64,000 nucleotides of DNA from Polychytrium aggregatum (lineage: Eukaryota; Chytridiomycota; Chytridiomycetes; Polychytriales): assembly GCF_025602895.1 (NCBI RefSeq), contig NW_026516214.1, positions 974,619-1,038,618 on the forward strand. The letters run 5' to 3'. A model generated the notes under the pieces. It was given only the letters and a program-made list of their open reading frames with translations. It had not been told where the DNA came from and ran no database searches. Position numbers and translations under genes: made by a program. Positions 1 through 64,000 of the stretch are shown here, piece by piece (the first letter of the stretch is position 1; every line of letters begins with the position of its first letter).

Positions 1-624
1 GAAGAATCGCGCCACCAAGCGCTCTCGGGGAAGAGCGATATTGTTGTGGGAACGCGGACAGGGAGCTCCGGGACTATGCGGAATGCTTCTCGATAACCGC
101 TAACGGGGCCAGGGAGAACAGATATGCTGGTTCACTGAGTCAGAGATGTGAATGCAAGACATTTCCCGCCACAAAACAACTGGCGAGACGACAGCAACGT
201 TCAACAATCAGTGTGTAATGGGAATGAGGATTGGACGGAGTGGGCGGACCGAGACGATCGGGAAATCACTGGTTTGTTGGGCGAAGAACGGTGTTGTCAT
301 CTGGCCGGTTTTATCCGGTGGGCGACAGCCAAATCGAGGTAGCGAGCGAGAACGGGTCGGCTTACCTGCGCAAATTGGCAATGGACAAGCCACCTCCAGG
401 GCACTTCTGGATCTTTCCCGAGTCCTCGCACCAGGTGTAACGAGCGGGGAACTGGGACGATGGAGCGATGGGACGAGTGAACGACAGGACGACGGGACAA
501 CGGGACAACGGGAGAACATGATGACGGATGACGGAACGCGGAAGCGAGGGCGACAGGACGACGAGACAACAGAGAATACTACGCCTGTATTGGGCAACAA
601 CGAGGGGGAGGTATACAGGAGAAT
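1..624. other. Unassigned left flank of element B1
   Basis: No gene or element is recognised here. Short overlapping open frames exist on both strands but none has a motif, and two overlap in opposite directions, so they are treated as chance. Positions about 455-560 hold a degenerate GGGACGA/CGGGACAA-type purine-rich repeat. The last five bases (AGAAT, 620-624) are the left target-site duplication of B1; the same five bases recur at 12265-12269, so 1-619 and 12270 onward were contiguous before B1 inserted. Confidence 0.5.
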
Positions 625-875
625 TGTCACAGATCGCTCTGCCCGCCTAGCTGCACCGTCGCACTTGTGTCACTGTTTGCGTCGCACACTTTCCTTTTCC
701 TTTGTCCTGTGACGCCTTTCCTTTTTCCTTGCTCTCATGTTGCACACGCCGCTCTGTTTTCCCTGCATTTGTCATCGACCATGCATTAGTCAGACGCTGT
801 GTCACCCGCATTTGTCAGCCACCGAGCATTTGTCAGACTTTCACATGTTTCTCCGGTTAGCCGTTGCTGCCTGGC
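625..875 (+). repeat. B1 5' LTR, first part
   Basis: Starts TGTCACAG and matches the beginning of the intact LTR at 11799. It stops at 875, where element A1 enters; the LTR resumes at 6797. The two pieces total 466 bp, the length of the 3' LTR. The last five bases (CTGGC) are duplicated on the far side of A1. Confidence 0.93.
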
Positions 876-1260
876 TGTGAGGACCACGACAAGCAACGAC
901 ACTGGACGACCAGGTGCTTGGCGAACAACGATAAGCTATATTACGACTTATCAGATAACAACAAGTGTTGTTCGAACTGAAGATACAAAATGGGTGCAAG
1001 AAAGGAGGGGCTTTATAGCCAAGAGGGAAACCGAAGGGCGAAAGTGGGCGAGAAGGGTGGAGCGACAAACGAGGGACGAGAAGGGGGTGCGAGGGAGGCG
1101 GAGCATCCAGCGAGAGGGGCGAAGCACAGCGCAGTCGGAGGCGAAGTAAGAGTCATCGGCGCCAGCCAATCAGGGAATACACGCCAAGACAAACAAACAT
1201 GACTCACGGTGCATCACGCGCAGCAGTCCACACGTGTTCCCAACGTGCATGATCATCACA
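876..1260 (-). repeat. A1 3' LTR
   Basis: 385 bp, ending on the plus strand in ATCATCACA, so that in element sense it begins TGTGATGATCAT and ends CTCACA. Same sequence as 6407-6791. It carries the family TATA box and transcript-start region, read leftward. Confidence 0.93.
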
Positions 1261-1275
1261 TCATCCCCTCCCCAA
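1261..1275 (-). other. A1 polypurine tract
   Basis: In element sense this is TTGGGGAGGGGATGA, directly against the 3' LTR. It primes plus-strand DNA synthesis in this class of elements. Here it also encodes the last residues of Pol, and its final TGA is the pol stop codon. Confidence 0.8.
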
Positions 1276-4200
1276 ACTACGGCCACTCCTACGAACAATA
1301 AGTCCAGGCTTGTCGGGGTACCGGCGGTGGAAGTCGGCTATCTTGTCGGGAGCGTTAACGTAGTTGGCGGGCTCCCAGCTGCGATGATCAGTCGAGTAGC
1401 CCTTCCAATCAACGAAATAGCTCAACTTACCGCGGACCAGCTTGGAGTCGAGGATCTCCTGAACTTCATACTCCAAGTGGTCGTCGACGCGGACTGGCGG
1501 AGGAGGGTCTTGGATGCGGCCGGGGAGGGTGTTCGACTTGTGGGGCTCGAGGAGGGAGACATGGAACACCGGATGGATCTTGAGATCCTTGGGAAGGTCG
1601 AGGCGGAAGGCGAGGGAACCGATGGCTTCGACGATCTTGTAGGGTCCGATGCGCTGGTAATCCAACTTCTTGCTTGGACGGGTGGTCTTGATGTTGCGTG
1701 TTAGGACCCAGACTTGATCGCCAGGAGCGAACTTGGGAGCGTCGGACTTGTGGGCATCCGCAAAGCGCTTGTAGTCCGCCTTGGCCTTCTCGAGGTTCTC
1801 CTTCAGCAACGCCAAGTTGTGCTGAAGGTGTTCGACTCGGTCGGTCGCGGAGGGGACATCGAGACTGGAAGGAAGGACCGGAGACTCGAATCGAGGGTTG
1901 AAGCCGTAAGTCGCCAGGAACGGGGAGGCCTTGGTCGAGGTGTGCTCGAGGTTGTTGTATGAGAACTCGGCGAGCGGGAGCAGCATCGCCCAGTCATCCT
2001 GCTGGTACGAGGTGTAGCAGCGGAGATGCTGGTTGATGACTTGGTTGACCCGCTCAGTCTGTCCATCGGTTTGGGGATGGAACGCCGTGGACAGACTGGT
2101 CTTGATGCCGAGTTCCGAGCACAGGGCCTGCCAGAACCGCGAGGTGAACTGGCTTCCTCGGTCCGAGACGATGTTGTCCGGGAGACCGTGGAGGCGGAAG
2201 ATGTTGTCGAGGAACAGCGACGCTGTTTCCTCGGCACTTGGGAGGGACCGACAGGGAAGGAAGTGGGCCATCTTGGTCAGGCTATCGACGACGACAAAGA
2301 TGCAAGTCTTGCCGTTGGACTCGGGGAGGTCGGTGATAAAGTCCATCGTCACCAGAGACCAGGGTCGCGATGCCGTCGGGAGGGGCTGCAAGTATCCAAA
2401 CGGCTTATGTCGAGGGACTTTCGAGCGTGCACAAGTGTCGCACGTCGAGACATAAGCCTGGACATCCTTGCGGATCGAGGGCCACCAGAACTGCCTCGAG
2501 ATCAGTGCTCGGGTCCGCCGAATGCCAGGATGTCCAACAGCGACAGGGTCGTGGCATGACTTGAGGACGGGGACTCGACACGACTCTGGCACAACGATCT
2601 TGTCCATGAAGGTGAGGAGATCATCCTTCAGGACATACTTGGGATCGTTGCGGAGCTGGTCCAGGGACGGGTCCTTTGGTTGCTCCTCGGCAATGAGCTT
2701 GAGCAAGTCCACAGGGCGAGTGGAACTTGCATCCGAGGAGCGACGGACGGCACAGGCGAACGCCGAAGGTGGCAGCAACGGGGGAGGCTCCTTGGACACA
2801 GGTGCGGACGGAGGGACGTAGTCCGGGCGGCGGGAGAGAGCGTCGGCCTTGCCGTTCTTTGGACCGGGGAGGTATTGAATCCGGAGGTCGAACCGAGACA
2901 GGAACTGCGACCACCGGGCGTGTCGCTGGTTGAGGATGCGGGCCGACGCCAGGTATTCCAAGTTCTTGTGGTCGGTAAGGACTTGGACTGGGTGTTGGGC
3001 GCCTTCGAGGTAGTGTCGCCAGACCTCGAATGCCTCCTTGATGGCCAAGAGCTCCTTCTCATAGATGCTGTAGTTGCGTTCAGCATCCATGAGCGTGCGG
3101 GAGTGAAAGGAGCACGGGTGCAGGTGGCCATCGGAGCCGCGCTGGGACAGGACGCATCCGATCGCAAAGTCTGAGGCATCAGACTCCACGACAAAGGGCT
3201 TGGATGGGTCGGGGTGCGCAAGGACGGGCTCGGAGACGAAGGCTTCCTTGAGGGACTGGAAAGCCTTGTGGGCGTCGGGGGACCAGCGGAAGACCTGGGA
3301 CTTCTTGAACAGGAGCGTGAGCGGACCGGCGATCTTGGCATATCCGTCAATGAAGCGACGGTAAAAGTTCGAGAACCCAATGAAGGAGCGAAGGTCGGAG
3401 ACATTGCGGGGGACGGGCCAGTCGACAATGGCGGAGAGCTTTGCTCGTTCCATCTCGATACCCTTGGGCGAGATGACGTAGCCGAGGAACGAGACCTTGT
3501 CCTTGGAGAACTCGCACTTCTCCAGCTTGCAGTACAACTTTGCAGCCTGGAGCTTGGCCAGGACCTGCTTGACGTGATTTGCATGCTGAGTGGGGTCAGC
3601 GCTGTAAATCAAGATGTCGTCAAGGTAGGCAATCGCAAAGTTGTCCAGCTCCTCACGAAGGACATCGTTGATGAAGTGCTGGAAGGTGGCCGGAGCATTG
3701 GTGAGTCCAAAGGGCATCACCAAGTACTCGAACTGGCCGTAACGAGTGCGGAAGGCCGTCTTCCACTCGTCGCCTGCGCGGATACGCAGCAGGTTGTAGG
3801 CCCCGCGGAGGTCCAGCTTCGTGAACACCTTCGCGTCCCGGACTCGGTCCAGCATCTCGTTGATCAACGGTAAGGGATAACGATTCTTGACCGTGATCGT
3901 GTTCAATGCGCGATAGTCCACGCAGAGACGCAGAGAGCCGTCCTTCTTCTTGACGAAGAGGATCGGGGAACCGGCGGGAGAGGACGAAGGACGGATGAAC
4001 CCTTTGACGAGGTTGTCGTCGAGGTATTCACGAAGGGCCTTGAGTTCGGGCTCTGACAGGGAGTAGAGTGGTCCGAACTTGGGGGTCTTGCCGGGCTCCA
4101 GGTCGATCGGGCAGTCGTACGTCCGGTGCGGGGGCAACGAGTCGGCTTCCTGCTTCGAGAAGACTGAGCCAAACGACTTGTACTCCTCGGGGATCGACGT

Positions 4201-5322
4201 CGAGAGGGGCGTCGGATCCGGATCGGTGGCAGGAAGGACGAGGACTTGGAACACAGTCAGGGGGTCGGGGCTAGACTGTGTGTCGAGGACGGACTGCTCC
4301 AACGACTTGTACCTGATCGCTTGGACACGGACAGGAGCGGGGTTGGGAGCAACGGGACCGGGGAGACCAGGACGGACGGAGACGAGACCGGAGGGACCAG
4401 GACGAGCAGCACAGGAACAGGGCACCTCACTCGGAACACAATCAGAATAACGTTGAGCGATCACTTTATTCTGATCATCTTCGCGAGTACAAACGGTGCG
4501 AGGCGAAGAAGCGAGCACCACAGTGGTGTCGGTAGAGGCACGAGGGAAAACATTGGGTGTGTCGCCAACAAGAGGAAGGGGAGAAGGAGAAACGGAAGAA
4601 ACGGAAGGGAGGGAAGAGGCATCCACAACCTTGAGGATGTGGCTTGCAGGACGGGGAAGGCAAAGGAGTCCACGAGCCCAGTGAAGCCTGGGTTCGATGG
4701 ACTGCAGCCAGGGATAGCCAAGGATAACGGGTTGGTGGGGAGACTTAATGACATCAAAGGAAAGGTGTTGAGTGTAGTCCCCAAGAACAATCTTGAGGGG
4801 TTCCGTCTCAAAAGTGATGGGGCCGGAAGAAAGTGGCTGGCCATCGACACCTTGGACAGGGAGGGGAGTGGATTTGGAAACGAGGGGGACCGAGAAGCGG
4901 TCAACAAAGCTCTCGTCGATGAAGTTGCCGGAGGCACCAGAATCGACGAGAAGTTGGCAAGAGAGGGAGCGACCAGAAGGGAGAACAAGAGAAGCGGAAA
5001 AAACGGGAGAAGAAGAAGAAATCGAAGAAACGCACGAAGAAGGCTCGGAGCAGAGATCAGTGTCGGCAGCATGGTTCGAGCAGATGACCAAGTTCGCAGG
5101 TGGTGTGGAGATCGGGAGCTCTGTCAAAGACATCTGGGAGCCAGATGTGCCCTTAGAAGAGGCGGGTTTGACAGAGTGCGATCCACCACCGACTACATTG
5201 ATCATTCCACACATAGCCATGCGCTCGACACTTACCTCATGCTCCTTACCATCGACGCTTGCTTCTGGAGGAAGGGGGGACGGCTCCAGATCTAAGCCTC
5301 CACTTAGATCTGGGCCTGGTCG
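1261..5322 (-). CDS. pol: A1 pol: protease, RT, RNase H, integrase, chromodomain
   Basis: The -1 frame is open from the slippery site to a TGA touching the LTR, 1353 residues if entered by frameshift. Counted from the first Met at 5220: protease active site VDSGAS near 93; RT with VDYRALN near 435 and YLDD at 532-535; RNase H starting at ESDASD. Then an HHCC zinc finger (H-x-GHPG...CDTCARSK), integrase D-D-E within DFITDLP, VSDRGSQF and QTERVNQV, and a C-terminal chromodomain (EYEVQEILDS...WKGY...SWEP). The Pol polyprotein copies the RNA and integrates the DNA; chromodomains of this class bind modified histone H3 and direct insertion to heterochromatin. No Met start is needed because Gag-Pol would be made by slippage. 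No break is seen. Confidence 0.95.
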   Translation of the reverse strand, partial: RPGPDLSGGLDLEPSPLPPEASVDGKEHEVSVERMAMCGMINVVGGGSHSVKPASSKGTSGSQMSLTELPISTPPANLVICSNHAADTDLCSEPSSCVSSISSSSPVFSASLVLPSGRSLSCQLLVDSGASGNFIDESFVDRFSVPLVSKSTPLPVQGVDGQPLSSGPITFETEPLKIVLGDYTQHLSFDVIKSPHQPVILGYPWLQSIEPRLHWARGLLCLPRPASHILKVVDASSLPSVSSVSPSPLPLVGDTPNVFPRASTDTTVVLASSPRTVCTREDDQNKVIAQRYSDCVPSEVPCSCAARPGPSGLVSVRPGLPGPVAPNPAPVRVQAIRYKSLEQSVLDTQSSPDPLTVFQVLVLPATDPDPTPLSTSIPEEYKSFGSVFSKQEADSLPPHRTYDCPIDLEPGKTPKFGPLYSLSEPELKALREYLDDNLVKGFIRPSSSPAGSPILFVKKKDGSLRLCVDYRALNTITVKNRYPLPLINEMLDRVRDAKVFTKLDLRGAYNLLRIRAGDEWKTAFRTRYGQFEYLVMPFGLTNAPATFQHFINDVLREELDNFAIAYLDDILIYSADPTQHANHVKQVLAKLQAAKLYCKLEKCEFSKDKVSFLGYVISPKGIEMERAKLSAIVDWPVPRNVSDLRSFIGFSNFYRRFIDGYAKIAGPLTLLFKKSQVFRWSPDAHKAFQSLKEAFVSEPVLAHPDPSKPFVVESDASDFAIGCVLSQRGSDGHLHPCSFHSRTLMDAERNYSIYEKELLAIKEAFEVWRHYLEGAQHPVQVLTDHKNLEYLASARILNQRHARWSQFLSRFDLRIQYLPGPKNGKADALSRRPDYVPPSAPVSKEPPPLLPPSAFACAVRRSSDASSTRPVDLLKLIAEEQPKDPSLDQLRNDPKYVLKDDLLTFMDKIVVPESCRVPVLKSCHDPVAVGHPGIRRTRALISRQFWWPSIRKDVQAYVSTCDTCARSKVPRHKPFGYLQPLPTASRPWSLVTMDFITDLPESNGKTCIFVVVDSLTKMAHFLPCRSLPSAEETASLFLDNIFRLHGLPDNIVSDRGSQFTSRFWQALCSELGIKTSLSTAFHPQTDGQTERVNQVINQHLRCYTSYQQDDWAMLLPLAEFSYNNLEHTSTKASPFLATYGFNPRFESPVLPSSLDVPSATDRVEHLQHNLALLKENLEKAKADYKRFADAHKSDAPKFAPGDQVWVLTRNIKTTRPSKKLDYQRIGPYKIVEAIGSLAFRLDLPKDLKIHPVFHVSLLEPHKSNTLPGRIQDPPPPVRVDDHLEYEVQEILDSKLVRGKLSYFVDWKGYSTDHRSWEPANYVNAPDKIADFHRRYPDKPGLIVRRSGRSLGRG

Positions 5323-6287
5323 TTTCCCGACTCGAAGTGTTCCTCCTCACCATCATCGTAGACGATGGTTCGGACAACCTTCGAACGGGGACGGGAGCCG
5401 GGAGCCTGAGGACGGGAGCCAGGGAAGCGGGAACCAGAGGCGGGAGCACGGGAGCCGGACTTGAGGGGGCAGGACTTGGCGACGTGGCCGGGCTTGCCAC
5501 AGCGGAAGCAGAGGCGCTCCTGGAAACGGCGGTTCTTCTCCTCGGGGGTCAGGCGGCTGACGACGGCGGCGTCGATCTGCATCGGCTCGGAGTAGAGAAC
5601 CGGAGGCTCCTGGGCGGGCGGCTGGAAGGACGGAGGTCGGGAGTTGAAGGCCTGGGTGCCGAAGGAAACAGGGCCAGTGTTTCGGAGCTCGTTGTTGAGC
5701 TCGATGATGCGTGCATCGATCTTGAGGCAACGCTCGACGAACGGGACCAAGCGGAGAGGGAGAGGGTTGATGAAGGAGAGGCGCTGCTTGATCTCCCTCG
5801 ACAGGCCACGGCGGAAGGCGGATATCTTGGCTTCGTCGTTCCATGGAAGGTCGGCGGCAACGCGGAGGAACTCTGAGGCATAATCCATGCACGAGCGGTT
5901 GCCCTGTGCCATGGAGGAAAGGAGCAGCTCGGCAGTATGGGTGCGGTCGGGATCGTCAAACGCTTGGCGAAAGCGTTCCATGAACGAGTCGAACGAGTGC
6001 AGGATTTGATCGTTCGATTCGATCAAGGGAGTCGCCCACTGGAGGGCCGGACCAGTGAGCAAACTCAAGACGTAACCCACCTTGACTTGCTCGGACGGGA
6101 ACCTGGATGCCTGGAGCATCATGAGCAGGCGGCACTGGTTGACGAAGGGGCGGAACTTTGACCTGGTGCCGTCGAACTTGTCCGGGGTCGGCATGTGCGG
6201 GAGCTGCGGGGCGGCGGAAGAGTGTGTGGTCCGGAGGAGGACCAGTTCCTCCTGGAGGGCAACGATTTGGGCCTGGAGTTGGTCCAT
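5304..6287 (-). CDS. gag: A1 gag: capsid/nucleocapsid protein
   Basis: 327 residues from an ATG at 6287. The N-terminus is a short heptad-like stretch (QLQAQIVALQEELVLL), probably coiled coil. A retrotransposon-gag core follows with FVNQCRLL and KVGYVLSLLTGPALQWATP, a signature shared with family F and, from memory of the family, with sushi/Mart-type Gags. A CCHC knuckle (CFRCGKPGHVAKSC) near residue 265 binds RNA, followed by a basic Pro/Ser/Arg tail. Gag forms the cytoplasmic particle in which reverse transcription occurs. The frame overlaps pol by 19 nt at a -1 slippery site. The start is the first ATG after the leader. Confidence 0.93.
   Translation of the reverse strand: MDQLQAQIVALQEELVLLRTTHSSAAPQLPHMPTPDKFDGTRSKFRPFVNQCRLLMMLQASRFPSEQVKVGYVLSLLTGPALQWATPLIESNDQILHSFDSFMERFRQAFDDPDRTHTAELLLSSMAQGNRSCMDYASEFLRVAADLPWNDEAKISAFRRGLSREIKQRLSFINPLPLRLVPFVERCLKIDARIIELNNELRNTGPVSFGTQAFNSRPPSFQPPAQEPPVLYSEPMQIDAAVVSRLTPEEKNRRFQERLCFRCGKPGHVAKSCPLKSGSRAPASGSRFPGSRPQAPGSRPRSKVVRTIVYDDGEEEHFESGNDQAQI
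5322..5328 (-). promoter_or_regulatory. A1 -1 frameshift site GGGAAAC
   Basis: In gag frame the codons read TCG GGA AAC GAC, giving the heptamer G GGA AAC in the register needed for tandem slippage. The pol frame is exactly -1 relative to gag and has no stop from here to 1263. The gag stop lies six codons downstream. Confidence 0.8.
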
Positions 6288-6393
6288 GTGGGATATGGGG
6301 GCGGGGGGGAGAGTGCAGAGAAGACAACAGAGAATAGAAGGATGAGGGCAGCAACGAAGCCTCAGCCAAGCAGGTGGTCAGACAGAGAGAGGG

Positions 6394-6404
6394 AGTTCGA
6401 ACAA
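6394..6404 (-). other. A1 self-primer binding site
   Basis: TTGTTCGAACT in element sense, two bases inside the 5' LTR boundary. It is the exact complement of AGTTCGAACAA in the same LTR (sense start at 6509), which lies 39 nt downstream of the TATA box and is probably the 5' end of the RNA. This is the arrangement of Tf1, whose minus-strand primer is its own 5' end. Confidence 0.75.
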
Positions 6405-6406
6405 TA

Positions 6407-6791
6407 TGTGAGGACCACGACAAGCAACGACACTGGACGACCAGGTGCTTGGCGAACAACGATAAGCTATATTACGACTTATCAGATAACAACAAGTGTT
6501 GTTCGAACTGAAGATACAAAATGGGTGCAAGAAAGGAGGGGCTTTATAGCCAAGAGGGAAACCGAAGGGCGAAAGTGGGCGAGAAGGGTGGAGCGACAAA
6601 CGAGGGACGAGAAGGGGGTGCGAGGGAGGCGGAGCATCCAGCGAGAGGGGCGAAGCACAGCGCAGTCGGAGGCGAAGTAAGAGTCATCGGCGCCAGCCAA
6701 TCAGGGAATACACGCCAAGACAAACAAACATGACTCACGGTGCATCACGCGCAGCAGTCCACACGTGTTCCCAACGTGCATGATCATCACA
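6407..6791 (-). repeat. A1 5' LTR with promoter
   Basis: 385 bp, the same as the 3' copy. In element sense the TATA box (TATAAA, 6548 down to 6543) is followed after 39 nt by AGTTCGAACAA (6509-6499), the inferred RNA start and self-primer. Upstream of the TATA is a CTTCTCGCCCACTTTCGCCC-type element also found in family F. Confidence 0.93.
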
Positions 6792-6796
6792 CTGGC

Positions 6797-7011
6797 TGCT
6801 GTCCCGCCGCCTCCGCTGCTTCGCCCCCGCTGCGGCAGGCTTCGCCTCCGGGACCGCCAGACAGATAAATAGCCCGCCTTCACCCGCTCATGTTTCTGGT
6901 CATCACCTTCGACCCCAGACACACTTGACTCTAGATCCTAGCCTCGCTAAGATCAATAAAACCCTTCTCTATCTTTTTCTTTTGATCTCCTCTTGATCCC
7001 GTGATCTGACA
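6797..7011 (+). repeat. B1 5' LTR, second part
   Basis: Resumes after the duplicated CTGGC (6792-6796) and matches the second half of the 3' LTR. It contains GATAAATAG (TATA-like), a CAATAAAACC poly(A)-type signal near 6954, and ends GATCTGACA. Its last base, 7011, is the A of the gag start codon. Confidence 0.92.
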
Positions 7012-8069
7012 TGGTAGCATCGGACGATCCCGCCGTCAATGCCTGTCTCCAGGCCCTTGAACAACTATCGCTCGAGGACCGCGCCCTGGTCCTCTCCGCC
7101 CTGACTGCCCAGCCGAATCTCCCCACGGTCCCTCCCGGTTTCAAGCGTCCCAAGATCCCGCTCCCCGACGCCTTCACTGGCGAGCGTAAGGCTGCTGTCG
7201 TTGACGAGTTTGTCTTCTCAATGACCGAGTACATTGCCTTCCACAGTCTCGATGACGCCACCGCTGTCGCCACCGTCGCCATGAACCTCAAGGGCAAGGC
7301 CAAGACCTGGTGGCGCCTCTGGTCCCAGGGCAAGCAACTCGACAACCTGACCCCGGCCGCCGTCCTGTCCCTCGTCCGCGACACCTTCCTTCCGTCCACC
7401 TCGCTGCGCACCACCGAGGATGAGTTCGAAGCACTGCGCCACACCGGCTCCGTCGAGCAGTTCAACTCTCGCTTCCGCGATCTCCTCCTCGAGCTGCCCC
7501 ACTTCAGCAACAACCGCCAGAACCTGCAGCGCTACCTCACCAAGCTCAAGCACAGGGTGCGCATCGAAGTCGAATGGAAGCTTGACTCCAACACAGCCAC
7601 CCTCGAAGATGCCATGGCCCTCGCCGAGCGATACGAGTCCATTATGGGTCAATCGCAACCCCTGATGCAGCAGCCCGCTCGCACTCAGTTCCGCGATCAA
7701 CCCTTCCGCGAGCTCCAGTTCCAGCGACCTCCTCTCTTCCGCGCTCCACCTGGTCAGCCGCAGTTCCGCCCAATGGTCCGTCCTCCTCGTCCCGCCTTCC
7801 AGCCGACCCAGCCTCCCGCACGTGACCCCAACGCCATGGACCTCGACAACGTCGACATGCGCCCGATCAAGAAGCTCACCGACCGCGAGAAGGAGTACCT
7901 CCGCCGTAACGGAGGCTGCTTCCGCTGCCGCAAGTTCGGCCACATCGCCTCGCAGTGTCCCTTGAACCAGCCCCGCATCAACGCCATCGTCGAGACCGCC
8001 GACCAGGCCACCTTCTACGAAGATCAGGGAAACGACGAGGCGGCAACCCCTGGATACTACGACCTCTGA
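7011..8069 (+). CDS. gag: B1 gag: capsid/nucleocapsid protein
   Basis: 352 residues. The ATG is made from the last LTR base plus TG of the primer site, so residues 1-5 (MVASD) are largely primer-site encoded. The next in-frame Met is about 70 residues in, within the conserved gag core, so the junction ATG is the best start. A retrotransposon-gag domain spans roughly residues 45-200 (VATVAMNLKGKAKTWW). A Pro/Gln/Arg-rich linker leads to a CCHC knuckle (CFRCRKFGHIASQC) near 305. Role: particle assembly and RNA packaging. The tail overlaps pol by 37 nt at GGGAAAC. No damage is seen. Confidence 0.92.
   Translation: MVASDDPAVNACLQALEQLSLEDRALVLSALTAQPNLPTVPPGFKRPKIPLPDAFTGERKAAVVDEFVFSMTEYIAFHSLDDATAVATVAMNLKGKAKTWWRLWSQGKQLDNLTPAAVLSLVRDTFLPSTSLRTTEDEFEALRHTGSVEQFNSRFRDLLLELPHFSNNRQNLQRYLTKLKHRVRIEVEWKLDSNTATLEDAMALAERYESIMGQSQPLMQQPARTQFRDQPFRELQFQRPPLFRAPPGQPQFRPMVRPPRPAFQPTQPPARDPNAMDLDNVDMRPIKKLTDREKEYLRRNGGCFRCRKFGHIASQCPLNQPRINAIVETADQATFYEDQGNDEAATPGYYDL
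7012..7023 (+). other. B1 tRNA-type primer-binding site
   Basis: TGGTAGCATCGG begins at the first base after the LTR. TGG is complementary to the CCA end of a tRNA, implying a primer tRNA ending CCGATGCTACCA. The same 12 bases follow the 5' LTRs of D, E and B2. The tRNA species is not identified here. The site is also the start of the gag coding sequence. Confidence 0.8.
8027..8033 (+). promoter_or_regulatory. B1 -1 frameshift site GGGAAAC
   Basis: Gag codons CAG GGA AAC GAC place G GGA AAC in slippery register. The pol frame (starts congruent to 8033) is -1 to gag and open to 11764. The gag stop is 12 codons further on, a longer overlap than in the other families. Confidence 0.78.
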
Positions 8070-11000
8070 AGGACCCGGCGAGTTGCCGCCATCCGACTCC
8101 GACCCCCGACGCTGAACTATTGACTCTCGCCACCGGACCTCACCTGATCAACTCTCTCATCGACGAACCCCACCGCATTGCCGCCAACCACGGCAAGGGA
8201 CTGCTTGTGATCGACGCCACCCTCAACGGCTCCCCGATCACCGTCCTCATCGACCCTGGTGCGACCAACTCGCACATCTCCGAGACCCTCGCCTCGACCC
8301 TCGACCTTCGAACCAAGACCACCGCCAACGCCGTCACGATGCCCAACGGCAAGTCCTTCCCGTCCTCCGTCACCGATCCCGTCGACCTCACCATCCACGA
8401 CTACCACGCCCGCATCAACCTCTTCACCGCGCCACTCACCTGGGACGTTATCCTCGGCAAGAACTGGCTCGACCAGACCAACCCCGAGATCGACTGGCCC
8501 TCCAACCGAATCAAGTTCTCGATCGACGGGAAGCACCACACTTGGACGGCATCGCGACCCGACACCGGAATGCCACTCACGACCCTCGAACTCCGATCCC
8601 AGTACCACATGTCGACCCAGCAGATCAACGCACTGGCTTCGACTCCCGGCGCCGTGTATGTTTGTACTCTGAGCAGTGACTTGAATACAGTTGCTGTTGA
8701 ACCCTACGACCCCGTTGCCCAACTTGCCCGTGTCCTCGAACCACTGACCCCCGAACACCGATCCATCATCGCAAAGTACCGCGATGCCTTCAACGAACTC
8801 AAGGAACTCCCGCCTCACCGACCCGGCATCGACATGAACATCCGACTCGACGACTCTGCCAAGCCAACCTGGTCGTCGCTCTACCAAATGTCGGCCGAAG
8901 AACTCGCTCGTCTCAAAGACGAACTCGACCGATTGCTCCGGATCGGCCACATCCGCAAGTCCGTCTCGCCCTTCGGCGCACCGATCTTCTGGGTCAAGCA
9001 GGGCGACAAGTTCCGACTCGTCTTTGACTTCCGCGCCCTCAACAAGATCACCGTCAAGGACCGCACCGCGCTGCCCAACATGCGCGAGATCATCGACCGC
9101 CTGTCCAAGTGCCGTGTCTTCTCCAAGCTCGACTTGCAACGCGGATTCCACCAGATCCGCATTGCCGACGCCGACACCCCCAAGACGGCCTTCAGGACCA
9201 AGTACGGCCACTTTGAGTGGCTTGTGATGCCCTTCGGCCTCGCCAACAGTCCCTCCGTGTTCCAAGCCGCGATGAACGACATCTTCCGCGAGTTCATCGA
9301 CGACTTTGTGTTCGTCTACATCGACGACATCCTGATCGCATCCGAGGACGAGGACCAGCACATCCGCCACATCGAACTGGTCCTCGACAAGATCCACCGA
9401 CACGGCTTCAAGATCCGACCCGAGAAGTGTTCGTTCTTCAACTCGACCGTCACCTATCTCGGCTTCATCATCGGCGAAGGACGCATCCAAGTGCATCCCT
9501 CGCGCATCGACGCCATCAAGAACTACCCGCGACCAACGACCGAACACGAACTCCGCAGCTTCCTCGGCTTGACCAACACCATCATGAGCTTTGTCCCTGG
9601 CTACGCTGCCCTCGCCGGTCCACTCTCGACTCTGATCACCACCCGCTCCGCCAACTCGACCAAGTCCGTCGTCTGGGACGACAACGCCATCGCCGCCTTC
9701 GAGCAGCTCAAGTTGCTCTCGCCTCAGTCGCTGCACATGGTCAACCCGGACAAGGACATTCACCTCTTCACCGACTGGTCCGAGTCAAGCGCATCGATTG
9801 GTGGATGGATCGGGCAGGACATGGACGGATCCGGCACGGTGCGCCCCATCGCTTTCAACTCGCAGAAACTGCACGGATCCGAACTCAACTACTCGCCCTA
9901 CAACGGCGAGCTGCTGTCGATCACCCGCCACCTCGACAAGTTCAAGAACTACCTCGTCGGCCGCAAAGTCTTCCTCCACACCGACCAGAAGGCGCTCAAG
10001 CACATCCTCGACTCCAAGACCCTCAACAAGCGCCAACAGCGAGCCATCGACACGATGCTGGACTTTGACCTCGAGATCCAGTGGATCCCCGGCTCGTGGA
10101 ACAAGGTCGCCGACGTGCTCTCGCGCACACCGACAGCCATCTCCAAGGCCGTCCAAGTCTCGATCATCAACGCGATTGTCAACCTCGGACCCTCGCCCGA
10201 CGATCTCTTGGACACCATCCGCACTCAGTACAGCTCCGACCCGATCCTGTCAGCACTGATCTCGGTCCTCCGCGACAACTCGACCGACGGACTCAAGCCG
10301 TGGATGAAGGCACAGCTGCACCGCTTCTCACTTCGACACGGGATTCTCTACTTCGACTCGACCCGCATCTGCATCCCCGGCAAGGACCTCCGCATCTCGA
10401 TCATCAAGGACCACCACGACTCTGTCTGTGCAGCTCACCCCGGCACCAACACGCTCTACAAGGCCATCTCGACACACTACTACTGGCCCGCCATGTCCAA
10501 GGACATTGCCGAGTGGGTCTCGCACTGCGACATCTGCCAGCGAGCCAAGATCCGACGACAACAAGCATACGGTCACTTCTCCCGGATCCCTGTGGCCACC
10601 CGCAAGATGGACACTGTCGCCCTCGACTTCATCCTCGGACTCCCGCCTGTCACGGACTCACTCTCGGGACGCACCTTCAACTCGATCACGATCTTTGTCG
10701 ACTCCCTCACCAAGTACGTCGTCCTGGTTCCTGGCAACAAGACCGACTCGGCCGAAGACGTCGCCCGCCAGTACTTCCGCGATGTCTTTGTGCACTTTGG
10801 ACTCGCCGGCACTTTCATCTCGGATCACGACACACGCTTCCGGTCGGCCTTCTGGACAGGACTTAACACTCTGCTCAAGACCGAACTCCGGATCGCCTTT
10901 GCCCACCACCACGAGGCCGCCGGACAAGTCGAACGCTTTGTGGCAACCGTCGCCGAGGCCATCCGCTGTTCGACTCTGGCCCTCGGCTCCCGCTGGATCG

Positions 11001-11764
11001 ATCAAGTGCCATACATCCAGTTCGCGCTCAACTCACACAGCTCAGCTTCGACTGGACATTCGCCCTTCTTCCTGATGCACGGTCAGCATCCTCGCACTCC
11101 TGCCAACACCGACATCATCGCCGAGTCCAACCCTGCAGCACAGTCGATCGAGGAGATGCAAGCGACTCTGGACTTGGTCTCGGACAACATCGGCAAGGCC
11201 CAGGACCGGGCCCTGTACTACGCCAACCGACATCGACGCGATATCAGCTACGACATTGGCGACCAAGTCCTGATCGACACGACCGCGTATCACTTCAGCA
11301 CGGACGACGTCACACCCTCCAAGATGCGGATGCCGTACTTGGGACCCTTCAAGATCATCGAGAAGATCGGAACGACTGGATATCGACTTCGACTCCCGAG
11401 GACCCTCCGATTTACAACCGAACTCCCCGCTTCCGCCCTCGTCCCCTACAACACACCATCGACCGACCAACTTGTGTTTGATGAACCCGGACCCAACCAC
11501 AACGACGAATCAGTGTTCGAAGCGATCATTGGACACAGGATCAACCGACGACGTCGACTTCCTGGATATCGACACGAGTTCTTGCTCCGCTGGCAGGGAT
11601 ACGACCCATCTTACGACTCGTGGGCACCACTGGCCGAACTCTTGGATGGAGGACTCGCAGATATCCACGACTTCCTCAGCCGCAACCGCAACCTTCCGGA
11701 AATGGACACACTGATCGACCTTTGCCAAGCACAAGTGCAACGCAACTCGGGATCGAAAAATTGA
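8033..11764 (+). CDS. pol: B1 pol: protease, RT, RNase H, integrase, chromodomain
   Basis: 1243 residues if entered by slippage. Domains in order: protease with IDPGATNSHI (DPG in place of the usual DTG/DSG) near nt 8250; RT with FDFRALN and YIDD in FVYIDDILIAS near 9320; RNase H with FTDWSESSASIGG; an HHCC finger (HHDSVCAAHPG...CDICQRAK). Integrase D-D-E residues sit within ALDFILGLPP, ISDHDTRF and GQVERF. A divergent chromodomain near 11520-11640 has FLLRWQGYDPSYDSWAP. The stop TGA (11762-11764) lies 34 nt before the 3' LTR. It acts with Gag in cytoplasmic particles and, as integrase, in the nucleus. The frame is unbroken, unlike that of B2. Confidence 0.93.
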   Translation, partial: RRGGNPWILRPLKDPASCRHPTPTPDAELLTLATGPHLINSLIDEPHRIAANHGKGLLVIDATLNGSPITVLIDPGATNSHISETLASTLDLRTKTTANAVTMPNGKSFPSSVTDPVDLTIHDYHARINLFTAPLTWDVILGKNWLDQTNPEIDWPSNRIKFSIDGKHHTWTASRPDTGMPLTTLELRSQYHMSTQQINALASTPGAVYVCTLSSDLNTVAVEPYDPVAQLARVLEPLTPEHRSIIAKYRDAFNELKELPPHRPGIDMNIRLDDSAKPTWSSLYQMSAEELARLKDELDRLLRIGHIRKSVSPFGAPIFWVKQGDKFRLVFDFRALNKITVKDRTALPNMREIIDRLSKCRVFSKLDLQRGFHQIRIADADTPKTAFRTKYGHFEWLVMPFGLANSPSVFQAAMNDIFREFIDDFVFVYIDDILIASEDEDQHIRHIELVLDKIHRHGFKIRPEKCSFFNSTVTYLGFIIGEGRIQVHPSRIDAIKNYPRPTTEHELRSFLGLTNTIMSFVPGYAALAGPLSTLITTRSANSTKSVVWDDNAIAAFEQLKLLSPQSLHMVNPDKDIHLFTDWSESSASIGGWIGQDMDGSGTVRPIAFNSQKLHGSELNYSPYNGELLSITRHLDKFKNYLVGRKVFLHTDQKALKHILDSKTLNKRQQRAIDTMLDFDLEIQWIPGSWNKVADVLSRTPTAISKAVQVSIINAIVNLGPSPDDLLDTIRTQYSSDPILSALISVLRDNSTDGLKPWMKAQLHRFSLRHGILYFDSTRICIPGKDLRISIIKDHHDSVCAAHPGTNTLYKAISTHYYWPAMSKDIAEWVSHCDICQRAKIRRQQAYGHFSRIPVATRKMDTVALDFILGLPPVTDSLSGRTFNSITIFVDSLTKYVVLVPGNKTDSAEDVARQYFRDVFVHFGLAGTFISDHDTRFRSAFWTGLNTLLKTELRIAFAHHHEAAGQVERFVATVAEAIRCSTLALGSRWIDQVPYIQFALNSHSSASTGHSPFFLMHGQHPRTPANTDIIAESNPAAQSIEEMQATLDLVSDNIGKAQDRALYYANRHRRDISYDIGDQVLIDTTAYHFSTDDVTPSKMRMPYLGPFKIIEKIGTTGYRLRLPRTLRFTTELPASALVPYNTPSTDQLVFDEPGPNHNDESVFEAIIGHRINRRRRLPGYRHEFLLRWQGYDPSYDSWAPLAELLDGGLADIHDFLSRNRNLPEMDTLIDLCQAQVQRNSGSKN

Positions 11765-11788
11765 TGGTTTGACTTGAGCACAATTTTT

Positions 11789-11798
11789 CTGGGGGGGA
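11789..11798 (+). other. B1 polypurine tract
   Basis: A run of seven G and one A directly before the 3' LTR (TGTCACAG at 11799), preceded by a T-rich stretch (ATTTTTCT). This is the usual context of the plus-strand primer. Confidence 0.75.
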
Positions 11799-12264
11799 TG
11801 TCACAGATCGCTCTGCCCGCCTAGCTGCACCGTCGCACTTGTGTCACTGTTTGCGTCGCACACTTTCCTTTTCCTTTGTCCTGTGACGCCTTTCCTTTTT
11901 CCTTGCTCTCATGTTGCACACGCCGCTCTGTTTTCCCTGCATTTGTCATCGACCATGCATTAGTCAGACGCTGTGTCACCCGCATTTGTCAGCCACCGAG
12001 CATTTGTCAGACTTTCACATGTTTCTCCGGTTAGCCGTTGCTGCCTGGCTGCTGTCCCGCCGCCTCCGCTGCTTCGCCCCCGCTGCGGCAGGCTTCGCCT
12101 CCGGGACCGCCAGACAGATAAATAGCCCGCCTTCACCCGCTCATGTTTCTGGTCATCACCTTCGACCCCAGACACACTTGACTCTAGATCCTAGCCTCGC
12201 TAAGATCAATAAAACCCTTCTCTATCTTTTTCTTTTGATCTCCTCTTGATCCCGTGATCTGACA
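11799..12264 (+). repeat. B1 3' LTR, uninterrupted
   Basis: 466 bp, TGTCACAG to GATCTGACA. It serves as the reference for the split 5' LTR, the B2 LTRs and the fragment at 13430. A CAATAAAA signal lies near 12207. Followed by the duplication AGAAT. Confidence 0.94.
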
Positions 12265-12269
12265 AGAAT

Positions 12270-12501
12270 CCTCTTGCCGAGCCTTTCGGGAGGGGAGGGA
12301 CAGCAACAGGCCTCTATAAAGCCTGGAAAGAGGAGCACAGTTGTGCGCGCGCCGTTTGGGGCGGGTGTGCCCGACCACAGGTGACGACACTGTTGGGCAG
12401 TCACACCAGGCACCCATGACACAGTGAGCGATTCTCGACTCGCGTACCTGATTCTATCCTTTCAACTTTCCAGCGCTCATATCCGTTACAGTTATTGAAT
12501 G
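12270..12501. other. Unassigned DNA with a TATA-like motif
   Basis: This is the right-hand continuation of 1-619 across the B1 insertion. It holds CTCTATAAAGCC (TATAAA at 12315-12320) and ends CCGTTACA near 12490, like several LTR ends in this window, so it may be the tail of another LTR. I find no partner copy or matching duplication and do not assign it. Confidence 0.35.
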
Positions 12502-12810
12502 TGTGACGGCTCGGCCCAGTCGCCACTGGTCACGGGGAACGGGTCGGGCTTGTGTGCGAGGAGGCTCCCCATAACTACCCCCACCGGGTCCTCCAAGGTT
12601 CCCACGATATATGAAGGGCGATGACCCTGCCGGGAGGGCCCAGCTTGACGAATCTTCTGTTCATCTCGCCTCAACGCCTGCGCTGTTGACCCACCTGTCT
12701 GAACGTACGACCGTTCCCACGGCGTTTGTTCCAGCCCGCCTGTGCCGACCTCGAATGCCAGAGCCTGCCGCACGCCGTCTCGTTTCCCAGCTCGTGTCCC
12801 GTTCCTAACA
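12502..12810 (+). repeat. Candidate solo LTR of an unassigned family
   Basis: 309 bp beginning TGTGACGG and ending CCTAACA, the TG...CA pattern and length of the other LTRs here. It is flanked by GAATG (12497-12501) and GAGTG (12811-12815), a 4 of 5 match to a target duplication. An internal CGATATATG could be a TATA box. No second copy is in the window, so orientation and family are unproven. Confidence 0.4.
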
Positions 12811-12815
12811 GAGTG

Positions 12816-13429
12816 CTGGAGATCTATATGCGCGCCAAAATATCTCAAGCGCGACAAGATTGAGGAAATCAATTGAAATATCGATGTTGATAGAGGAGTC
12901 ATCCATGCGATTGGGAGAGAAATGATAGCTTCCTGTTGGCGGAATAACCTCCAATTACACCATAACACAACAATAATTGGGACCATGCTCATCTGGGTGA
13001 CCTCTTCCATTGTCCCTGGAATTGGGGCAAGCGTAAGTTTGAGAATTCATAGCAGGTGAGAAACCGTTGATACAGGTCGAAAACAGACAGTTTTGTCGTA
13101 GCGACAGATAATAAGAATAAAGTTGGTCAAGATTTGGATATGAAGACTGAATAATAGTAGAAAGTGCAGACAACAAGATGGTTCCTGTGGAGATCGATCG
13201 AGAGGCACGAGCTGTAATAGTAATATAGACCTGCACAGGTTTGTCGCGACGATGCGTGGGAACACAGACTGAGCTGCCCGAAGTGAGATATGTTGAGTTG
13301 AAACTAGAGAAGTACACTGATGTCGTCCAGGATGACCAGTGCCATTGACAAGAGGTTTGTGAGCAGAAGAATAAGTTGTAAGATAATTGGATTGGAGTTG
13401 TGATAGAATAAACCCCACTCCTCTGGAAC
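12816..13429. other. AT-richer stretch without a recognised gene
   Basis: Base composition is visibly more AT-rich than in the surrounding elements. The longest frames are on the minus strand (12955-13317, 120 codons; an overlapping frame to 13418). They are Ser/Thr/Tyr-rich with no motif I recognise. It may be remaining host sequence, possibly an exon or intron, or a much-decayed element. Confidence 0.35.
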
Positions 13430-13773
13430 TGCCAGATTACGGGATCAAGAGGAAGTCAACGGCGGGTTCTTTATCTGTCTGGCGGTCCCGGAGGCGAAGC
13501 CTGCCACAGCGGGGGGGACAGCAGCCAGGCGGCAGCGGCTAACCGGAGAAACATGTGAAAGTCTGACTAATGCTCGGTGGCTGACAAATGCGGGTGACAC
13601 AGCGTCTGATTAATGCATGGTCGATGAGAAATGCAGGGAGCACAGAGCGGCGGGCGCAACATGAGAGCAAGGAAAAAGGAAAGGCGTTGCAGGACAAAGG
13701 AAAATGAAAGTGTGCGACTCAAACAGTGACACAAGTGCGACGGTCAGCCAAGTGGGGAGAGGAATCTGTGAAA
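13430..13773 (-). repeat. Decayed family B LTR with an internal deletion
   Basis: The left end matches the end of the B LTR in reverse (CAGATTACGGGATCAAGAGG) and the right part matches the rest, through GGTCCCGGAGGCGAAGCC to AATCTGTGA. The middle of the LTR, including the CAATAAAA region, is missing, and point differences are many. No internal element sequence adjoins it, so it is an old solo or truncated LTR. Confidence 0.7.
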
Positions 13774-13845
13774 AATGACTTTGAATCAAGGAACCGATGG
13801 TATGTTGGAGGGGTCTGCGTGCCTCTCTATTTCTCACGACTGAGC
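13774..13845. other. Short flank left of element H
   Basis: Nothing is recognised. The last five bases (TGAGC, 13841-13845) should be the left target duplication of H. Its right partner cannot be checked because the H 3' LTR is cut by A2. Confidence 0.4.
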
Positions 13846-14159
13846 TGTCATGAACTCCATCGGGTTCCTCTCCTCACGCGATTCAGACGAGTACCTCGCG
13901 CTGAAGCCAGGTGATTCGGGGAAAAAACCCGGGCTGTTCCCGAGTCCCGTAGTTGTAACCGCGCCAGACTGCAACGGTCCCTCGCCGACGTCGGTTGGCC
14001 TGCCTGCGCCGAGACTAGTCGCAGGTAAATACATCCCGCAGACGAGCCCCTTCCTTTGAGCTCGTCTTGCCTCTTGTTATTCCCGGTTGTGTCTCTCGTA
14101 TCGAATATATTTGGCATTTCCGTCTTCACCTCTCTCCTCCCGCTGTCGAGTCCCTGACA
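13846..14159 (+). repeat. H 5' LTR with promoter
   Basis: 314 bp, TGTCATGAAC to CCCTGACA. A weak TATA (TAAATA at 14026; the 3' LTR has TATAAA at the matching place) lies 38 nt before GTCTTGCCT (14064-14072), which is complementary to the primer site. Confidence 0.85.
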
Positions 14160-14161
14160 TT

Positions 14162-14170
14162 AGGCAAGAC
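14162..14170 (+). other. H self-primer binding site
   Basis: AGGCAAGAC, two bases after the LTR, is the exact complement of GTCTTGCCT at 14064-14072, 38 nt downstream of the TATA position. At 9 nt it is shorter than the 11-12 nt of A, C, F and G, which may reflect decay. Confidence 0.65.
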
Positions 14171-14209
14171 CTTCAACCTCCCCCCCCTCTTGCCCTGACC
14201 TTTCCTATC

Positions 14210-15385
14210 ATGTCTGGCCCCTCCATCACCGAACAGGATGCCGCCATCCTCAAAGCAACCGTCAGCCGTGTCGACGAGCACACTCAGGTGCTCGACCGAA
14301 GCTCAACCCAGCTGACCACTCAAGGGGCCGCTTTCAACGACCTTCGTGCCCTCGTCGCTCAAGACCAAGCCCAACGCCGTGCCGAGCTCAACGACGCCAT
14401 AGCCCTTGGGGTCCACGAGGCTCTTCAAGCCCTTCGAGCCGCCCCTGGTCCTGCCCCTGTTGACCGCTACCATGACGACCCCGAGCCCCAAGCCCAACAA
14501 GGTCGTCCCGTTCGCCCTGCCCGTCAGATCCGGCCGGCTCTTGGCGTTGCCGCAAGGATGGGCCCTCCAGAACGCTTCTCGGGCAAGGATCCAAGCCGCC
14601 TCAACGCCTTCTTGGCCCACTGTCGTCTCGTCTTCGCCTCCAATCCCCCGGACTACCCAACTGGAGTCGACAAGGTCTTCTACGCTCTATCCTACCTTGA
14701 TGGCACGGCCGCCGACTACATGGCGCCGTTCATCGAAAAGATAGAAGCCCCTTGGGAGGAGCAACCCGAGGTCATCAACAACTTCGAAGCCTTCTCCGAG
14801 GCCCTCCGCACCGCCTTCGGCCAAGTCCAACCTGCTGTTGCCGCCGCTCGTGACCTCGTCAAGCTCTCTCAAACCGGCTCCGCTGCCACTTATGCCTCCG
14901 AATTCCGTCGCCTCCGTATCCACCTTGCTGATTGGGGAGACAAGGCGCTCATGTTCCACTACGAGCACAATCTCAAGCCGTCGGTTCAGGAAGAGTTGTC
15001 CCGTCAAGAGTTCGACTCCCTCGAAGAGCTCATCAGCGCCTCAATCCTGATTGACAACCGACAGGAGGACCAACGCTCGCGCCGTTCGGCCCACCGCCCC
15101 TCGGCCCCTGGGCCACGCCAAGTCCCACGCCCAGTTTTCCAAGCTCCCCGTCCCCTCACCCCTGGTCCGCAGCCCATGGACTTGGGCCAGACGGGTGCCC
15201 GCCGACTGACCCCTGAGGAGAGGGAGGCCCTCCGACTGGCCGGGAAGTGCTACTACTGCAAGAAGGAAGGACATGTCGCCCTCCGCTGTCCCCTCAAGCT
15301 TGTCCCTCGCACTTCTCTTGTCCCCGCTCCCCTCGCCTCCGTGGATGCCAATAAACTCTCCGACCAGGAAAACTTCTCTGCCTAG
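14210..15385 (+). CDS. gag: H gag: capsid/nucleocapsid protein
   Basis: 391 residues from ATG 14210, the first ATG after the leader. The N-terminal third looks helical (heptad-like VSRVDEHTQVLDRSS). The gag core has FLAHCRLVF and KVFYALSYLDGTAADY near residues 145-175. A Pro/Arg-rich linker leads to a CCHC knuckle (CYYCKKEGHVALRC) near 350. It would form the particle and package RNA. The frame is open despite the strongly diverged LTRs. It ends six codons after the slippery site. Confidence 0.88.
   Translation: MSGPSITEQDAAILKATVSRVDEHTQVLDRSSTQLTTQGAAFNDLRALVAQDQAQRRAELNDAIALGVHEALQALRAAPGPAPVDRYHDDPEPQAQQGRPVRPARQIRPALGVAARMGPPERFSGKDPSRLNAFLAHCRLVFASNPPDYPTGVDKVFYALSYLDGTAADYMAPFIEKIEAPWEEQPEVINNFEAFSEALRTAFGQVQPAVAAARDLVKLSQTGSAATYASEFRRLRIHLADWGDKALMFHYEHNLKPSVQEELSRQEFDSLEELISASILIDNRQEDQRSRRSAHRPSAPGPRQVPRPVFQAPRPLTPGPQPMDLGQTGARRLTPEEREALRLAGKCYYCKKEGHVALRCPLKLVPRTSLVPAPLASVDANKLSDQENFSA
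15367..15373 (+). promoter_or_regulatory. H -1 frameshift site GGAAAAC
   Basis: Gag codons CAG GAA AAC TTC give G GAA AAC, a variant slippery heptamer known to work in visna virus. The protease frame is -1 to gag and open from here to 15669. The position relative to the gag stop matches GGGAAAC in the other families. Confidence 0.65.
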
Positions 15386-15929
15386 AAAAGGTCAGAGGAG
15401 CTTTCCTAGGCGAGTCGTTTACACCACAATCTCCTCCTGCCCCCGCTGTGCCATGCCATCTTGCTCCCGTTACCGTTTCTTTCTCCCCTACCATGCAACC
15501 TTGTCCTGATCCTGTCATAGAACCCCAACCTTCCATTGATATTCTCATACTGCACAACTCGGAGTCCATTGCCGCGACAGCTATGATTGACACTGGCGCG
15601 GTCACTTCTCTATGGACTCTGAGTTTGCAGCACGGCATAACCTTCCCACGTTTGCTTCTTCATTCCTGATTACCCTTGCTGATGGTTCTGCTCTGAAGTC
15701 CAGTCACAGTGTTTGTGTCCCGATGATCGCCGGTGACAATCACTCCGAAGAAGCTTCGTTCGCACTGATTGAGCTGGCGTCTCACCCCATCATTCTGGGA
15801 ATGGACTGGATCTCGAAGCACAAACCCCATTTTGATTGGTGCCACAATTCTGTCTTTCTCCCGTGCACGCCAATCCATTCCATGTCCTCCGTCTCCGAAG
15901 CTCCGCGTGAATCTTGTCCTCCCGTGCCT

Positions 15930-15962
15930 GAGTCCGAGTCCGAGTCCGAGTCCGAGTCCGAG
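15930..15962 (+). repeat. GAGTCC microsatellite within H pol
   Basis: Five tandem GAGTCC units plus a partial sixth encode alternating Glu-Ser in the linker between protease and RT. The period of six keeps the frame, so length changes would be tolerated. Confidence 0.85.
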
Positions 15963-18900
15963 TCGTCCCCAGTTGAACCCCAGCCTTGCTCTGCCGTGCC
16001 CGAGACCTGCCCAACCAAGGTCGACCAAGTGTCCGCACCGTTGCCCCAAGCTGTCCCCGTTGCCAAGCCGAGCCCTCGCCCGAGTGTGAGCCTGGTTGGT
16101 GGCATCCCATTCTGTCACGCAATCAAGAACGAGAACCTTGAAGTATTCTTGCTGGATGCTGCCCCTCTTGTTTCCCTGTGCTCTGTGGGGGTCGCAGGTC
16201 CCACCCCCGTCGAGAAACCTCAGCCAGAGGTGCCGTCCAAGTACTCCGAGTTCTCGTCCGTGTTCTCCAAGGTCGAGGCGGACAAGCTTCCCCCACATCG
16301 CCCCTACGACCACAAGATTTCCTTGGTCGAGGGCGCCTCTCCCTCGTTCGGCCCAGTGTACAACCTGTCCAAGCTCGAAATGGAGGCCCTGCATGACTAT
16401 GTCCAAGAAAACCTGTCGAAGGGGTTTATCCGACGTTCCGAGTCCCCGGCTGGCGCTCTTGTTTTGTTCGTGAAGAAGCGTGATGGCTCACTTCGTCTGT
16501 GTGTTGATTACAGGGCTCTCAACAAGATCACGATTCCGAATCGCTGCCCGCTCCCGTTGATCTCTGAGACCTTCGACAACCTCGGAAAGGCAAAGGTCTT
16601 CACGAAGCTCGATATGCGAGGCGCATACAACTTGTTGCGCATCGCTGAGGGCGAAGAGTGGAAAACCGCCTTCCGTTGTCGTTATGGTCATTTTGAGTAC
16701 ACGGTGATGCCCTTCGGTTTGATGAATGCCCCGGCCACCTTCCAGTCCTTTGTCAATGACGTTCTTCGGGAGTACTTGGATCAGTTTGTTGTCGTCAAGA
16801 TAGACGACATCCTGATATACTCTAGTAATCCCGAAGAACACGAAGCCCACGTCCGCAAGGTCTTGTCCAAGCTCCACGAGGCCAAGCTCTCACTCAAGCT
16901 CGAGAAATGCGAGTTCGACCGCACATCCGTGACCTTCCTGGGTTTTGTGATCTCCCCAGAAGGAATCTCAATGGACCCTGAACAAGTCCAGGCAATCCAG
17001 GAATGGGAAACTCCGAAATCCGCCCATGATATCCAAGTGTTTTTAGGCCTCTCAAATTTCTACCGCCGTTTTGTCAAGGATTATTCCAAAATAGCCTCTC
17101 CACTCACTGGCCTCCTCAAGAAGGACTGCAAGTTTGCCTGGTCCGCACCTGCTGAAGCCGCCTTCTCCCGACTCAAGAACGCCTTGAGCACTGGTCCTGT
17201 CCTGCGACACTACGATCCCGATCGCCAATGCGTCCTAGAGACGGACGCGTCAGACTACGCCCTGGGCGCGGTACTGAGCCAGCGTAACGACGAGGGTCAA
17301 CTTCACCCCGTCGCATACTACTCCCGCAAGCTTTTGCCCGCCGAAATGAATTATCAAGTTTATGATAAGGAGCTTTTGGCAATTGTGGTTGCCTTTAAGC
17401 ATTGGCGCCACTATCTCGAGTACTCTCCCCAGGTCGCCGAAGTTGTCACGGATCACAAAAATCTCGAGTACTTCAACACGTCCCGCAATCTCAGCCGCCG
17501 CCAAGTCCGTTGGTCGGAAATCCTAGGCGACTTTCACTTCGTGATCCGCTACCGCCCTGGAACACTCAACTCTGCCGCTGATGCCTTGTCCCGGAAGGAC
17601 AAGACTCGTAAGGAGGGAGGTGACTCCTGTAGTTCCCCAAACCTGCACACGCTTCTCCCACCCCAGCTCTTTGTTTCCGCCCTCCGAGCCGTTCCTGTCG
17701 CTCCGGAGACCCATGACATCACTGCCATGATCAAGTTGAAACTCAGGAACGACCCCACCTTTGAACCCATCCTGTCCCAGCTTGCCAAGGACCCCACTTC
17801 CCGTCCAGGATACTCCGTGGATGGAGAGCTGCTCCTGTTCGAAGGCCTTGTTTGTGTCCCAGATGCCCCTGAACTCAAGAGGGAGATCCTACAAGAGTGT
17901 CACGACTCGGCTTCTGCTGGCCACTTCGGGATTGCCAAGACCTATGAGTTGGTCTCCCGCACCTTCCACTGGCCATCAATGCGCAAGTACATCAAAGATT
18001 ACGTCTCTGGGTGCGAAACTTGCCAACGAAATAAGCATTCACGACACAAACCCTTCGGTTTCTTGGCCCCCCTCCCCGTTCCTGATCGACCTTGGTCCTC
18101 GGTCGACTTTATCACTCAGCTTCCCGAGTCTTCCGGTCACACCGCCATTTGTGTTTTCGTTGACCGGTTCTCCAAGATGGCTCACTTCGCTCCTTCCTTC
18201 AATGAAGCTACCGCTGAAGATACCGCCAGGATGTTTTTTGACCGCGTATTCTGCCAACACGGCCTCCCGGACGACATCGTCTCCGACAGGGGCTCAACCT
18301 TTACGTCCAAGTTCTTCAAGGCCCTCCTCGATTTGCTCAAGGTCGACCATAAGATGTCCACCGCCTTCCACCCCCAAACAGACGGACAAACTGAACGAGT
18401 CAATTCCCTACTTGAACAGTACCTTCGATGTTATGTTAACTTCCAACAGGATGATTGGTCAACCCTCCTCCCTCACGCGGAATTTACGTACAACAATACC
18501 AGTCAAGCAACTATCGGATGTTCGCCATTTTTTGCCAACACCGGCGTCAACCCCAAATTCTCGATCACGCTTCCCCGCGTCACCAAGACCACAAGTCTCG
18601 CAGGAGATCGGGTACAGGAGATCCAAGCCTTGCATGAGGAACTCAAATTCAACATCCAGCTAGCACAGGAATCCCACGCCAAGTACTTCGACGCCAACCG
18701 AAGTCCCGGACCCTGCTTCAATGTTGGTGACCGAGTCTGGCTCTCGGCAAGGAATATCAAGACCTCACGACCAGCCGCCAAATTGGACAATCTCAAACTT
18801 GGCCCGTTCAATATCCTCGCCAAGGTCGGGCCAAGATCATTCAAGTTGGACTTACCTGCGTCCATGAAGGTCCACCCCGTTTTCCACATGTCGCTCCTGG

Positions 18901-19167
18901 AACTGGCTCCGGATGACAAGAAACCCGGTCTGGCCCCTGCCAGACCTCCTCCGGTTCTCGTCAAAGGCAATGAAGAATGGGAAGTTGAGCGAATATTATA
19001 CTCGAGGTTGTTCAGGGGTAAGCTTCAGTACTTCGTGCACTGGAAGGGGTACACGGAGATGGACCGCACGTGGGAGCCCGCGGACAACCTCGAGCATGCG
19101 GGACAACCTGTCAAACTCTTTCACAGGAGCTACCCCAGCAAACCTGGCCCTCTCGGACTACTGTCGC

Positions 19168-19181
19168 TGAGAGAGAGATAG
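19168..19181 (+). other. H polypurine tract
   Basis: TGAGAGAGAGATAG lies directly before the 3' LTR, and its last three bases are the pol stop codon. Confidence 0.65.
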
Positions 19182-19373
19182 TGTCATGGACTTCATCGAT
19201 GTTCCCCTCCTCACTCGGCCGGACGCATGCCTCGCGCTGAAGCCAGGTGACTCGGGAAAGAACCCGGGTTACTTCCGAGCCCGTGGTTGCAACAGCGCCC
19301 AACTGAGGCGGGATCACGCCGATATCTGCTCGCCTGCCTGTGCTGAGGCTGGGCGCAGGCTTATAAACCCGGC
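19182..19373 (+). repeat. H 3' LTR, truncated by A2
   Basis: Begins TGTCATGGAC and aligns with the 5' LTR through CCTCGCGCTGAAGCCAGGTGA, but with many differences elsewhere. It has a proper TATAAA (near 19361), then stops at CCGGC (19369-19373), the left target duplication of A2. The rest of this LTR is not in the window. Confidence 0.8.
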
Positions 19374-19756
19374 TGTGATGATCATCCACGTTGGGAACAC
19401 GTGTGGACTGCTGCGCGTGATGCACCATGAGTCATGTTTGTTTGTCTTGGCGTGTATTCCCTGATTGGCTGGCGCCGATGACTCTTACTTCGCCTCCGAC
19501 TGCGCTGTGCTTCGCCCCTCTCGCTGGATGCTCCGCCTCCCTCGCACCCCCATCTCGTCCCTCGTTTGTCGCTCCACCCTTCTCGCCCACTTTCGCCCTT
19601 CGGTTTCCCTCTTGGCTATAAAGCCCCTCCTTTCTTGCACCCATTTTGTATCCTCAGTTCGAACAACACTTGTTGTTATCTGATAAGTCGTAATAGCTTA
19701 TCGTTGTTCGCCAAGCACCTGGTCGTCCAGTGTCGTTGCTTGTCGTGGTCCTCACA
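19374..19756 (+). repeat. A2 5' LTR with promoter
   Basis: 383 bp, starting TGTGATGATCATCC, with a perfect palindrome GATGATCATC at 19377-19386. TATAAAG starts at 19617; AGTTCGAACAA at 19656-19666 is 39 nt downstream. The LTR ends CCTCACA. Confidence 0.9.
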
Positions 19757-19758
19757 TA

Positions 19759-19769
19759 TTGTTCGAACT
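19759..19769 (+). other. A2 self-primer binding site
   Basis: TTGTTCGAACT, two bases after the LTR, is an exact complement of 19656-19666. Confidence 0.75.
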
Positions 19770-19877
19770 CCCTCTCTCTGTCCGACCACCTGCTTGGCTG
19801 AGGCTTCGTTGCTGCCCTCATCCTTCTATTCTCTGTTGTCTTCTCTGCACTCTCCATCCCCCGCTCCCATATCCCAC

Positions 19878-20003
19878 ATGGACCAACTCCAGGCCCAAAT
19901 CGTTGCCCTCCAGGAGGAACTGGTCCTCCTCCGGACCACACACTCTTCCGCCGCCCCGCAGCTCCCCCACATGCCGATCCCGGACAAGTTCGACGGCACC
20001 AGG
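19878..20003 (+). pseudogene. gag: A2 gag, first 42 codons only
   Basis: The ATG at 19878 begins MDQLQAQIVALQEEL, almost identical to A1 gag. The frame runs into the C1 LTR after DKFDGTR and stops. The last five bases, CCAGG (19999-20003), are the left target duplication of C1. Confidence 0.88.
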
Positions 20004-20763
20004 TGTTAGGGATAGCTTCTGCCTGCTCTCCACTTTGACTGCACACTTGGCTGTTCTTTTGCCTTTCTGTTTGTTTGTGTGTAGCTTTGCAGTTCCCCTC
20101 CAATTTTCCGCCTTTTGCCTGTCTTTTCCGCTCCTTCCACACTTCCGTTTCCCCGCGCTGCTCCGCTTCCTTTGTCTTCTTCGCACGCGCCGGTTTGTTT
20201 GTGCACGCGCCTTGCTGCGATTGGTTGCAATTCGGCTGCCGGTCATGTGTCCCCCCACCGGTGACTCATGACCTGCCTGACCGCCCCGATCTCTTGTTCA
20301 TCTCGCACGCATTTGCCCCAACCTTATACTTGACCAATCCGCTTCTTGGACGTTGAGTCACAGTGCTTCGCTTTTGCTTGCGCCTCTCTCGCTTTGGTTC
20401 TCTGCCTGTCTCGGTGGTCCTTCTCGGCCCTCGTTCGTGCACCGCCCCCTTCGCCCTGCGCGATCGCCCACTTTTCCCTCCCTTGGCCGCCTTTCGCTGC
20501 CAAGTCCGGACTTGTCTATAAATAGCCTGACCCCCGCGATGTGTAGTCGAACCTCAGCGTTCAAAATAGGACTAAATAAAGTGCCTTCTACTTTATTCTC
20601 TGAGTGTTCCTCACGTCTCATTTCGAGACTAGTCTTATCTTGAACGGATCTTTGCTTCCCTCGCTCCCTCTCCGAGTCCACTTCGGACTTTACCCTTGCC
20701 TTCCCTGAGCTCACTTCGAGCTCACTTCTTCTTTTGCCGTTGAGTCCCCTTTGGACTCTAACA
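20004..20763 (+). repeat. C1 5' LTR, 31 bp shorter than its relatives
   Basis: Starts TGTTAGGGATAG and ends GGACTCTAACA. It lacks about 31 bp present in the 791-bp C2 and C3 LTRs, between two near-copies of TGCTTCGC-TTTTGC, consistent with a deletion between short direct repeats. TATAAATA is at about 20517. Confidence 0.9.
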
Positions 20764-20834
20764 TCATTTTGAACGCTCCCTCTTGGCTTCCCGGCCTTTC
20801 TTCTTCTTTCGCCTCTCTTTCCCTCGTCGATCCG

Positions 20835-21404
20835 ATGGCTGAGCCTGCTGCACCCCCTGCAGATTTGAATGCGTATCTGGCGCGCATGGAGGAGCGTATG
20901 AACGCCCTCATGACCCAGAACGCTGCTCTCCATCGTCAGATCCAGGACCTGCAAGCTCCCGCCGCCGCTCCCCGCCAGGTCTACCAGGTGAACAAGCCCA
21001 AGGAGTTCCTAGGTTCCCGTGACGAAACGACGGCCTTCCTCGCCCAGTGCCACCTCGTCTTCCTCGCCGATCCTGCCTTCTTTGCGCCCGAGCGCCAGAA
21101 GGTCCTTTATGCCACCTCCTTCCTCCGCGGCGAAGCCTTCAAATGGTACGAGGCCGCCTTTTATATGGCCAACCGCTTCCCGGCTTCCTTCGCGGATTTT
21201 GAAGTTGCCCTCAAGTCGACCTTCGGTGAGGACACGGCCTCCTCGCAAGATAAGGCCTTGAACGACCTCAAGCGCTTGGTTCAACTTAAATCCTGCCAAG
21301 CCTTCGCCACCCGCTTCGTCCAGCTCGCCGCCCGAGTCCAGACCGATGAACCCACCAAGATGCACTTCTTCAAGGAGGGTTTTAAGTCTGAGGTCAAGTC
21401 CCAC
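20835..21404 (+). CDS. gag: C1 gag, N-terminal part
   Basis: Begins at MAEPAAPPADLNAYLARMEERM; an upstream extension in frame has no ATG. A heptad-like N-terminus (QIQDLQ) precedes the gag core (FLAQCHLVFLADPAFF, VLYATSFLRGEAFKWYEAAF). Codon 190 is followed by the D insertion at the target CCCAC (21400-21404). The remaining 127 codons are at 34678-35061 in the correct frame once D and one copy of the duplication are removed. Confidence 0.88.
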
Positions 21405-21705
21405 TGTAGCCAAGGCCACTATATTTTTCCAGATGATCTCCAGCAGAGCAGGGCGAGGGGGCGGCCTTATATGTCCAGCAGCCTGACGCGTTGACGCGCC
21501 CAGAGTCATACAGGAGCGCGCCCCATTTCCTTATCCGTTCCCCAGCTACACACACACACACAGTAACCCAGGACTACTCCCTCGATACACTACAATCTTT
21601 CCCACGGTGCTACAGCAGTCAGTTCTCATCCGTTCTGGATGAAATCGGTATCGTAAGAAAGCTCTCGCTCACGGCTATACCTCGATTATCCTCAATCGTG
21701 TCACA
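21405..21705 (-). repeat. D 3' LTR
   Basis: 301 bp, plus-strand TGTAGCCAAGG to ATCGTGTCACA. It contains a short (AC)n run near 21548-21561. In element sense it starts TGTGACACGATT; CGATT and AATCG (21694-21698, 21683-21687) form a 5-bp inverted repeat close to the end. Confidence 0.92.
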
Positions 21706-21719
21706 CCCCCCCTAAATTT
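21706..21719 (-). other. D polypurine tract
   Basis: In element sense AAATTTAGGGGGGG, directly against the 3' LTR, with an AT-rich stretch before it. Confidence 0.75.
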
Positions 21720-21735
21720 GAAATCAAATTTCTAA

Positions 21736-24620
21736 CTACATACTACTCCCTACACCCACATCCTTCTCTCTCCAGTAATCTCCTATCACATCATCCGCGA
21801 TGTTGTCTTCGTATTCCCAAGTGGCATCTTCAAGGGGATATCCTTCCCACAGTACCAGGTACTGTTGCTTCCTGCGGTATTTTCTGTCGTTGACCAACTT
21901 CTCCACCTTGAATATTGGTTCGACGTCCGAGATTGCAGGTGGTCTTGTGTAAGTCGCTCTTGAAGCGAAGTCGTCCGGCGTCTCAATAAACTTCCGCAGG
22001 AGTTTGCGGTGGAATGTCGGGTGTATGTGGCTTAGTGTAGGGGGTAGCTCCAGGGTGTGGTTGAGTCCTTCGATCTCCGTAATCTTGAACGGACCCAGCC
22101 GACGCGGGATGATTTGGTCTGGCCTGAACTTGTGGGCCTCCCAGTTGATACCTTCGCGCTCAAGGAGGACCATGTCTCCAACCTTGAGCTCCTCCCCCGC
22201 CTGTCTTCTCTCGTTCCCGCTCCGGGTTTGATGATCCTGAGCCTCCTGGAGTTGTTGTGTTGCAATCCTTCGTATGGCTTCGAGGTCCTCCAGGAGACTC
22301 CAGGTTGCCACTCGATCATCGGTGGCATGCTCGTTGCCGGGCATCGTCCTTGGGTGTACCCCGAATGCCAAATAGAATGGGGAGAATCCGGTGGAGGTGT
22401 GCACCGAGTCGTTGTGTCCAAACTCCAGCAGGTGCACCACCTCGTCCCAATTATCGCCCTTGTAGTTGGCGAATGGGACCAGTCTTTGCTTGAGGTCCTT
22501 GACCGTTGCTTCGGCTTGGCCATTGGCCTGTTGGTGCCGGGCCGTCGTAAGCTTCTGGGAAATCTTAAGCGTGGTCAGGACTTTTATCCAAAAGTTCGAT
22601 GTGAAAAGGGAGTCTCGGTCCGAGATTAGCTCCGTCGGGAGTCCGAAGGAGACGACCCAGTATTGAATAAACAACAATGCCACGTCCTCGGCCGTGGACT
22701 TGGTTGTGCACGGAACGAACCGTGCCAGCTTGGTGAGTCGATCCACCAGGATCAGACACTTGTCGTTGCCTTTCTTCGACAGTGGCATAAAGGCAAAGTC
22801 CATGGACACCGAGCTGAATCGTTCCTCAGGGATGGGCAACGGATGCAGCAGGCCGTCGAGGAGGTGGTTGCGGGGTTTGGACTTCTGGCACACCTCGCAT
22901 GCTGCAACATAGCGGGTCACATCCGCTCGCAACGTGGGCCACCAGAACTGGCGCGAAATCTTTTCGAGCGTCCGTAGCTGTCCAACATGGCCCACAGTGA
23001 TGACGTCGTGGTGCTCTTGAAGGATCCGTGTTCGTATCGACTCCACCTTCGGGACGTAGAGTCGATCGTGGTCGTAAAAGATCAGGCCATCCACTCTTGT
23101 AAGACGCTCCAGTGGTGCGTCCTTGGAGCGGCCATCTACATCCTGACCATCGAGATACTTCTGCAGTGTCATTGCCAATTCATCGTTCCCCAGAGCGTCT
23201 CCTACTTCGTCACGGAGGGAAGAGGCAGAGAGACTGGTCGTGACCGGCCTCACATCGACTGCAGCTGTGTCCGAGTCAATCTTCCCCCTACACTTGGAGC
23301 AGAGGGGCCTGTGGCATGGCGCTCGACTGAGTACATCTGCGATTGTGTTTCGAGATCCGGGGACATGTTCAATAGTGAAGTCATAATCTTGAAAATCCAG
23401 GATCCACCGGGCCTGGCGTCGATTGATATTGGCTTGGGTGTTGAGCCAGATGAGTGCCTTATGGTCCGTAACCACATGGAACTGGCAACCCATCAGATAT
23501 GGCCGACCATGTTTGACTAAATCATGCAATGCCAGCAGTTCATGCTCGTACGTCGAGTAGTTGCGTTCAGTGTTCGTCCACTTCCTGGACCAATACAGGA
23601 TGGGGTGAAGCCCATCGTCGAATCGTTGCAAGATCACCCCACCCCCCGCATAGCGGGAGGCGTCAGAGTGGACCTCGACCGGCAGTTGGGTGTCGTAGAA
23701 TCTCAGGACCGGGTATGACGATATGTGGTGCTGAAGCACCCTTACCGCGGTCTGTTCCTGTTCGGTCCATATCCATCCGGTGTTCTTCGGAAGTAGCCCT
23801 GTCAATGGCAGACATATCTCGGCGTATCCGGGGATGAAGTCCTTCACCCAGTTGGTGAGTCCCAGGAAGGCTTGCACATCCGTGATCGAGGACAGCTGGC
23901 CAAAGTCCAGGACAGCGTTGGCCTTGTCCTTCGTGATACTCAGCCCATGTCTGGACACCTCATGTCCACAGAACGGGACCGATTCCTGAGCGAAGCTGCA
24001 CTTCATCAACTTGGCATAGAGGCCGTTCTCCTTAAACTTCTTGAGAACTCGCTCCAGGTGGGCTGCATGCTCTTCTAAAGTGTCCGAGTAGACAAGGACA
24101 TCGTCGACATAGGCGACCATAAACTTGTCGTAGAACTCGTGAAATATGCGGTTCATCATCGTCATGAAGCAGGCCGGGGAGTTGGTAAGCCCCATTGGCA
24201 TTACTAGGTATTCAAATGTTCCATATCTTGTCCGAAAGGCCGTCTTCGCAATGCTGCCTTCATCCATGCGGACCGTGTTGAACCCGTCGCGAACATCGAG
24301 TCCGCTGAAGAATCTTTTGTTTGCCAAGCGGTCCCGCATCTCCGCAATGAACGGAAGCGGAGTGCGGTTCTTGACCGTGTTGGCGTTCAATGCCCTGTAG
24401 TCCACACACATACGTAATGTGCCGTCAGCCTTTTTGACAAAGAGTACCGGAGCACCGTAGTTGGATGTCGAGGGGCGGATATGCCCCTTCTCGAGCAACT
24501 CGTCCAGCTTGGCCTTCAGCACCGTCAACTCCTCGGGACTCAAGTGGAAGATGGGCCTGTACGGTGGAGGCTTCCTCGAATCGATCAGCTCGATGTGCTG
24601 ATCTTCCGGCCGAGGCGGGG
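21736..24620 (-). pseudogene. pol: D pol: RT, RNase H, integrase, chromodomain, out of frame with gag-protease
   Basis: Open from about 24620 to TAG/TGA at 21736. It starts in the RT N-terminal region (LPPPRPEDQHIEL, then SPEELTVLKAKLDELLEKG). RT has VDYRALN and YVDD (AYVDDVLVYS) near 24100; RNase H has HSDASRYAGGG. An HHCC finger reads HHDVITVGHVG...CEVCQKSK, and integrase D-D-E residues lie within MDFAFMPL, ISDRDSLF and GQAEATVK. A canonical chromodomain (VEKLVNDR...VLWEGYPLEDATWEYEDN) lies near the C-terminus. It is joined to the gag-protease frame by a one-base deletion around 24620-24626, inside a normally continuous segment, so I read it as damage rather than programmed shift. Confidence 0.88.
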
Positions 24621-26642
24621 GCAGACTTTGGGGTCCTCGAATACGTCCATGTATCTCTCCAGGACAGATCGGATGGCTGGCGGAAGCTTGGCCAGGTATT
24701 CCTCCTTCTGTTCCGCCAGCGACTTATCGTTCGGGTTTCTGTTAATCTGGGTGACCTCGGATTGGCTTACCAAGACGACTCCAACCTGCACTTCATCTTC
24801 TTTGAGTTCTCTCTGGAGCTGCTTGAAGGATACCGCTTCGATGTGGATCGCCCTAACTCGTTGATCCTTCACGGCTGGCAGGCTGGTCCAAACATGTCGG
24901 GTGTTACGCCGATCCACGAAAGTGATCCTTGTCCGACCCTCCTGGGTCCTCTGATCCAGGACGCGGACCTCCTCATCGAATGGATTGCCCAGGATGAGGT
25001 CATCTTTAATGTCGGCGACAACACAATTGATGAGCCTCGTGTACGATCCACATCGGAGGCTGATGACCGTGGCTGTTGTCGAGACAGAAGTGCGATCGTC
25101 CGCAAATCGTAGCTGTATATCGCAGGGGATCATCTTGCATCCTAGACTCTGGGCTAGGGCTTGCTTGATAACGTTGCCCTTGGCTCCAGAGTCTCGCAGG
25201 AACCGGATGCGCTTTTGAATGCCGGTTGGTCCCCCAGCAGCACCCACGAAGTGGAAGCAAGCGCTCTCTGATATGGCGTTCATTGCTCCTTCGTGCGGTG
25301 GCTCTCTTCGCTTCCCGACCACTCTCGTCAGGTCGATTGAACTTGGTAGTGTCTTTATTTGGCAAGCGTAGACATCACCCTCATGTACCTCGGCATCTGC
25401 GCTCCCATGCGGACTTCTCGTGACTTCCTGGCCACGGGTCTGCTCTCCTTGAACTTGTTCAACCTTGACTGGAGAGCGGCAACCCGTTAGTCCAGGCTTG
25501 TCACGATTGTCCGGAGCAGCAGGTCCGAATACGTACTGAGGGGAGTCATCGCTTCCAACATGAGACTGTCTTGGCTCGGTGGCATTGGGAGGTTCCAATC
25601 GGTAGCTGTGGGAGGCGTTCGTTTGCTCGTAGGGGTCGTAGGTCGCCGTGACTTGTCGCACGGGGATTCTCTGACGGGTCTTGTTCCTCTCCTTCTCCGG
25701 GCAACGGGCGGCTACATGCCCAGCATTGGCTTTGCGGCAGTAGAAACACCCTTTGTTTCGTATAAGGAACTCTCTCTCTCGTGAGGAGAGGTACGAGCCA
25801 CTACCTCTTGGTCCCCTATGGATAGCATCGATGTCCATGGGGACTACTTGCGGGAGCGGCGGCGGAGGCGGGGGCTGATAAGCCGTTGCAGCTTGTTTGT
25901 CCCAGATGCTGCCGAGACGAAGCGTCTCTCGGATCAGTGCTGGAATGTCCTCGCGGAGCTCCGTCTCGTAGTTAGGCAGCATCTGGACATACGGCCTCAC
26001 TGAGTCGTGAAGGCCGCCCACGAAGTAGCCGGTCTTCGAAAAGGTGGTCAATTTTGTTGCGGCTGCGGAGAGCTCCAGGAATCGCTCGATATACTTGGAG
26101 AGGCTTCGAAGCTTCTTTGCTTGGCAAAAGGCTTTAAGTTCCTGTTCAGCCTTTGTGGCTGAGTCCGCAGGAATGAATGTTGCCACTATGATGTCCCGCA
26201 GGCTCTGCCACGAGTCTAACGAGGACCTCATGGCAGCGTTGTCCTGCGAGAACCACCATGTGTGAGCTTTGTCTTGGAAGTGGGTCGCGGCAGCCTGGAC
26301 CTGGGCTGGTCCGACATAGTAGTCCTCCGCATACGAGAAAACCTGATCCATTGAAACAAGGAAGGCATTCACAGTGCCGGCCTCGCGGCTGCCTTTGAAA
26401 GGCGGCACCGCAGCCTCCAGCTTTCTGAGGAAAGCAACCTTGATCTCCCACTGGCGTTGGGTGTGTTGAACGTCCGTTGCAGCGGGTCCTCGGAGTCGAT
26501 AATTGGCAGAAAATGTTCTGACCAGGGTTTGCTGTTCGGGGGTGAGTGAGATGGCAAGCCGATTGAGGTCGCCATCCACACTGCAGAATTGCTTCCACTC
26601 CCCTGCAATAAGGTCTTCAAAAGTAATTGTCTCCTCCGTCAT
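24585..26642 (-). CDS. gag: D gag-protease, reading frame open
   Basis: 685 codons from ATG 26642 (MTEETITFED); an upstream extension is minisatellite and has no ATG. The gag core is at residues about 75-240 (FLVSMDQVFSYAEDYYVG, ATHFQDKAHTWWFSQDN). The knuckle near 305 is CFYCRKANAGHVAARC, CX2CX6HX4C, two residues longer than the standard CX2CX4HX4C. The protease follows in the same frame with RDSGAKGNVI near 505. The last 12 or so residues after DVFEDP are out-of-frame readthrough past the one-base deletion. In an undamaged copy gag, protease and pol would probably be one polyprotein. Confidence 0.85.
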   Translation of the reverse strand: MTEETITFEDLIAGEWKQFCSVDGDLNRLAISLTPEQQTLVRTFSANYRLRGPAATDVQHTQRQWEIKVAFLRKLEAAVPPFKGSREAGTVNAFLVSMDQVFSYAEDYYVGPAQVQAAATHFQDKAHTWWFSQDNAAMRSSLDSWQSLRDIIVATFIPADSATKAEQELKAFCQAKKLRSLSKYIERFLELSAAATKLTTFSKTGYFVGGLHDSVRPYVQMLPNYETELREDIPALIRETLRLGSIWDKQAATAYQPPPPPPLPQVVPMDIDAIHRGPRGSGSYLSSREREFLIRNKGCFYCRKANAGHVAARCPEKERNKTRQRIPVRQVTATYDPYEQTNASHSYRLEPPNATEPRQSHVGSDDSPQYVFGPAAPDNRDKPGLTGCRSPVKVEQVQGEQTRGQEVTRSPHGSADAEVHEGDVYACQIKTLPSSIDLTRVVGKRREPPHEGAMNAISESACFHFVGAAGGPTGIQKRIRFLRDSGAKGNVIKQALAQSLGCKMIPCDIQLRFADDRTSVSTTATVISLRCGSYTRLINCVVADIKDDLILGNPFDEEVRVLDQRTQEGRTRITFVDRRNTRHVWTSLPAVKDQRVRAIHIEAVSFKQLQRELKEDEVQVGVVLVSQSEVTQINRNPNDKSLAEQKEEYLAKLPPAIRSVLERYMDVFEDPKVCPRLGRKISTSS

Positions 26643-26678
26643 GGGTACTGGCAGGGCCTCCCCAGCAAGTTCGGGCGT

Positions 26679-26963
26679 CGGGCAGACGGCAGGGGCCTTG
26701 GGCAGACAGACAGGCTCACGGCAGAGCCTCACAGGAGAGATCGAAACGTTGGGCAGACGGCGGGGGCCTTGGGCAGACAGACAGGCTCACGGCAGAGCCT
26801 CACAGGAGAGATCGGAGCGTTGGGCAGACAGACAGGCTCACGGCAGAGCCTCACAGGAGAGATCGGAGCGTTGGGCAGACGGCGGGGGCCTTGGGCAGAC
26901 AGACAGGCTCACGGCAGAGCCTCACAGGAGAGATCGGAGCGTTGGGCAGACGGCGGGGGCCTT
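26679..26963. repeat. 71-bp minisatellite, left block (D leader)
   Basis: Four units starting at 26698, 26769, 26820 and 26891, plus a degenerate partial before them. Spacing is 71, 51 and 71 bp; the 51-bp step lacks the second half-unit. Each unit starts TTGGGCAGAC and that 10-mer recurs inside it, so the unit is compound. The block ends at GCCTT (26959-26963), the left target duplication of C2. It continues at 33368. Confidence 0.92.
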
Positions 26964-27754
26964 TGTTAGAGTCCGAAGGGGACTCAACGGCAAAAGAAGA
27001 AGTGAGCTCGAAGTGAGCTCAGGGAAGGCAAGGGTAAAGTCCGAAGTGGACTCGGAGAGGGAGCGAGGGAAGCAAAGATCCGTTCAAGATAAGACTAGTC
27101 TCGAAATGAGACGTGAGGAACACTCAGAGAATAAAGTAGAAGGCACTTTATTTAGTCCTATTTTGAACGCTGAGGTTCGACTACACATCGCGGGGGTCAG
27201 GCTATTTATAGACAAGTCCGGACTTGGCAGCGAAGGGCGGCCAAGGGAGGGAAAAGTGGGCGATCGAGCAGGGCGAAGGGGGCGATGCACGAACGAGGGC
27301 CGAGAAGGACCACCGAGACAGGCAGAGAACCAAAGCGAGGGAGGCGCAAGCAAAAGCGAAGCACCTGGCAGGAGAAACGTGCAAAGGCGAAGCAATGTGA
27401 CTCAACGTCCAAGAAGCGGATTGGTCAAGTATAAGGTTGGGGCAAATGCATGCGAGATGAACAAGAGATCGGGGCGGTCAGGCAGGTCATGAGTCACCGG
27501 TGGTGGGACACATGACCGGCAGCCGAATTGCAACCAATCGCAGCAAGGCGCGTGCACAAACAAACCGGCGCGTGCGAAGAAGACAAAGGAAGCGGAGCAG
27601 CGCGGGGAAACGGAAGTGCGGAAGGAGCGGAAATGGCAGGCAAAAGGCGGAAAATTGGAGGGGAACTGCAAAGCTACACACAAACAAACAGAAAGGCAAA
27701 AGAACAGCCAAGTGTGCAGTCAAAGTGGAGAACAAGCAGAAGCTATCCCTAACA
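26964..27754 (-). repeat. C2 3' LTR
   Basis: 791 bp, plus-strand TGTTAGAGTCC to TATCCCTAACA, the same as 32577-33367. It carries the hairpin array described for the C3 LTR. Confidence 0.94.
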
Positions 27755-27768
27755 TCATCCCCTTCCTT
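27755..27768 (-). other. C2 polypurine tract
   Basis: Element sense AAGGAAGGGGATGA, directly against the 3' LTR. The pol stop TAA overlaps its start. Confidence 0.75.
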
Positions 27769-30700
27769 AGCGACGAACTCCGGGCGTCGCCTTCGGCTTT
27801 GAGGGATAGCGAAGGTGGAAGTCAGCAACAAGATCAGTGGCGTGGGAAACATTGGCAGCGGGCTCCCAAGACCGGTCAGTCTCGGAATAGCCCTTCCACT
27901 GAACCAAGTACTGTAAGCGACCACGGAAGAGCCGAGAATCGAGAACAGTCTCGACCTCAAACTCTTCCTGGGAGTCAACAAGAATGGGTGGAGGTTCGGG
28001 TTGGGTGAACTCGGGAACAATGTCCTTCGTTCGGGGTTCAAGGAGGGATACATGAAAGACGGGGTGGACTTTGAGTGTGGAAGGGAGTTTAAGTTCAAAG
28101 GCAACGGGGTTGATGCGGCGAAGAACTTTAAAGGGGCCAAGCTTTTTCTGATCAAGCTTGTTGGAGGGACGAAGGGTGCGGATGTGGCGACGATCAAGAA
28201 AAACGAGGTCGCCAACGGAGATGTCGGGAGTGGGGAGACGGGATTTGTTGGCCTGCAAAGTGTAGGACTCTTGGGCAACCCGGAGGTTGGCCTTGAGATC
28301 CTCGAGAACGGTCTGAAGTCGGTCGACACGTTCTTCGGCAGAGGGCACAACAGAAGGATCACGGATGATGGAGGGATCAAAAATGGGGTGATGGCCATGG
28401 ACTGCAAAGAAGGGAGTCATGCCAGTGGAGGTGTTTTCCGAGTTGTTGTAAGTGAACTCGGCAAGGGGAAGGTGAAGGGTCCAGTCGTCTTGCAGGTAAT
28501 TGCAATGGATACGCAAATACTGCTCGATGACCTGGTTGAGAACCTCGGTCGAACCGTCGGTCTCGGGGTGGAAGGCAGAAGAAAGGGAAATCTTCGTCTT
28601 CAGAAGCTCATTGAAGCGCCTCCAGAAGGCCGAAGTAAACTGAGTTCCTCGGTCCGAAACAATAGACCGGGGACAACCATGCAAGCGGAAGATGTGGGAG
28701 AGGAAGAGTTCGGCGGTTTGCTCGCCTGTAACCGTCTTCGTGGTGGGCACAAAGTGTGCTTGTTTGGACAGGCGGTCCTTAACCACGAAGATGGAGTCAA
28801 AGCCGTTCGAAGGTGGGAGATCCGTGATGAAGTCCATCGACAGGTCCCACCAACGTTCGGAAGGAACGGGGAGAGGGTGAAGTAAACCATAAGGGGAGTG
28901 ACGGGACGGCTTGGCTCGCTGGCACGCTTCACAATTAGCAATGAAGCGACGCACAGACTTACGAAGCCGGGGCCAGTGAAAGTCCCGGGAGATGAGCTCA
29001 ACGGTCTTGGCAAGACCAAAGTGACCAGCGGCAGCGGAGCAGTGACGTTGCTCAAACACTTTGAGCTGGAGCTCGGGGGAAGGGACAACGATCAGGTCTT
29101 TAAAGTAAAGGAGACCGTCACGGAAGGAGTAATCGCCATCAAGACGTTTGGCGTTGAAGTCAGAAAGAAGGGAACAAGAAAGGGTGGCAGCTCGAATCTC
29201 GGAAAGAAAATCGGGGTTCGAGCCGATAACGGTGATGCTGTCGAGAGAAATAGACTCGAACAGCTGAAGGAAGTTGGTGGAGTGGAGGGAGTCACCAGGC
29301 TTTATCTCAAAGTCAGAACGGCGACTGAGAGCATCGGCTTTGGTGTTGAGGCGACCAGGGCGGTGGTAAATGCGAAAAGCAAAATCAGAAAGGAATTGGG
29401 CCCACCGGAACTGGCGGCGAGAAAGTTGGGAAGCGGAAGTGAACCGGGTGAGGTTCTGGTGATCAGAGAAAACAAGAGTGGGATGATCGGGGTCGGCAGC
29501 CATCAAGTAATGACGCCAGGCAGTAAAGGAATCGACAATAGCAAGGAGCTCTTTGTCGTGGGTGTCATAATTCACCTCGGCGGGACGGAATTGCCGAGAG
29601 TGAAAAGCAACGGGGTGAAGAGCGCCGTCAGGGTCAAACTGGGAAAGGACGGCACCCAGAGCAAAGTCAGAAGCATCGGGCTCGATGACAGCGGGTTTGG
29701 AGGAATCAAAGTAACGAAGAATAGGTGCGGAAGTGAATGAACGTTTAAGAGAATCAAAAGCCTCTTGGGCCTCGGGAGACCAAGAGAAGGTGGAGGATTT
29801 GGTGGTGAGTGAAGTCAAAGGACGAGCAAGTGCGGAAAAGTCCTTGACGAAGCGGCGGTAAAAGTTTGCGAAACCAATAAAAACTTGGATGTCGCGAGCA
29901 GAAGAGGGAACAGGCCAAAGGGAAACGGCCTCGACCTTGGCAGGGTCCATTTTAATGCCATCGGCAGAAATGATCATGCCGAGAAAGTCAACTTCAGAAA
30001 GGTCAAAAGAACACTTGGCCGGATTGACCTTAAGAGAGTGTTCACGAAGGCGAGAAAGAACAAGCTTAACATGCTCCTCATGCTCCAGGGGATCTTTTGA
30101 GAAGATCAGGATGTCGTCAAGATAAATGACAACACAGACACCAAGGAGGTCCGAGAAGATGTCGTTCATAAAAAACTGAAAAGCAGCGGGGGCATTCGAA
30201 AGACCAAAGGGGATAACATTGTACTCGTAAGAGCCAGATTTGCAAACAAAAGCAGTCTTCCACTCATCGCCCTTCTTGACACGAACCAAGTGGTAAGCAT
30301 CAGGAAGGTCAAGGTGTGAGAAGACGCGGGCAGAAGAAAGTTTATCCAGAAGATCCTGGAAGAGGGGAAGAGGGTAGCGGTTCTTCTTCGTGATGGCATT
30401 GAGGCCCCGGTAGTCGACGCAAAGGCGAAGACCACCATTGGGCTTCTTCACGAAGAAGCAGGGAGCACCAACGGGAGACGAGGATTTGGAGATCCAACCA
30501 CGTGCGAGGGCGTTGGTCAGATACTCCGAAAGAGCAGATTCCTCGGCCGGGGACAAAGGATAGACTTTCCCCGGCTTTGGCAAACGAGGTTCCTTTCCAT
30601 CCTCGGTCCGTACAAACTCAATAGACAAGTCATACGGACGGTGAGGAGGCAAGGAAGAAGGAGGGTCAGACTTGAGGCTGAAAACGTCGCCAAACTCATT

Positions 30701-31582
30701 GTATTTGAGCGGGACACCTCGAGAGTCAACAGGGGTGCCAGACTCGGCATACACCTTCGTCGTGAGCACGGACCTTATCGACACCGTAGGATACGTCTCC
30801 GGCGAAGGAGGACGGATATCCATTTGGGCAGCGAAAATGTCGAGCTTGTCTTCCCGTGCAAGACGGAGAAGACTCGCCGCATTAACGAGCTCAATGTCGG
30901 GCGAAGATAAAGCCGTTGGCTCTTCAGAAAGCGAAGCAGAGTCAAGGCGGGAAGAAAGGGAAGGCGAAGTGCCAAAGGAGGGAACCGGTGTAAGGGAAGG
31001 ACCGGAGGGAGGAGTCAAAGGCGAAGTGCCCGAAGGGGGAGGCGAATAGCCGGAAGGGGACGAAGTGTCCAAGGAGGAAGCAGAGACATCCGCGAGGATG
31101 TGTCCATCAGCAAGGCAAGAGGGATCGGAGAACGAAAGGGAGAGGGACTTCCAATTGACAACTGGATTATGCAAGCGCATCCAGGGAAGACCAAGAGTGA
31201 TGGGAGTGGTGGAGAGTCGAGTCACAAGAAAAGAAATCGACTCGGTGTGGGAACCAATGGTCAACGTCACAGGAACGGTTTGGAAACGAATGAAACCGGC
31301 CGAAGAACCATCAGCAAGGGAAACGGAGTAGGGAGTAGAAAGAGGGATAAGAGAGAGTTTATGGAGATCCGCAAAGGCAGGATCAATGAGGGCAAGAGCG
31401 GTGCATCCATCATCAATAAAGACAGAAAGGGAGATGGAGACCGGGCCAGAAAGACTCATGACGACAAGAGTGGCCGGAAGAAGAAGCTTATCGTCCGATA
31501 GTGACGAGTCAGAGGGGGAAGATGTTCGTATCGCCGAACAGACCACCTCGCTTACTTGCGAGGTGCTGCTCGGCTGTGAGCA
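27767..31582 (-). CDS. pol: C2 pol: protease, RT, RNase H, integrase, chromodomain
   Basis: 1271 residues if entered by slippage. The protease-like segment reads FIDDGCTALALID near nt 31410, with DDG where DTG or DSG is normal, then the GLPWM flap-end motif. A Ser/Pro-rich linker leads to RT with VDYRGLN and YLDD (VVIYLDDILIFS) near 30135. RNase H has EPDASDFALG; the HHCC finger is HCSAAAGHFG...CEACQRAK. Integrase D-D-E residues lie within MDFITDLP, VSDRGTQF and DGSTEVLNQV, followed by a chromodomain (EFEVETVLDS...WKGY...SWEP). It is unbroken, and closely similar copies occur in C1 and C3. Confidence 0.94.
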   Translation of the reverse strand, partial: CSQPSSTSQVSEVVCSAIRTSSPSDSSLSDDKLLLPATLVVMSLSGPVSISLSVFIDDGCTALALIDPAFADLHKLSLIPLSTPYSVSLADGSSAGFIRFQTVPVTLTIGSHTESISFLVTRLSTTPITLGLPWMRLHNPVVNWKSLSLSFSDPSCLADGHILADVSASSLDTSSPSGYSPPPSGTSPLTPPSGPSLTPVPSFGTSPSLSSRLDSASLSEEPTALSSPDIELVNAASLLRLAREDKLDIFAAQMDIRPPSPETYPTVSIRSVLTTKVYAESGTPVDSRGVPLKYNEFGDVFSLKSDPPSSLPPHRPYDLSIEFVRTEDGKEPRLPKPGKVYPLSPAEESALSEYLTNALARGWISKSSSPVGAPCFFVKKPNGGLRLCVDYRGLNAITKKNRYPLPLFQDLLDKLSSARVFSHLDLPDAYHLVRVKKGDEWKTAFVCKSGSYEYNVIPFGLSNAPAAFQFFMNDIFSDLLGVCVVIYLDDILIFSKDPLEHEEHVKLVLSRLREHSLKVNPAKCSFDLSEVDFLGMIISADGIKMDPAKVEAVSLWPVPSSARDIQVFIGFANFYRRFVKDFSALARPLTSLTTKSSTFSWSPEAQEAFDSLKRSFTSAPILRYFDSSKPAVIEPDASDFALGAVLSQFDPDGALHPVAFHSRQFRPAEVNYDTHDKELLAIVDSFTAWRHYLMAADPDHPTLVFSDHQNLTRFTSASQLSRRQFRWAQFLSDFAFRIYHRPGRLNTKADALSRRSDFEIKPGDSLHSTNFLQLFESISLDSITVIGSNPDFLSEIRAATLSCSLLSDFNAKRLDGDYSFRDGLLYFKDLIVVPSPELQLKVFEQRHCSAAAGHFGLAKTVELISRDFHWPRLRKSVRRFIANCEACQRAKPSRHSPYGLLHPLPVPSERWWDLSMDFITDLPPSNGFDSIFVVKDRLSKQAHFVPTTKTVTGEQTAELFLSHIFRLHGCPRSIVSDRGTQFTSAFWRRFNELLKTKISLSSAFHPETDGSTEVLNQVIEQYLRIHCNYLQDDWTLHLPLAEFTYNNSENTSTGMTPFFAVHGHHPIFDPSIIRDPSVVPSAEERVDRLQTVLEDLKANLRVAQESYTLQANKSRLPTPDISVGDLVFLDRRHIRTLRPSNKLDQKKLGPFKVLRRINPVAFELKLPSTLKVHPVFHVSLLEPRTKDIVPEFTQPEPPPILVDSQEEFEVETVLDSRLFRGRLQYLVQWKGYSETDRSWEPAANVSHATDLVADFHLRYPSKPKATPGVRR

Positions 31583-32505
31583 TTTCCCGAGTTCCGTTTG
31601 ACCAGAACCGGGCACTGCTGAACATCGCGACTGCCGGGACAAGACTTTTCCCCGCAGTACAAGCAGAGACCCTGCTCACGACGTCGCTTTTTCTCGACGT
31701 CGGAGAGCTTAGCAGGGCGGACCGAGACAGAGTCAAGGTCCATGGGAGTGGGTGCAGAAGAGGAGGAAGAAGAAACATGCGCGGGAGAATGGTGGTGATG
31801 GGGAGCAGAGCGAGAAGAAGGAGGAGGAGGTTGGGAACGGGAGGAGACCTTGAGACGATGGAGGGCATCGTCGTACTCGACCGCTGCCTTGATCAACTCG
31901 GGCAAGGAAGCGGGAGCGGGGCGGAGACCGATGAGGTGGAACTTGACCTCAGACTTCAAACCCTCCTTGAAGAAGTGCATCTTGGTGGGTTCATCGGTCT
32001 GGACCCGGGCGGCAAGTTGGACGAAGCGGGTGGCAAAGGCTTGGCAGGACTTGAGCTGGACCAAGCGCTTGAGGTCGTTGAGGGCCTTATCTTGCGAGGA
32101 GGCCGTGTCCTCACCGAAGGTCGACTTGAGGGCAACTTCGAAATCGGCGAAGGAAGCGGGGAAGCGGTTGGCCATGTAGAAGGCGGCCTCGTACCACTTG
32201 AAGGCTTCGCCGCGGAGGAAGGAGGTGGCGTAAAGGACCTTCTGGCGCTCGGGCGCAAAGAAGGCAGGATCGGCGAGGAAGACGAGGTGGCACTGGGCGA
32301 GGAAGGCCGTCGTCTCGTCGCGGGAACCTAGGAACTCCTTGGGCTTGTTCACCTGGTAGACCTGGCGGGGAGCGGCGGCGGGAGCTTGCAGATCTTGGAT
32401 CTGACGATGGAGAGCAGCGTTCTGGGTCATGAGGGCGTTCATACGCTCCTCCATGCGCGCCAGGTACGCATTGAGATCTGCCGGGGGTGCAGCAGGCTCA
32501 GCCAT
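31552..32505 (-). CDS. gag: C2 gag: capsid/nucleocapsid protein
   Basis: 317 residues from ATG 32505 (MAEPAAPPADLNAYL). A heptad-like N-terminus is followed by the gag core at about 65-200 and a Ser/Pro/His-rich linker. A cysteine cluster near 275 reads CLYCGEKSCPGSRDVQQC, i.e. CX2CX4CX8C with no His. All C copies share this, so it is a family trait and not decay. The tail KRNSGNAHSRAAPRK overlaps pol by 31 nt at GGGAAAT. Confidence 0.93.
   Translation of the reverse strand: MAEPAAPPADLNAYLARMEERMNALMTQNAALHRQIQDLQAPAAAPRQVYQVNKPKEFLGSRDETTAFLAQCHLVFLADPAFFAPERQKVLYATSFLRGEAFKWYEAAFYMANRFPASFADFEVALKSTFGEDTASSQDKALNDLKRLVQLKSCQAFATRFVQLAARVQTDEPTKMHFFKEGLKSEVKFHLIGLRPAPASLPELIKAAVEYDDALHRLKVSSRSQPPPPSSRSAPHHHHSPAHVSSSSSSAPTPMDLDSVSVRPAKLSDVEKKRRREQGLCLYCGEKSCPGSRDVQQCPVLVKRNSGNAHSRAAPRK
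31582..31588 (-). promoter_or_regulatory. C2 -1 frameshift site GGGAAAT
   Basis: Gag codons TCG GGA AAT GCT give G GGA AAT in slippery register. Pol is -1 to gag and open onward to 27767. The same heptamer sits at the same place in C1 (35025-35031) and C3 (41305-41311). Confidence 0.75.
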
Positions 32506-32562
32506 CGGATCGACGAGGGAAAGAGAGGCGAAAGAAGAAGAAAGGCCGGGAAGCCAAGAGGG

Positions 32563-32574
32563 AGCGTTCAAAAT
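32563..32574 (-). other. C2 self-primer binding site
   Basis: Element sense ATTTTGAACGCT, two bases inside the LTR, is an exact complement of AGCGTTCAAAAT, which lies 39 nt downstream of TATAAATA in the same LTR. Confidence 0.77.
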
Positions 32575-32576
32575 GA

Positions 32577-33367
32577 TGTTAGAGTCCGAAGGGGACTCAA
32601 CGGCAAAAGAAGAAGTGAGCTCGAAGTGAGCTCAGGGAAGGCAAGGGTAAAGTCCGAAGTGGACTCGGAGAGGGAGCGAGGGAAGCAAAGATCCGTTCAA
32701 GATAAGACTAGTCTCGAAATGAGACGTGAGGAACACTCAGAGAATAAAGTAGAAGGCACTTTATTTAGTCCTATTTTGAACGCTGAGGTTCGACTACACA
32801 TCGCGGGGGTCAGGCTATTTATAGACAAGTCCGGACTTGGCAGCGAAGGGCGGCCAAGGGAGGGAAAAGTGGGCGATCGAGCAGGGCGAAGGGGGCGATG
32901 CACGAACGAGGGCCGAGAAGGACCACCGAGACAGGCAGAGAACCAAAGCGAGGGAGGCGCAAGCAAAAGCGAAGCACCTGGCAGGAGAAACGTGCAAAGG
33001 CGAAGCAATGTGACTCAACGTCCAAGAAGCGGATTGGTCAAGTATAAGGTTGGGGCAAATGCATGCGAGATGAACAAGAGATCGGGGCGGTCAGGCAGGT
33101 CATGAGTCACCGGTGGTGGGACACATGACCGGCAGCCGAATTGCAACCAATCGCAGCAAGGCGCGTGCACAAACAAACCGGCGCGTGCGAAGAAGACAAA
33201 GGAAGCGGAGCAGCGCGGGGAAACGGAAGTGCGGAAGGAGCGGAAATGGCAGGCAAAAGGCGGAAAATTGGAGGGGAACTGCAAAGCTACACACAAACAA
33301 ACAGAAAGGCAAAAGAACAGCCAAGTGTGCAGTCAAAGTGGAGAACAAGCAGAAGCTATCCCTAACA
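32577..33367 (-). repeat. C2 5' LTR with promoter
   Basis: 791 bp. In element sense TATAAATA is followed by AGCGTTCAAAAT after 39 nt, then AATAAAG within a hairpin, and four further short hairpins up to the LTR end. Confidence 0.94.
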
Positions 33368-34328
33368 GCCTTGGGCAGACAGACAGGCTCACGGCAGAGC
33401 CTCACAGGAGAGATCGGAGCGTTGGGCAGACGGCGGGGGCCTTGGGCAGACAGACAGGCTCACGGCAGAGCCTCACAGGAGAGATCGGAGCGTTGGGCAG
33501 ACGGCGGGGGCCTTGGGCAGACAGACAGGCTCACGGCAGAGCCTCACAGGAGAGATCGGAGCGTTGGGCAGACGGCGGGGGCCTTGGGCAGACAGACAGG
33601 CTCACGGCAGAGCCTCACAGGAGAGATCGGAGCGTTGGGCAGACGGCGGGGGCCTTGGGCAGACAGACAGGCTCACGGCAGAGCCTCACAGGAGAGATCG
33701 GAGCGTTGGGCAGACGGCGGGGGCCTTGGGCAGACAGACAGGCTCACGGCAGAGCCTCACAGGAGAGATCGGAACGTTGGGCAGACGGCGGGGCCTCAGA
33801 CAGACAGACAGGCTCACGGCAGAGCCTCACAGGAGAGATCGAAACGTTGGGCAGACGGCGGGGGCCTTGGGCAGACAGACAGGCTCACGGCAGAGCCTCA
33901 CAGGAGAGATCGGAACGTTGGGCAGACGGCGGGGCCTCAGACAGACAGACAGGCTCACGGCAGAGCCTCACAGGAGAGATCGGAGCGTTGGGCAGACGGC
34001 GGGGCCTCGGACAGACAGACAGGCTCACGGCAGAGCCTCACAGGAGAGATCGAAACGTTGGGCAGACGGCGGGGGCCTTGGGCAGACAGACAGGCTCACG
34101 GCAGAGCCTCACAGGAGAGATCGGAGCGTTGGGCAGACGGCGGGGGCCTTGGGCAGACAGACAGGCTCACGGCAGAGCCTCACAGGAGAGATCGGAGCGT
34201 TGGGCAGACGGCGGGGGCCTTGGGCAGACAGACAGGCTCACGGCAGAGCCTCACAGGAGAGATCGGAACGTTGGGCAGACGGCGGGGGCCTCGGGCAGAC
34301 AGACAGGAGGAGAGATCGGAACGTTGGG
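33368..34328. repeat. 71-bp minisatellite, right block (D leader)
   Basis: Thirteen full units (first start 33371, then 33442, 33513, 33584 and so on) and a truncated fourteenth. Steps are 70-71 bp, with point variants at GGAGCG/GGAACG/GAAACG and CCTTGGG/CCTCAGA. It lies between the D primer site and D gag, so it is transcribed as 5' leader. All three plus-strand frames are free of stops, giving long meaningless ORFs. Before C2 inserted, the array was about 17 units. Confidence 0.94.
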
Positions 34329-34359
34329 AAAACTGGACGCGAGAGGAGAACCGTCGTTG

Positions 34360-34371
34360 CCGATGCTACCA
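34360..34371 (-). other. D tRNA-type primer-binding site
   Basis: Element sense TGGTAGCATCGG, directly against the 5' LTR, the same 12 bases as in B and E. LTR plus primer site form ATGG, opening a 44-codon upstream frame that ends inside the minisatellite. It is not in frame with gag. Confidence 0.8.
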
Positions 34372-34672
34372 TGTAGCCAAGGCCACTATATTTTTCCAGA
34401 TGATCTCCAGCAGAGCAGGGCGAGGGGGCGGCCTTATATGTCCAGCAGCCTGACGCGTTGACGCGCCCAGAGTCATACAGGAGCGCGCCCCATTTCCTTA
34501 TCCGTTCCCCAGCTACACACACACACACAGTAACCCAGGACTACTCCCTCGATACACTACAATCTTTCCCACGGTGCTACAGCAGTCAGTTCTCATCCGT
34601 TCTGGATGAAATCGGTATCGTAAGAAAGCTCTCGCTCACGGCTATACCTCGATTATCCTCAATCGTGTCACA
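34372..34672 (-). repeat. D 5' LTR
   Basis: 301 bp, the same as 21405-21705. In element sense ACATATAAGG is the likely TATA box. Followed on the plus strand by the duplication CCCAC and the rest of C1 gag. Confidence 0.92.
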
Positions 34673-34677
34673 CCCAC

Positions 34678-35061
34678 CTGATCGGTCTCCGCCCCGCTCC
34701 CGCTTCCTTGCCTGAGTTGATCAAGGCAGCGGTCGAGTACGACGATGCCCTTCATCGTCTCAAGGTCTCCTCCCGTTCCCAACCTCCTCCTCCTTCTTCT
34801 CGCTCTGCTCCCCATCACCACCATTCTCCCGCGCATGTTTCTTCTTCCTCCTCTTCTGCACCCACTCCCATGGACCTTGACTCTGTCTCGGTCCGCCCTG
34901 CTAAGCTCTCCGACGTCGAGAAAAAGCGACGTCGTGAGCAGGGTCTCTGTTTGTACTGCGGGGAAAAGTCTTGTCCCGGCAGTCGCGATGTTCAGCAGTG
35001 CCCGGTTCTGGTCAAACGGAACTCGGGAAATGCCCACAGCCGAGCAGCACCTCGCAAGTAA
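34678..35061 (+). CDS. gag: C1 gag, C-terminal part
   Basis: Continues C1 gag from LIGLRPAPASLPELIKAAVEY through the Ser/Pro/His-rich linker to the His-less cysteine cluster CLYCGEKSCPGSRDVQQC and the stop at 35061. The frame joins 20835-21404 exactly when D and one CCCAC are taken out, so C1 gag was intact when D inserted. Confidence 0.88.
   Translation: MIGLRPAPASLPELIKAAVEYDDALHRLKVSSRSQPPPPSSRSAPHHHHSPAHVSSSSSSAPTPMDLDSVSVRPAKLSDVEKKRRREQGLCLYCGEKSCPGSRDVQQCPVLVKRNSGNAHSRAAPRK
35025..35031 (+). promoter_or_regulatory. C1 -1 frameshift site GGGAAAT
   Basis: Same heptamer and register as in C2, with gag codons TCG GGA AAT GCC. Pol is open from 35031. Confidence 0.75.
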
Positions 35062-37639
35062 GCGAGGTGGTCTGTTCGGCGATACGAACATCTTCCCCCT
35101 CTGACTCGTCACTATCGGACGATAAGCTTCTTCTTCCGGCCACCCTTGTCGTCATGAGTCTTTCTGGCCCGGTCTCCATCTCCCTTTCTGTTTTCATTGA
35201 TGATGGATGTTCCGCTCTTGCCCTCATTGATCCTGCCTTTGCGGATCTTCATAAACTATCTCTTATCCCTCTTTCTACTCCTTACTCCGTTTCCCTTGCT
35301 GATGGTTCTTCGGCCGGTTTCATTCGCTTCCAAACCGTGCCTTTGACTCTGACCATTGGTTCCCACACCGAGTCGATTTCTTTTCTTGTGACTCGACTCT
35401 CCACCACTCCCATCACTCTTGGTCTTCCCTGGATGCGCTTGCATAATCCAGTTGTCAATTGGAAGTCCCTCTCCCTTTCGTTCTCCGATCCCTCTTGCCT
35501 TGCTGATGGACACATCCTCGCGGATGTCTCTGCTCCTTCCTTGGACACTTCGTCCGCTTCCGGCACTTCGCCTCCCCCTTCGGGCACTTCGCCTTTGACT
35601 CCTCCTCCCTCCGGTCCTTCCCTTACACCGGTCCCCTCCTTTGGCACTTCGCCTTCCCTTTCTTCCCGCCTTGACTCTGCTTCGCTTTCTGAAGAGCCAA
35701 CGGCTTTATCTTCGCCCGACATTGAGCTCGTTAATGCGGCGAGTCTCCTCCGTCTTGCACGGGAAGACAAGCTCGACATTTTCGCTGCCCAAATGGATAT
35801 CCGTCCTCCTTCGCCGGAGACGTATCCTACGGTGTCGATAAGGTCCGTGCTCACGACGAAGGTGTATGCCGAGTCTGGCACCCCTGTTGACTCCCGAGGT
35901 GTCCCACTCAAATACAATGAGTTTGGCGACGTTTTCAGCCTCAAGTCTGACCCTCCTTCTTCCTTGCCTCCTCACCGTCCGTATGACTTGTCTATTGAGT
36001 TTGTACGGACCGAGGATGGAAAGGAACCTCGTTTGCCAAAGCCGGGGAAAGTCTATCCTTTGTCCCCGGCCGAGGAATCTGCTCTTTCGGAGTATCTGAC
36101 CAACGCCCTCGCACGTGGTTGGATCTCCAAATCCTCTTCTCCCGTTGGTGCTCCCTGCTTCTTCGTGAAGAAGCCCAATGGTGGTCTTCGCCTTTGCGTC
36201 GACTACCGGGGCCTCAATGCCATCACGAAGAAGAACCGCTACCCTCTTCCCCTCTTCCAGGATCTTCTTGATAAACTTTCTTCTGCCCGCGTCTTCTCAC
36301 ACCTCGACCTTCCTGATGCTTACCACTTGGTTCGTGTCAAGAAGGGCGATGAGTGGAAGACTGCTTTTGTTTGCAAATCTGGCTCATTTGAGTACAACGT
36401 TATCCCCTTTGGTCTTTCGAATGCCCCCGCTGCTTTCCAGTTTTTTATGAACGACATCTTCTCGGACCTCCTTGGTGTCTGTGTTGTCATTTATCTTGAC
36501 GACATCCTGATCTTCTCAAAAGATTCCCAGGAGCATGAGGAGCATGTTAAGCTTGTTCCTTCTCGCCTTCGTGAACACTCCCTTAAGGTCAATCCGGCCA
36601 AGTGTTCTTTTGACCTTTCTGAAGTTGATTTTCTCGGCATGATCATTTCTGCCGATGGCATCAAAATGGACCCTGCCAAGGTCGAGGCCGTTTCTCTTTG
36701 GCCTGTTCCCGCTTCTGCTCGCGACATCCAAGTCTTTATTGGTTTCGCAAACTTTTATCGCCGCTTCGTCAAGGACTTTTCTGCACTTGCTCGTCCTTTG
36801 ACTTCCCTCACCACCAAATCCTCCACCTTCTCTTGGTCTCCCGAGGCCCAAGAGGCTTTTGATTCTCTTAAACGTTCTTTCACTTCCGCACCTATTCTTC
36901 GATACTTTGATTTCTCTAAACCCGCTGTCATTGAGCCCGATGCTTCTGACTTTGCTTTGGGTGCCGTCCTTTCCCAGTTTGACCCTGACGGCGCTCTTCA
37001 CCCCGTTGCTTTTCACTCTCGGCAATTCCGTCCCGCCGAGGTGAATTATGACACTCACGACAAAGAGCTCCTTGCCATTGTCGATTCCTTTACGGCCTGG
37101 CGTCATTACTTGATGGCTGCCGATCCTGATCATCCCACTCTTGTATTCTCTGATCATCAGAACCTCACCCGGTTCACTGCCGCTTCCCAACTTTCTCGCC
37201 GCCAGTTCCGGTGGGCCCAATTCCTTTCTGACTTTGCTTTCCGCATTTACCACCGCCCTGGTCGCCTCAACACCAAAGCCGATGCTCTCAGTCGCCGTTC
37301 TGACTTTGAGATAAAGCCTGGTGACTCCCTCCACTCCACCAACTTCCTTCAGCTGTTCGAGTCTATTTCTCTCGACAGCATCACTGTTATCGGCTCGAAT
37401 CCCGACTTTCTTTCCGAGATTCGAGCTGCCACCCTTTCTTGTTCCCTTCTTTCTGACTTTAACGCCAAACGTCTTGACGGCGATTACTCCTTCCGTGACG
37501 GTCTCCTTTACTTTAAAGACCTGATCGTTGTCCCTTCTCCCGAGCTCCAGCTCAAAGTGTTTGAGCAACGTCACTGCTCCGCTGCCGCTGGTCACTTTGG
37601 TCTTGCCAAGACCGTTGAGCTCATCTCCCGGGACTTTCT
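35031..37639 (+). pseudogene. pol: C1 pol, truncated by E in the integrase zinc finger
   Basis: Protease-like segment FIDDGCSALALID, linker, RT with YLDD (IYLDDILIFS near 36500) and RNase H EPDASDFALG are all present and open. Then HCSAAAGHFGLAKTVELISRDF, where element E begins. The integrase core and chromodomain are missing. The last five bases, CTTTC (37635-37639), should be the E target duplication. Confidence 0.9.
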
Positions 37640-37947
37640 GTAGGAGATGGTATCTCCGACGCTGTGCTGCGCGTACTGCGCGTACTGCGCGGCGCAGTGG
37701 GTCGTGACCTGTGCTGCGCTTTGCGTTTTCACGCACCGCAGGCAGGCCACCGCAGGGTATACCTGCGGGTTGCCCCCGTTCCCCCCGTTTGTCTGGAGTT
37801 CGGTTTTATCGTGAATAAACGTAAGTGCTTCCCGAGTTCACCCGTCCGCTAGAGTAGCCTAGCACCGCCCTGTTCTGCCCTGTCCTGTCTTGTCTTGTAC
37901 CCCCTCCCTCCCCGTCTTGCCCCAACGTCCCAGTAGTGGACGTTACA
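37640..37947 (+). repeat. E 5' LTR
   Basis: 308 bp, TGTAGGAGATGG to GGACGTTACA. Within the first 20 bases GGAGAT-GGT-ATCTCC (37644-37658) is a perfect 6-bp hairpin. A GTGAATAAACG signal lies near 37810. There is only one copy in the window, so boundaries rest on the start at the C1 break and the primer site. Confidence 0.82.
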
Positions 37948-37959
37948 TGGTAGCATCGG
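37948..37959 (+). other. E tRNA-type primer-binding site
   Basis: TGGTAGCATCGG, abutting the LTR, as in B and D. LTR plus primer form an ATG opening a frame of 17 codons that ends before gag. Confidence 0.8.
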
Positions 37960-38069
37960 AAATCCTCGTCTTGTTTTCGTCCTGTTTGTCCTCTTTCTAG
38001 ATCCTCAAGCTGGATCCCGCCTCTCTTGCCGACCGACTCTCCTCTCTGTCCCTGGAGCCTGCCCCTGCC

Positions 38070-38891
38070 ATGAGCAACCCCCGCCCACTTCCGGAAGCCT
38101 TCCTCAAGACCTTCCGTGCCCCAGTGTTTACTGGGAAGAGCCGCTCCTCCTCGGTGGAGGACTGGCTGCAGCAACTCGAGGACTACCTCGATGCTGCCCA
38201 AGTCGCCCCCACCCACCACATCGTCGCCGCCAAGCTCTGCTTAAAGGACCAGGCGTACCGTTGGTACCGCCGCCAAGGGTTCGACGAGCAGAGCGAAGGT
38301 GTGTTTGACGACTTCAAGGACCGCCTCCGTCGCCGCTTCGGCAGCCCCAATGCTGAACTCATTGCCCGTGACAAGCTATACTCTCTCGTGCAGCGTGGTT
38401 CTGTGACCCGCTACATCGAGGAGTTTGAAGACCTCTCCTCCCAGATTGAGGAGCTGGGCTCTGCTGATGCGATGTACCTCTTCCAGAAGGGCCTCAAGCC
38501 CAAGATCAGAGAGTACATCGCCAGCAACCCTGATGCCCGCAAGTCCCTGGACGTGATGATGGACGTTGCCGAGAACCTCGACAACGTCCAGTACCATGGC
38601 CGCCAGTTCTACCCGCAGCTGGCAGGCGGCCATCGGTCTCATCACGTCCCAGCCCGTCCGCCTCGCCCGGCCCCGCCCGCAAGACCCATGCCTGAGCCCA
38701 TGGACGTTGACGTCAACGCCATGGAGGCTCGTGGCCCTCCCCGCTCCCGGTTCCAGCAAGCTGCCACCGTCTCCCCCAAGGACAGACAGAAGCAGGAGGA
38801 CCTCCGCCATGGTTCCTGCTTCTTCTGTCACCGACCGGGACACCAGGCCAAGGAGTGCCCCATGAAGTCGGGAAACGGCCGACCCTACTAG
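38070..38891 (+). CDS. gag: E gag: capsid/nucleocapsid protein
   Basis: 273 residues from ATG 38070 (MSNPRPLPEAFLKTF). The gag core runs from VEDWLQQLEDYLDAA to CLKDQAYRWYRRQG, then DFKDRLRRRFGSPN. A Pro/Arg linker with MPEPMDVDVNAME precedes a CCHC knuckle (CFFCHRPGHQAKEC) near 250. It ends KSGNGRPY five codons after the slip site. It would form particles; it is complete although pol is cut. Confidence 0.88.
   Translation: MSNPRPLPEAFLKTFRAPVFTGKSRSSSVEDWLQQLEDYLDAAQVAPTHHIVAAKLCLKDQAYRWYRRQGFDEQSEGVFDDFKDRLRRRFGSPNAELIARDKLYSLVQRGSVTRYIEEFEDLSSQIEELGSADAMYLFQKGLKPKIREYIASNPDARKSLDVMMDVAENLDNVQYHGRQFYPQLAGGHRSHHVPARPPRPAPPARPMPEPMDVDVNAMEARGPPRSRFQQAATVSPKDRQKQEDLRHGSCFFCHRPGHQAKECPMKSGNGRPY
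38870..38876 (+). promoter_or_regulatory. E -1 frameshift site GGGAAAC
   Basis: Gag codons TCG GGA AAC GGC give G GGA AAC in register. The frame carrying the protease motif is -1 to gag and open from 38876. Confidence 0.77.
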
Positions 38892-39524
38892 GTGGCTCTG
38901 GAGCCCTAGTAGGAGGCCAACGCCGTGGATTGCTCAATGCAGTCCATGCGTCTCCAGAGGAAGTTCACCTCGCCCCCTCCCCCGAAGGAGAAACAAACCA
39001 AGTGTTGTGCGTCGTGCGAGAGGTGCATGGTGGCGCAAGCCGCCTGCCTCTCCACGAACGTGAAGAGAAAACCAAAATTGAAAACCAAAACAAAAAAGAA
39101 AATCAAGAACCCTTGAGGGACAGGACCGCCTGTGCCCTCACCCCTGTCAAGTCGTGTGTGTCGGATGCTTCCGACATGTGTCCGCAAGCCGTGGACGTCG
39201 TGTGCAATGGCGTGCTGACGCCGCAGGCCCCCGCAATGGCCGAACCCTATCCAAAATGTCCGAGTGGCCGTGATGAAGCCAACCAAGACCAAGTGTCGCC
39301 CGTTCCCCCAAGTCAAGTCATGGTGCAGGAGGCTGTGCAGGAGGACCATGAAGAGTCCCTGCTGTACCTCCCTGCCACCGTCCAAGGTCACACCGTCCGA
39401 ATGATGGTGGACTCTGGAGCAAGCTGCAACTTTGTCAGCAGACGCTTGCTCCAGGAGCTCAACATACATGCAACCAAGAAGAAGTCGCCGATGAGTGTGG
39501 CGCTTGCAGACGATCGTGTGCAGC
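38876..39524 (+). pseudogene. pol: E pol, N-terminal part with protease, cut by C3
   Basis: About 216 codons. A long linker with a Lys/Glu/Asn-rich stretch leads to the protease active site MMVDSGASCNFVSRRLL near 39408 and about 30 further residues. Then the frame enters the C3 LTR and soon stops. RT, RNase H and integrase are absent. Confidence 0.85.
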
Positions 39525-40315
39525 TGTTAGGGATAGCTCCTGCTTGTTCTCCACTTTGACTGCACACTTGGCTATTCTTTTGCCTTTCTGTTTGTTTGTG
39601 TGTAGCCTTGCAGTTCCCCTCCGATTTTCCGCCTTTTGCCTGTCTTTTCCGCTCCTTCCGCACTTCCGTTTTCCCGCGCTGCTCCGCTTCCTTTGTCTTC
39701 TTCGCACGCGCCGGTTTGTTTGTGCACGCGCCTTGCTGCGATTGGTTGCAATTCGGCTGCCGGTCATGTGTCCCCCCACCGGTGACTCATGACCTGCCTG
39801 ACCGCCCCGATCTCTTGTTCATCTCGCATGCATTTGCCCCAACCTTATACTTGACCAATCCGCTTCTTGGACGTTGAGTCACATTGCTTCGCCTTTGCAC
39901 GTTTCTCCTGCCAGGTGCTTCGCTTTTGCTTGCGCCTCTCTCGCTTTGGTTCTCTGCCTGTCTCGGTGGTCCTTCTCGGCCCTCGTTCGTGCATCGCCCC
40001 CTTCGCCCTGCTCGATCGCCCACTTTTCCCTCCCTTGGCCGCCCTTCGCTGCCAAGTCCGGACTTGTCTATAAATAGCCTGACCCCCGCGATGTGTAGTC
40101 GAACCTCAGCGTTCAAAATAGGACTAAATAAAGTGCCTTCTACTTTATTCTCTGAGTGTTCCTCACGTCTCATTTCGAGACAAGTCTTATCTTGAACGGA
40201 TCTTTGCTTCCCTCGCTCCCTCTCCGAGTCCACTTCGGACTCTACCCTTGCTTTCCCTGAGCTCACTTCGAGCTCACTTCTTCTTTTGCCGTTGAGTCCC
40301 CTTTGGACTCTAACA
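39525..40315 (+). repeat. C3 5' LTR with promoter
   Basis: TGTTAGGGATAG to GGACTCTAACA. TATAAATA starts at 40069; AGCGTTCAAAAT is at 40108-40119, 39 nt on; AATAAAG is at 40127. It differs from the 3' LTR most in the region around 39620-39860. Confidence 0.93.
40127..40310 (+). promoter_or_regulatory. Array of five short hairpins in the C LTR (R/U5)
   Basis: Perfect inverted repeats: AATAAAGT/ACTTTATT (40127-40149, 7-nt loop, containing the poly(A)-type signal); GTCTC/GAGAC (40167-40181); GAGTCC/GGACTC (40226-40242); GAGCTC/GAGCTC (40259-40275); GAGTCC/GGACTC (40294-40310). The last four have 5-nt loops of ATTTC, ACTTC, ACTTC and CCTTT. They are downstream of the inferred RNA start, so they would fold in the leader and at the 3' end of the RNA. 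The same series is present in C1 and C2 with minor changes. Confidence 0.75.
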
Positions 40316-40317
40316 TC

Positions 40318-40329
40318 ATTTTGAACGCT
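40318..40329 (+). other. C3 self-primer binding site
   Basis: ATTTTGAACGCT, two bases after the LTR, is an exact complement of 40108-40119. Confidence 0.77.
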
Positions 40330-40386
40330 CCCTCTTGGCTTCCCGGCCTTTCTTCTTCTTTCGCCTCTCTTTCCCTACTCGATCCG

Positions 40387-41341
40387 ATGGCTGAGCCTGC
40401 TGCACCCCCTGCAGATCTCAATGCGTATCTGGCGCGCATGGAGGAGCGTATGAACGCCCTCATGACCCAGAACGCTGCTCTCCATCGTCAGATCCAAGAT
40501 CTGCAAGCTCCCGCCGCCGCTCCCCGCCAGGTCTACCAGGTGAACAAGCCCAAGGAGTTCCTAGGTTCCCGCGACGAGACGACGGCCTTCCTCGCCCAGT
40601 GCCACCTCGTCTTCCTCGCCGATCCTGCCTTCTTTGCGCCCGAGCGCCAGAAGGTCCTTTATGCCACCTCCTTCCTCCGCGGCGAAGCTTTCAAATGGTA
40701 CGAGGCCGCCTTTTATATGGCCAACCGCTTCCCGGCTTCCTTCGCGGATTTTGAAGTTGCCCTCAAGTCGACCTTCGGTGAGGACACGGCCTCCTCGCAA
40801 GATAAGGCCTTGAACGACCTCAAACGCTTGGTCCAGCTCAAGTCCTGCCAAGCCTTCGCCACCCGCTTCGTCCAACTTGCCGCCCGAGTCCAGACCGACG
40901 AACCCACCAAGATGCACTTCTTCAAGGAGGGTTTGAAGTCTGAAGGTCAAGTTCCATTTGATCGGTCTCCGCCCCGCTCCCGCTTCCTTGCCCGAGTTGA
41001 TCAAGGCAGCGGTCGAGTACGACGATGCCCTCCATCGTCTCAAGGTCTCCTCCCGTTCCCAACCTCCTCCTCCTTCTTCTCGCTCTGCTCCCCATCACCA
41101 CCATTCTCCCGCGCATGTTTCTTCTTCCTCCTCTTCTGCACCCACTCCCATGGACCTTGACTCTGTCTCGGTCCGCCCTGCTAAGCTCTCCGACGTCGAG
41201 AAAAAGCGACGTCGTGAGCAGGGTCTCTGCTTGTACTGCGGGGAAAAGTCTTGTCCCGGCAGTCGCGATGTTCAGCAGTGCCCGGTTCTGGTCAAACGGA
41301 ACTCGGGAAATGCTCACAGCCGAGCAGCACCTCGCAAGTAA
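40387..41341 (+). pseudogene. gag: C3 gag with a one-base insertion
   Basis: Opens at MAEPAAPPADLNAYL like C2 gag. At 40942-40944 the copy reads CTGAAGGTC where C1 and C2 read CTGAGGTC. The extra A sends translation out of frame until a distant stop at 41160. The correct downstream part, including the His-less cysteine cluster and the GGGAAAT slip site at 41305-41311, is open in another frame to 41341. Confidence 0.88.
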
Positions 41342-42036
41342 GCGAGGTGGTCTGTTCGGCGATACGAACATCTTCCCCCTCTGACTCGTCACTATCGGAC
41401 GATAAGCTTCTTCTTCCGGCCACTCTTATCGTCATGAGTCTTTCTGGCCCGGTCTCCATCTCCCTTTCTGTTTTTATTGATGATGGATGTTCCGCTCTTG
41501 CCCTCATTGATCCTGCCTTTGCCGATCTCCATAAACTCTCTCTTATCCCTCTTTCTACTCCTTACTCCGTTTCCCTTGCTGATGGTTCTTCGGCCGGTTT
41601 CATTCGTTTCCAAACCGCGCCTTTGACTCTGACCATTGGTTCCCACACCGAGTCGATTTCTTTTCTTGTGACTCGACTCTCCACCACTCCCATCACTCTT
41701 GGTCTTCCCTGGATGCGCTTGCATAATCCAGTTGTTAATTGGAAGTCCCTCTCCCTTTCATTCTCCGATCCCTCTTGCCTTGCTGATGGACACATCCTCG
41801 CGGATGTCTCTGCTTCTTCCTTGGACACTCCGTCCGCTTCCGGCTCCTCGCCTCCCCCTTCGGGCACTTCGCCTTTGACTCCTCCTCCCTCCGGTCCTTC
41901 CCTTACACCGGTTCCCTCCTTTGGCACTTCGCCTTCCCTTTCTTCCCGCCTTGACTCTGCTTCGCTTTCTGAAGAGCCAACGGCTTTATCTTCGCCCGAC
42001 ATTGAGCTCGTTAATGCGGCGAGTCTTCTCCGTCTT
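41311..42036 (+). CDS. pol: C3 pol, N-terminal part (protease)
   Basis: The -1 frame is open from the slip site through the DDG protease-like segment (FIDDGCSALALID) and GLPWM, then the Ser/Pro-rich linker, to AASLLRL. Here F enters at target GTCTT (42032-42036). It continues at 48117 in frame. Confidence 0.9.
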
Positions 42037-42455
42037 TGTGATGACCAGCATCACAACGGACCAATGAGATTGTCCCGCATGCTCTCGCCCTCCGCACCAA
42101 TCATGAGTCCCCACGTGTTTGTTTGCCCCCATGCATGAGCACGCGCCGTTGCCACCCGCGTCTACTGGTTTCCTGCCTCCCCCACCGCTCGGCACATGTC
42201 CCCGGGCTGTGCCAAGCCTCTCTCGCTTGCACACCAGCCACTCTCGCACCCCCTTCTCGCTTCTCTGTGATGCTCCACCCTTCTCGCCCACTTTTGCCCC
42301 TCGACCTTCTCCCGGTCTATAAATAGCCCTGCATGTCTGAGCCTATGTTGAACACCAGTTCGAACAAAACTTGTTCTTTGGTGTTCGGGGCTAAAAGCTA
42401 ATAAAGCTCATACCAAGCACTTGGTCTTCGTCCTTGCGCTTGTTCACTCCTTACA
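42037..42455 (+). repeat. F 5' LTR with promoter
   Basis: 419 bp. It opens with TGTGATG-ACCAG-CATCACA, a 7-bp perfect inverted repeat (42037-42055). TATAAATA starts at 42318; AGTTCGAACAAA is at 42357-42368, 39 nt on; CTAATAAAGC follows. Upstream of the TATA is CTTCTCGCCCACTTTTGCCC, shared with A. Confidence 0.94.
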
Positions 42456-42456
42456 C

Positions 42457-42468
42457 TTTGTTCGAACT
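42457..42468 (+). other. F self-primer binding site
   Basis: TTTGTTCGAACT, just after the LTR, is an exact 12-nt complement of 42357-42368. Confidence 0.78.
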
Positions 42469-42632
42469 CTCTTCTACTGATACCACCTGCTTGGTATCTT
42501 CCGCTCCTAGCCCCGCCCCTTTCCTAGTCCTGTCCGAACCTCAAGCACACTTGTGTCTGAGCCCTCTTCGCTCTCCTGTTCTTGAACCTCCTCGCTTTTT
42601 TTTTTTTTCCCAGTCCCAGTCCCAGTCCCGCC

Positions 42633-43610
42633 ATGGATCCTGCCCTCGTGGACCGCCTCCGTGCCTTGGAGGCCGAGCTCGCCGAGCTCCGGACAGCTCG
42701 CGATGCTCCTGCCGCTGGGTACAGCGTGCAGATGCCGGACCGTTACGACGGTAACCGGCAAGGGTTCCGGGCATTCGTAAATCAGTGCAAACTGTATATA
42801 CGAATGCAGCCCCACCGGTTCCCTGCTGACCCGATTAAGGTCGGATTCGTCATTAGTCTGCTCACTGGACCGGCTCTCCAGTGGGCGACTCCGATGCTTG
42901 AGATGGGTGATCCCCGACTCAACTCTTTTGGCGATTTCCTAGAACGCTTTTCCAAAGTGTTTGACGACCCTGATCGGGCCAGGACTGCCGAGTCAGTGAT
43001 CACCACACTGTCTCAGGGCAACCGCCCGTGCGCAGTCTATGCATCCGAGTTCCTTCGTATTGCCGCCGATACGACTTGGAACGACGGTGCAAAGATCTCG
43101 TTCTTCCGACTTGGCTTGTCGGATGATGTCAGAGACGAACTTTCGCGAGTTCGCCCTCTGCCACGAGATCTGGAGGAGTACATCGAGCTTTGTAACGAGC
43201 TCGATGCACGAATCCGCGAGCGCCGTCAAGAGCGCCGAAGCACGCCTGCCCGCTACCGGTCTTCCCAGTTCGCCTTTGGTTCCGCCTCCGCTGCCGTTCC
43301 CGCCATCGCTCCCGCGCCCGTCCTCGCTCCGCCGCACCCCTCCTACATTGTTTCCGAGCCCATGCAAGTGGACTCTGCCGTCTCTGGACCCCTGACCGCC
43401 GAGGAGAAACAACGCCGCCGCCGCTTTGGACTCTGCCTGTACTGTGGCAAGAAGGGCCACTTGGTACGAAACTGCCCCGTCAAGTTTGGATCTACCAGAG
43501 CTACCGGACCGCCCCCTGGACCTCCCGGCCCGAGGATCATCCGCACCATCGTTTACGAAGATGGAGAAGTGCAAGACTTCAGTTCGGGAAACGACCAGGC
43601 CCGGTTCTAA
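42633..43610 (+). CDS. gag: F gag: capsid/nucleocapsid protein
   Basis: 325 residues from ATG 42633, in the context CCGCCATGG. The in-frame extension upstream runs through a poly(T) tract and is leader. A helical heptad-like N-terminus (LVDRLRALEAELAEL) is followed by a gag core with FVNQCKLYIRMQPHRFPAD and GFVISLLTGPALQWATP, as in A. A CCHC knuckle (CLYCGKKGHLVRNC) near 275 precedes a Pro/Gly tail ending SGNDQARF. Role as for A1 gag. Confidence 0.93.
   Translation: MDPALVDRLRALEAELAELRTARDAPAAGYSVQMPDRYDGNRQGFRAFVNQCKLYIRMQPHRFPADPIKVGFVISLLTGPALQWATPMLEMGDPRLNSFGDFLERFSKVFDDPDRARTAESVITTLSQGNRPCAVYASEFLRIAADTTWNDGAKISFFRLGLSDDVRDELSRVRPLPRDLEEYIELCNELDARIRERRQERRSTPARYRSSQFAFGSASAAVPAIAPAPVLAPPHPSYIVSEPMQVDSAVSGPLTAEEKQRRRRFGLCLYCGKKGHLVRNCPVKFGSTRATGPPPGPPGPRIIRTIVYEDGEVQDFSSGNDQARF
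43586..43592 (+). promoter_or_regulatory. F -1 frameshift site GGGAAAC
   Basis: Gag codons TCG GGA AAC GAC CAG GCC, the same 18 bases as A apart from what follows. Pol is -1 and open. The gag stop comes six codons on. Confidence 0.8.
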
Positions 43611-46600
43611 GTGAAGGCCTTGAACCGGAGCCGTGCCCACCGCCTTCCGAAAGTGAAGACATTGGTAAGGTGCCTTTGGTAAGTACTGGGGAAGCAGTGA
43701 TGTGCGGACAGCTTCGCCTTGCCTCTGGACCGGCGGACACTCTCAGCTCTGGCATAGTACCCGTGGCACCTCTGGTGTCACTGGGAACTGCACCTCATCC
43801 ACAGGTGCAAATACCTGAGCTGTCCTGCCAACCCTCGGCAAAGTTAACTGTCTGTGCTAGCCGCAACCCTGGTGCCGAAGCTGGTACCGAACCAAAGTCT
43901 TGTGTTTCGTCTGTTCGTCGTTGCTCGTTGGTTGTTCCCGTCGCTGTTCGTCTTCCTTCTGGTGATTCTCTGTCGTGCGAAGGACTTGTCGATTCTGGTG
44001 CCTCTGGCAACTTTATCGACGAGGACTTTGTTGCTCGACACTCTGTCCCCACCTGCTCCAAGGCTTCGCCCTTGGCAGTGGAAGGCGTGGATGGTAAGCC
44101 GCTGTCGTCTGGCCCCATCCTCCGCGAGACTGCTCCACTCGAGGTGATTCTCGGGGACGTCTCGCAACGCCTTCGGTTCGATGTGATCAGGTCTCCACAT
44201 CAACCACTTATCCTTGGCTTTCCTTGGTTGCGCACCGCCGAGCCCAAGATTGTCTGGTCTCGCGGTCTTCTTTGTCTCCCTCCTTCTGTTGATTCCGACC
44301 CCTCTCCATGCACTACTTCTCTTTCGTCTTGCTCCACTTCCTCCAATGTCACTCCCCTTCTTGATGATTCCACTCCTTTGATTGATCTAAGCTCCTCTCC
44401 TACGCTCCCACCTTCGTCTTCCCCTTCTTGTCTTGTTCCTCCCGAACCCCTTCGCTCTTCCCAAACCCCTTCTTCTGTTGTCAGTTCTCTTTCCCTCCTT
44501 GATGTACCTCCTCCTGTTGTTTGTTCTTCGGACATTGTTCAGAATAAAGTAACCGTCGAACATTATTCTGACCTTGTCCACGCCCCTCCTCTCAGCTCGG
44601 ACGCTCCTCTCCGCGTCTGCAGCATTGATTACCGCTCGATGCGCGAGTCTTTGGATGCATGCAGGCATGGAACGCAACCCCTGACCATCTTTCAGGTCCA
44701 TGTCCTGCCCACTGACGAGCCGAGCACTGCGACTGTCGAAGTGCCTGCGGAGTACAAGGACTTCCTGTCTGTTTTCTCTAAACAGGAAGCTGACTCCTTG
44801 CCTCCGCATCGCCCTTATGACTGCCCCATTGACTTGGAGCCGGGCAAGTCGCCAAAGTTCGGGCCTCTGTACTCACTGTCCGAGCCCGAACTTCACGCTC
44901 TGCGTGACTATCTCGACGAGAATCTTGCCAAGGGATTCGTTCGTCCTTCGTCGTCCCCAGCAGGCTCACCAATCCTCTTCGTCAAGAAGAAGGACGGCTC
45001 ACTTCGTCTTTGCGTTGACTACCGCGCACTGAACGGTATCACGGTAAAGAACCGTTACCCTTTACCGCTGATCGGCGAGCTGCTGGACCGACTTCGAGGC
45101 GCGAAGGTGTTCACTAAGCTGGACCTTCGTGGAGCCTACAATCTGCTGCGCATCCGCTCCGGGGACGAGTGGAAGACAGCTTTCCGTACTCGATATGGGC
45201 ACTTCGAGTACTTGGTGATGCCCTTTGGGCTCACCAACGCGCCAGCGACGTTCCAGCACTTCATCAACGACGTCCTGCGCACCGAGTTGGACCAGTTCGC
45301 AATTGCGTATCTTGACGATATCTTGATCTACAGTGCTGATCCGTCGCAGCATGTAGAGCACGTCAAGCAGGTCCTCTCGAAGCTCCGAGCTGCAAAGCTG
45401 TATTGCAAGCTGGAGAAGTGCGAGTTCTCCAAAACCTCGGTCTCGTTCCTTGGTTTCATGGTCTCGCCCGAGGGCATCGGTATGGAGCGATCCAAGCTCT
45501 CTGCGATCTTGGATTGGCCCATACCGCGCAACATCTCGGATCTTCGATCCTTTGTCGGGTTTGCGAACTTCTATCGACGCTTCATCGATGGATACGCAAA
45601 GATCGCGGGGCCCATGACTCGGCTCTTCCGGAAGACGCATGGCTTCCAGTGGTCCCGCGAAGCCGATAAAGCATTCAGATCCTTGAAGGATGCCTTCGTT
45701 TCGGAGCCCGTTCTGGTGCATCCGGACCCATCCAAGCCGTTCGTCGTAGAGTCAGATGCGTCGGACTTTGCGCTTGGATGCGTGCTCTCCCAGCGGGGTG
45801 CTGATGATCGCCTTCATCCTTGCTCGTTCCATTCGCGGACACTCTCGAATGCTGAACGTAACTACAGCATATACGAGAAAGAGCTGTTGGCGATCAAGGA
45901 GGCTTTCGAGGCGTGGCGACACTACCTCGAAGGCGCCCAGCATCCCGTTGCCGTTCTGACCGATCACAAGAACTTGGAGTACCTGGCAACGGCTCGCATC
46001 CTAAACCAGCGTCATGCACGGTGGTCCCAGTTCTTGTCTCGGTTCGACATCCGCATCCAGTACCGTCCTGGTGCGAGGAACGGCAAGGCCGATGCCCTGT
46101 CTCGTCGCTCGGACTACATCCCTTCGTCGGCCTCCGTGTCGAGGGATCCGCCTCTGCTTCTCGATCCTGCCGCGGTGATACGCGTGCTCCGAAGCAGAGA
46201 CGCCCGCTCTTCGGTTGCAAGTCGCAGTGACCCTGTGGATTTGCTGCAGCTCATAGCCGAAGAGCAGGCTCGGGATCCCGGTCTAGACAAATACCGTCGT
46301 GACCCGAAGTTCGTCTGGAATGGCCAGTACCTCACCTTCCAGAACAGGATTGTGGTCCCAGAGTCGTGCCGAGTTCCGGCGCTCAAGTCGTGCCATGACC
46401 CAGTCGCTGTGGGTCATCCAGGCATCCGACGGACTCTGGCTCTGGTATCGCGACAGTTTTGGTGGCAAACCTATCGGAAAGATGTCAAAGAGTACGTCTC
46501 GACGTGCGACACCTGTGCACGCTCGAAAGCTCCGCGACACAAGCCGTTTGGGTTCCTGTTGCCACTCCAGACAGCCGATCGACCCTGGGGGACACTGACC

Positions 46601-47692
46601 ATGGACTTTATCACTGATCTGCCAAAGTCCAAGGGTCACACCTGCATCTTTGTGGTGGTATGCAGCCTCACAAAGATGGCACACTTTATGTCCTGGCGTT
46701 CACTGCCGTCGGCGGAGGAGACTGCGTCACTGTTCCTCGACAATGTCTTTCGTCTCCATGGCCTCCCCGACACAGTGGTTTCAGACCGAGGAAGTCAGTT
46801 CACCTCTCGGTTCTGGAAGGCACTCTGCACGCAGCTCGGGATCCAAACCAGTCTGTCCACGGCCTTCCATCCCCAGACCGATGGACAGACTGAGAGGGTC
46901 AACCAGGTCATCAACCAATACCTGCGCTGTTACACGTCGTATCAGCAAGATGACTGGGCCGAGCTGCTGCCGTTGGCCGAGTTCTCTTACAATAACCTCG
47001 AGAACTCGTCAACACATGCCTCGCCATTCTTGGCAACCTATGGGTTCCACCCAAGGTTCGAAGTCCCCGTTGTCGCTGGCGGCCCTGATGTTCCCTCTGC
47101 CACGGAGAGGGTTGAACATCTCCAGCGGAACCTGGCACTGTTGAAGGAGAATCTTGAGAAGGCAAAGTCTGACTACAAGCACTTCTCAGATCTCCGGAGG
47201 TCCCAGGCTCCCGACTTGCGTCCGGGCGATCAAGTCTGGGTGCTGACTCGTAACATCAGCACCACTCGCCCAAGCAAGAAGCTGGATTACCAGAGGATTG
47301 GACCATTCACCATCCTCGAGGCCGTCGGGACATTGGCTTTCCGCCTGGACTTGCCAAAGGACATAAAGGTGCACCCGGTGTTCCATGTGTCTCTTCTTGA
47401 GCCCTACAAGAAGAACTCGCTTCCGGGTCGGGTGCAAGCGCCGCCCCCTGCGGTGGTCATCGATGGGAACTTGGAGTGGGAGGTCGAAGAGATCTTAGAC
47501 TCCAAGTTCGTGCGCGGAAAGCTGCACTATCTCATCGATTGGAAAGGCTACCCGGTCACCGATCGAAGTTGGGAGCCCGCCGACATTGTCTTTGCCCCAA
47601 CGGTGGCCGCGGAGTACCACCGACGCTACCCAGACAAGCCTGGCCCCAGGAGAACTCAAGATGGAACACGCCGTAGTTTAAGGAGGAGATAG
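43592..47692 (+). CDS. pol: F pol: protease, RT, RNase H, integrase, chromodomain
   Basis: 1366 residues if entered by slippage; the frame has no ATG near its start. Protease VDSGASGNFIDEDF near nt 43993, then a Ser/Pro/Thr linker. RT has VDYRALN and YLDD (IAYLDDILIYS) near 45305; RNase H has ESDASDFALG. The HHCC finger is CHDPVAVGHPG...CDTCARSK, and integrase D-D-E residues lie within MDFITDLP, VSDRGSQF and QTERVNQV. The chromodomain is EWEVEEILDS...WKGY...SWEP. The stop TAG (47690-47692) touches the 3' LTR, so the polypurine tract is coding. Unbroken. Confidence 0.95.
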   Translation, partial: RPGPVLSEGLEPEPCPPPSESEDIGKVPLVSTGEAVMCGQLRLASGPADTLSSGIVPVAPLVSLGTAPHPQVQIPELSCQPSAKLTVCASRNPGAEAGTEPKSCVSSVRRCSLVVPVAVRLPSGDSLSCEGLVDSGASGNFIDEDFVARHSVPTCSKASPLAVEGVDGKPLSSGPILRETAPLEVILGDVSQRLRFDVIRSPHQPLILGFPWLRTAEPKIVWSRGLLCLPPSVDSDPSPCTTSLSSCSTSSNVTPLLDDSTPLIDLSSSPTLPPSSSPSCLVPPEPLRSSQTPSSVVSSLSLLDVPPPVVCSSDIVQNKVTVEHYSDLVHAPPLSSDAPLRVCSIDYRSMRESLDACRHGTQPLTIFQVHVLPTDEPSTATVEVPAEYKDFLSVFSKQEADSLPPHRPYDCPIDLEPGKSPKFGPLYSLSEPELHALRDYLDENLAKGFVRPSSSPAGSPILFVKKKDGSLRLCVDYRALNGITVKNRYPLPLIGELLDRLRGAKVFTKLDLRGAYNLLRIRSGDEWKTAFRTRYGHFEYLVMPFGLTNAPATFQHFINDVLRTELDQFAIAYLDDILIYSADPSQHVEHVKQVLSKLRAAKLYCKLEKCEFSKTSVSFLGFMVSPEGIGMERSKLSAILDWPIPRNISDLRSFVGFANFYRRFIDGYAKIAGPMTRLFRKTHGFQWSREADKAFRSLKDAFVSEPVLVHPDPSKPFVVESDASDFALGCVLSQRGADDRLHPCSFHSRTLSNAERNYSIYEKELLAIKEAFEAWRHYLEGAQHPVAVLTDHKNLEYLATARILNQRHARWSQFLSRFDIRIQYRPGARNGKADALSRRSDYIPSSASVSRDPPLLLDPAAVIRVLRSRDARSSVASRSDPVDLLQLIAEEQARDPGLDKYRRDPKFVWNGQYLTFQNRIVVPESCRVPALKSCHDPVAVGHPGIRRTLALVSRQFWWQTYRKDVKEYVSTCDTCARSKAPRHKPFGFLLPLQTADRPWGTLTMDFITDLPKSKGHTCIFVVVCSLTKMAHFMSWRSLPSAEETASLFLDNVFRLHGLPDTVVSDRGSQFTSRFWKALCTQLGIQTSLSTAFHPQTDGQTERVNQVINQYLRCYTSYQQDDWAELLPLAEFSYNNLENSSTHASPFLATYGFHPRFEVPVVAGGPDVPSATERVEHLQRNLALLKENLEKAKSDYKHFSDLRRSQAPDLRPGDQVWVLTRNISTTRPSKKLDYQRIGPFTILEAVGTLAFRLDLPKDIKVHPVFHVSLLEPYKKNSLPGRVQAPPPAVVIDGNLEWEVEEILDSKFVRGKLHYLIDWKGYPVTDRSWEPADIVFAPTVAAEYHRRYPDKPGPRRTQDGTRRSLRRR
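47679..47692 (+). other. F polypurine tract
   Basis: TAAGGAGGAGATAG, directly before the 3' LTR, including the pol stop. Confidence 0.72.
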
Positions 47693-48111
47693 TGTGATGA
47701 CCAGCATCACAACGGACCAATGAGATTGTCCCGCATGCTCTCGCCCTCCGCACCAATCATGAGTCCCCACGTGTTTGTTTGCCCCCATGCATGAGCACGC
47801 GCCGTTGCCACCCGCGTCTACTGGTTTCCTGCCTCCCCCACCGCTCGGCACATGTCCCCGGGCTGTGCCAAGCCTCTCTCGCTTGCACACCAGCCACTCT
47901 CGCACCCCCTTCTCGCTTCTCTGTGATGCTCCACCCTTCTCGCCCACTTTTGCCCCTCGACCTTCTCCCGGTCTATAAATAGCCCTGCATGTCTGAGCCT
48001 ATGTTGAACACCAGTTCGAACAAAACTTGTTCTTTGGTGTTCGGGGCTAAAAGCTAATAAAGCTCATACCAAGCACTTGGTCTTCGTCCTTGCGCTTGTT
48101 CACTCCTTACA
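47693..48111 (+). repeat. F 3' LTR
   Basis: 419 bp, the same as 42037-42455 by eye. Followed by the duplication GTCTT and the resumption of C3 pol at LARED. Confidence 0.94.
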
Positions 48112-48116
48112 GTCTT

Positions 48117-51100
48117 GCACGGGAAGACAAGCTCGACATTTTCGCTGCCCAAATGGATATCCGTCCTCCTTCGCCGGAGACGTATCCTACGGTGTCGATA
48201 AGGTCCGTGCTCACGACGAAGGTGTATGCCGAGTCTGGCACCCCTGTTGACTCTCGAGGTGTCCCACTCAAATACAATGAGTTTGGCGACGTTTTCAGCC
48301 TCAAGTCTGACCCTCCTTCTTCCTTGCCTCCTCATCGTCCGTATGACTTGTCTATTGAGTTTGTACGGACCGAGGATGGAAAGGAACCTCGTTTGCCAAA
48401 GCCGGGGAAAGTCTATCCTTTGTCCCCGGCCGAGGAATCTGCTCTTTCGGAGTATCTGACCAACGCCCTCGCACGTGGTTGGATCTCCAAATCCTCTTCT
48501 CCCGTTGGTGCTCCCTGCTTCTTCGTGAAGAAGCCCAATGGTGGTCTTCGCCTTTGCGTCGACTACCGAGGCCTCAATGCCATCACGAAGAAGAACCGTT
48601 ACCCACTTCCCCTCTTCCAGGATCTTCTGGATAAACTTTCTTCTGCCCGCGTCTTCTCACACCTCGACCTTCCTGATGCTTACCACTTGGTTCGTGTCAA
48701 GAAGGGCGATGAGTGGAAGACTGCTTTTGTTTGCAAATCTGGCTCATTTGAGTACAATGTTATCCCCTTTGGTCTTTCGAATGCCCCCGCTGCTTTTCAG
48801 TTTTTTATGAACGACATCTTCTCGGACCTCCTTGGTGTCTGTGTTGTCATTTATCTTGACGACATCCTGATCTTCTCAAAAGATCCCCAGGAGCATGAGG
48901 AGCATGTTAAGCTTGTTCTCTCTCGCCTTCGTGAACACTCCCTTAAGGTCAATCCGGCCAAGTGTTCTTTTGACCTTTCTGAAGTTGACTTTCTCGGCAT
49001 GATCATTTCTGCCGATGGCATCAAAATGGACCCTGCCAAGGTCGAGGCCGTTTCCCTTTGGCCTGTTCCCTCTTCTGCTCGCGATATCCAAGTCTTTATT
49101 GGTTTCGCAAACTTTTACCGCCGCTTCGTCAAGGACTTTTCCGCACTTGCTCGTCCTTTGACTTCCCTCACTACCAAATCCTCCACCTTCTCTTGGTCTC
49201 CCGAGGCCCAAGAGGCTTTTGATTCTCTTAAACTTTCCTTCACTTCCGCACCTATTCTTCGATACTTTGATTTCTCTAAACCCGCTGTCATCGAGCCCGA
49301 TGCTTCTGACTTTGCTCTGGGTGCCGTCCTTTCCCAGTTTGACCCTGACGGCGCTCTTCACCCCGTTGCTTTTCACTCTCGGCAATTCCGTCCCGCCGAG
49401 GTGAATTATGACACCCACGACAAAGAGCTCCTTGCTATTGTCGATTCCTTTACTGCCTGGCGTCATTACTTGATGGCTGCCGACCCCGATCATCCCACTC
49501 TTGTCTTCTCTGATCACCAGAACCTCACCCGGTTCACTGCCGCTTCCCAACTTTCTCGCCGCCAGTTCCGGTGGGCCCAATTCCTTTCTGACTTTGCTTT
49601 TCGCATTTACCACCGCCCTGGTCGCCTCAACACCAAAGCCGACGCTCTCAGTCGCCGTTCTGACTTTGAGATAAAGCCTGGTGACTCCCTCCACTCCACC
49701 AACTTCCTTCAGCTGTTCGAGTCTATTTCTCTCGACAGCATCACCGTTATCGGCTCGAACCCCGACTTTCTTTCCGAGATTCGAGCGGCCACCCTTTCTT
49801 GTTCCCTTCTTTCTGATTTTAACGCCAAACGTCTTGATGGCGATTACTCCTTCCGTGACGGTCTCCTTTACTTTAAAGACCTGATCGTTGTCCCTTCCCC
49901 CGAGCTCCAGCTCAAAGTGTTTGAGCAACGTCACTGCTCCGCTGCCGCTGGTCACTTTGGTCTTGCCAAGACCGTTGAGCTCATCTCCCGGGACTTTCAC
50001 TGGCCCCGGCTTCGTAAGTCTGTGCGTCGCTTCATTGCTAATTGTGAAGCGTGCCAGCGAGCCAAGCCGTCCCGTCACTCCCCTTATGGTTTACTTCACC
50101 CTCTCCCCGTTCCTTCCGAACGTTGGTGGGACCTGTCGATGGACTTCATCACGGATCTCCCACCTTCGAACGGCTTTGACTCGATCTTCGTGGTTAAGGA
50201 CCGCCTGTCCAAACAAGCACACTTTGTGCCCACCACGAAGACGGTTACAGGCGAGCAAACCGCCGAACTCTTCCTCTCCCACATCTTCCGCTTGCATGGT
50301 TGTCCCCGGTCTATTGTTTCGGACCGAGGAACTCAGTTTACTTCGGCCTTCTGGAGGCGCTTCAATGAGCTTCTGAAGACGAAGATTTCCCTTTCTTCTG
50401 CCTTCCACCCCGAGACCGACGGTTCGACCGAGGTTCTCAACCAGGTCATCGAGCAGTATTTGCGTATCCATTGCAATTACCTGCAAGACGACTGGACCCT
50501 TCACCTTCCCCTTTCCGAGTTCACTTACAACAACTCGGAAAACACCTCCACTGGCATGACTCCCTTCTTTGCAGTCCATGGCCATCACCCCATTTTCGAT
50601 CCCTCTATCATCCGTGATCCCTCTGTTGTGCCCTCTGCCGAAGAACGTGTCGACCGACTTCAGACCGTTCTCGAGGATCTCAAGGCCAATCTCCGGGTTG
50701 CCCAAGAGTCCTACACTGTGCAGGCCAACAAATCCCGTCTCCCCACCCCCGACATCTCCGTTGGCGACCTCGTTTTTCTTGATCGTCGCCACATCCGCAC
50801 CCTTCGTCCCTCCAACAAGCTTGACCAGAAAAAGCTTGGCCCCTTTAAAGTCCTTCGCCGCATCAACCCCGTTGCCTTTGAACTTAAACTCCCTTCCACA
50901 CTCAAAGTCCACCCCGTCTTTCATGTATCCCTCCTTGAACCCCGAACGAAGGACATTGTTCCCGAGTTCACACAACCTGAACCACCTCCCATTCTTGTTG
51001 ACTCCCAGGAAGAGTTTGAGGTCGAGACTGTTCTCGATTCTCGGCTCTTCCGCGGTCGCTTACAGTACTTGGTTCAGTGGAAGGGTTATCCCGAGACTGA

Positions 51101-51209
51101 CCGGTCTTGGGAGCCCGCTGCCAATGTTTCCCACGCCACTGATCTTGTTGCTGATTTCCACCTTCGCTATCCCTCAAAGCCGAAGGCGACGCCCGGAGTT
51201 CGTCGCTAA
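48117..51209 (+). CDS. pol: C3 pol, C-terminal part (RT to chromodomain)
   Basis: In frame with 41311-42036 when F and one GTCTT are removed; the whole would be 1272 residues. RT has VDYRGLN and YLDD (VVIYLDDILIFS) near 48855; RNase H has EPDASDFALG. The HHCC finger, integrase D-D-E (MDFITDLP, VSDRGTQF, DGSTEVLNQV) and chromodomain (WKGYPETDRSWEP) are complete. TAA at 51207-51209 is followed by a purine tract (51208-51221) and the 3' LTR. Pol was intact when F inserted. Confidence 0.92.
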   Translation, partial: AREDKLDIFAAQMDIRPPSPETYPTVSIRSVLTTKVYAESGTPVDSRGVPLKYNEFGDVFSLKSDPPSSLPPHRPYDLSIEFVRTEDGKEPRLPKPGKVYPLSPAEESALSEYLTNALARGWISKSSSPVGAPCFFVKKPNGGLRLCVDYRGLNAITKKNRYPLPLFQDLLDKLSSARVFSHLDLPDAYHLVRVKKGDEWKTAFVCKSGSFEYNVIPFGLSNAPAAFQFFMNDIFSDLLGVCVVIYLDDILIFSKDPQEHEEHVKLVLSRLREHSLKVNPAKCSFDLSEVDFLGMIISADGIKMDPAKVEAVSLWPVPSSARDIQVFIGFANFYRRFVKDFSALARPLTSLTTKSSTFSWSPEAQEAFDSLKLSFTSAPILRYFDFSKPAVIEPDASDFALGAVLSQFDPDGALHPVAFHSRQFRPAEVNYDTHDKELLAIVDSFTAWRHYLMAADPDHPTLVFSDHQNLTRFTAASQLSRRQFRWAQFLSDFAFRIYHRPGRLNTKADALSRRSDFEIKPGDSLHSTNFLQLFESISLDSITVIGSNPDFLSEIRAATLSCSLLSDFNAKRLDGDYSFRDGLLYFKDLIVVPSPELQLKVFEQRHCSAAAGHFGLAKTVELISRDFHWPRLRKSVRRFIANCEACQRAKPSRHSPYGLLHPLPVPSERWWDLSMDFITDLPPSNGFDSIFVVKDRLSKQAHFVPTTKTVTGEQTAELFLSHIFRLHGCPRSIVSDRGTQFTSAFWRRFNELLKTKISLSSAFHPETDGSTEVLNQVIEQYLRIHCNYLQDDWTLHLPLSEFTYNNSENTSTGMTPFFAVHGHHPIFDPSIIRDPSVVPSAEERVDRLQTVLEDLKANLRVAQESYTVQANKSRLPTPDISVGDLVFLDRRHIRTLRPSNKLDQKKLGPFKVLRRINPVAFELKLPSTLKVHPVFHVSLLEPRTKDIVPEFTQPEPPPILVDSQEEFEVETVLDSRLFRGRLQYLVQWKGYPETDRSWEPAANVSHATDLVADFHLRYPSKPKATPGVRR

Positions 51210-51221
51210 GGAAGGGGATGA

Positions 51222-52012
51222 TGTTAGGGATAGCTCCTGCTTGTTCTCCACTTTGACTGCACACTTGGCTGTTCTTTAGCCTTTCTGTTTGTTTGTGTGT
51301 AGCCTTGCAGTTCCCCTCCAATTTTCCGCCCTTTGCCTGCCATTTCCGCCCATTCCGCACTTCCGTTTCCCCGCGCTGCTCCGCTTCCTTTGTCTTCTTC
51401 GCACGCGCCGGTTTGTTTGTGCACGCGCCTTGCTGCGATTGGTTGCAATTCGGCTGCCGGTCATGTGTCCCCCCACCGGTGACTCATGACCTGCCTGACC
51501 ACCCCAAACCCTCGCCTATCTTGCATGCGTTCGCCCCAATCTGTTCTTTGACCAATCCGCTTCTTGGACGTTGAGTCACATTGCTTCGCTTTTGCACGTT
51601 TCTCCTGCCAGGTGCTTCGCTTTTGCTTGCGCCTCTCTCGCTTTGGTTCTCTACCTGTCTCGGTGGTCCTTCTCGGCCCTCGTTCGTGCATCGCCCCCTT
51701 CGCCCTGCTCGATCGCCCACTTTTCCCTCCCTTGGCCGCCCTTCGCTGCCAAGTCCGGACTTATCTATAAATAGCCTGACCCCCGCGATGTGTAGTCGAA
51801 CCTCAGCGTTCAAAATAGGACTAAATAAAGTGCCTTCTACTTTATTCTCTGAGTGTTCCTCACGTCTCATTTCGAGACAAGTCTTATCTTGAACGGATCT
51901 TTGCTTCCCTCGCTCCCTCTCCGAGTCCACTTCGGACTCTACCCTTGCTTTCCCTGAGCTCACTTCGAGCTCACTTCTTCTTTTGCCGTTGAGTCCCCTT
52001 TGGACTCTAACA
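51222..52012 (+). repeat. C3 3' LTR
   Basis: 791 bp, TGTTAGGG to CTCTAACA. Compared with the 5' LTR it has many substitutions in the first 320 bp, for example around 51340-51360 and 51500-51545, while the hairpin-rich end is nearly the same. The right flank is gag of element I, not E. Confidence 0.92.
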
Positions 52013-52838
52013 TCCTCTCGGCGAAGCGGGCCTCGTCCTCGAGTTCTTGCCTGCGGAGGTCGCAGTCGATGGCAGCTTCTACGATCTCGGCCAGGTTCCC
52101 GGCCCGGATAAGGTGTGTTGGAAGGAGTTCCCTAATCTTGGGGTTGAGACCTTCCCTGAAGGTCAGGCACAGGAGATGTTCAGGCCAAGGGGGGGTGAGT
52201 TCTCGGCGCAGGAGGTTGAAACGAGTGATGTAGTTAGCTACAGTGCTGGTCTGCTTAATTGACTTGAGGTCTCGGGAGACTTGATCCAGGTGGTTATTGG
52301 GCAGGAAGGTTTCTTGAAGTTGGGTACAGAGAGCTTCAAACGGCATATCTTCAAACCCGTAGTCATCAACCATCGGTGCGAACAAGCTGAAGGCGTCTCC
52401 CTTCAGAAGGGAGAGGGGGTGGACCACCTTCTCGCGATCGTTCGAGAACCGTCGGGGCTGGTTGAAGAAATACAATTTGAGCTGTCTCAGGAAGGGTTTG
52501 AGCTGGGAGGCATCGCTTCCTGAGAAGGGAGAGGGCGCCTCGATCGGCGAGGGGTCTGAGGCTTGGCTCCTGGGTGTTTCTGCTCTCTCGAGCACTTCGA
52601 TACGGCGTTGTAGGGACCCGATCGTCCCTTTTAGCTCCTCGAGCTGTTCCATTAGTTCGATGCAAAGTTCTTCGGAGGCAGACATGCGCTTCTGCCTCTC
52701 ACCTCTGTTTCCTTCGGTCTCCGGGTCATCACGATGGCCTGTGGCCCTGGTCGTGGAGTCGGCGGTGGCTGGGGTATCGGGTGTCTCCCGATCCTCCGGT
52801 CGTGCGGCGTTCTTCTGGTTTCTGGTCTCGGGTGGCAT
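52013..52838 (-). pseudogene. gag: I gag, truncated
   Basis: About 275 codons from ATG 52838 (MPPETRNQKNAARPED). The N-terminus is charged and disordered-looking, then a heptad-like stretch (LMEQLEELKGTIGSLQRRIEVLE). The gag core has FLRQLKLYFFNQPRRF and KVVHPLSLLKGDAFSLFAPM, then RFNLLRRELTPPWPE and FREGLNPKIRELLP. It stops after EARFAERM at the C3 LTR, before any zinc knuckle. The LES... extension is LTR readthrough. Confidence 0.82.
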
Positions 52839-53073
52839 AATGGCGGATGGTACTAGTCTTGATTTCGGAGGGTACCCACAGCAAGTGGTATCTCGCTATG
52901 AAGTTATGATTATTCTCGGGCAAAGGCCTGTGGGTCCCTGCTGCGATCCGTGGAGTGGTGCAACTGGACAAGATAACGAGAGACGAGGGTGCAAGCACGT
53001 ATGGAGGGGGTTCAGGCCCTTTATAGGCCAAGAAAGGAAAGGAGCCTTGCCCTTGGCTGCGCAGGACGTGACA
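52839..53073 (-). repeat. I 5' LTR and leader, inner boundary not resolved
   Basis: The outer end in element sense is TGTCACGTCC (53073 leftward); CCTATAAAGGGC near 53020-53027 is a good TATA box. With only one copy and no clear primer site I cannot place where the LTR ends before the gag ATG at 52838. Confidence 0.6.
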
Positions 53074-53108
53074 AAATCCTCCACCTTCTCTTGGTCTCCC
53101 GAGGCCCA
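53074..53108 (+). pseudogene. 35-bp scrap of family C pol (copy C4)
   Basis: Matches C pol coding for KSSTFSWSPEAQ (compare 36823-36856) between the end of I and the start of an F LTR. It is the only visible trace of a fourth C element that received both insertions. The last five bases (GCCCA) should be the F2 target duplication. Confidence 0.75.
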
Positions 53109-53397
53109 TGTGAGGAGTGAACAAGCGCAAGGACGAAGACCAAGTGCTTGGTATGAGCTTTATTAGCTTTTAGCCCCGAACACCAAAGAACAAGTTTTGT
53201 TCGAACTGGTGTTCAACATAGGCTCAGACATGCAGAGCTATTTATAGACCGGGAGAAGGTCGAGGGGCAAAAGTGGGCGAGAAGGGTGGAGCATTACAGA
53301 GAAGCGAGAAGGGGGTGCGAGAGTGGCTGGTGTGCAAGCGAGAGAGGCTTGGCACAGCCCGGGGACATGTGCCGAGCGGTGGGGGAGGCAGGAAACC
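53109..53397 (-). repeat. F2: family F LTR, cut by B2
   Basis: Plus-strand TGTGAGGAGTGAACAAGCGC to GGCAGGAAACC, the reverse of the F LTR with few changes, including AGTTCGAACAAA and the TATA box. 289 of 419 bp are present; the rest would lie beyond B2, outside the window. The last five bases (AAACC) are the left flank of B2. Solo LTR or part of an element cannot be decided. Confidence 0.85.
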
Positions 53398-53473
53398 TGT
53401 CAGATCACGGGATCAAGAGGAAGTCAAAAGAAGAAGAATAGAGAATATGTTTTATTGATCTTAGCGAGGCTAG
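53398..53473 (-). repeat. B2 3' LTR, first part
   Basis: Plus-strand TGTCAGATCACGGG to GCGAGGCTAG. It stops at the G target GCTAG (53469-53473) and resumes at 58745. The total is 467 bp, against 466 in B1. Confidence 0.9.
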
Positions 53474-53797
53474 TGTGACGAACCGGCGTGTTCGTCACAT
53501 AGCGCGTGCACGCAGACTGAGCGACGCAGCGTGGGAACCTCGACCCGGTTCCCCGCACCGACTCTTGCTGGGCCCAAACTATAAAAGGCGCCATCCCCGT
53601 CGCCCGAGAGGCCCAGCAAGAGGAATCACCTGTATTCTCCGCCTTGCCCTGCGTCGTTCGCCAAATAAACGACCGTCTCCAGTCCCCGTCCCCCCGATCC
53701 CGTCCTGCTTCCGCCCTGCCGTCGCCTCGCTTCCGTCCTGCCTTCGCTCGAGCCTCGCCCGCCGTTCCGTCCTCTCCAGCCCTGCCCGTCCGTGACA
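53474..53797 (+). repeat. G 5' LTR with promoter
   Basis: 324 bp. It opens with TGTGACGAAC-CGGCGT-GTTCGTCACA, a perfect 10-bp inverted repeat (53474-53499). TATAAAAGG starts at 53580; AAGAGGAATCA is at 53618-53628, 38 nt on; CAAATAAACG follows. Confidence 0.94.
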
Positions 53798-53799
53798 TT

Positions 53800-53810
53800 T
53801 GATTCCTCTT
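53800..53810 (+). other. G self-primer binding site
   Basis: TGATTCCTCTT, two bases after the LTR, is an exact complement of 53618-53628. Confidence 0.75.
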
Positions 53811-53825
53811 CTTACCTTGCCTGCC

Positions 53826-54593
53826 ATGGCCGACGCTCCTCTCCGCCTCCCTGACCCATTTGACGGCAACCGTCGTCGCTTCCGTTCCTTCCTGACCCAA
53901 GTCAAGATCATCCTGTCCATCCACGAGGCCCGCTACCCCACGGACCGTCACCGGGTGGGCCTTGTGGGCACATTGCTCGCCGGACTACCCGCAGACTGGT
54001 TCGCCAGCCTCGTTGCAACGGAGAGCCCCGCCATCCAAGATTTTGCCACCTTCGTTCGCCAGCTCGAAGCTCGTTTTGGCGACCCGCACTCCGTCGTCCG
54101 GTCTGAAGGCGCTATCATGCGCCTCACCCAAGGCAAGCGGTCTGTTGCGATCTTCGCCTCCGAGTTCCAGCTCCTCCAAGCGGAGATCCACTGGGACGAA
54201 CAGGCTCTGATCGCCCAGTATTACCGCGGGCTCAACACCGACGTCAAAGACATGCTCGCGATTCGAGGCGAGCTGCCTGCCACGCTTGACGAGCTCATCG
54301 AAGTGGCGACTCGCCTCGACGCCCGCATCTACCAGCGCCGTCTCGAGGAGGACCGCCGCCCTCGCCGTCCCAACCTCGAGCTGCCTCCACCCGCAGGATT
54401 CAAGGAAGCCCAAGACGACCCCTTGGTGGCTCAAGTCCCCGGCTCCGGTTCAGCCTCCCGCGAAGCCGAACGCAGACATCGCAGAGCCAATAATCTCTGC
54501 CTGTACTGCGGGGAGGCCGGACACTTTGTCAAGGCCTGCCCCAACCGCCGAACCAACACCGAGTCGGGAAACGACATGCGCCAGAGCCTCTAA
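53826..54593 (+). CDS. gag: G gag: capsid/nucleocapsid protein
   Basis: 255 residues from ATG 53826 ([15 protein letters not shown]). The shortest Gag here; it lacks the N-terminal coiled region of A and F and starts almost at the gag core ([39 protein letters not shown]). A CCHC knuckle ([14 protein letters not shown]) lies near 232. The tail [10 protein letters not shown] holds the slip site. Open. Confidence 0.91.
54566..54572 (+). promoter_or_regulatory. G -1 frameshift site GGGAAAC
   Basis: Gag codons TCG GGA AAC GAC, the same core as in A and F. Pol is -1 to gag. The gag stop is seven codons on. Confidence 0.78.
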
Positions 54594-57500
54594 GGGCCGC
54601 TGCTCTGGCGCTGACCGACAATGTCAGCAATAAAGTCTTTTCCAAACCTCAAAGACCAATTGCTACCGCCCATCCCAAGGCCCAACCTGCCCTAACTCCC
54701 CGACCCGTACCCATCCCGCAACCCAGCCCCGCCTCGTTCTTCCAGGCCGCCCCCCAGCCCCAGACCATTCGACCCGTCCAAGAGCATGCGCCGCTCTCAA
54801 ACACCTCGACCACCGCCGCTACCACTTGCCCTCGGGCCAAGGTGGACCTCCGTTACCTCATGCACCCACCCATCCTCGAGTCCAGCAACCTGCCCATCCA
54901 CTTCCCAAAGCAGACTTCCCATGCCCCAGTCCCCCCACATGCTCCCCCACCTGGCAGCACGCCCCTCACAGCCAACACCGCCCCCACCACATGCCCCCCG
55001 CATGGTGGTGGCGACACGCCCGACCCCGACTGCGTGCATATGGTTGCCGCTTTGTCAATGATTGCACGCCGCCAAGACTCCAAGCTGTTCCTTATCCCCA
55101 TCCAGCTCCAACAAGGTGACCTCGTGGCCCCAACGCTCGCCATGGTCGACAGCGGATGCTCCGCATGCTTGATCGATCCCACGTTTGCCAAGGAAGTGGG
55201 ACTTGCCATCCACACCAAAGACAAGCCACTGGCTGCGGAAGGCATCGACGGACACGCCCTTCCCACGATCACCGAAGAGACCGAACCGCTGACGATTGCG
55301 GTCGGCGGCCACGAGCAGCCCCTCGTGCTCGATCTCATGCCCAGCCCGCACGCGCCAGTTGTGCTTGGCTTGCCTTGGCTTCACCAGCACAATCCCACAG
55401 CCGACTGGGCGGCCGGGACCGTCGATATCCCGACGACTCCCATCGTTGTTGCCGCCTCTCACCCAACTGGAGGAAGCAATCCTCCAGCTACATTGCCGGA
55501 GAAGTACGGTGACTTTGCCGATGTGTTCAGTAAGGGAAAGGCAGACCGACTGCCCGACCACCGCCCATACGATTGCAGCATCGACCTCGTCCCCGACAAG
55601 TCCCCCCCTTTCGGTCCCATTTACAATCTGTCGGTGGAAGAAACGAAAGCACTACGGGAGTACTTGGACGAGAATCTTGCGAAGGGATTCATTCGCCCGT
55701 CCAAGTCTCCCGCGGCCTCCCCTGTCCTATTCGTTCGGAAGAAAGACAGCACACTGCGCTTGTGTGTTGACTACAGAAGCCTGAACAAGATCACAGTTCG
55801 GAACCGGTATCCGCTTCCACTGATTCCCGCACTGCTCGAGCGCCTGAGCGGGGCAAAGGTGTTTTCGAAAATCGACCTGCGCGGTGCGTACAACCTTGTA
55901 CGCATCCGTGCAGGCGACGAATGGAAAACAGCCTTCCGCACCCCGTTCGGCCTCTTCGAGTACTTAGTGATGCCCTTTGGGCTCACGAATGCACCCGCCG
56001 TGTTTCAGCATTTCCTTAACGATGTGTTCCGTGACCTCCTAGACACCTATGTGGTCGTCTATTTGGATGACATTTTGGTGTTCTCGCCATCACAGGAGAC
56101 ACACGATCAACACGTCCGGGAAGTCCTCTCTCGCCTCAGAAGCCACGGGCTCTTCGGCAAGCTCGAAAAGTGTCTCTTCGATTGCCAAGAGGTCGAATTC
56201 CTTGGTTAGGTCGTATCTACAGGCTGTATCAGCATGGACCCGGCCAAAGTCCAGTCTGTTATCGAATGGAAGCCTCCCCACTCGGTCAAGGGAGTGCAAC
56301 GGTTCCTGGGATTTGCAAATTTCTACAGACAATTCATCAACGCATACTCCTCCGTGGCAATCCCGCTCAACGAACTTACTCGCAAGGACATCCCCTTTGC
56401 GTGGACACCCAAGGCACAGCATGCATTCGACTCACTCAAACAAGCCTTTACGTCCGCACCCGTCCTTGCACATCCCAGGATGGATGCCCCATTTGTGGTC
56501 GAGACTGATGCGTCCGACTTTGCCATCGGAGCAGTACTCTCGCAGCCGGACGGGGAGGATGTGCTACGCCCCGTAGCCTTCCACTCCCGAAAGCTGCTGC
56601 CCAACGAGAGTCGCTACGATGTGCATGACAAGGAGTTGCTCGCCATCGTGGATGCATTCAAGAGATGGCGGCACTTCCTGGTCGGATCGGCACATCGAGT
56701 CACGGTCCACACCGACCACAGAAATCTGCAGTATTTCATGACCGCACGGGCGCTCAACGGACGCCAAGCACGATGGGCCATGACCCTGGCAAACTTTGAC
56801 TTTGTCATTACTTTCCGACCTGGCAAGCTCCACACCAAGGCCGACGCCTTGTCTCGCAGGGCGGAGCATGGCTTTGAGGAGGGAGAAGGCTCCGCCCGGG
56901 TCGAACAGCCGCTCATACGACCCGAACAAGTCCTAGCCAGCGCCATCCATCAAGACGAGGCCGACGACGACGAGAGCGACCTCGACAAGGAGGATGCGCA
57001 CGCTTGCCCAAATGACCTGGACGATACGCATCCGGATGGTACAGAAGAGGCCGACCCTCTCCCAAGTCAGGACGACCAGCACCACCCCCCAAGCCCGGAA
57101 CGCCAGCTTGAGTTACTGCGTCAGTATCACGACAGTCCGCTCGCAGGACATTTCGGGATCTCCAAGACGTACAAGCTGCTCAGTCGTGACCACAGATGGC
57201 CCGGAATGAAGCGTGATGTTGCCGATTACGTGCGCACATGTGATACGTGTGCACGGGCCAAGACTCCAAGACACCCTCCAAGTGGCCTCCTGGTACCACT
57301 CCCAGTCCCAAATCGGCCTTGGGGCTCAACATCAGTCGACTTCATAACGGACCTACCGCCAGCAAAGGGAATGGACTCGGTCATGGTCGTCGTGTGTCGC
57401 CTGACCAAGATGGCTCACTTCGTACCATGTACCAAAACAACCACTGCTCCACAGGCCGCCTCGCTGTTCATCCGTGAGGTTGCTCGACTGCATGGGATGC

Positions 57501-58415
57501 CAGACACGATCGTGTCCGACCGGGGCCCACAATTTGTCTCCCGCTTCTGGAGGCGACTCATGGAACTGCTCGGTGCCACGGTCAATCTCTCATCTGCGTT
57601 TCACCCGCAGACCAACGGGCAAACCGAGCGGGTGAACCAGATCCTGGAACAGTATCTCCGCTGTTATGTCATACCAGCAGGATGACTGGTTGGAACTCCT
57701 GCCACTTGCAGAGTTTGCGTACAACAACGCAACTCACGAGTCGACAGGAGTGTCCCCATTCTACGCTAATTATGGCTTGCACCCTCGTTTCTCAGTCCTC
57801 CAGCCACAAGCAACGGTCAATCCCGCCGCGCAGGGGCACGCAAAGCTCCTTGAAGATGTTCGTCAGCGTCTGACAAAGGTCTTGACAGAGGCGCAAGAAC
57901 GACACAAACGATTTGCCGACCATCACCGGGCAGAACCACCGCCGTATGCACCGGGCGACAAGGTGTGGCTCCGGCGGGTCAACATCAAGACCACACGCCC
58001 GTCGGAGAAGCTCGATTATAGGCGAATTGGCCCTTACAAGATCAAGAGGAAGGTGAACGAGGTAGCGTTCGAGCTGGACCTCCCAGCACACTTCCGAGTG
58101 CACCCGGTGTTCCACACCGCACTCCTGGAGCCGTACCACAAGTCAACGATCCCCAACCGGGATATCCCTCCTCCACCTCCAATCGAGGTGGAAGACCAAC
58201 TCGAATACGAAGTTGAAGAGATTCTGGACTCGAGAAGGCAAGGGAGGGGAATCCAATACTTGGTCGCCTGGAGAGGCTATCACATCACCGAAGCCACTTG
58301 GGAACCCGCTTCGAATCTTGCCCACGCACCACTGATTGTCAAGGAGTTCCACCAGCGCTTCCCAGAGAAGCCAGTTCCCCCCAACAAGCAAGCGCAAGGG
58401 TTGAGAAGGGTGTGA
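54572..58415 (+). pseudogene. pol: G pol with one nonsense codon and one frameshift
   Basis: Pro/Thr-rich linker, protease [14 protein letters not shown] near 55145, RT with VDYRSLN and YLDD ([11 protein letters not shown]) near 56065. Then TAG at 56207-56209 falls in FLG-stop-VVS where a Tyr codon is expected. The same frame continues through RNase H (ETDASDFAIG), the HHCC finger and integrase (VDFITDLP, VSDRGPQF, QTERVNQI) to 57668. There it breaks (GTCATACC, two bases short relative to the related sequences) and resumes from about 57670 to TGA 58413-58415, with a chromodomain (EYEVEEILDSRRQGRG...WRGY...TWEP). The stop touches the LTR. Confidence 0.9.
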
Positions 58416-58739
58416 TGTGACGAACCGGCGTGTTCGTCACATAGCGCGTGCACGCAGACTGAGCGACGCAGCGTGGGAACCTCGACCCGGTTCCCCGCAC
58501 CGACTCTTGCTGGGCCCAAACTATAAAAGGCGCCATCCCCGTCGCCCGAGAGGCCCAGCAAGAGGAATCACCTGTATTCTCCGCCTTGCCCTGCGTCGTT
58601 CGCCAAATAAACGACCGTCTCCAGTCCCCGTCCCCCCGATCCCGTCCTGCTTCCGCCCTGCCGTCGCCTCGCTTCCGTCCTGCCTTCGCTCGAGCCTCGC
58701 CCGCCGTTCCGTCCTCTCCAGCCCTGCCCGTCCGTGACA
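58416..58739 (+). repeat. G 3' LTR
   Basis: 324 bp, the same as 53474-53797, including the terminal 10-bp hairpin. Followed by GCTAG. Confidence 0.94.
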
Positions 58740-58744
58740 GCTAG

Positions 58745-59135
58745 GATCTTGAGTCAAGTGTGTCTGGGGTCGAAGGTGATGACCAGAAACATGAGCGGGC
58801 GAAGGCGGGCTATTTATCTGTCTGGCGGTCCCGGAGGCGAAGCCTGCCGCAGCGGGGGCGAAGCAGCGGAGGCGCCGGGACAGCAGCCAGGCAGCAGCGG
58901 CTAACCGGAGAAACATATGAAAGTCTGACAAATGCTCGGTGGCTGACAAATGCGGGTGACACAGCGTTTGACTAATGCATAGCGATGACAAATGCAGGGA
59001 ACACAGAGCGGCGTGTGCAACATGAGAGCAAGGAGAAAGGAAAGGCGTCGCAGGACAAAGGAAAAAGAAAGTGTGCAACGCAAACAGTGACACAAGTGCG
59101 ACGGTGCAGCCAAGCGGGCAGAGGGATCTGTGACA
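58745..59135 (-). repeat. B2 3' LTR, second part
   Basis: Continues the B LTR in reverse after the duplicated GCTAG (58740-58744), from GATCTTGAGTCAAG to GGATCTGTGACA. A run of seven C directly to its right (59136 onward) is the reverse of the B polypurine tract. Confidence 0.9.
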
Positions 59136-59169
59136 TCCCCCCCAGAAAAATTGTGCTCAAGTCAAACCA

Positions 59170-62100
59170 TCAATTTTTCGATCCCGAGTTGCGTTGCACT
59201 TGTGCTTGGCAAAGGTCGATCAGTGTGTCGATTTCCGGAAGGTTGCGGTTGCGGCTGAGGAAGTCGTGGATGTCTGCGAGTCCTCCATCCAAGAGTTCGG
59301 CCAGTGGTGCCCACGAGTCGTAGGATGGGTCGTATCCCTGCCAGCGGAGTAGGAACTCGTGTCGATATCCAGGAAGTCGACGTCGTCGGTTGATCCTGTG
59401 TCCAATGATCGCTTCGAACACTGATTCGTCGTTGTGGTTGGGTCCAGGTTCGTCAAACACAAGTTGGTCGGTCGATGGTGTGTTGTAGGGGACGAGGGCG
59501 GAAGCTGGGAGTTCGGTTGTGAATCGGAGGGTCCTCGGGAGTCGATGTCGATATCCAGTCGTCCCGATCTTCTCGATGATCTTGAAGGGTCCCAAGTACG
59601 GCATCCGCATCTTGGAGGGTGTGACGTCGTCCGTGCTGAAGTGATACGCGGTCGTGTCGATCAGGACTTGGTCGCCAATGTCGTAGCTGATATCCCGTCG
59701 ATGTCGGTTGGCGTAGTACAGGGCCCGGTCCTGGGCCTTGCCGATGTTGTCCGAGACCAAGTCCAGAGTCGCTTGCATCTCCTCGATCGACTGTGCTGCG
59801 GGGTTGGACTCGGCGATGATGTCGGTGTTGGCCGGGGTGCGAGGATGCTGACCGTGCATCAGGAAGAAGGGCGAATGTCCAGTCGATGCTGAGTTGTGTG
59901 AGTTGAGTGCGAACTGGATGTATGGCACTTGATCGATCCAGCGGGAGCCGAGGGCCAGAGTCGAACAGCGGATGGCCTCGGCGACGGTTGCCACAAAGCG
60001 TTCGACTTGTCCGGCGGCCTCGTGGTGGTGGGCAAAGGCGATCCGGAGTTCGGTCTTGAGCAGAGCGTTAAGTCCTGTCCAGAAGGCCGACCGGAAGCGT
60101 GTGTCGTGATCGGAGATGAAAGTGCCGGCGAGTCCAAAGTGCACAAAGACATCGCGGAAGTACTGGCGGGCGACGTCTTCGGCCGAGTCGGTCTTGTTGC
60201 CGGGGACCAGGACGACGTACTTGGTGAGGGAGTCGACAAAGATCGTGATCGAGTTGAAGGTGCGGCCCGAGAGTGAGTCCGTGACTGGCGGGAGTCCGAG
60301 GATGAAGTCGAGGGCGACAGTGTCCATCTTGCGGGTGGCCACAGGGATCCGGGAGAAGTGGCCGTATGCTTGTTGTCGTCGGATCTTGGCTCGCTGGCAG
60401 ATGTCGCAGTGCGAGACCCACTCGGCAATGTCCTTGGACATGGCGGGCCAGTAGTAGTGGGTTGAGATGGCCTTGTAGAGCGTGTTGGTGCCGGGGTGAG
60501 CTGCACAGACAGAGTCGTGGTGGTCCTGATGATCGAGATGCGGAGGTCCTTGCCGGGGATGCAGATGCGGGTCGAGTCGAAGTAGAGAATCCCGTGTCGA
60601 AGTGAGAAGCGGTGCAGCTGTGCCTTCATCCACGGCTTGAGTCCGTCGGTCGAGTTGTCGCGGAGGACCGAGATCAGTGCTGACAGGATCGGGTCGGAGC
60701 TGTACTGAGTGCGGATGGTGTCCAAGAGATCGTCGGGCGAGGGTCCGAGGTTGACAATCGCGTTGATGATCGAGACTTGGACGGCCTTGGAGATGGCTGT
60801 CGGTGTGCGCGAGAGCACGTCGGCGACCTTGTTCCACGAGCCGGGGATCCACTGGATCTCGAGGTCAAAGTCCAGCATCGTGTCGATGGCTCGCTGTTGG
60901 CGCTTGTTGAGGGTCTTGGAGTCGAGGATGTGCTTGAGCGCCTTCTGGTCGGTGTGGAGGAAGACTTTGCGGCCGACGAGGTAGTTCTTGAACTTGTCGA
61001 GGTGGCGGGTGATCGACAGCAGCTCGCCGTTGTAGGGCGAGTAGTTGAGTTCGGATCCGTGCAGTTTCTGCGAGTTGAAAGCGATGGGGCGCACCGTGCC
61101 GGATCCGTCCATGTCCTGCCGATCCATCCACCAATCGATGCGCTTGACTCGGACCAGTCGGTGAAGAGGTGAATGTCCTTGTCCGGGTTGACCATGTGCA
61201 GCGACTGAGGCGAGAGCAACTTGAGCTGCTCGAAGGCGGCGATGGCGTTGTCGTCCCAGACGACGGACTTGGTCGAGTTGGCGGAGCGGGTGGTGATCAG
61301 AGTCGAGAGTGGACCGGCGAGGGCAGCGTAGCCAGGGACAAAGCTCATGATGGTGTTGGTCAAGCCGAGGAAGCTGCGGAGTTCGTGTTCGGTCGTTGGT
61401 CGCGGGTAGTTCTTGATGGCGTCGATGCGCGAGGGATGCACTTGGATGCGTCCTTCGCCGATGATGAAGCCGAGATAGGTGACGGTCGAGTTGAAGAACG
61501 AACACTTCTCGGGTCGGATCTTGAAGCCGTGTCGGTGGATCTTGTCGAGGACCAGTTCGATGTGGCGGATGTGCTGGTCCTCGTCCTCGGATGCGATCAG
61601 GATGTCGTCGATGTAGACGAACACAAAGTCGTCGATGAACTCGCGGAAGATGTCGTTCATCGCGGCTTGGAACACGGAGGGACTGTTGGCGAGGCCGAAG
61701 GGCATCACAAGCCACTCAAAGTGGCCGTACTTGGTCCTGAAGGCCGTCTTGGGGGTGTCGGCGTCGGCAATGCGGATCTGGTGGAATCCGCGTTGCAAGT
61801 CGAGCTTGGAGAAGACACGGCACTTGGACAGGCGGTCGATGATCTCGCGCATGTTGGGCAGCGCGGTGCGGTCCTTGACGGTGATCTTGTTGAGGGCGCG
61901 GAAGTCAAAGACGAGTCGGAACTTGTCGCCCTGCTTGACCCAGAAGATCGGTGCGCCGAAGGGCGAGACGGACTTGCGGATGTGGCCGATCCGGAGCAAT
62001 CGGTCGAGTTCGTCTTTGAGACGAGCGAGTTCTTCGGCCGACATTTGGTAGAGCGACGACCAGGTTGGCTTGGCAGAGTCGTCGAGTCGGATGTTCATGT

Positions 62101-62905
62101 CGATGCCGGGTCGGTGAGGCGGGAGTTCCTTGAGTTCGTTGAAGGCATCGCGGTACTTTGCGATGATGGATCGGTGTTCGGGGGTCAGTGGTTCGAGGAC
62201 ACGGGCAAGTTGGGCAACGGGGTCGTAGGGTTCAACAGCAACTGTATTCAAGTCACTGCTCAGAGTACAAACATACACGGCGCCGGGAGTCGAAGCCAGT
62301 GCGTTGATCTGCTGGGTCGACATGTGGTACTGGGATCGGAGTTCGAGGGTCGTGAGTGGCATTCCGGTGTCGGGTCGCGATGCCGTCCAAGTGTGGTGCT
62401 TCCCGTCGATCGAGAACTTGATTCGGTTGGAGGGCCAGTCGATCTCGGGGTTGGTCTGGTCGAGCCAGTTCTTGCCGAGGATAACGTCCCAGGTGAGTGG
62501 CGCGGTGAAGAGGTTGATGCGGGCGTGGTAGTCGTGGATGGTGAGGTCGACGGGATCGGTGACGGAGGACGGGAAGGACTTGCCGTTGGGCATCGTGACG
62601 GCGTTGGCGGTGGTCTTGGTTCGAAGGTCGAGGGTCGAGGCGAGGGTCTCGGAGATGTGCGAGTTGGTCGCACCAGGGTCGATGAGGACGGTGATCGGGG
62701 AGCCGTTGAGGGTGGCGTCGATCACAAGCAGTCCCTTGCCGTGGTTGGCGGCAATGCGGTGGGGTTCGTCGATGAGAGAGTTGATCAGGTGAGGTCCGGT
62801 GGCGAGAGTCAATAGTTCAGCGTCGGGGGTCGGAGTCGGATGGCGGCAACTCGCCGGGTCCTTCAGAGGTCGTAGTATCCAGGGGTTGCCGCCTCGTCGT
62901 TTCCC
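59170..62905 (-). pseudogene. pol: B2 pol with two single-base deletions
   Basis: The -1 frame enters at the slip site GGGAAAC (62899-62905) and is open through protease (IDPGATNSHI), RT (YIDD) and the start of RNase H. It is then broken near 61119, where B1 has GGG and B2 has GG, and again near 60526, where B1 has AAGG and B2 has AGG. The integrase and chromodomain are open from there to 59170 in the final frame. Otherwise residues match B1 almost throughout. Confidence 0.9.
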
Positions 62906-63919
62906 TGATCTTCGTAGAAGGTGGCCTGGTCGGCGGTCTCGACGATGGCGTTGATGCGGGGCTGGTTCAAGGGACACTGCGAGGCGATGTGGCCGAACTT
63001 GCGGCAGCGGAAGCAGCCTCCGTTACGGCGGAGGTACTCCTTCTCGCGGTCGGTGAGCTTCTTGATCGGGCGCATGTCGACGTTGTCGAGGTCCATGGCG
63101 TTGGGGTCACGTGCGGGAGGCTGGGTCGGCTGGAAGGCGGGACGAGGAGGACGGACCATTGGGCGGAACTGCGGCTGACCAGGTGGAGCGCGGAAGAGAG
63201 GAGGTCGCTGGAACTGGAGCTCGCGGAAGGGTTGATCGCGGAACTGAGTGCGAGCGGGCTGCTGCATCAGGGGTTGCGATTGACCCATAATGGACTCGTA
63301 TCGCTCGGCGAGGGCCATGGCATCTTCGAGGGTGGCTGTGTTGGAGTCAAGCTTCCATTCGACTTCGATGCGCACCCTGTGCTTGAGCTTGGTGAGGTAG
63401 CGCTGCAGGTTCTGGCGGTTGTTGCTGAAGTGGGGCAGCTCGAGGAGGAGATCGCGGAAGCGAGAGTTGAACTGCTCGACGGAGCCGGTGTGGCGCAGTG
63501 CTTCGAACTCATCCTCGGTGGTGCGCAGCGAGGTGGACGGAAGGAAGGTGTCGCGGACGAGGGACAGGACGGCGGCCGGGGTCAGGTTGTCGAGTTGCTT
63601 GCCCTGGGACCAGAGGCGCCACCAGGTCTTGGCCTTGCCCTTGAGGTTCATGGCGACGGTGGCGACAGCGGTGGCGTCATCGAGACTGTGGAAGGCAATG
63701 TACTCGGTCATTGAGAAGACAAACTCGTCAACGACAGCAGCCTTACGCTCGCCAGTGAAGGCGTCGGGGAGCGGGATCTTGGGACGCTTGAAACCGGGAG
63801 GGACCGTGGGGAGATTCGGCTGGGCGTCAGGGCGGAGAGGACCAGGGCGCGGTCCTCGAGCGATAGTTGTCAAGGGCCTGGAGACAGGCATTGACGGCGG
63901 GATCGTCCGATGCTACCAT
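62863..63919 (-). pseudogene. gag: B2 gag with early single-base deletions
   Basis: As in B1 the ATG straddles the LTR and primer site (63917-63919) and starts MVASDDPAVNACLQAL. Two bases are missing relative to B1, near 63870 and 63828, so the first 30 or so codons are out of frame with the rest. The remainder, from AQPNLPTVPPGFK through the CCHC knuckle to the stop at 62863, is open and matches B1. Confidence 0.88.
63907..63918 (-). other. B2 tRNA-type primer-binding site
   Basis: Element sense TGGTAGCATCGG, abutting the LTR, identical to B1. Confidence 0.8.
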
Positions 63920-64000
63920 GTCAGATCACGGGATCAAGAGGAATCAAAAGAAAAGATAGAGAAGGGTTTTATTGATCTTAGCGAGGCTAGGATCTAGTCA
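63919..64000 (-). repeat. B2 5' LTR, start only
   Basis: Plus-strand TGTCAGATCACGGG to the window edge, reverse of the B LTR with several one-base losses (for example in the AAAAGA runs and at GGATCTAGTCA). The remainder is outside the window. Confidence 0.85.

Follow-up and report, generated by a model that had tools for sequence, protein, structure and literature searches.

Several families of Ty3/gypsy chromodomain LTR retrotransposons in the genome of Polychytrium aggregatum very probably use their own RNA to prime reverse transcription, as Tf1 and sushi-type elements do. The window (i.e. the whole stretch of 64,000 nucleotides analysed here) is a nest of such elements, and five of its families (A, C, F, G and H) carry an exact complement of 9–12 nt between one arm in the LTR and another arm just after it. 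Four further families from the same genome (X1, G1, G2 and H1) likewise have paired LTR and post-LTR arms, bringing the self-primed families to nine. A Tf1-like reading had been put forward in the initial annotation, and it holds because pairing is exact in 40 of 41 copies, all eight differences between families are compensated, a tRNA-type primer-binding site (PBS) is missing in 8/9 families, and the complement is 11 nt long in 6/9.

Families and element map

The five pairs initially described were all recovered exactly (Table 1); the range given for them (19617–58720) was too narrow, as the H pair, at 14064 and 14162, falls outside it. Primers had been said to differ among the five families, which is true of C, G and H, and not of A and F, which share an 11-nt primer. 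These two are sister families, identical in primer and PBS and yet only ~72% alike in the aligned part of their LTRs, so that about four independent lineages are to be counted rather than five. LTR ends were set by eye from paired LTRs and 5-bp TSDs in A, F, G and the minus-strand C copy, while the H LTR end stands without such a check and the H 3' LTR is cut by A2.

Table 1. Coordinates, within the window, of LTRs, predicted self-primers, primer-binding sites and the A pol ORF
Feature	Position	Strand	Remarks
A 5' LTR, 385 nt	6407..6791	-	3' LTR 876-1260 identical; 5-bp TSD gccag
A self-primer AGTTCGAACAA	6499..6509	-	predicted RNA 5' end, 39 nt past TATA
A primer-binding site TTGTTCGAACT	6394..6404	-	2 nt beyond LTR
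A pol ORF	1261..5220	-	PR, RT, RNase H, IN, SH3_Tf2-1, chromodomain
A2 self-primer	19656..19666	+	A2 LTR 19374-19756
A2 primer-binding site	19759..19769	+	
C copy self-primer AGCGTTCAAAAT	20556..20567	+	
C copy primer-binding site ATTTTGAACGCT	20766..20777	+	
Minus-strand C copy self-primer	32773..32784	-	5' LTR 32577-33367; TSD aaggc
Minus-strand C copy primer-binding site	32563..32574	-	
C copy self-primer	40108..40119	+	LTR 39525-40315
C copy primer-binding site	40318..40329	+	
F 5' LTR, 419 nt	42037..42455	+	3' LTR 47693-48111 identical; TSD gtctt
F self-primer AGTTCGAACAA(A)	42357..42368	+	
F primer-binding site (T)TTGTTCGAACT	42457..42468	+	
G 5' LTR, 324 nt	53474..53797	+	3' LTR 58416-58739 identical; TSD gctag
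G self-primer AAGAGGAATCA	53618..53628	+	
G primer-binding site TGATTCCTCTT	53800..53810	+	
H self-primer GTCTTGCCT, 9 nt	14064..14072	+	
H primer-binding site AGGCAAGAC	14162..14170	+	
B primer-binding site TGGTAGCATCGG	7012..7023	+	complement of host initiator tRNA-Met 3' end, 0-nt spacer; negative control
E primer-binding site TGGTAGCATCGG	34360..34371	-	initiator tRNA-Met, 0-nt spacer; negative control

Geometry of the primer and its binding site

In the window copies, the primer starts 39 nt (A, C and F) or 38 nt (G and H) past a TATA-like box, exactly as first reported. The box of the H copy is TAAATA, and two other H copies (L071 and L073) have TATAAA at 36 nt by hand count, the range over the self-primed families being 36–39 nt. 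The PBS, initially placed about 2 nt past the LTR, begins exactly 2 nt after the terminal CA in all five window families (in F when the 11-mer is counted, as its 12th pair extends into the spacer), and the partner begins 2 nt past the LTR in 9/9 self-primed families. The geometry said to be common to the families is therefore common in its TATA distance and its spacer, and not in the distance from start to PBS, which varies from 98 to 210 nt (84–85 nt in three other H copies). Similarly, the 12-mer taken as the pairing unit is found in C, the complement being 11 nt long in A, F, X1, G, G1 and G2, and 9 nt in H and H1.

How often would such an arrangement arise by chance? The window and loci L001–L112 (~360 kb with some overlap), scanned on both strands, contain 674 maximal complements of at least 9 nt with arms 70–260 nt apart. 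A TATA-like box lies at 36–40 nt in 40 of these, and 38 of the 40 also stand directly after CA plus 2 nt, spacer pairing being allowed (these 38 pairs amount to 10 sequence types, overlapping loci included). None of the 1594 unmerged seeds of a reversed-only control combined these features.

The complement opens at a C/A or C/G junction (C at -1, purine at +1) in 41/41 copies, and in none of the nine families can base -1 pair with the nucleotide that follows the PBS. The TATA distance and this initiator-like junction support, without proving, the view that the primer is the 5' end of the RNA, a prediction from sequence strengthened by the presence of the junction in every copy.

Conservation of pairing across copies and families

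Exact pairing was found in 40 of the 41 distinct copies with both arms, a count whose draws are neither independent nor unbiased, many copies being near-identical. Two of the initial 43 rows (L002 and L005) were dropped as they occupy the same places as L001 and L004, and each counted row had to span start to PBS in one alignment, which excludes heavily broken copies. Three of the 41 (L001, L004 and L008) came from a search with the primer word, and 37/38 are exact without them. The odd copy (L091) carries one C to T change in its primer, for which a G-U pair is still possible in RNA.

All eight primer differences between related families are mirrored in the PBS: two from A/F to X1, two from G to G1, three from G to G2 (at one of which G1 also differs) and one from H to H1. 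The covariation test over more copies that had been called for is thus in line with the initial claim that pairing rather than sequence is conserved. When PBSs were permuted among families, 0/100,000 permutations attained the observed 96/96 matches (a swap of A and F alone, which have the same primer, would tie and was never drawn). Between lineages, primers match at only 0–5 of 9–11 positions. Conservation of pairing need not imply selection at two sites, because plus-strand strong-stop synthesis, by copying the primer, would write the PBS anew at each cycle.

Among 40 stretches upstream of RT hits, 25 contain a self-pair (including one C copy inside the targeted E copy, L088, and the L091 variant), one is tRNA-type (E', L095) and 14 have neither (L070, L072, L075, L076, L079, L080, L086, L096, L097, L102, L104, L107, L108 and L110). 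Of these 14, ten have no match to any start-to-PBS segment, L070, L075 and L097 stop at the LTR end without PBS, and L102 lacks the start; no copy holding both arms with broken pairing was present among them. A 12-nt complement in L076 was discarded, as it lies inside the coding DNA of another element and lacks a suitably spaced TATA.

Predicted RNA folding

The MFE fold contains the primer:PBS helix in G, G1, G2, H and H1, with a mean pair probability of 0.79–0.997, and the helix is intermediate in C (0.57). It is missing from the unconstrained MFE of A, F and X1 (0.001–0.063) because a U5-leader stem wins. This stem spans the PBS in the three families and is reached by 0/500 shuffles in each; as a general feature it was rejected, since 321–499/500 shuffles reach it in C, G, G1, G2, H and H1. 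According to this modelling, stem and primer duplex would be compatible in A, F and X1 only as a pseudoknot, a fold that the program cannot score.

tRNA-type relatives and alternative explanations

Four tRNA-Met-type chromovirus families of the same genome (B, E, E' and K) have a 12-nt complement to the 3' end of the host initiator tRNA-Met, 0 nt from the LTR end. B and E resemble the self-primed families in having RT and chromodomain (B and E also have an integrase zinc domain), and the K RT (150 aa) is 54–66% identical to theirs. They differ by their 0-nt spacer and by how far the LTR can pair with the first 30 post-LTR nucleotides (longest complement 5–6 nt, against 9–13 nt in the nine self-primed families), and, judging from their sequences, they are a built-in negative control for self-pairing.

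The existence of such relatives, together with the TGG that opens the H1 site as it does tRNA PBSs, would favor an ordinary tRNA PBS in the self-primed families as well, the LTR match being a coincidence or a by-product. This is very unlikely: sites in the other 8/9 families have no TGG start (A, C, F, G and H having neither TGG nor an initiator site), and when tRNA acceptor ends that fit the H1 site were sought, 4 matches were obtained versus 5 in a reversed control. Moreover, the self-complement occurs at one narrow TATA distance in nine families, far above the control, and the LTR mirrors PBS changes, whereas the LTR complement of tRNA-type families does not exceed 6 nt. Little more than a marginal probability can also be given to an RNA regulatory stem (for dimerisation, packaging or translation control) in place of a primer duplex. 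The palindrome GTTCGAAC, seen by eye in the A and F primers, could join two RNAs, and the U5-leader stems of A, F and X1 are strong, but the X1, C, G and H primers contain no palindrome; the partner also lies in 9/9 families 2 nt past the LTR, where minus-strand synthesis is expected to start, and, H1's TGG apart, no tRNA site is seen at that position. Least credible of all, and to be given almost no weight, is a likeness that reflects common descent of a conserved LTR/leader block and not pairing. A and F, with one primer and PBS in diverged LTRs, would suit it, but primers differ between lineages and all eight differences within lineages are double-sided, which contradicts it for X1, G1, G2 and H1.

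Pol domains and RT phylogeny

Pfam matches to RT, RNase H, IN, SH3_Tf2-1 and chromodomain were obtained in A, C, F, G and H (in G in pieces, with the chromodomain in another frame). Protease was matched in A, F and G, and had no match in those ORFs of C and H that were scanned. SH3_Tf2-1 scores reach 62–80 bits in these five families versus 33–37 in B and E. In RT trees, whose rows do not include the X1, G1 and G2 RTs, Tf1 or sushi, six self-primed rows group together against B, E and K with a support of 63/68 (87/90 without B; 58/41 for the remaining five without C). With four outside rows of unread priming mode, a single self-primed clade is weakly rejected (p-AU 0.037), and the RT tree gives no firm support for the self-primed families as one clade.

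Independent elements from other hosts were not found in viral contigs with a single RT or a four-RT alignment as query. A genome-contig search returned six loci, five being RT relatives with 55–60% identity and the sixth having 34%. The contigs carrying these five are short and belong to bacterial or archaeal bins, and no complete LTR was recognised in them. In L114 and L115, a TGGATAG... site lies 2 nt past ...TTACA.

Proposed priming mechanism

Under self-priming, RNA polymerase II would start 36–39 nt past the TATA-like box, at the C/purine junction, and the RNA would fold back so that its leading 11 nt (12 in C, 9 in H and H1) anneal to the PBS; the complementarity behind this step is observed, and the folding is computed. 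If RNase H of the element acts like that of Tf1, it would cut at the 3' end of the duplex and free a short RNA, whose 3' OH would prime minus-strand strong-stop DNA. With this synthesis beginning 2 nt outside the LTR, integrase would have 2 nt to trim. Plus-strand strong-stop synthesis would then copy the attached primer and rewrite the PBS, so that start and PBS may drift while staying complementary, which fits the 8/8 compensated differences. The U5-leader stem computed across the PBS of A, F and X1 would make the primer duplex of these families a pseudoknot.

A more speculative and rather unlikely version is that a capped primer is copied, regenerating the PBS and adding a C opposite the cap guanosine, with the A, F and X1 duplex held in a pseudoknot. 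It would explain both the C found directly after the PBS in 9/9 families and 41/41 copies, and the matched primer/PBS differences without two-site selection. This C could reflect composition, given the pyrimidine-rich leader and only about four independent lineages.

With nine self-primed and four tRNA-type families within one genome, P. aggregatum offers a natural experiment and a good covariation set, with 9, 11 and 12 nt as candidate primer lengths and a contrast between 2-nt and 0-nt post-LTR spacers. RNA 5' ends become predictable to the base from sequence alone, and the idea of a PBS rewritten by its own primer becomes testable.

Comparison with known systems

The Tf1 RNA is described as complementary to the PBS over its first 11 nt, with a cut between nucleotides 11 and 12 (PMC7175516). 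The families described here resemble Tf1/Tf2 of Schizosaccharomyces pombe in their Ty3/gypsy pol with SH3_Tf2-1 and chromodomain, and 6/9 share the 11-nt complement published for Tf1 (PMC7175516). They differ from Tf1 in the 12 nt of C and the 9 nt of H and H1, and from both elements in that one genome harbors about four unrelated primer sequences and co-resident tRNA-type relatives. Tj1 of Schizosaccharomyces japonicus, reported to be active in an assay and to have a PBS complementary to its mRNA 5' end (PMC4600332), shows the same complementarity (the start being predicted here) in another host, and targets RNA pol III genes. Self-priming is also proposed or predicted for chromoviruses of the Tcn1 clade, from Cryptococcus, mosses and club mosses (PMC7175516, PMC6317226), which are comparable to the present families in this respect; for one of them, SM-Tcn1, neither tRNA priming nor self-priming is reported to have been found (PMC2864245). 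The mechanism is thus already known from Tf1/sushi and Tcn1 elements, and the P. aggregatum families are fresh members and unusually clear examples of it.

Elements of the window

The genome containing the window (contig C24, 974619–1038618) comprises 64.7 Mb in 418 contigs, and the window is made up of Ty3/gypsy LTR retrotransposons nested in one another. The pol ORFs of the self-primed families A, C, F and H carry RT, RNase H, integrase, SH3_Tf2-1 and chromodomain regions; G has the same domain set split over several pieces and frames, so that its window copy is interrupted, and the tRNA-type B and E are related elements with a chromodomain. The A, F and G insertions look young, since their LTR pairs are identical (385, 419 and 324 nt, respectively). 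The two H LTRs are 76% alike over 181 nt, and the 5' LTR is 79–81% identical to other H copies, with gag at about 99% and RT at 97–99%. Judged from its sequence, window H is a mosaic or mixed-subfamily element, whose primer and PBS are intact despite the divergent LTRs. Elsewhere, the leader of E contains 71-nt tandem repeats, interrupted by a C insertion, and at one locus (L079) a K-type LTR end runs straight into a G-type gag start, with no PBS between them.

RT identity reaches 54–86% among A, C, F, G and H, 36–47% to B and 38–49% to E; the RT of K, a further tRNA-type family, is 54–66% identical to the self-primed families over about 149 aa. With B, E and K as the only others, six self-primed rows group in the RT tree (support 63/68; 87/90 without B), and the remaining five group at 58/41 without C. 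Once four outside rows of unknown priming are added, the grouping of the six is weakly disfavoured (p-AU 0.037). Five contigs of bacterial and archaeal bins (L113–L117) carry Ty3/gypsy RTs 55–60% identical to that of F, and are probably eukaryotic contamination.

Primer and PBS pairs

The five primer/PBS pairs named in the initial annotation are all exact and lie where it placed them. In A, F, G and minus-strand C, the LTR limits are set by 5-bp target-site duplications, read by eye, so that the PBS starts exactly 2 nt past the terminal CA; counted from there, A, F and G have a complement of 11 nt, C one of 12 nt and H one of 9 nt. The distances from TATA box to start also agree, at 39 nt in A, C and F and 38 in G and H. 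For H this refers to TAAATA in the window copy; two other H copies have TATAAA, at a distance of 36.

These complements are more than chance. On both strands of the window and of loci L001–L112, a total of 674 maximal complements (9 nt or longer) have arms 70–260 nt apart; a TATA-like box stands 36–40 nt ahead of the first arm in 40, and in 38 of these 40 the second arm is likewise preceded by CA plus 2 nt. These 38 rows represent 10 sequence types and include overlapping loci. Among 1594 unmerged seeds of reversed, uncomplemented control words, none shows both marks. When CA is required exactly 2 nt ahead of the second arm, the 35–39 nt bin holds 8 distinct types, and the remaining bins, up to 150 nt, hold one in total (bin 90–94).

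Covariation in further families

Four more self-primed families (X1, G1, G2, H1) were found from small stretches upstream of RT hits.

Primer/PBS pairs of the further families and positions of other features
Feature	Location	Primer	PBS
X1 pair		AGTCAGAACAA	TTGTTCTGACT
G1 pair		AAGAGAAGTCA	TGACTTCTCTT
G2 pair		AAGACGAGTCT	AGACTCGTCTT
H1 pair		GTCTTGCCA	TGGCAAGAC
H LTRs	window 13840-14159; 19176-19373		
E leader repeats	window 33223-34442; 26550 to about 26963		
U5-leader stem across PBS, F	window 42357-42510		
U5-leader stem across PBS, A	window 6340-6509, minus		
U5-leader stem across PBS, X1	L092		
G-type inverted repeat	window 53562-53622 (G LTR); L077, L078, L081-L085, L087		

Their primers differ from those of the nearest relative at two positions (X1 from A/F; G1 from G), three (G2 from G) or one (H1 from H), and the PBS mirrors all eight differences, of which G1 and G2 have one position in common, so that the events may number seven. 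When PBSs are permuted among the nine families, 0 of 100,000 draws reach the observed 96/96 matches, although exchanging just A and F would tie. Pairing is exact in 40 of 41 distinct copies (43 rows minus two duplicates), or in 37 of 38 without the three (L001, L004, L008) retrieved by the primer word itself; the exception, an X1 copy (L091), has a single C to T change in the primer, where G-U is still possible. Fourteen of 40 stretches fetched by place have neither self-pair nor tRNA site, and in none of these 14 were both arms seen with broken pairing.

RNA start and folding

Pyrimidine-purine is the usual initiator form, and the complement opens with a purine after C in 41/41 copies (C|G in H and H1, C|A in the seven others); in 9/9 families this C does not pair with the base after the PBS. 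The strongest indication from sequence that the primer would be the RNA 5' end is that TATA distance, initiator form and the 5' limit of the pairing concur. An inverted repeat (CTCTTGCTGG / CCAGCAAGAG and variants) brackets the TATA box of G, G1 and G2, and its right arm overlaps the predicted start.

In unconstrained folds the primer:PBS helix is present in G, G1, G2, H and H1 (mean pair probability 0.79–0.997), with 0.57 in C and 0.001–0.063 in A, F and X1. A U5-leader duplex, whose CCAAGCA core pairs with TGCTTGG, beats all 500 shuffles each in A, F and X1 (-33.1, -32.1 and -27.5 kcal/mol), and is not above shuffles in the other six self-primed families. Because it crosses the primer:PBS helix, both together would form a pseudoknot. 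The stem is mainly sequence-conserved among these three related families, covariation amounting to one double-sided difference, G-C vs A-T, seen by eye.

tRNA-type families as controls

In B, E, E' and K, TGGTAGCATCGG lies directly at the LTR end (0 nt), as read in B and E in the window, one E' copy (L095) and 4/4 K copies (L111, L119–L121). This site is perfectly complementary to the 3'-terminal 12 nt of the host's initiator tRNA-Met, counting the added CCA, and the nine self-primed families all lack it. Against the first 30 nt past the LTR, the four tRNA-type families have LTR complements of at most 5, 6, 5 and 6 nt; in the nine self-primed ones the longest is 9–13 nt and starts 0–2 nt after the LTR. 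The PBS of H1 opens with TGG; a T-arm/acceptor pattern search for a matching tRNA gave 4 matches vs 5 in the reversed control. Of 28 matches to the initiator tRNA-Met pattern, 24 are the gene itself or differ from it only slightly, and ARAGORN calls a tRNA-Met (CAT) at L090, 8 nt downstream of a tRNA-Leu gene. Initiator genes recur every 2–10 kb on a few contigs (C219, C238, C364, C366, C378), some with single-base indels.

Proposed mechanism and known systems

Most likely, each self-primed family uses its own RNA start as primer; the Tf1-like reading proposed initially is borne out by the exact pairs, the chance test, the compensated differences and the tRNA-type controls. RNA would begin at the marked base of each family and its start would fold onto the PBS, RNase H releasing a primer of 9–12 nt. 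Plus-strand synthesis may then copy the primer and thereby rewrite the PBS, so that separate selection to keep the PBS would not be needed. The base after the PBS is C in 41/41 copies; it might be a copied cap, although we consider self-writing with the cap, taken as a whole, improbable, and leader composition could also account for this C.

The mechanism is already known: in Tf1, RNA bases 1–11 are described as complementary to the PBS, with RNase H cutting between bases 11 and 12, and self-priming is proposed for Tcn1 of Cryptococcus (PMC7175516); Tj1 is reported to have the same design as Tf1 (PMC4600332), and self-priming is predicted for most Tcn1-clade elements of plants and described as likely common to Tf1/Sushi elements (PMC6317226). 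Unlike Tf1, with its 11 nt, the genome studied here also has 9- and 12-nt versions, and what is new lies in these, in the number of families, in their clear compensated differences and in the tRNA-type neighbours that serve as controls.
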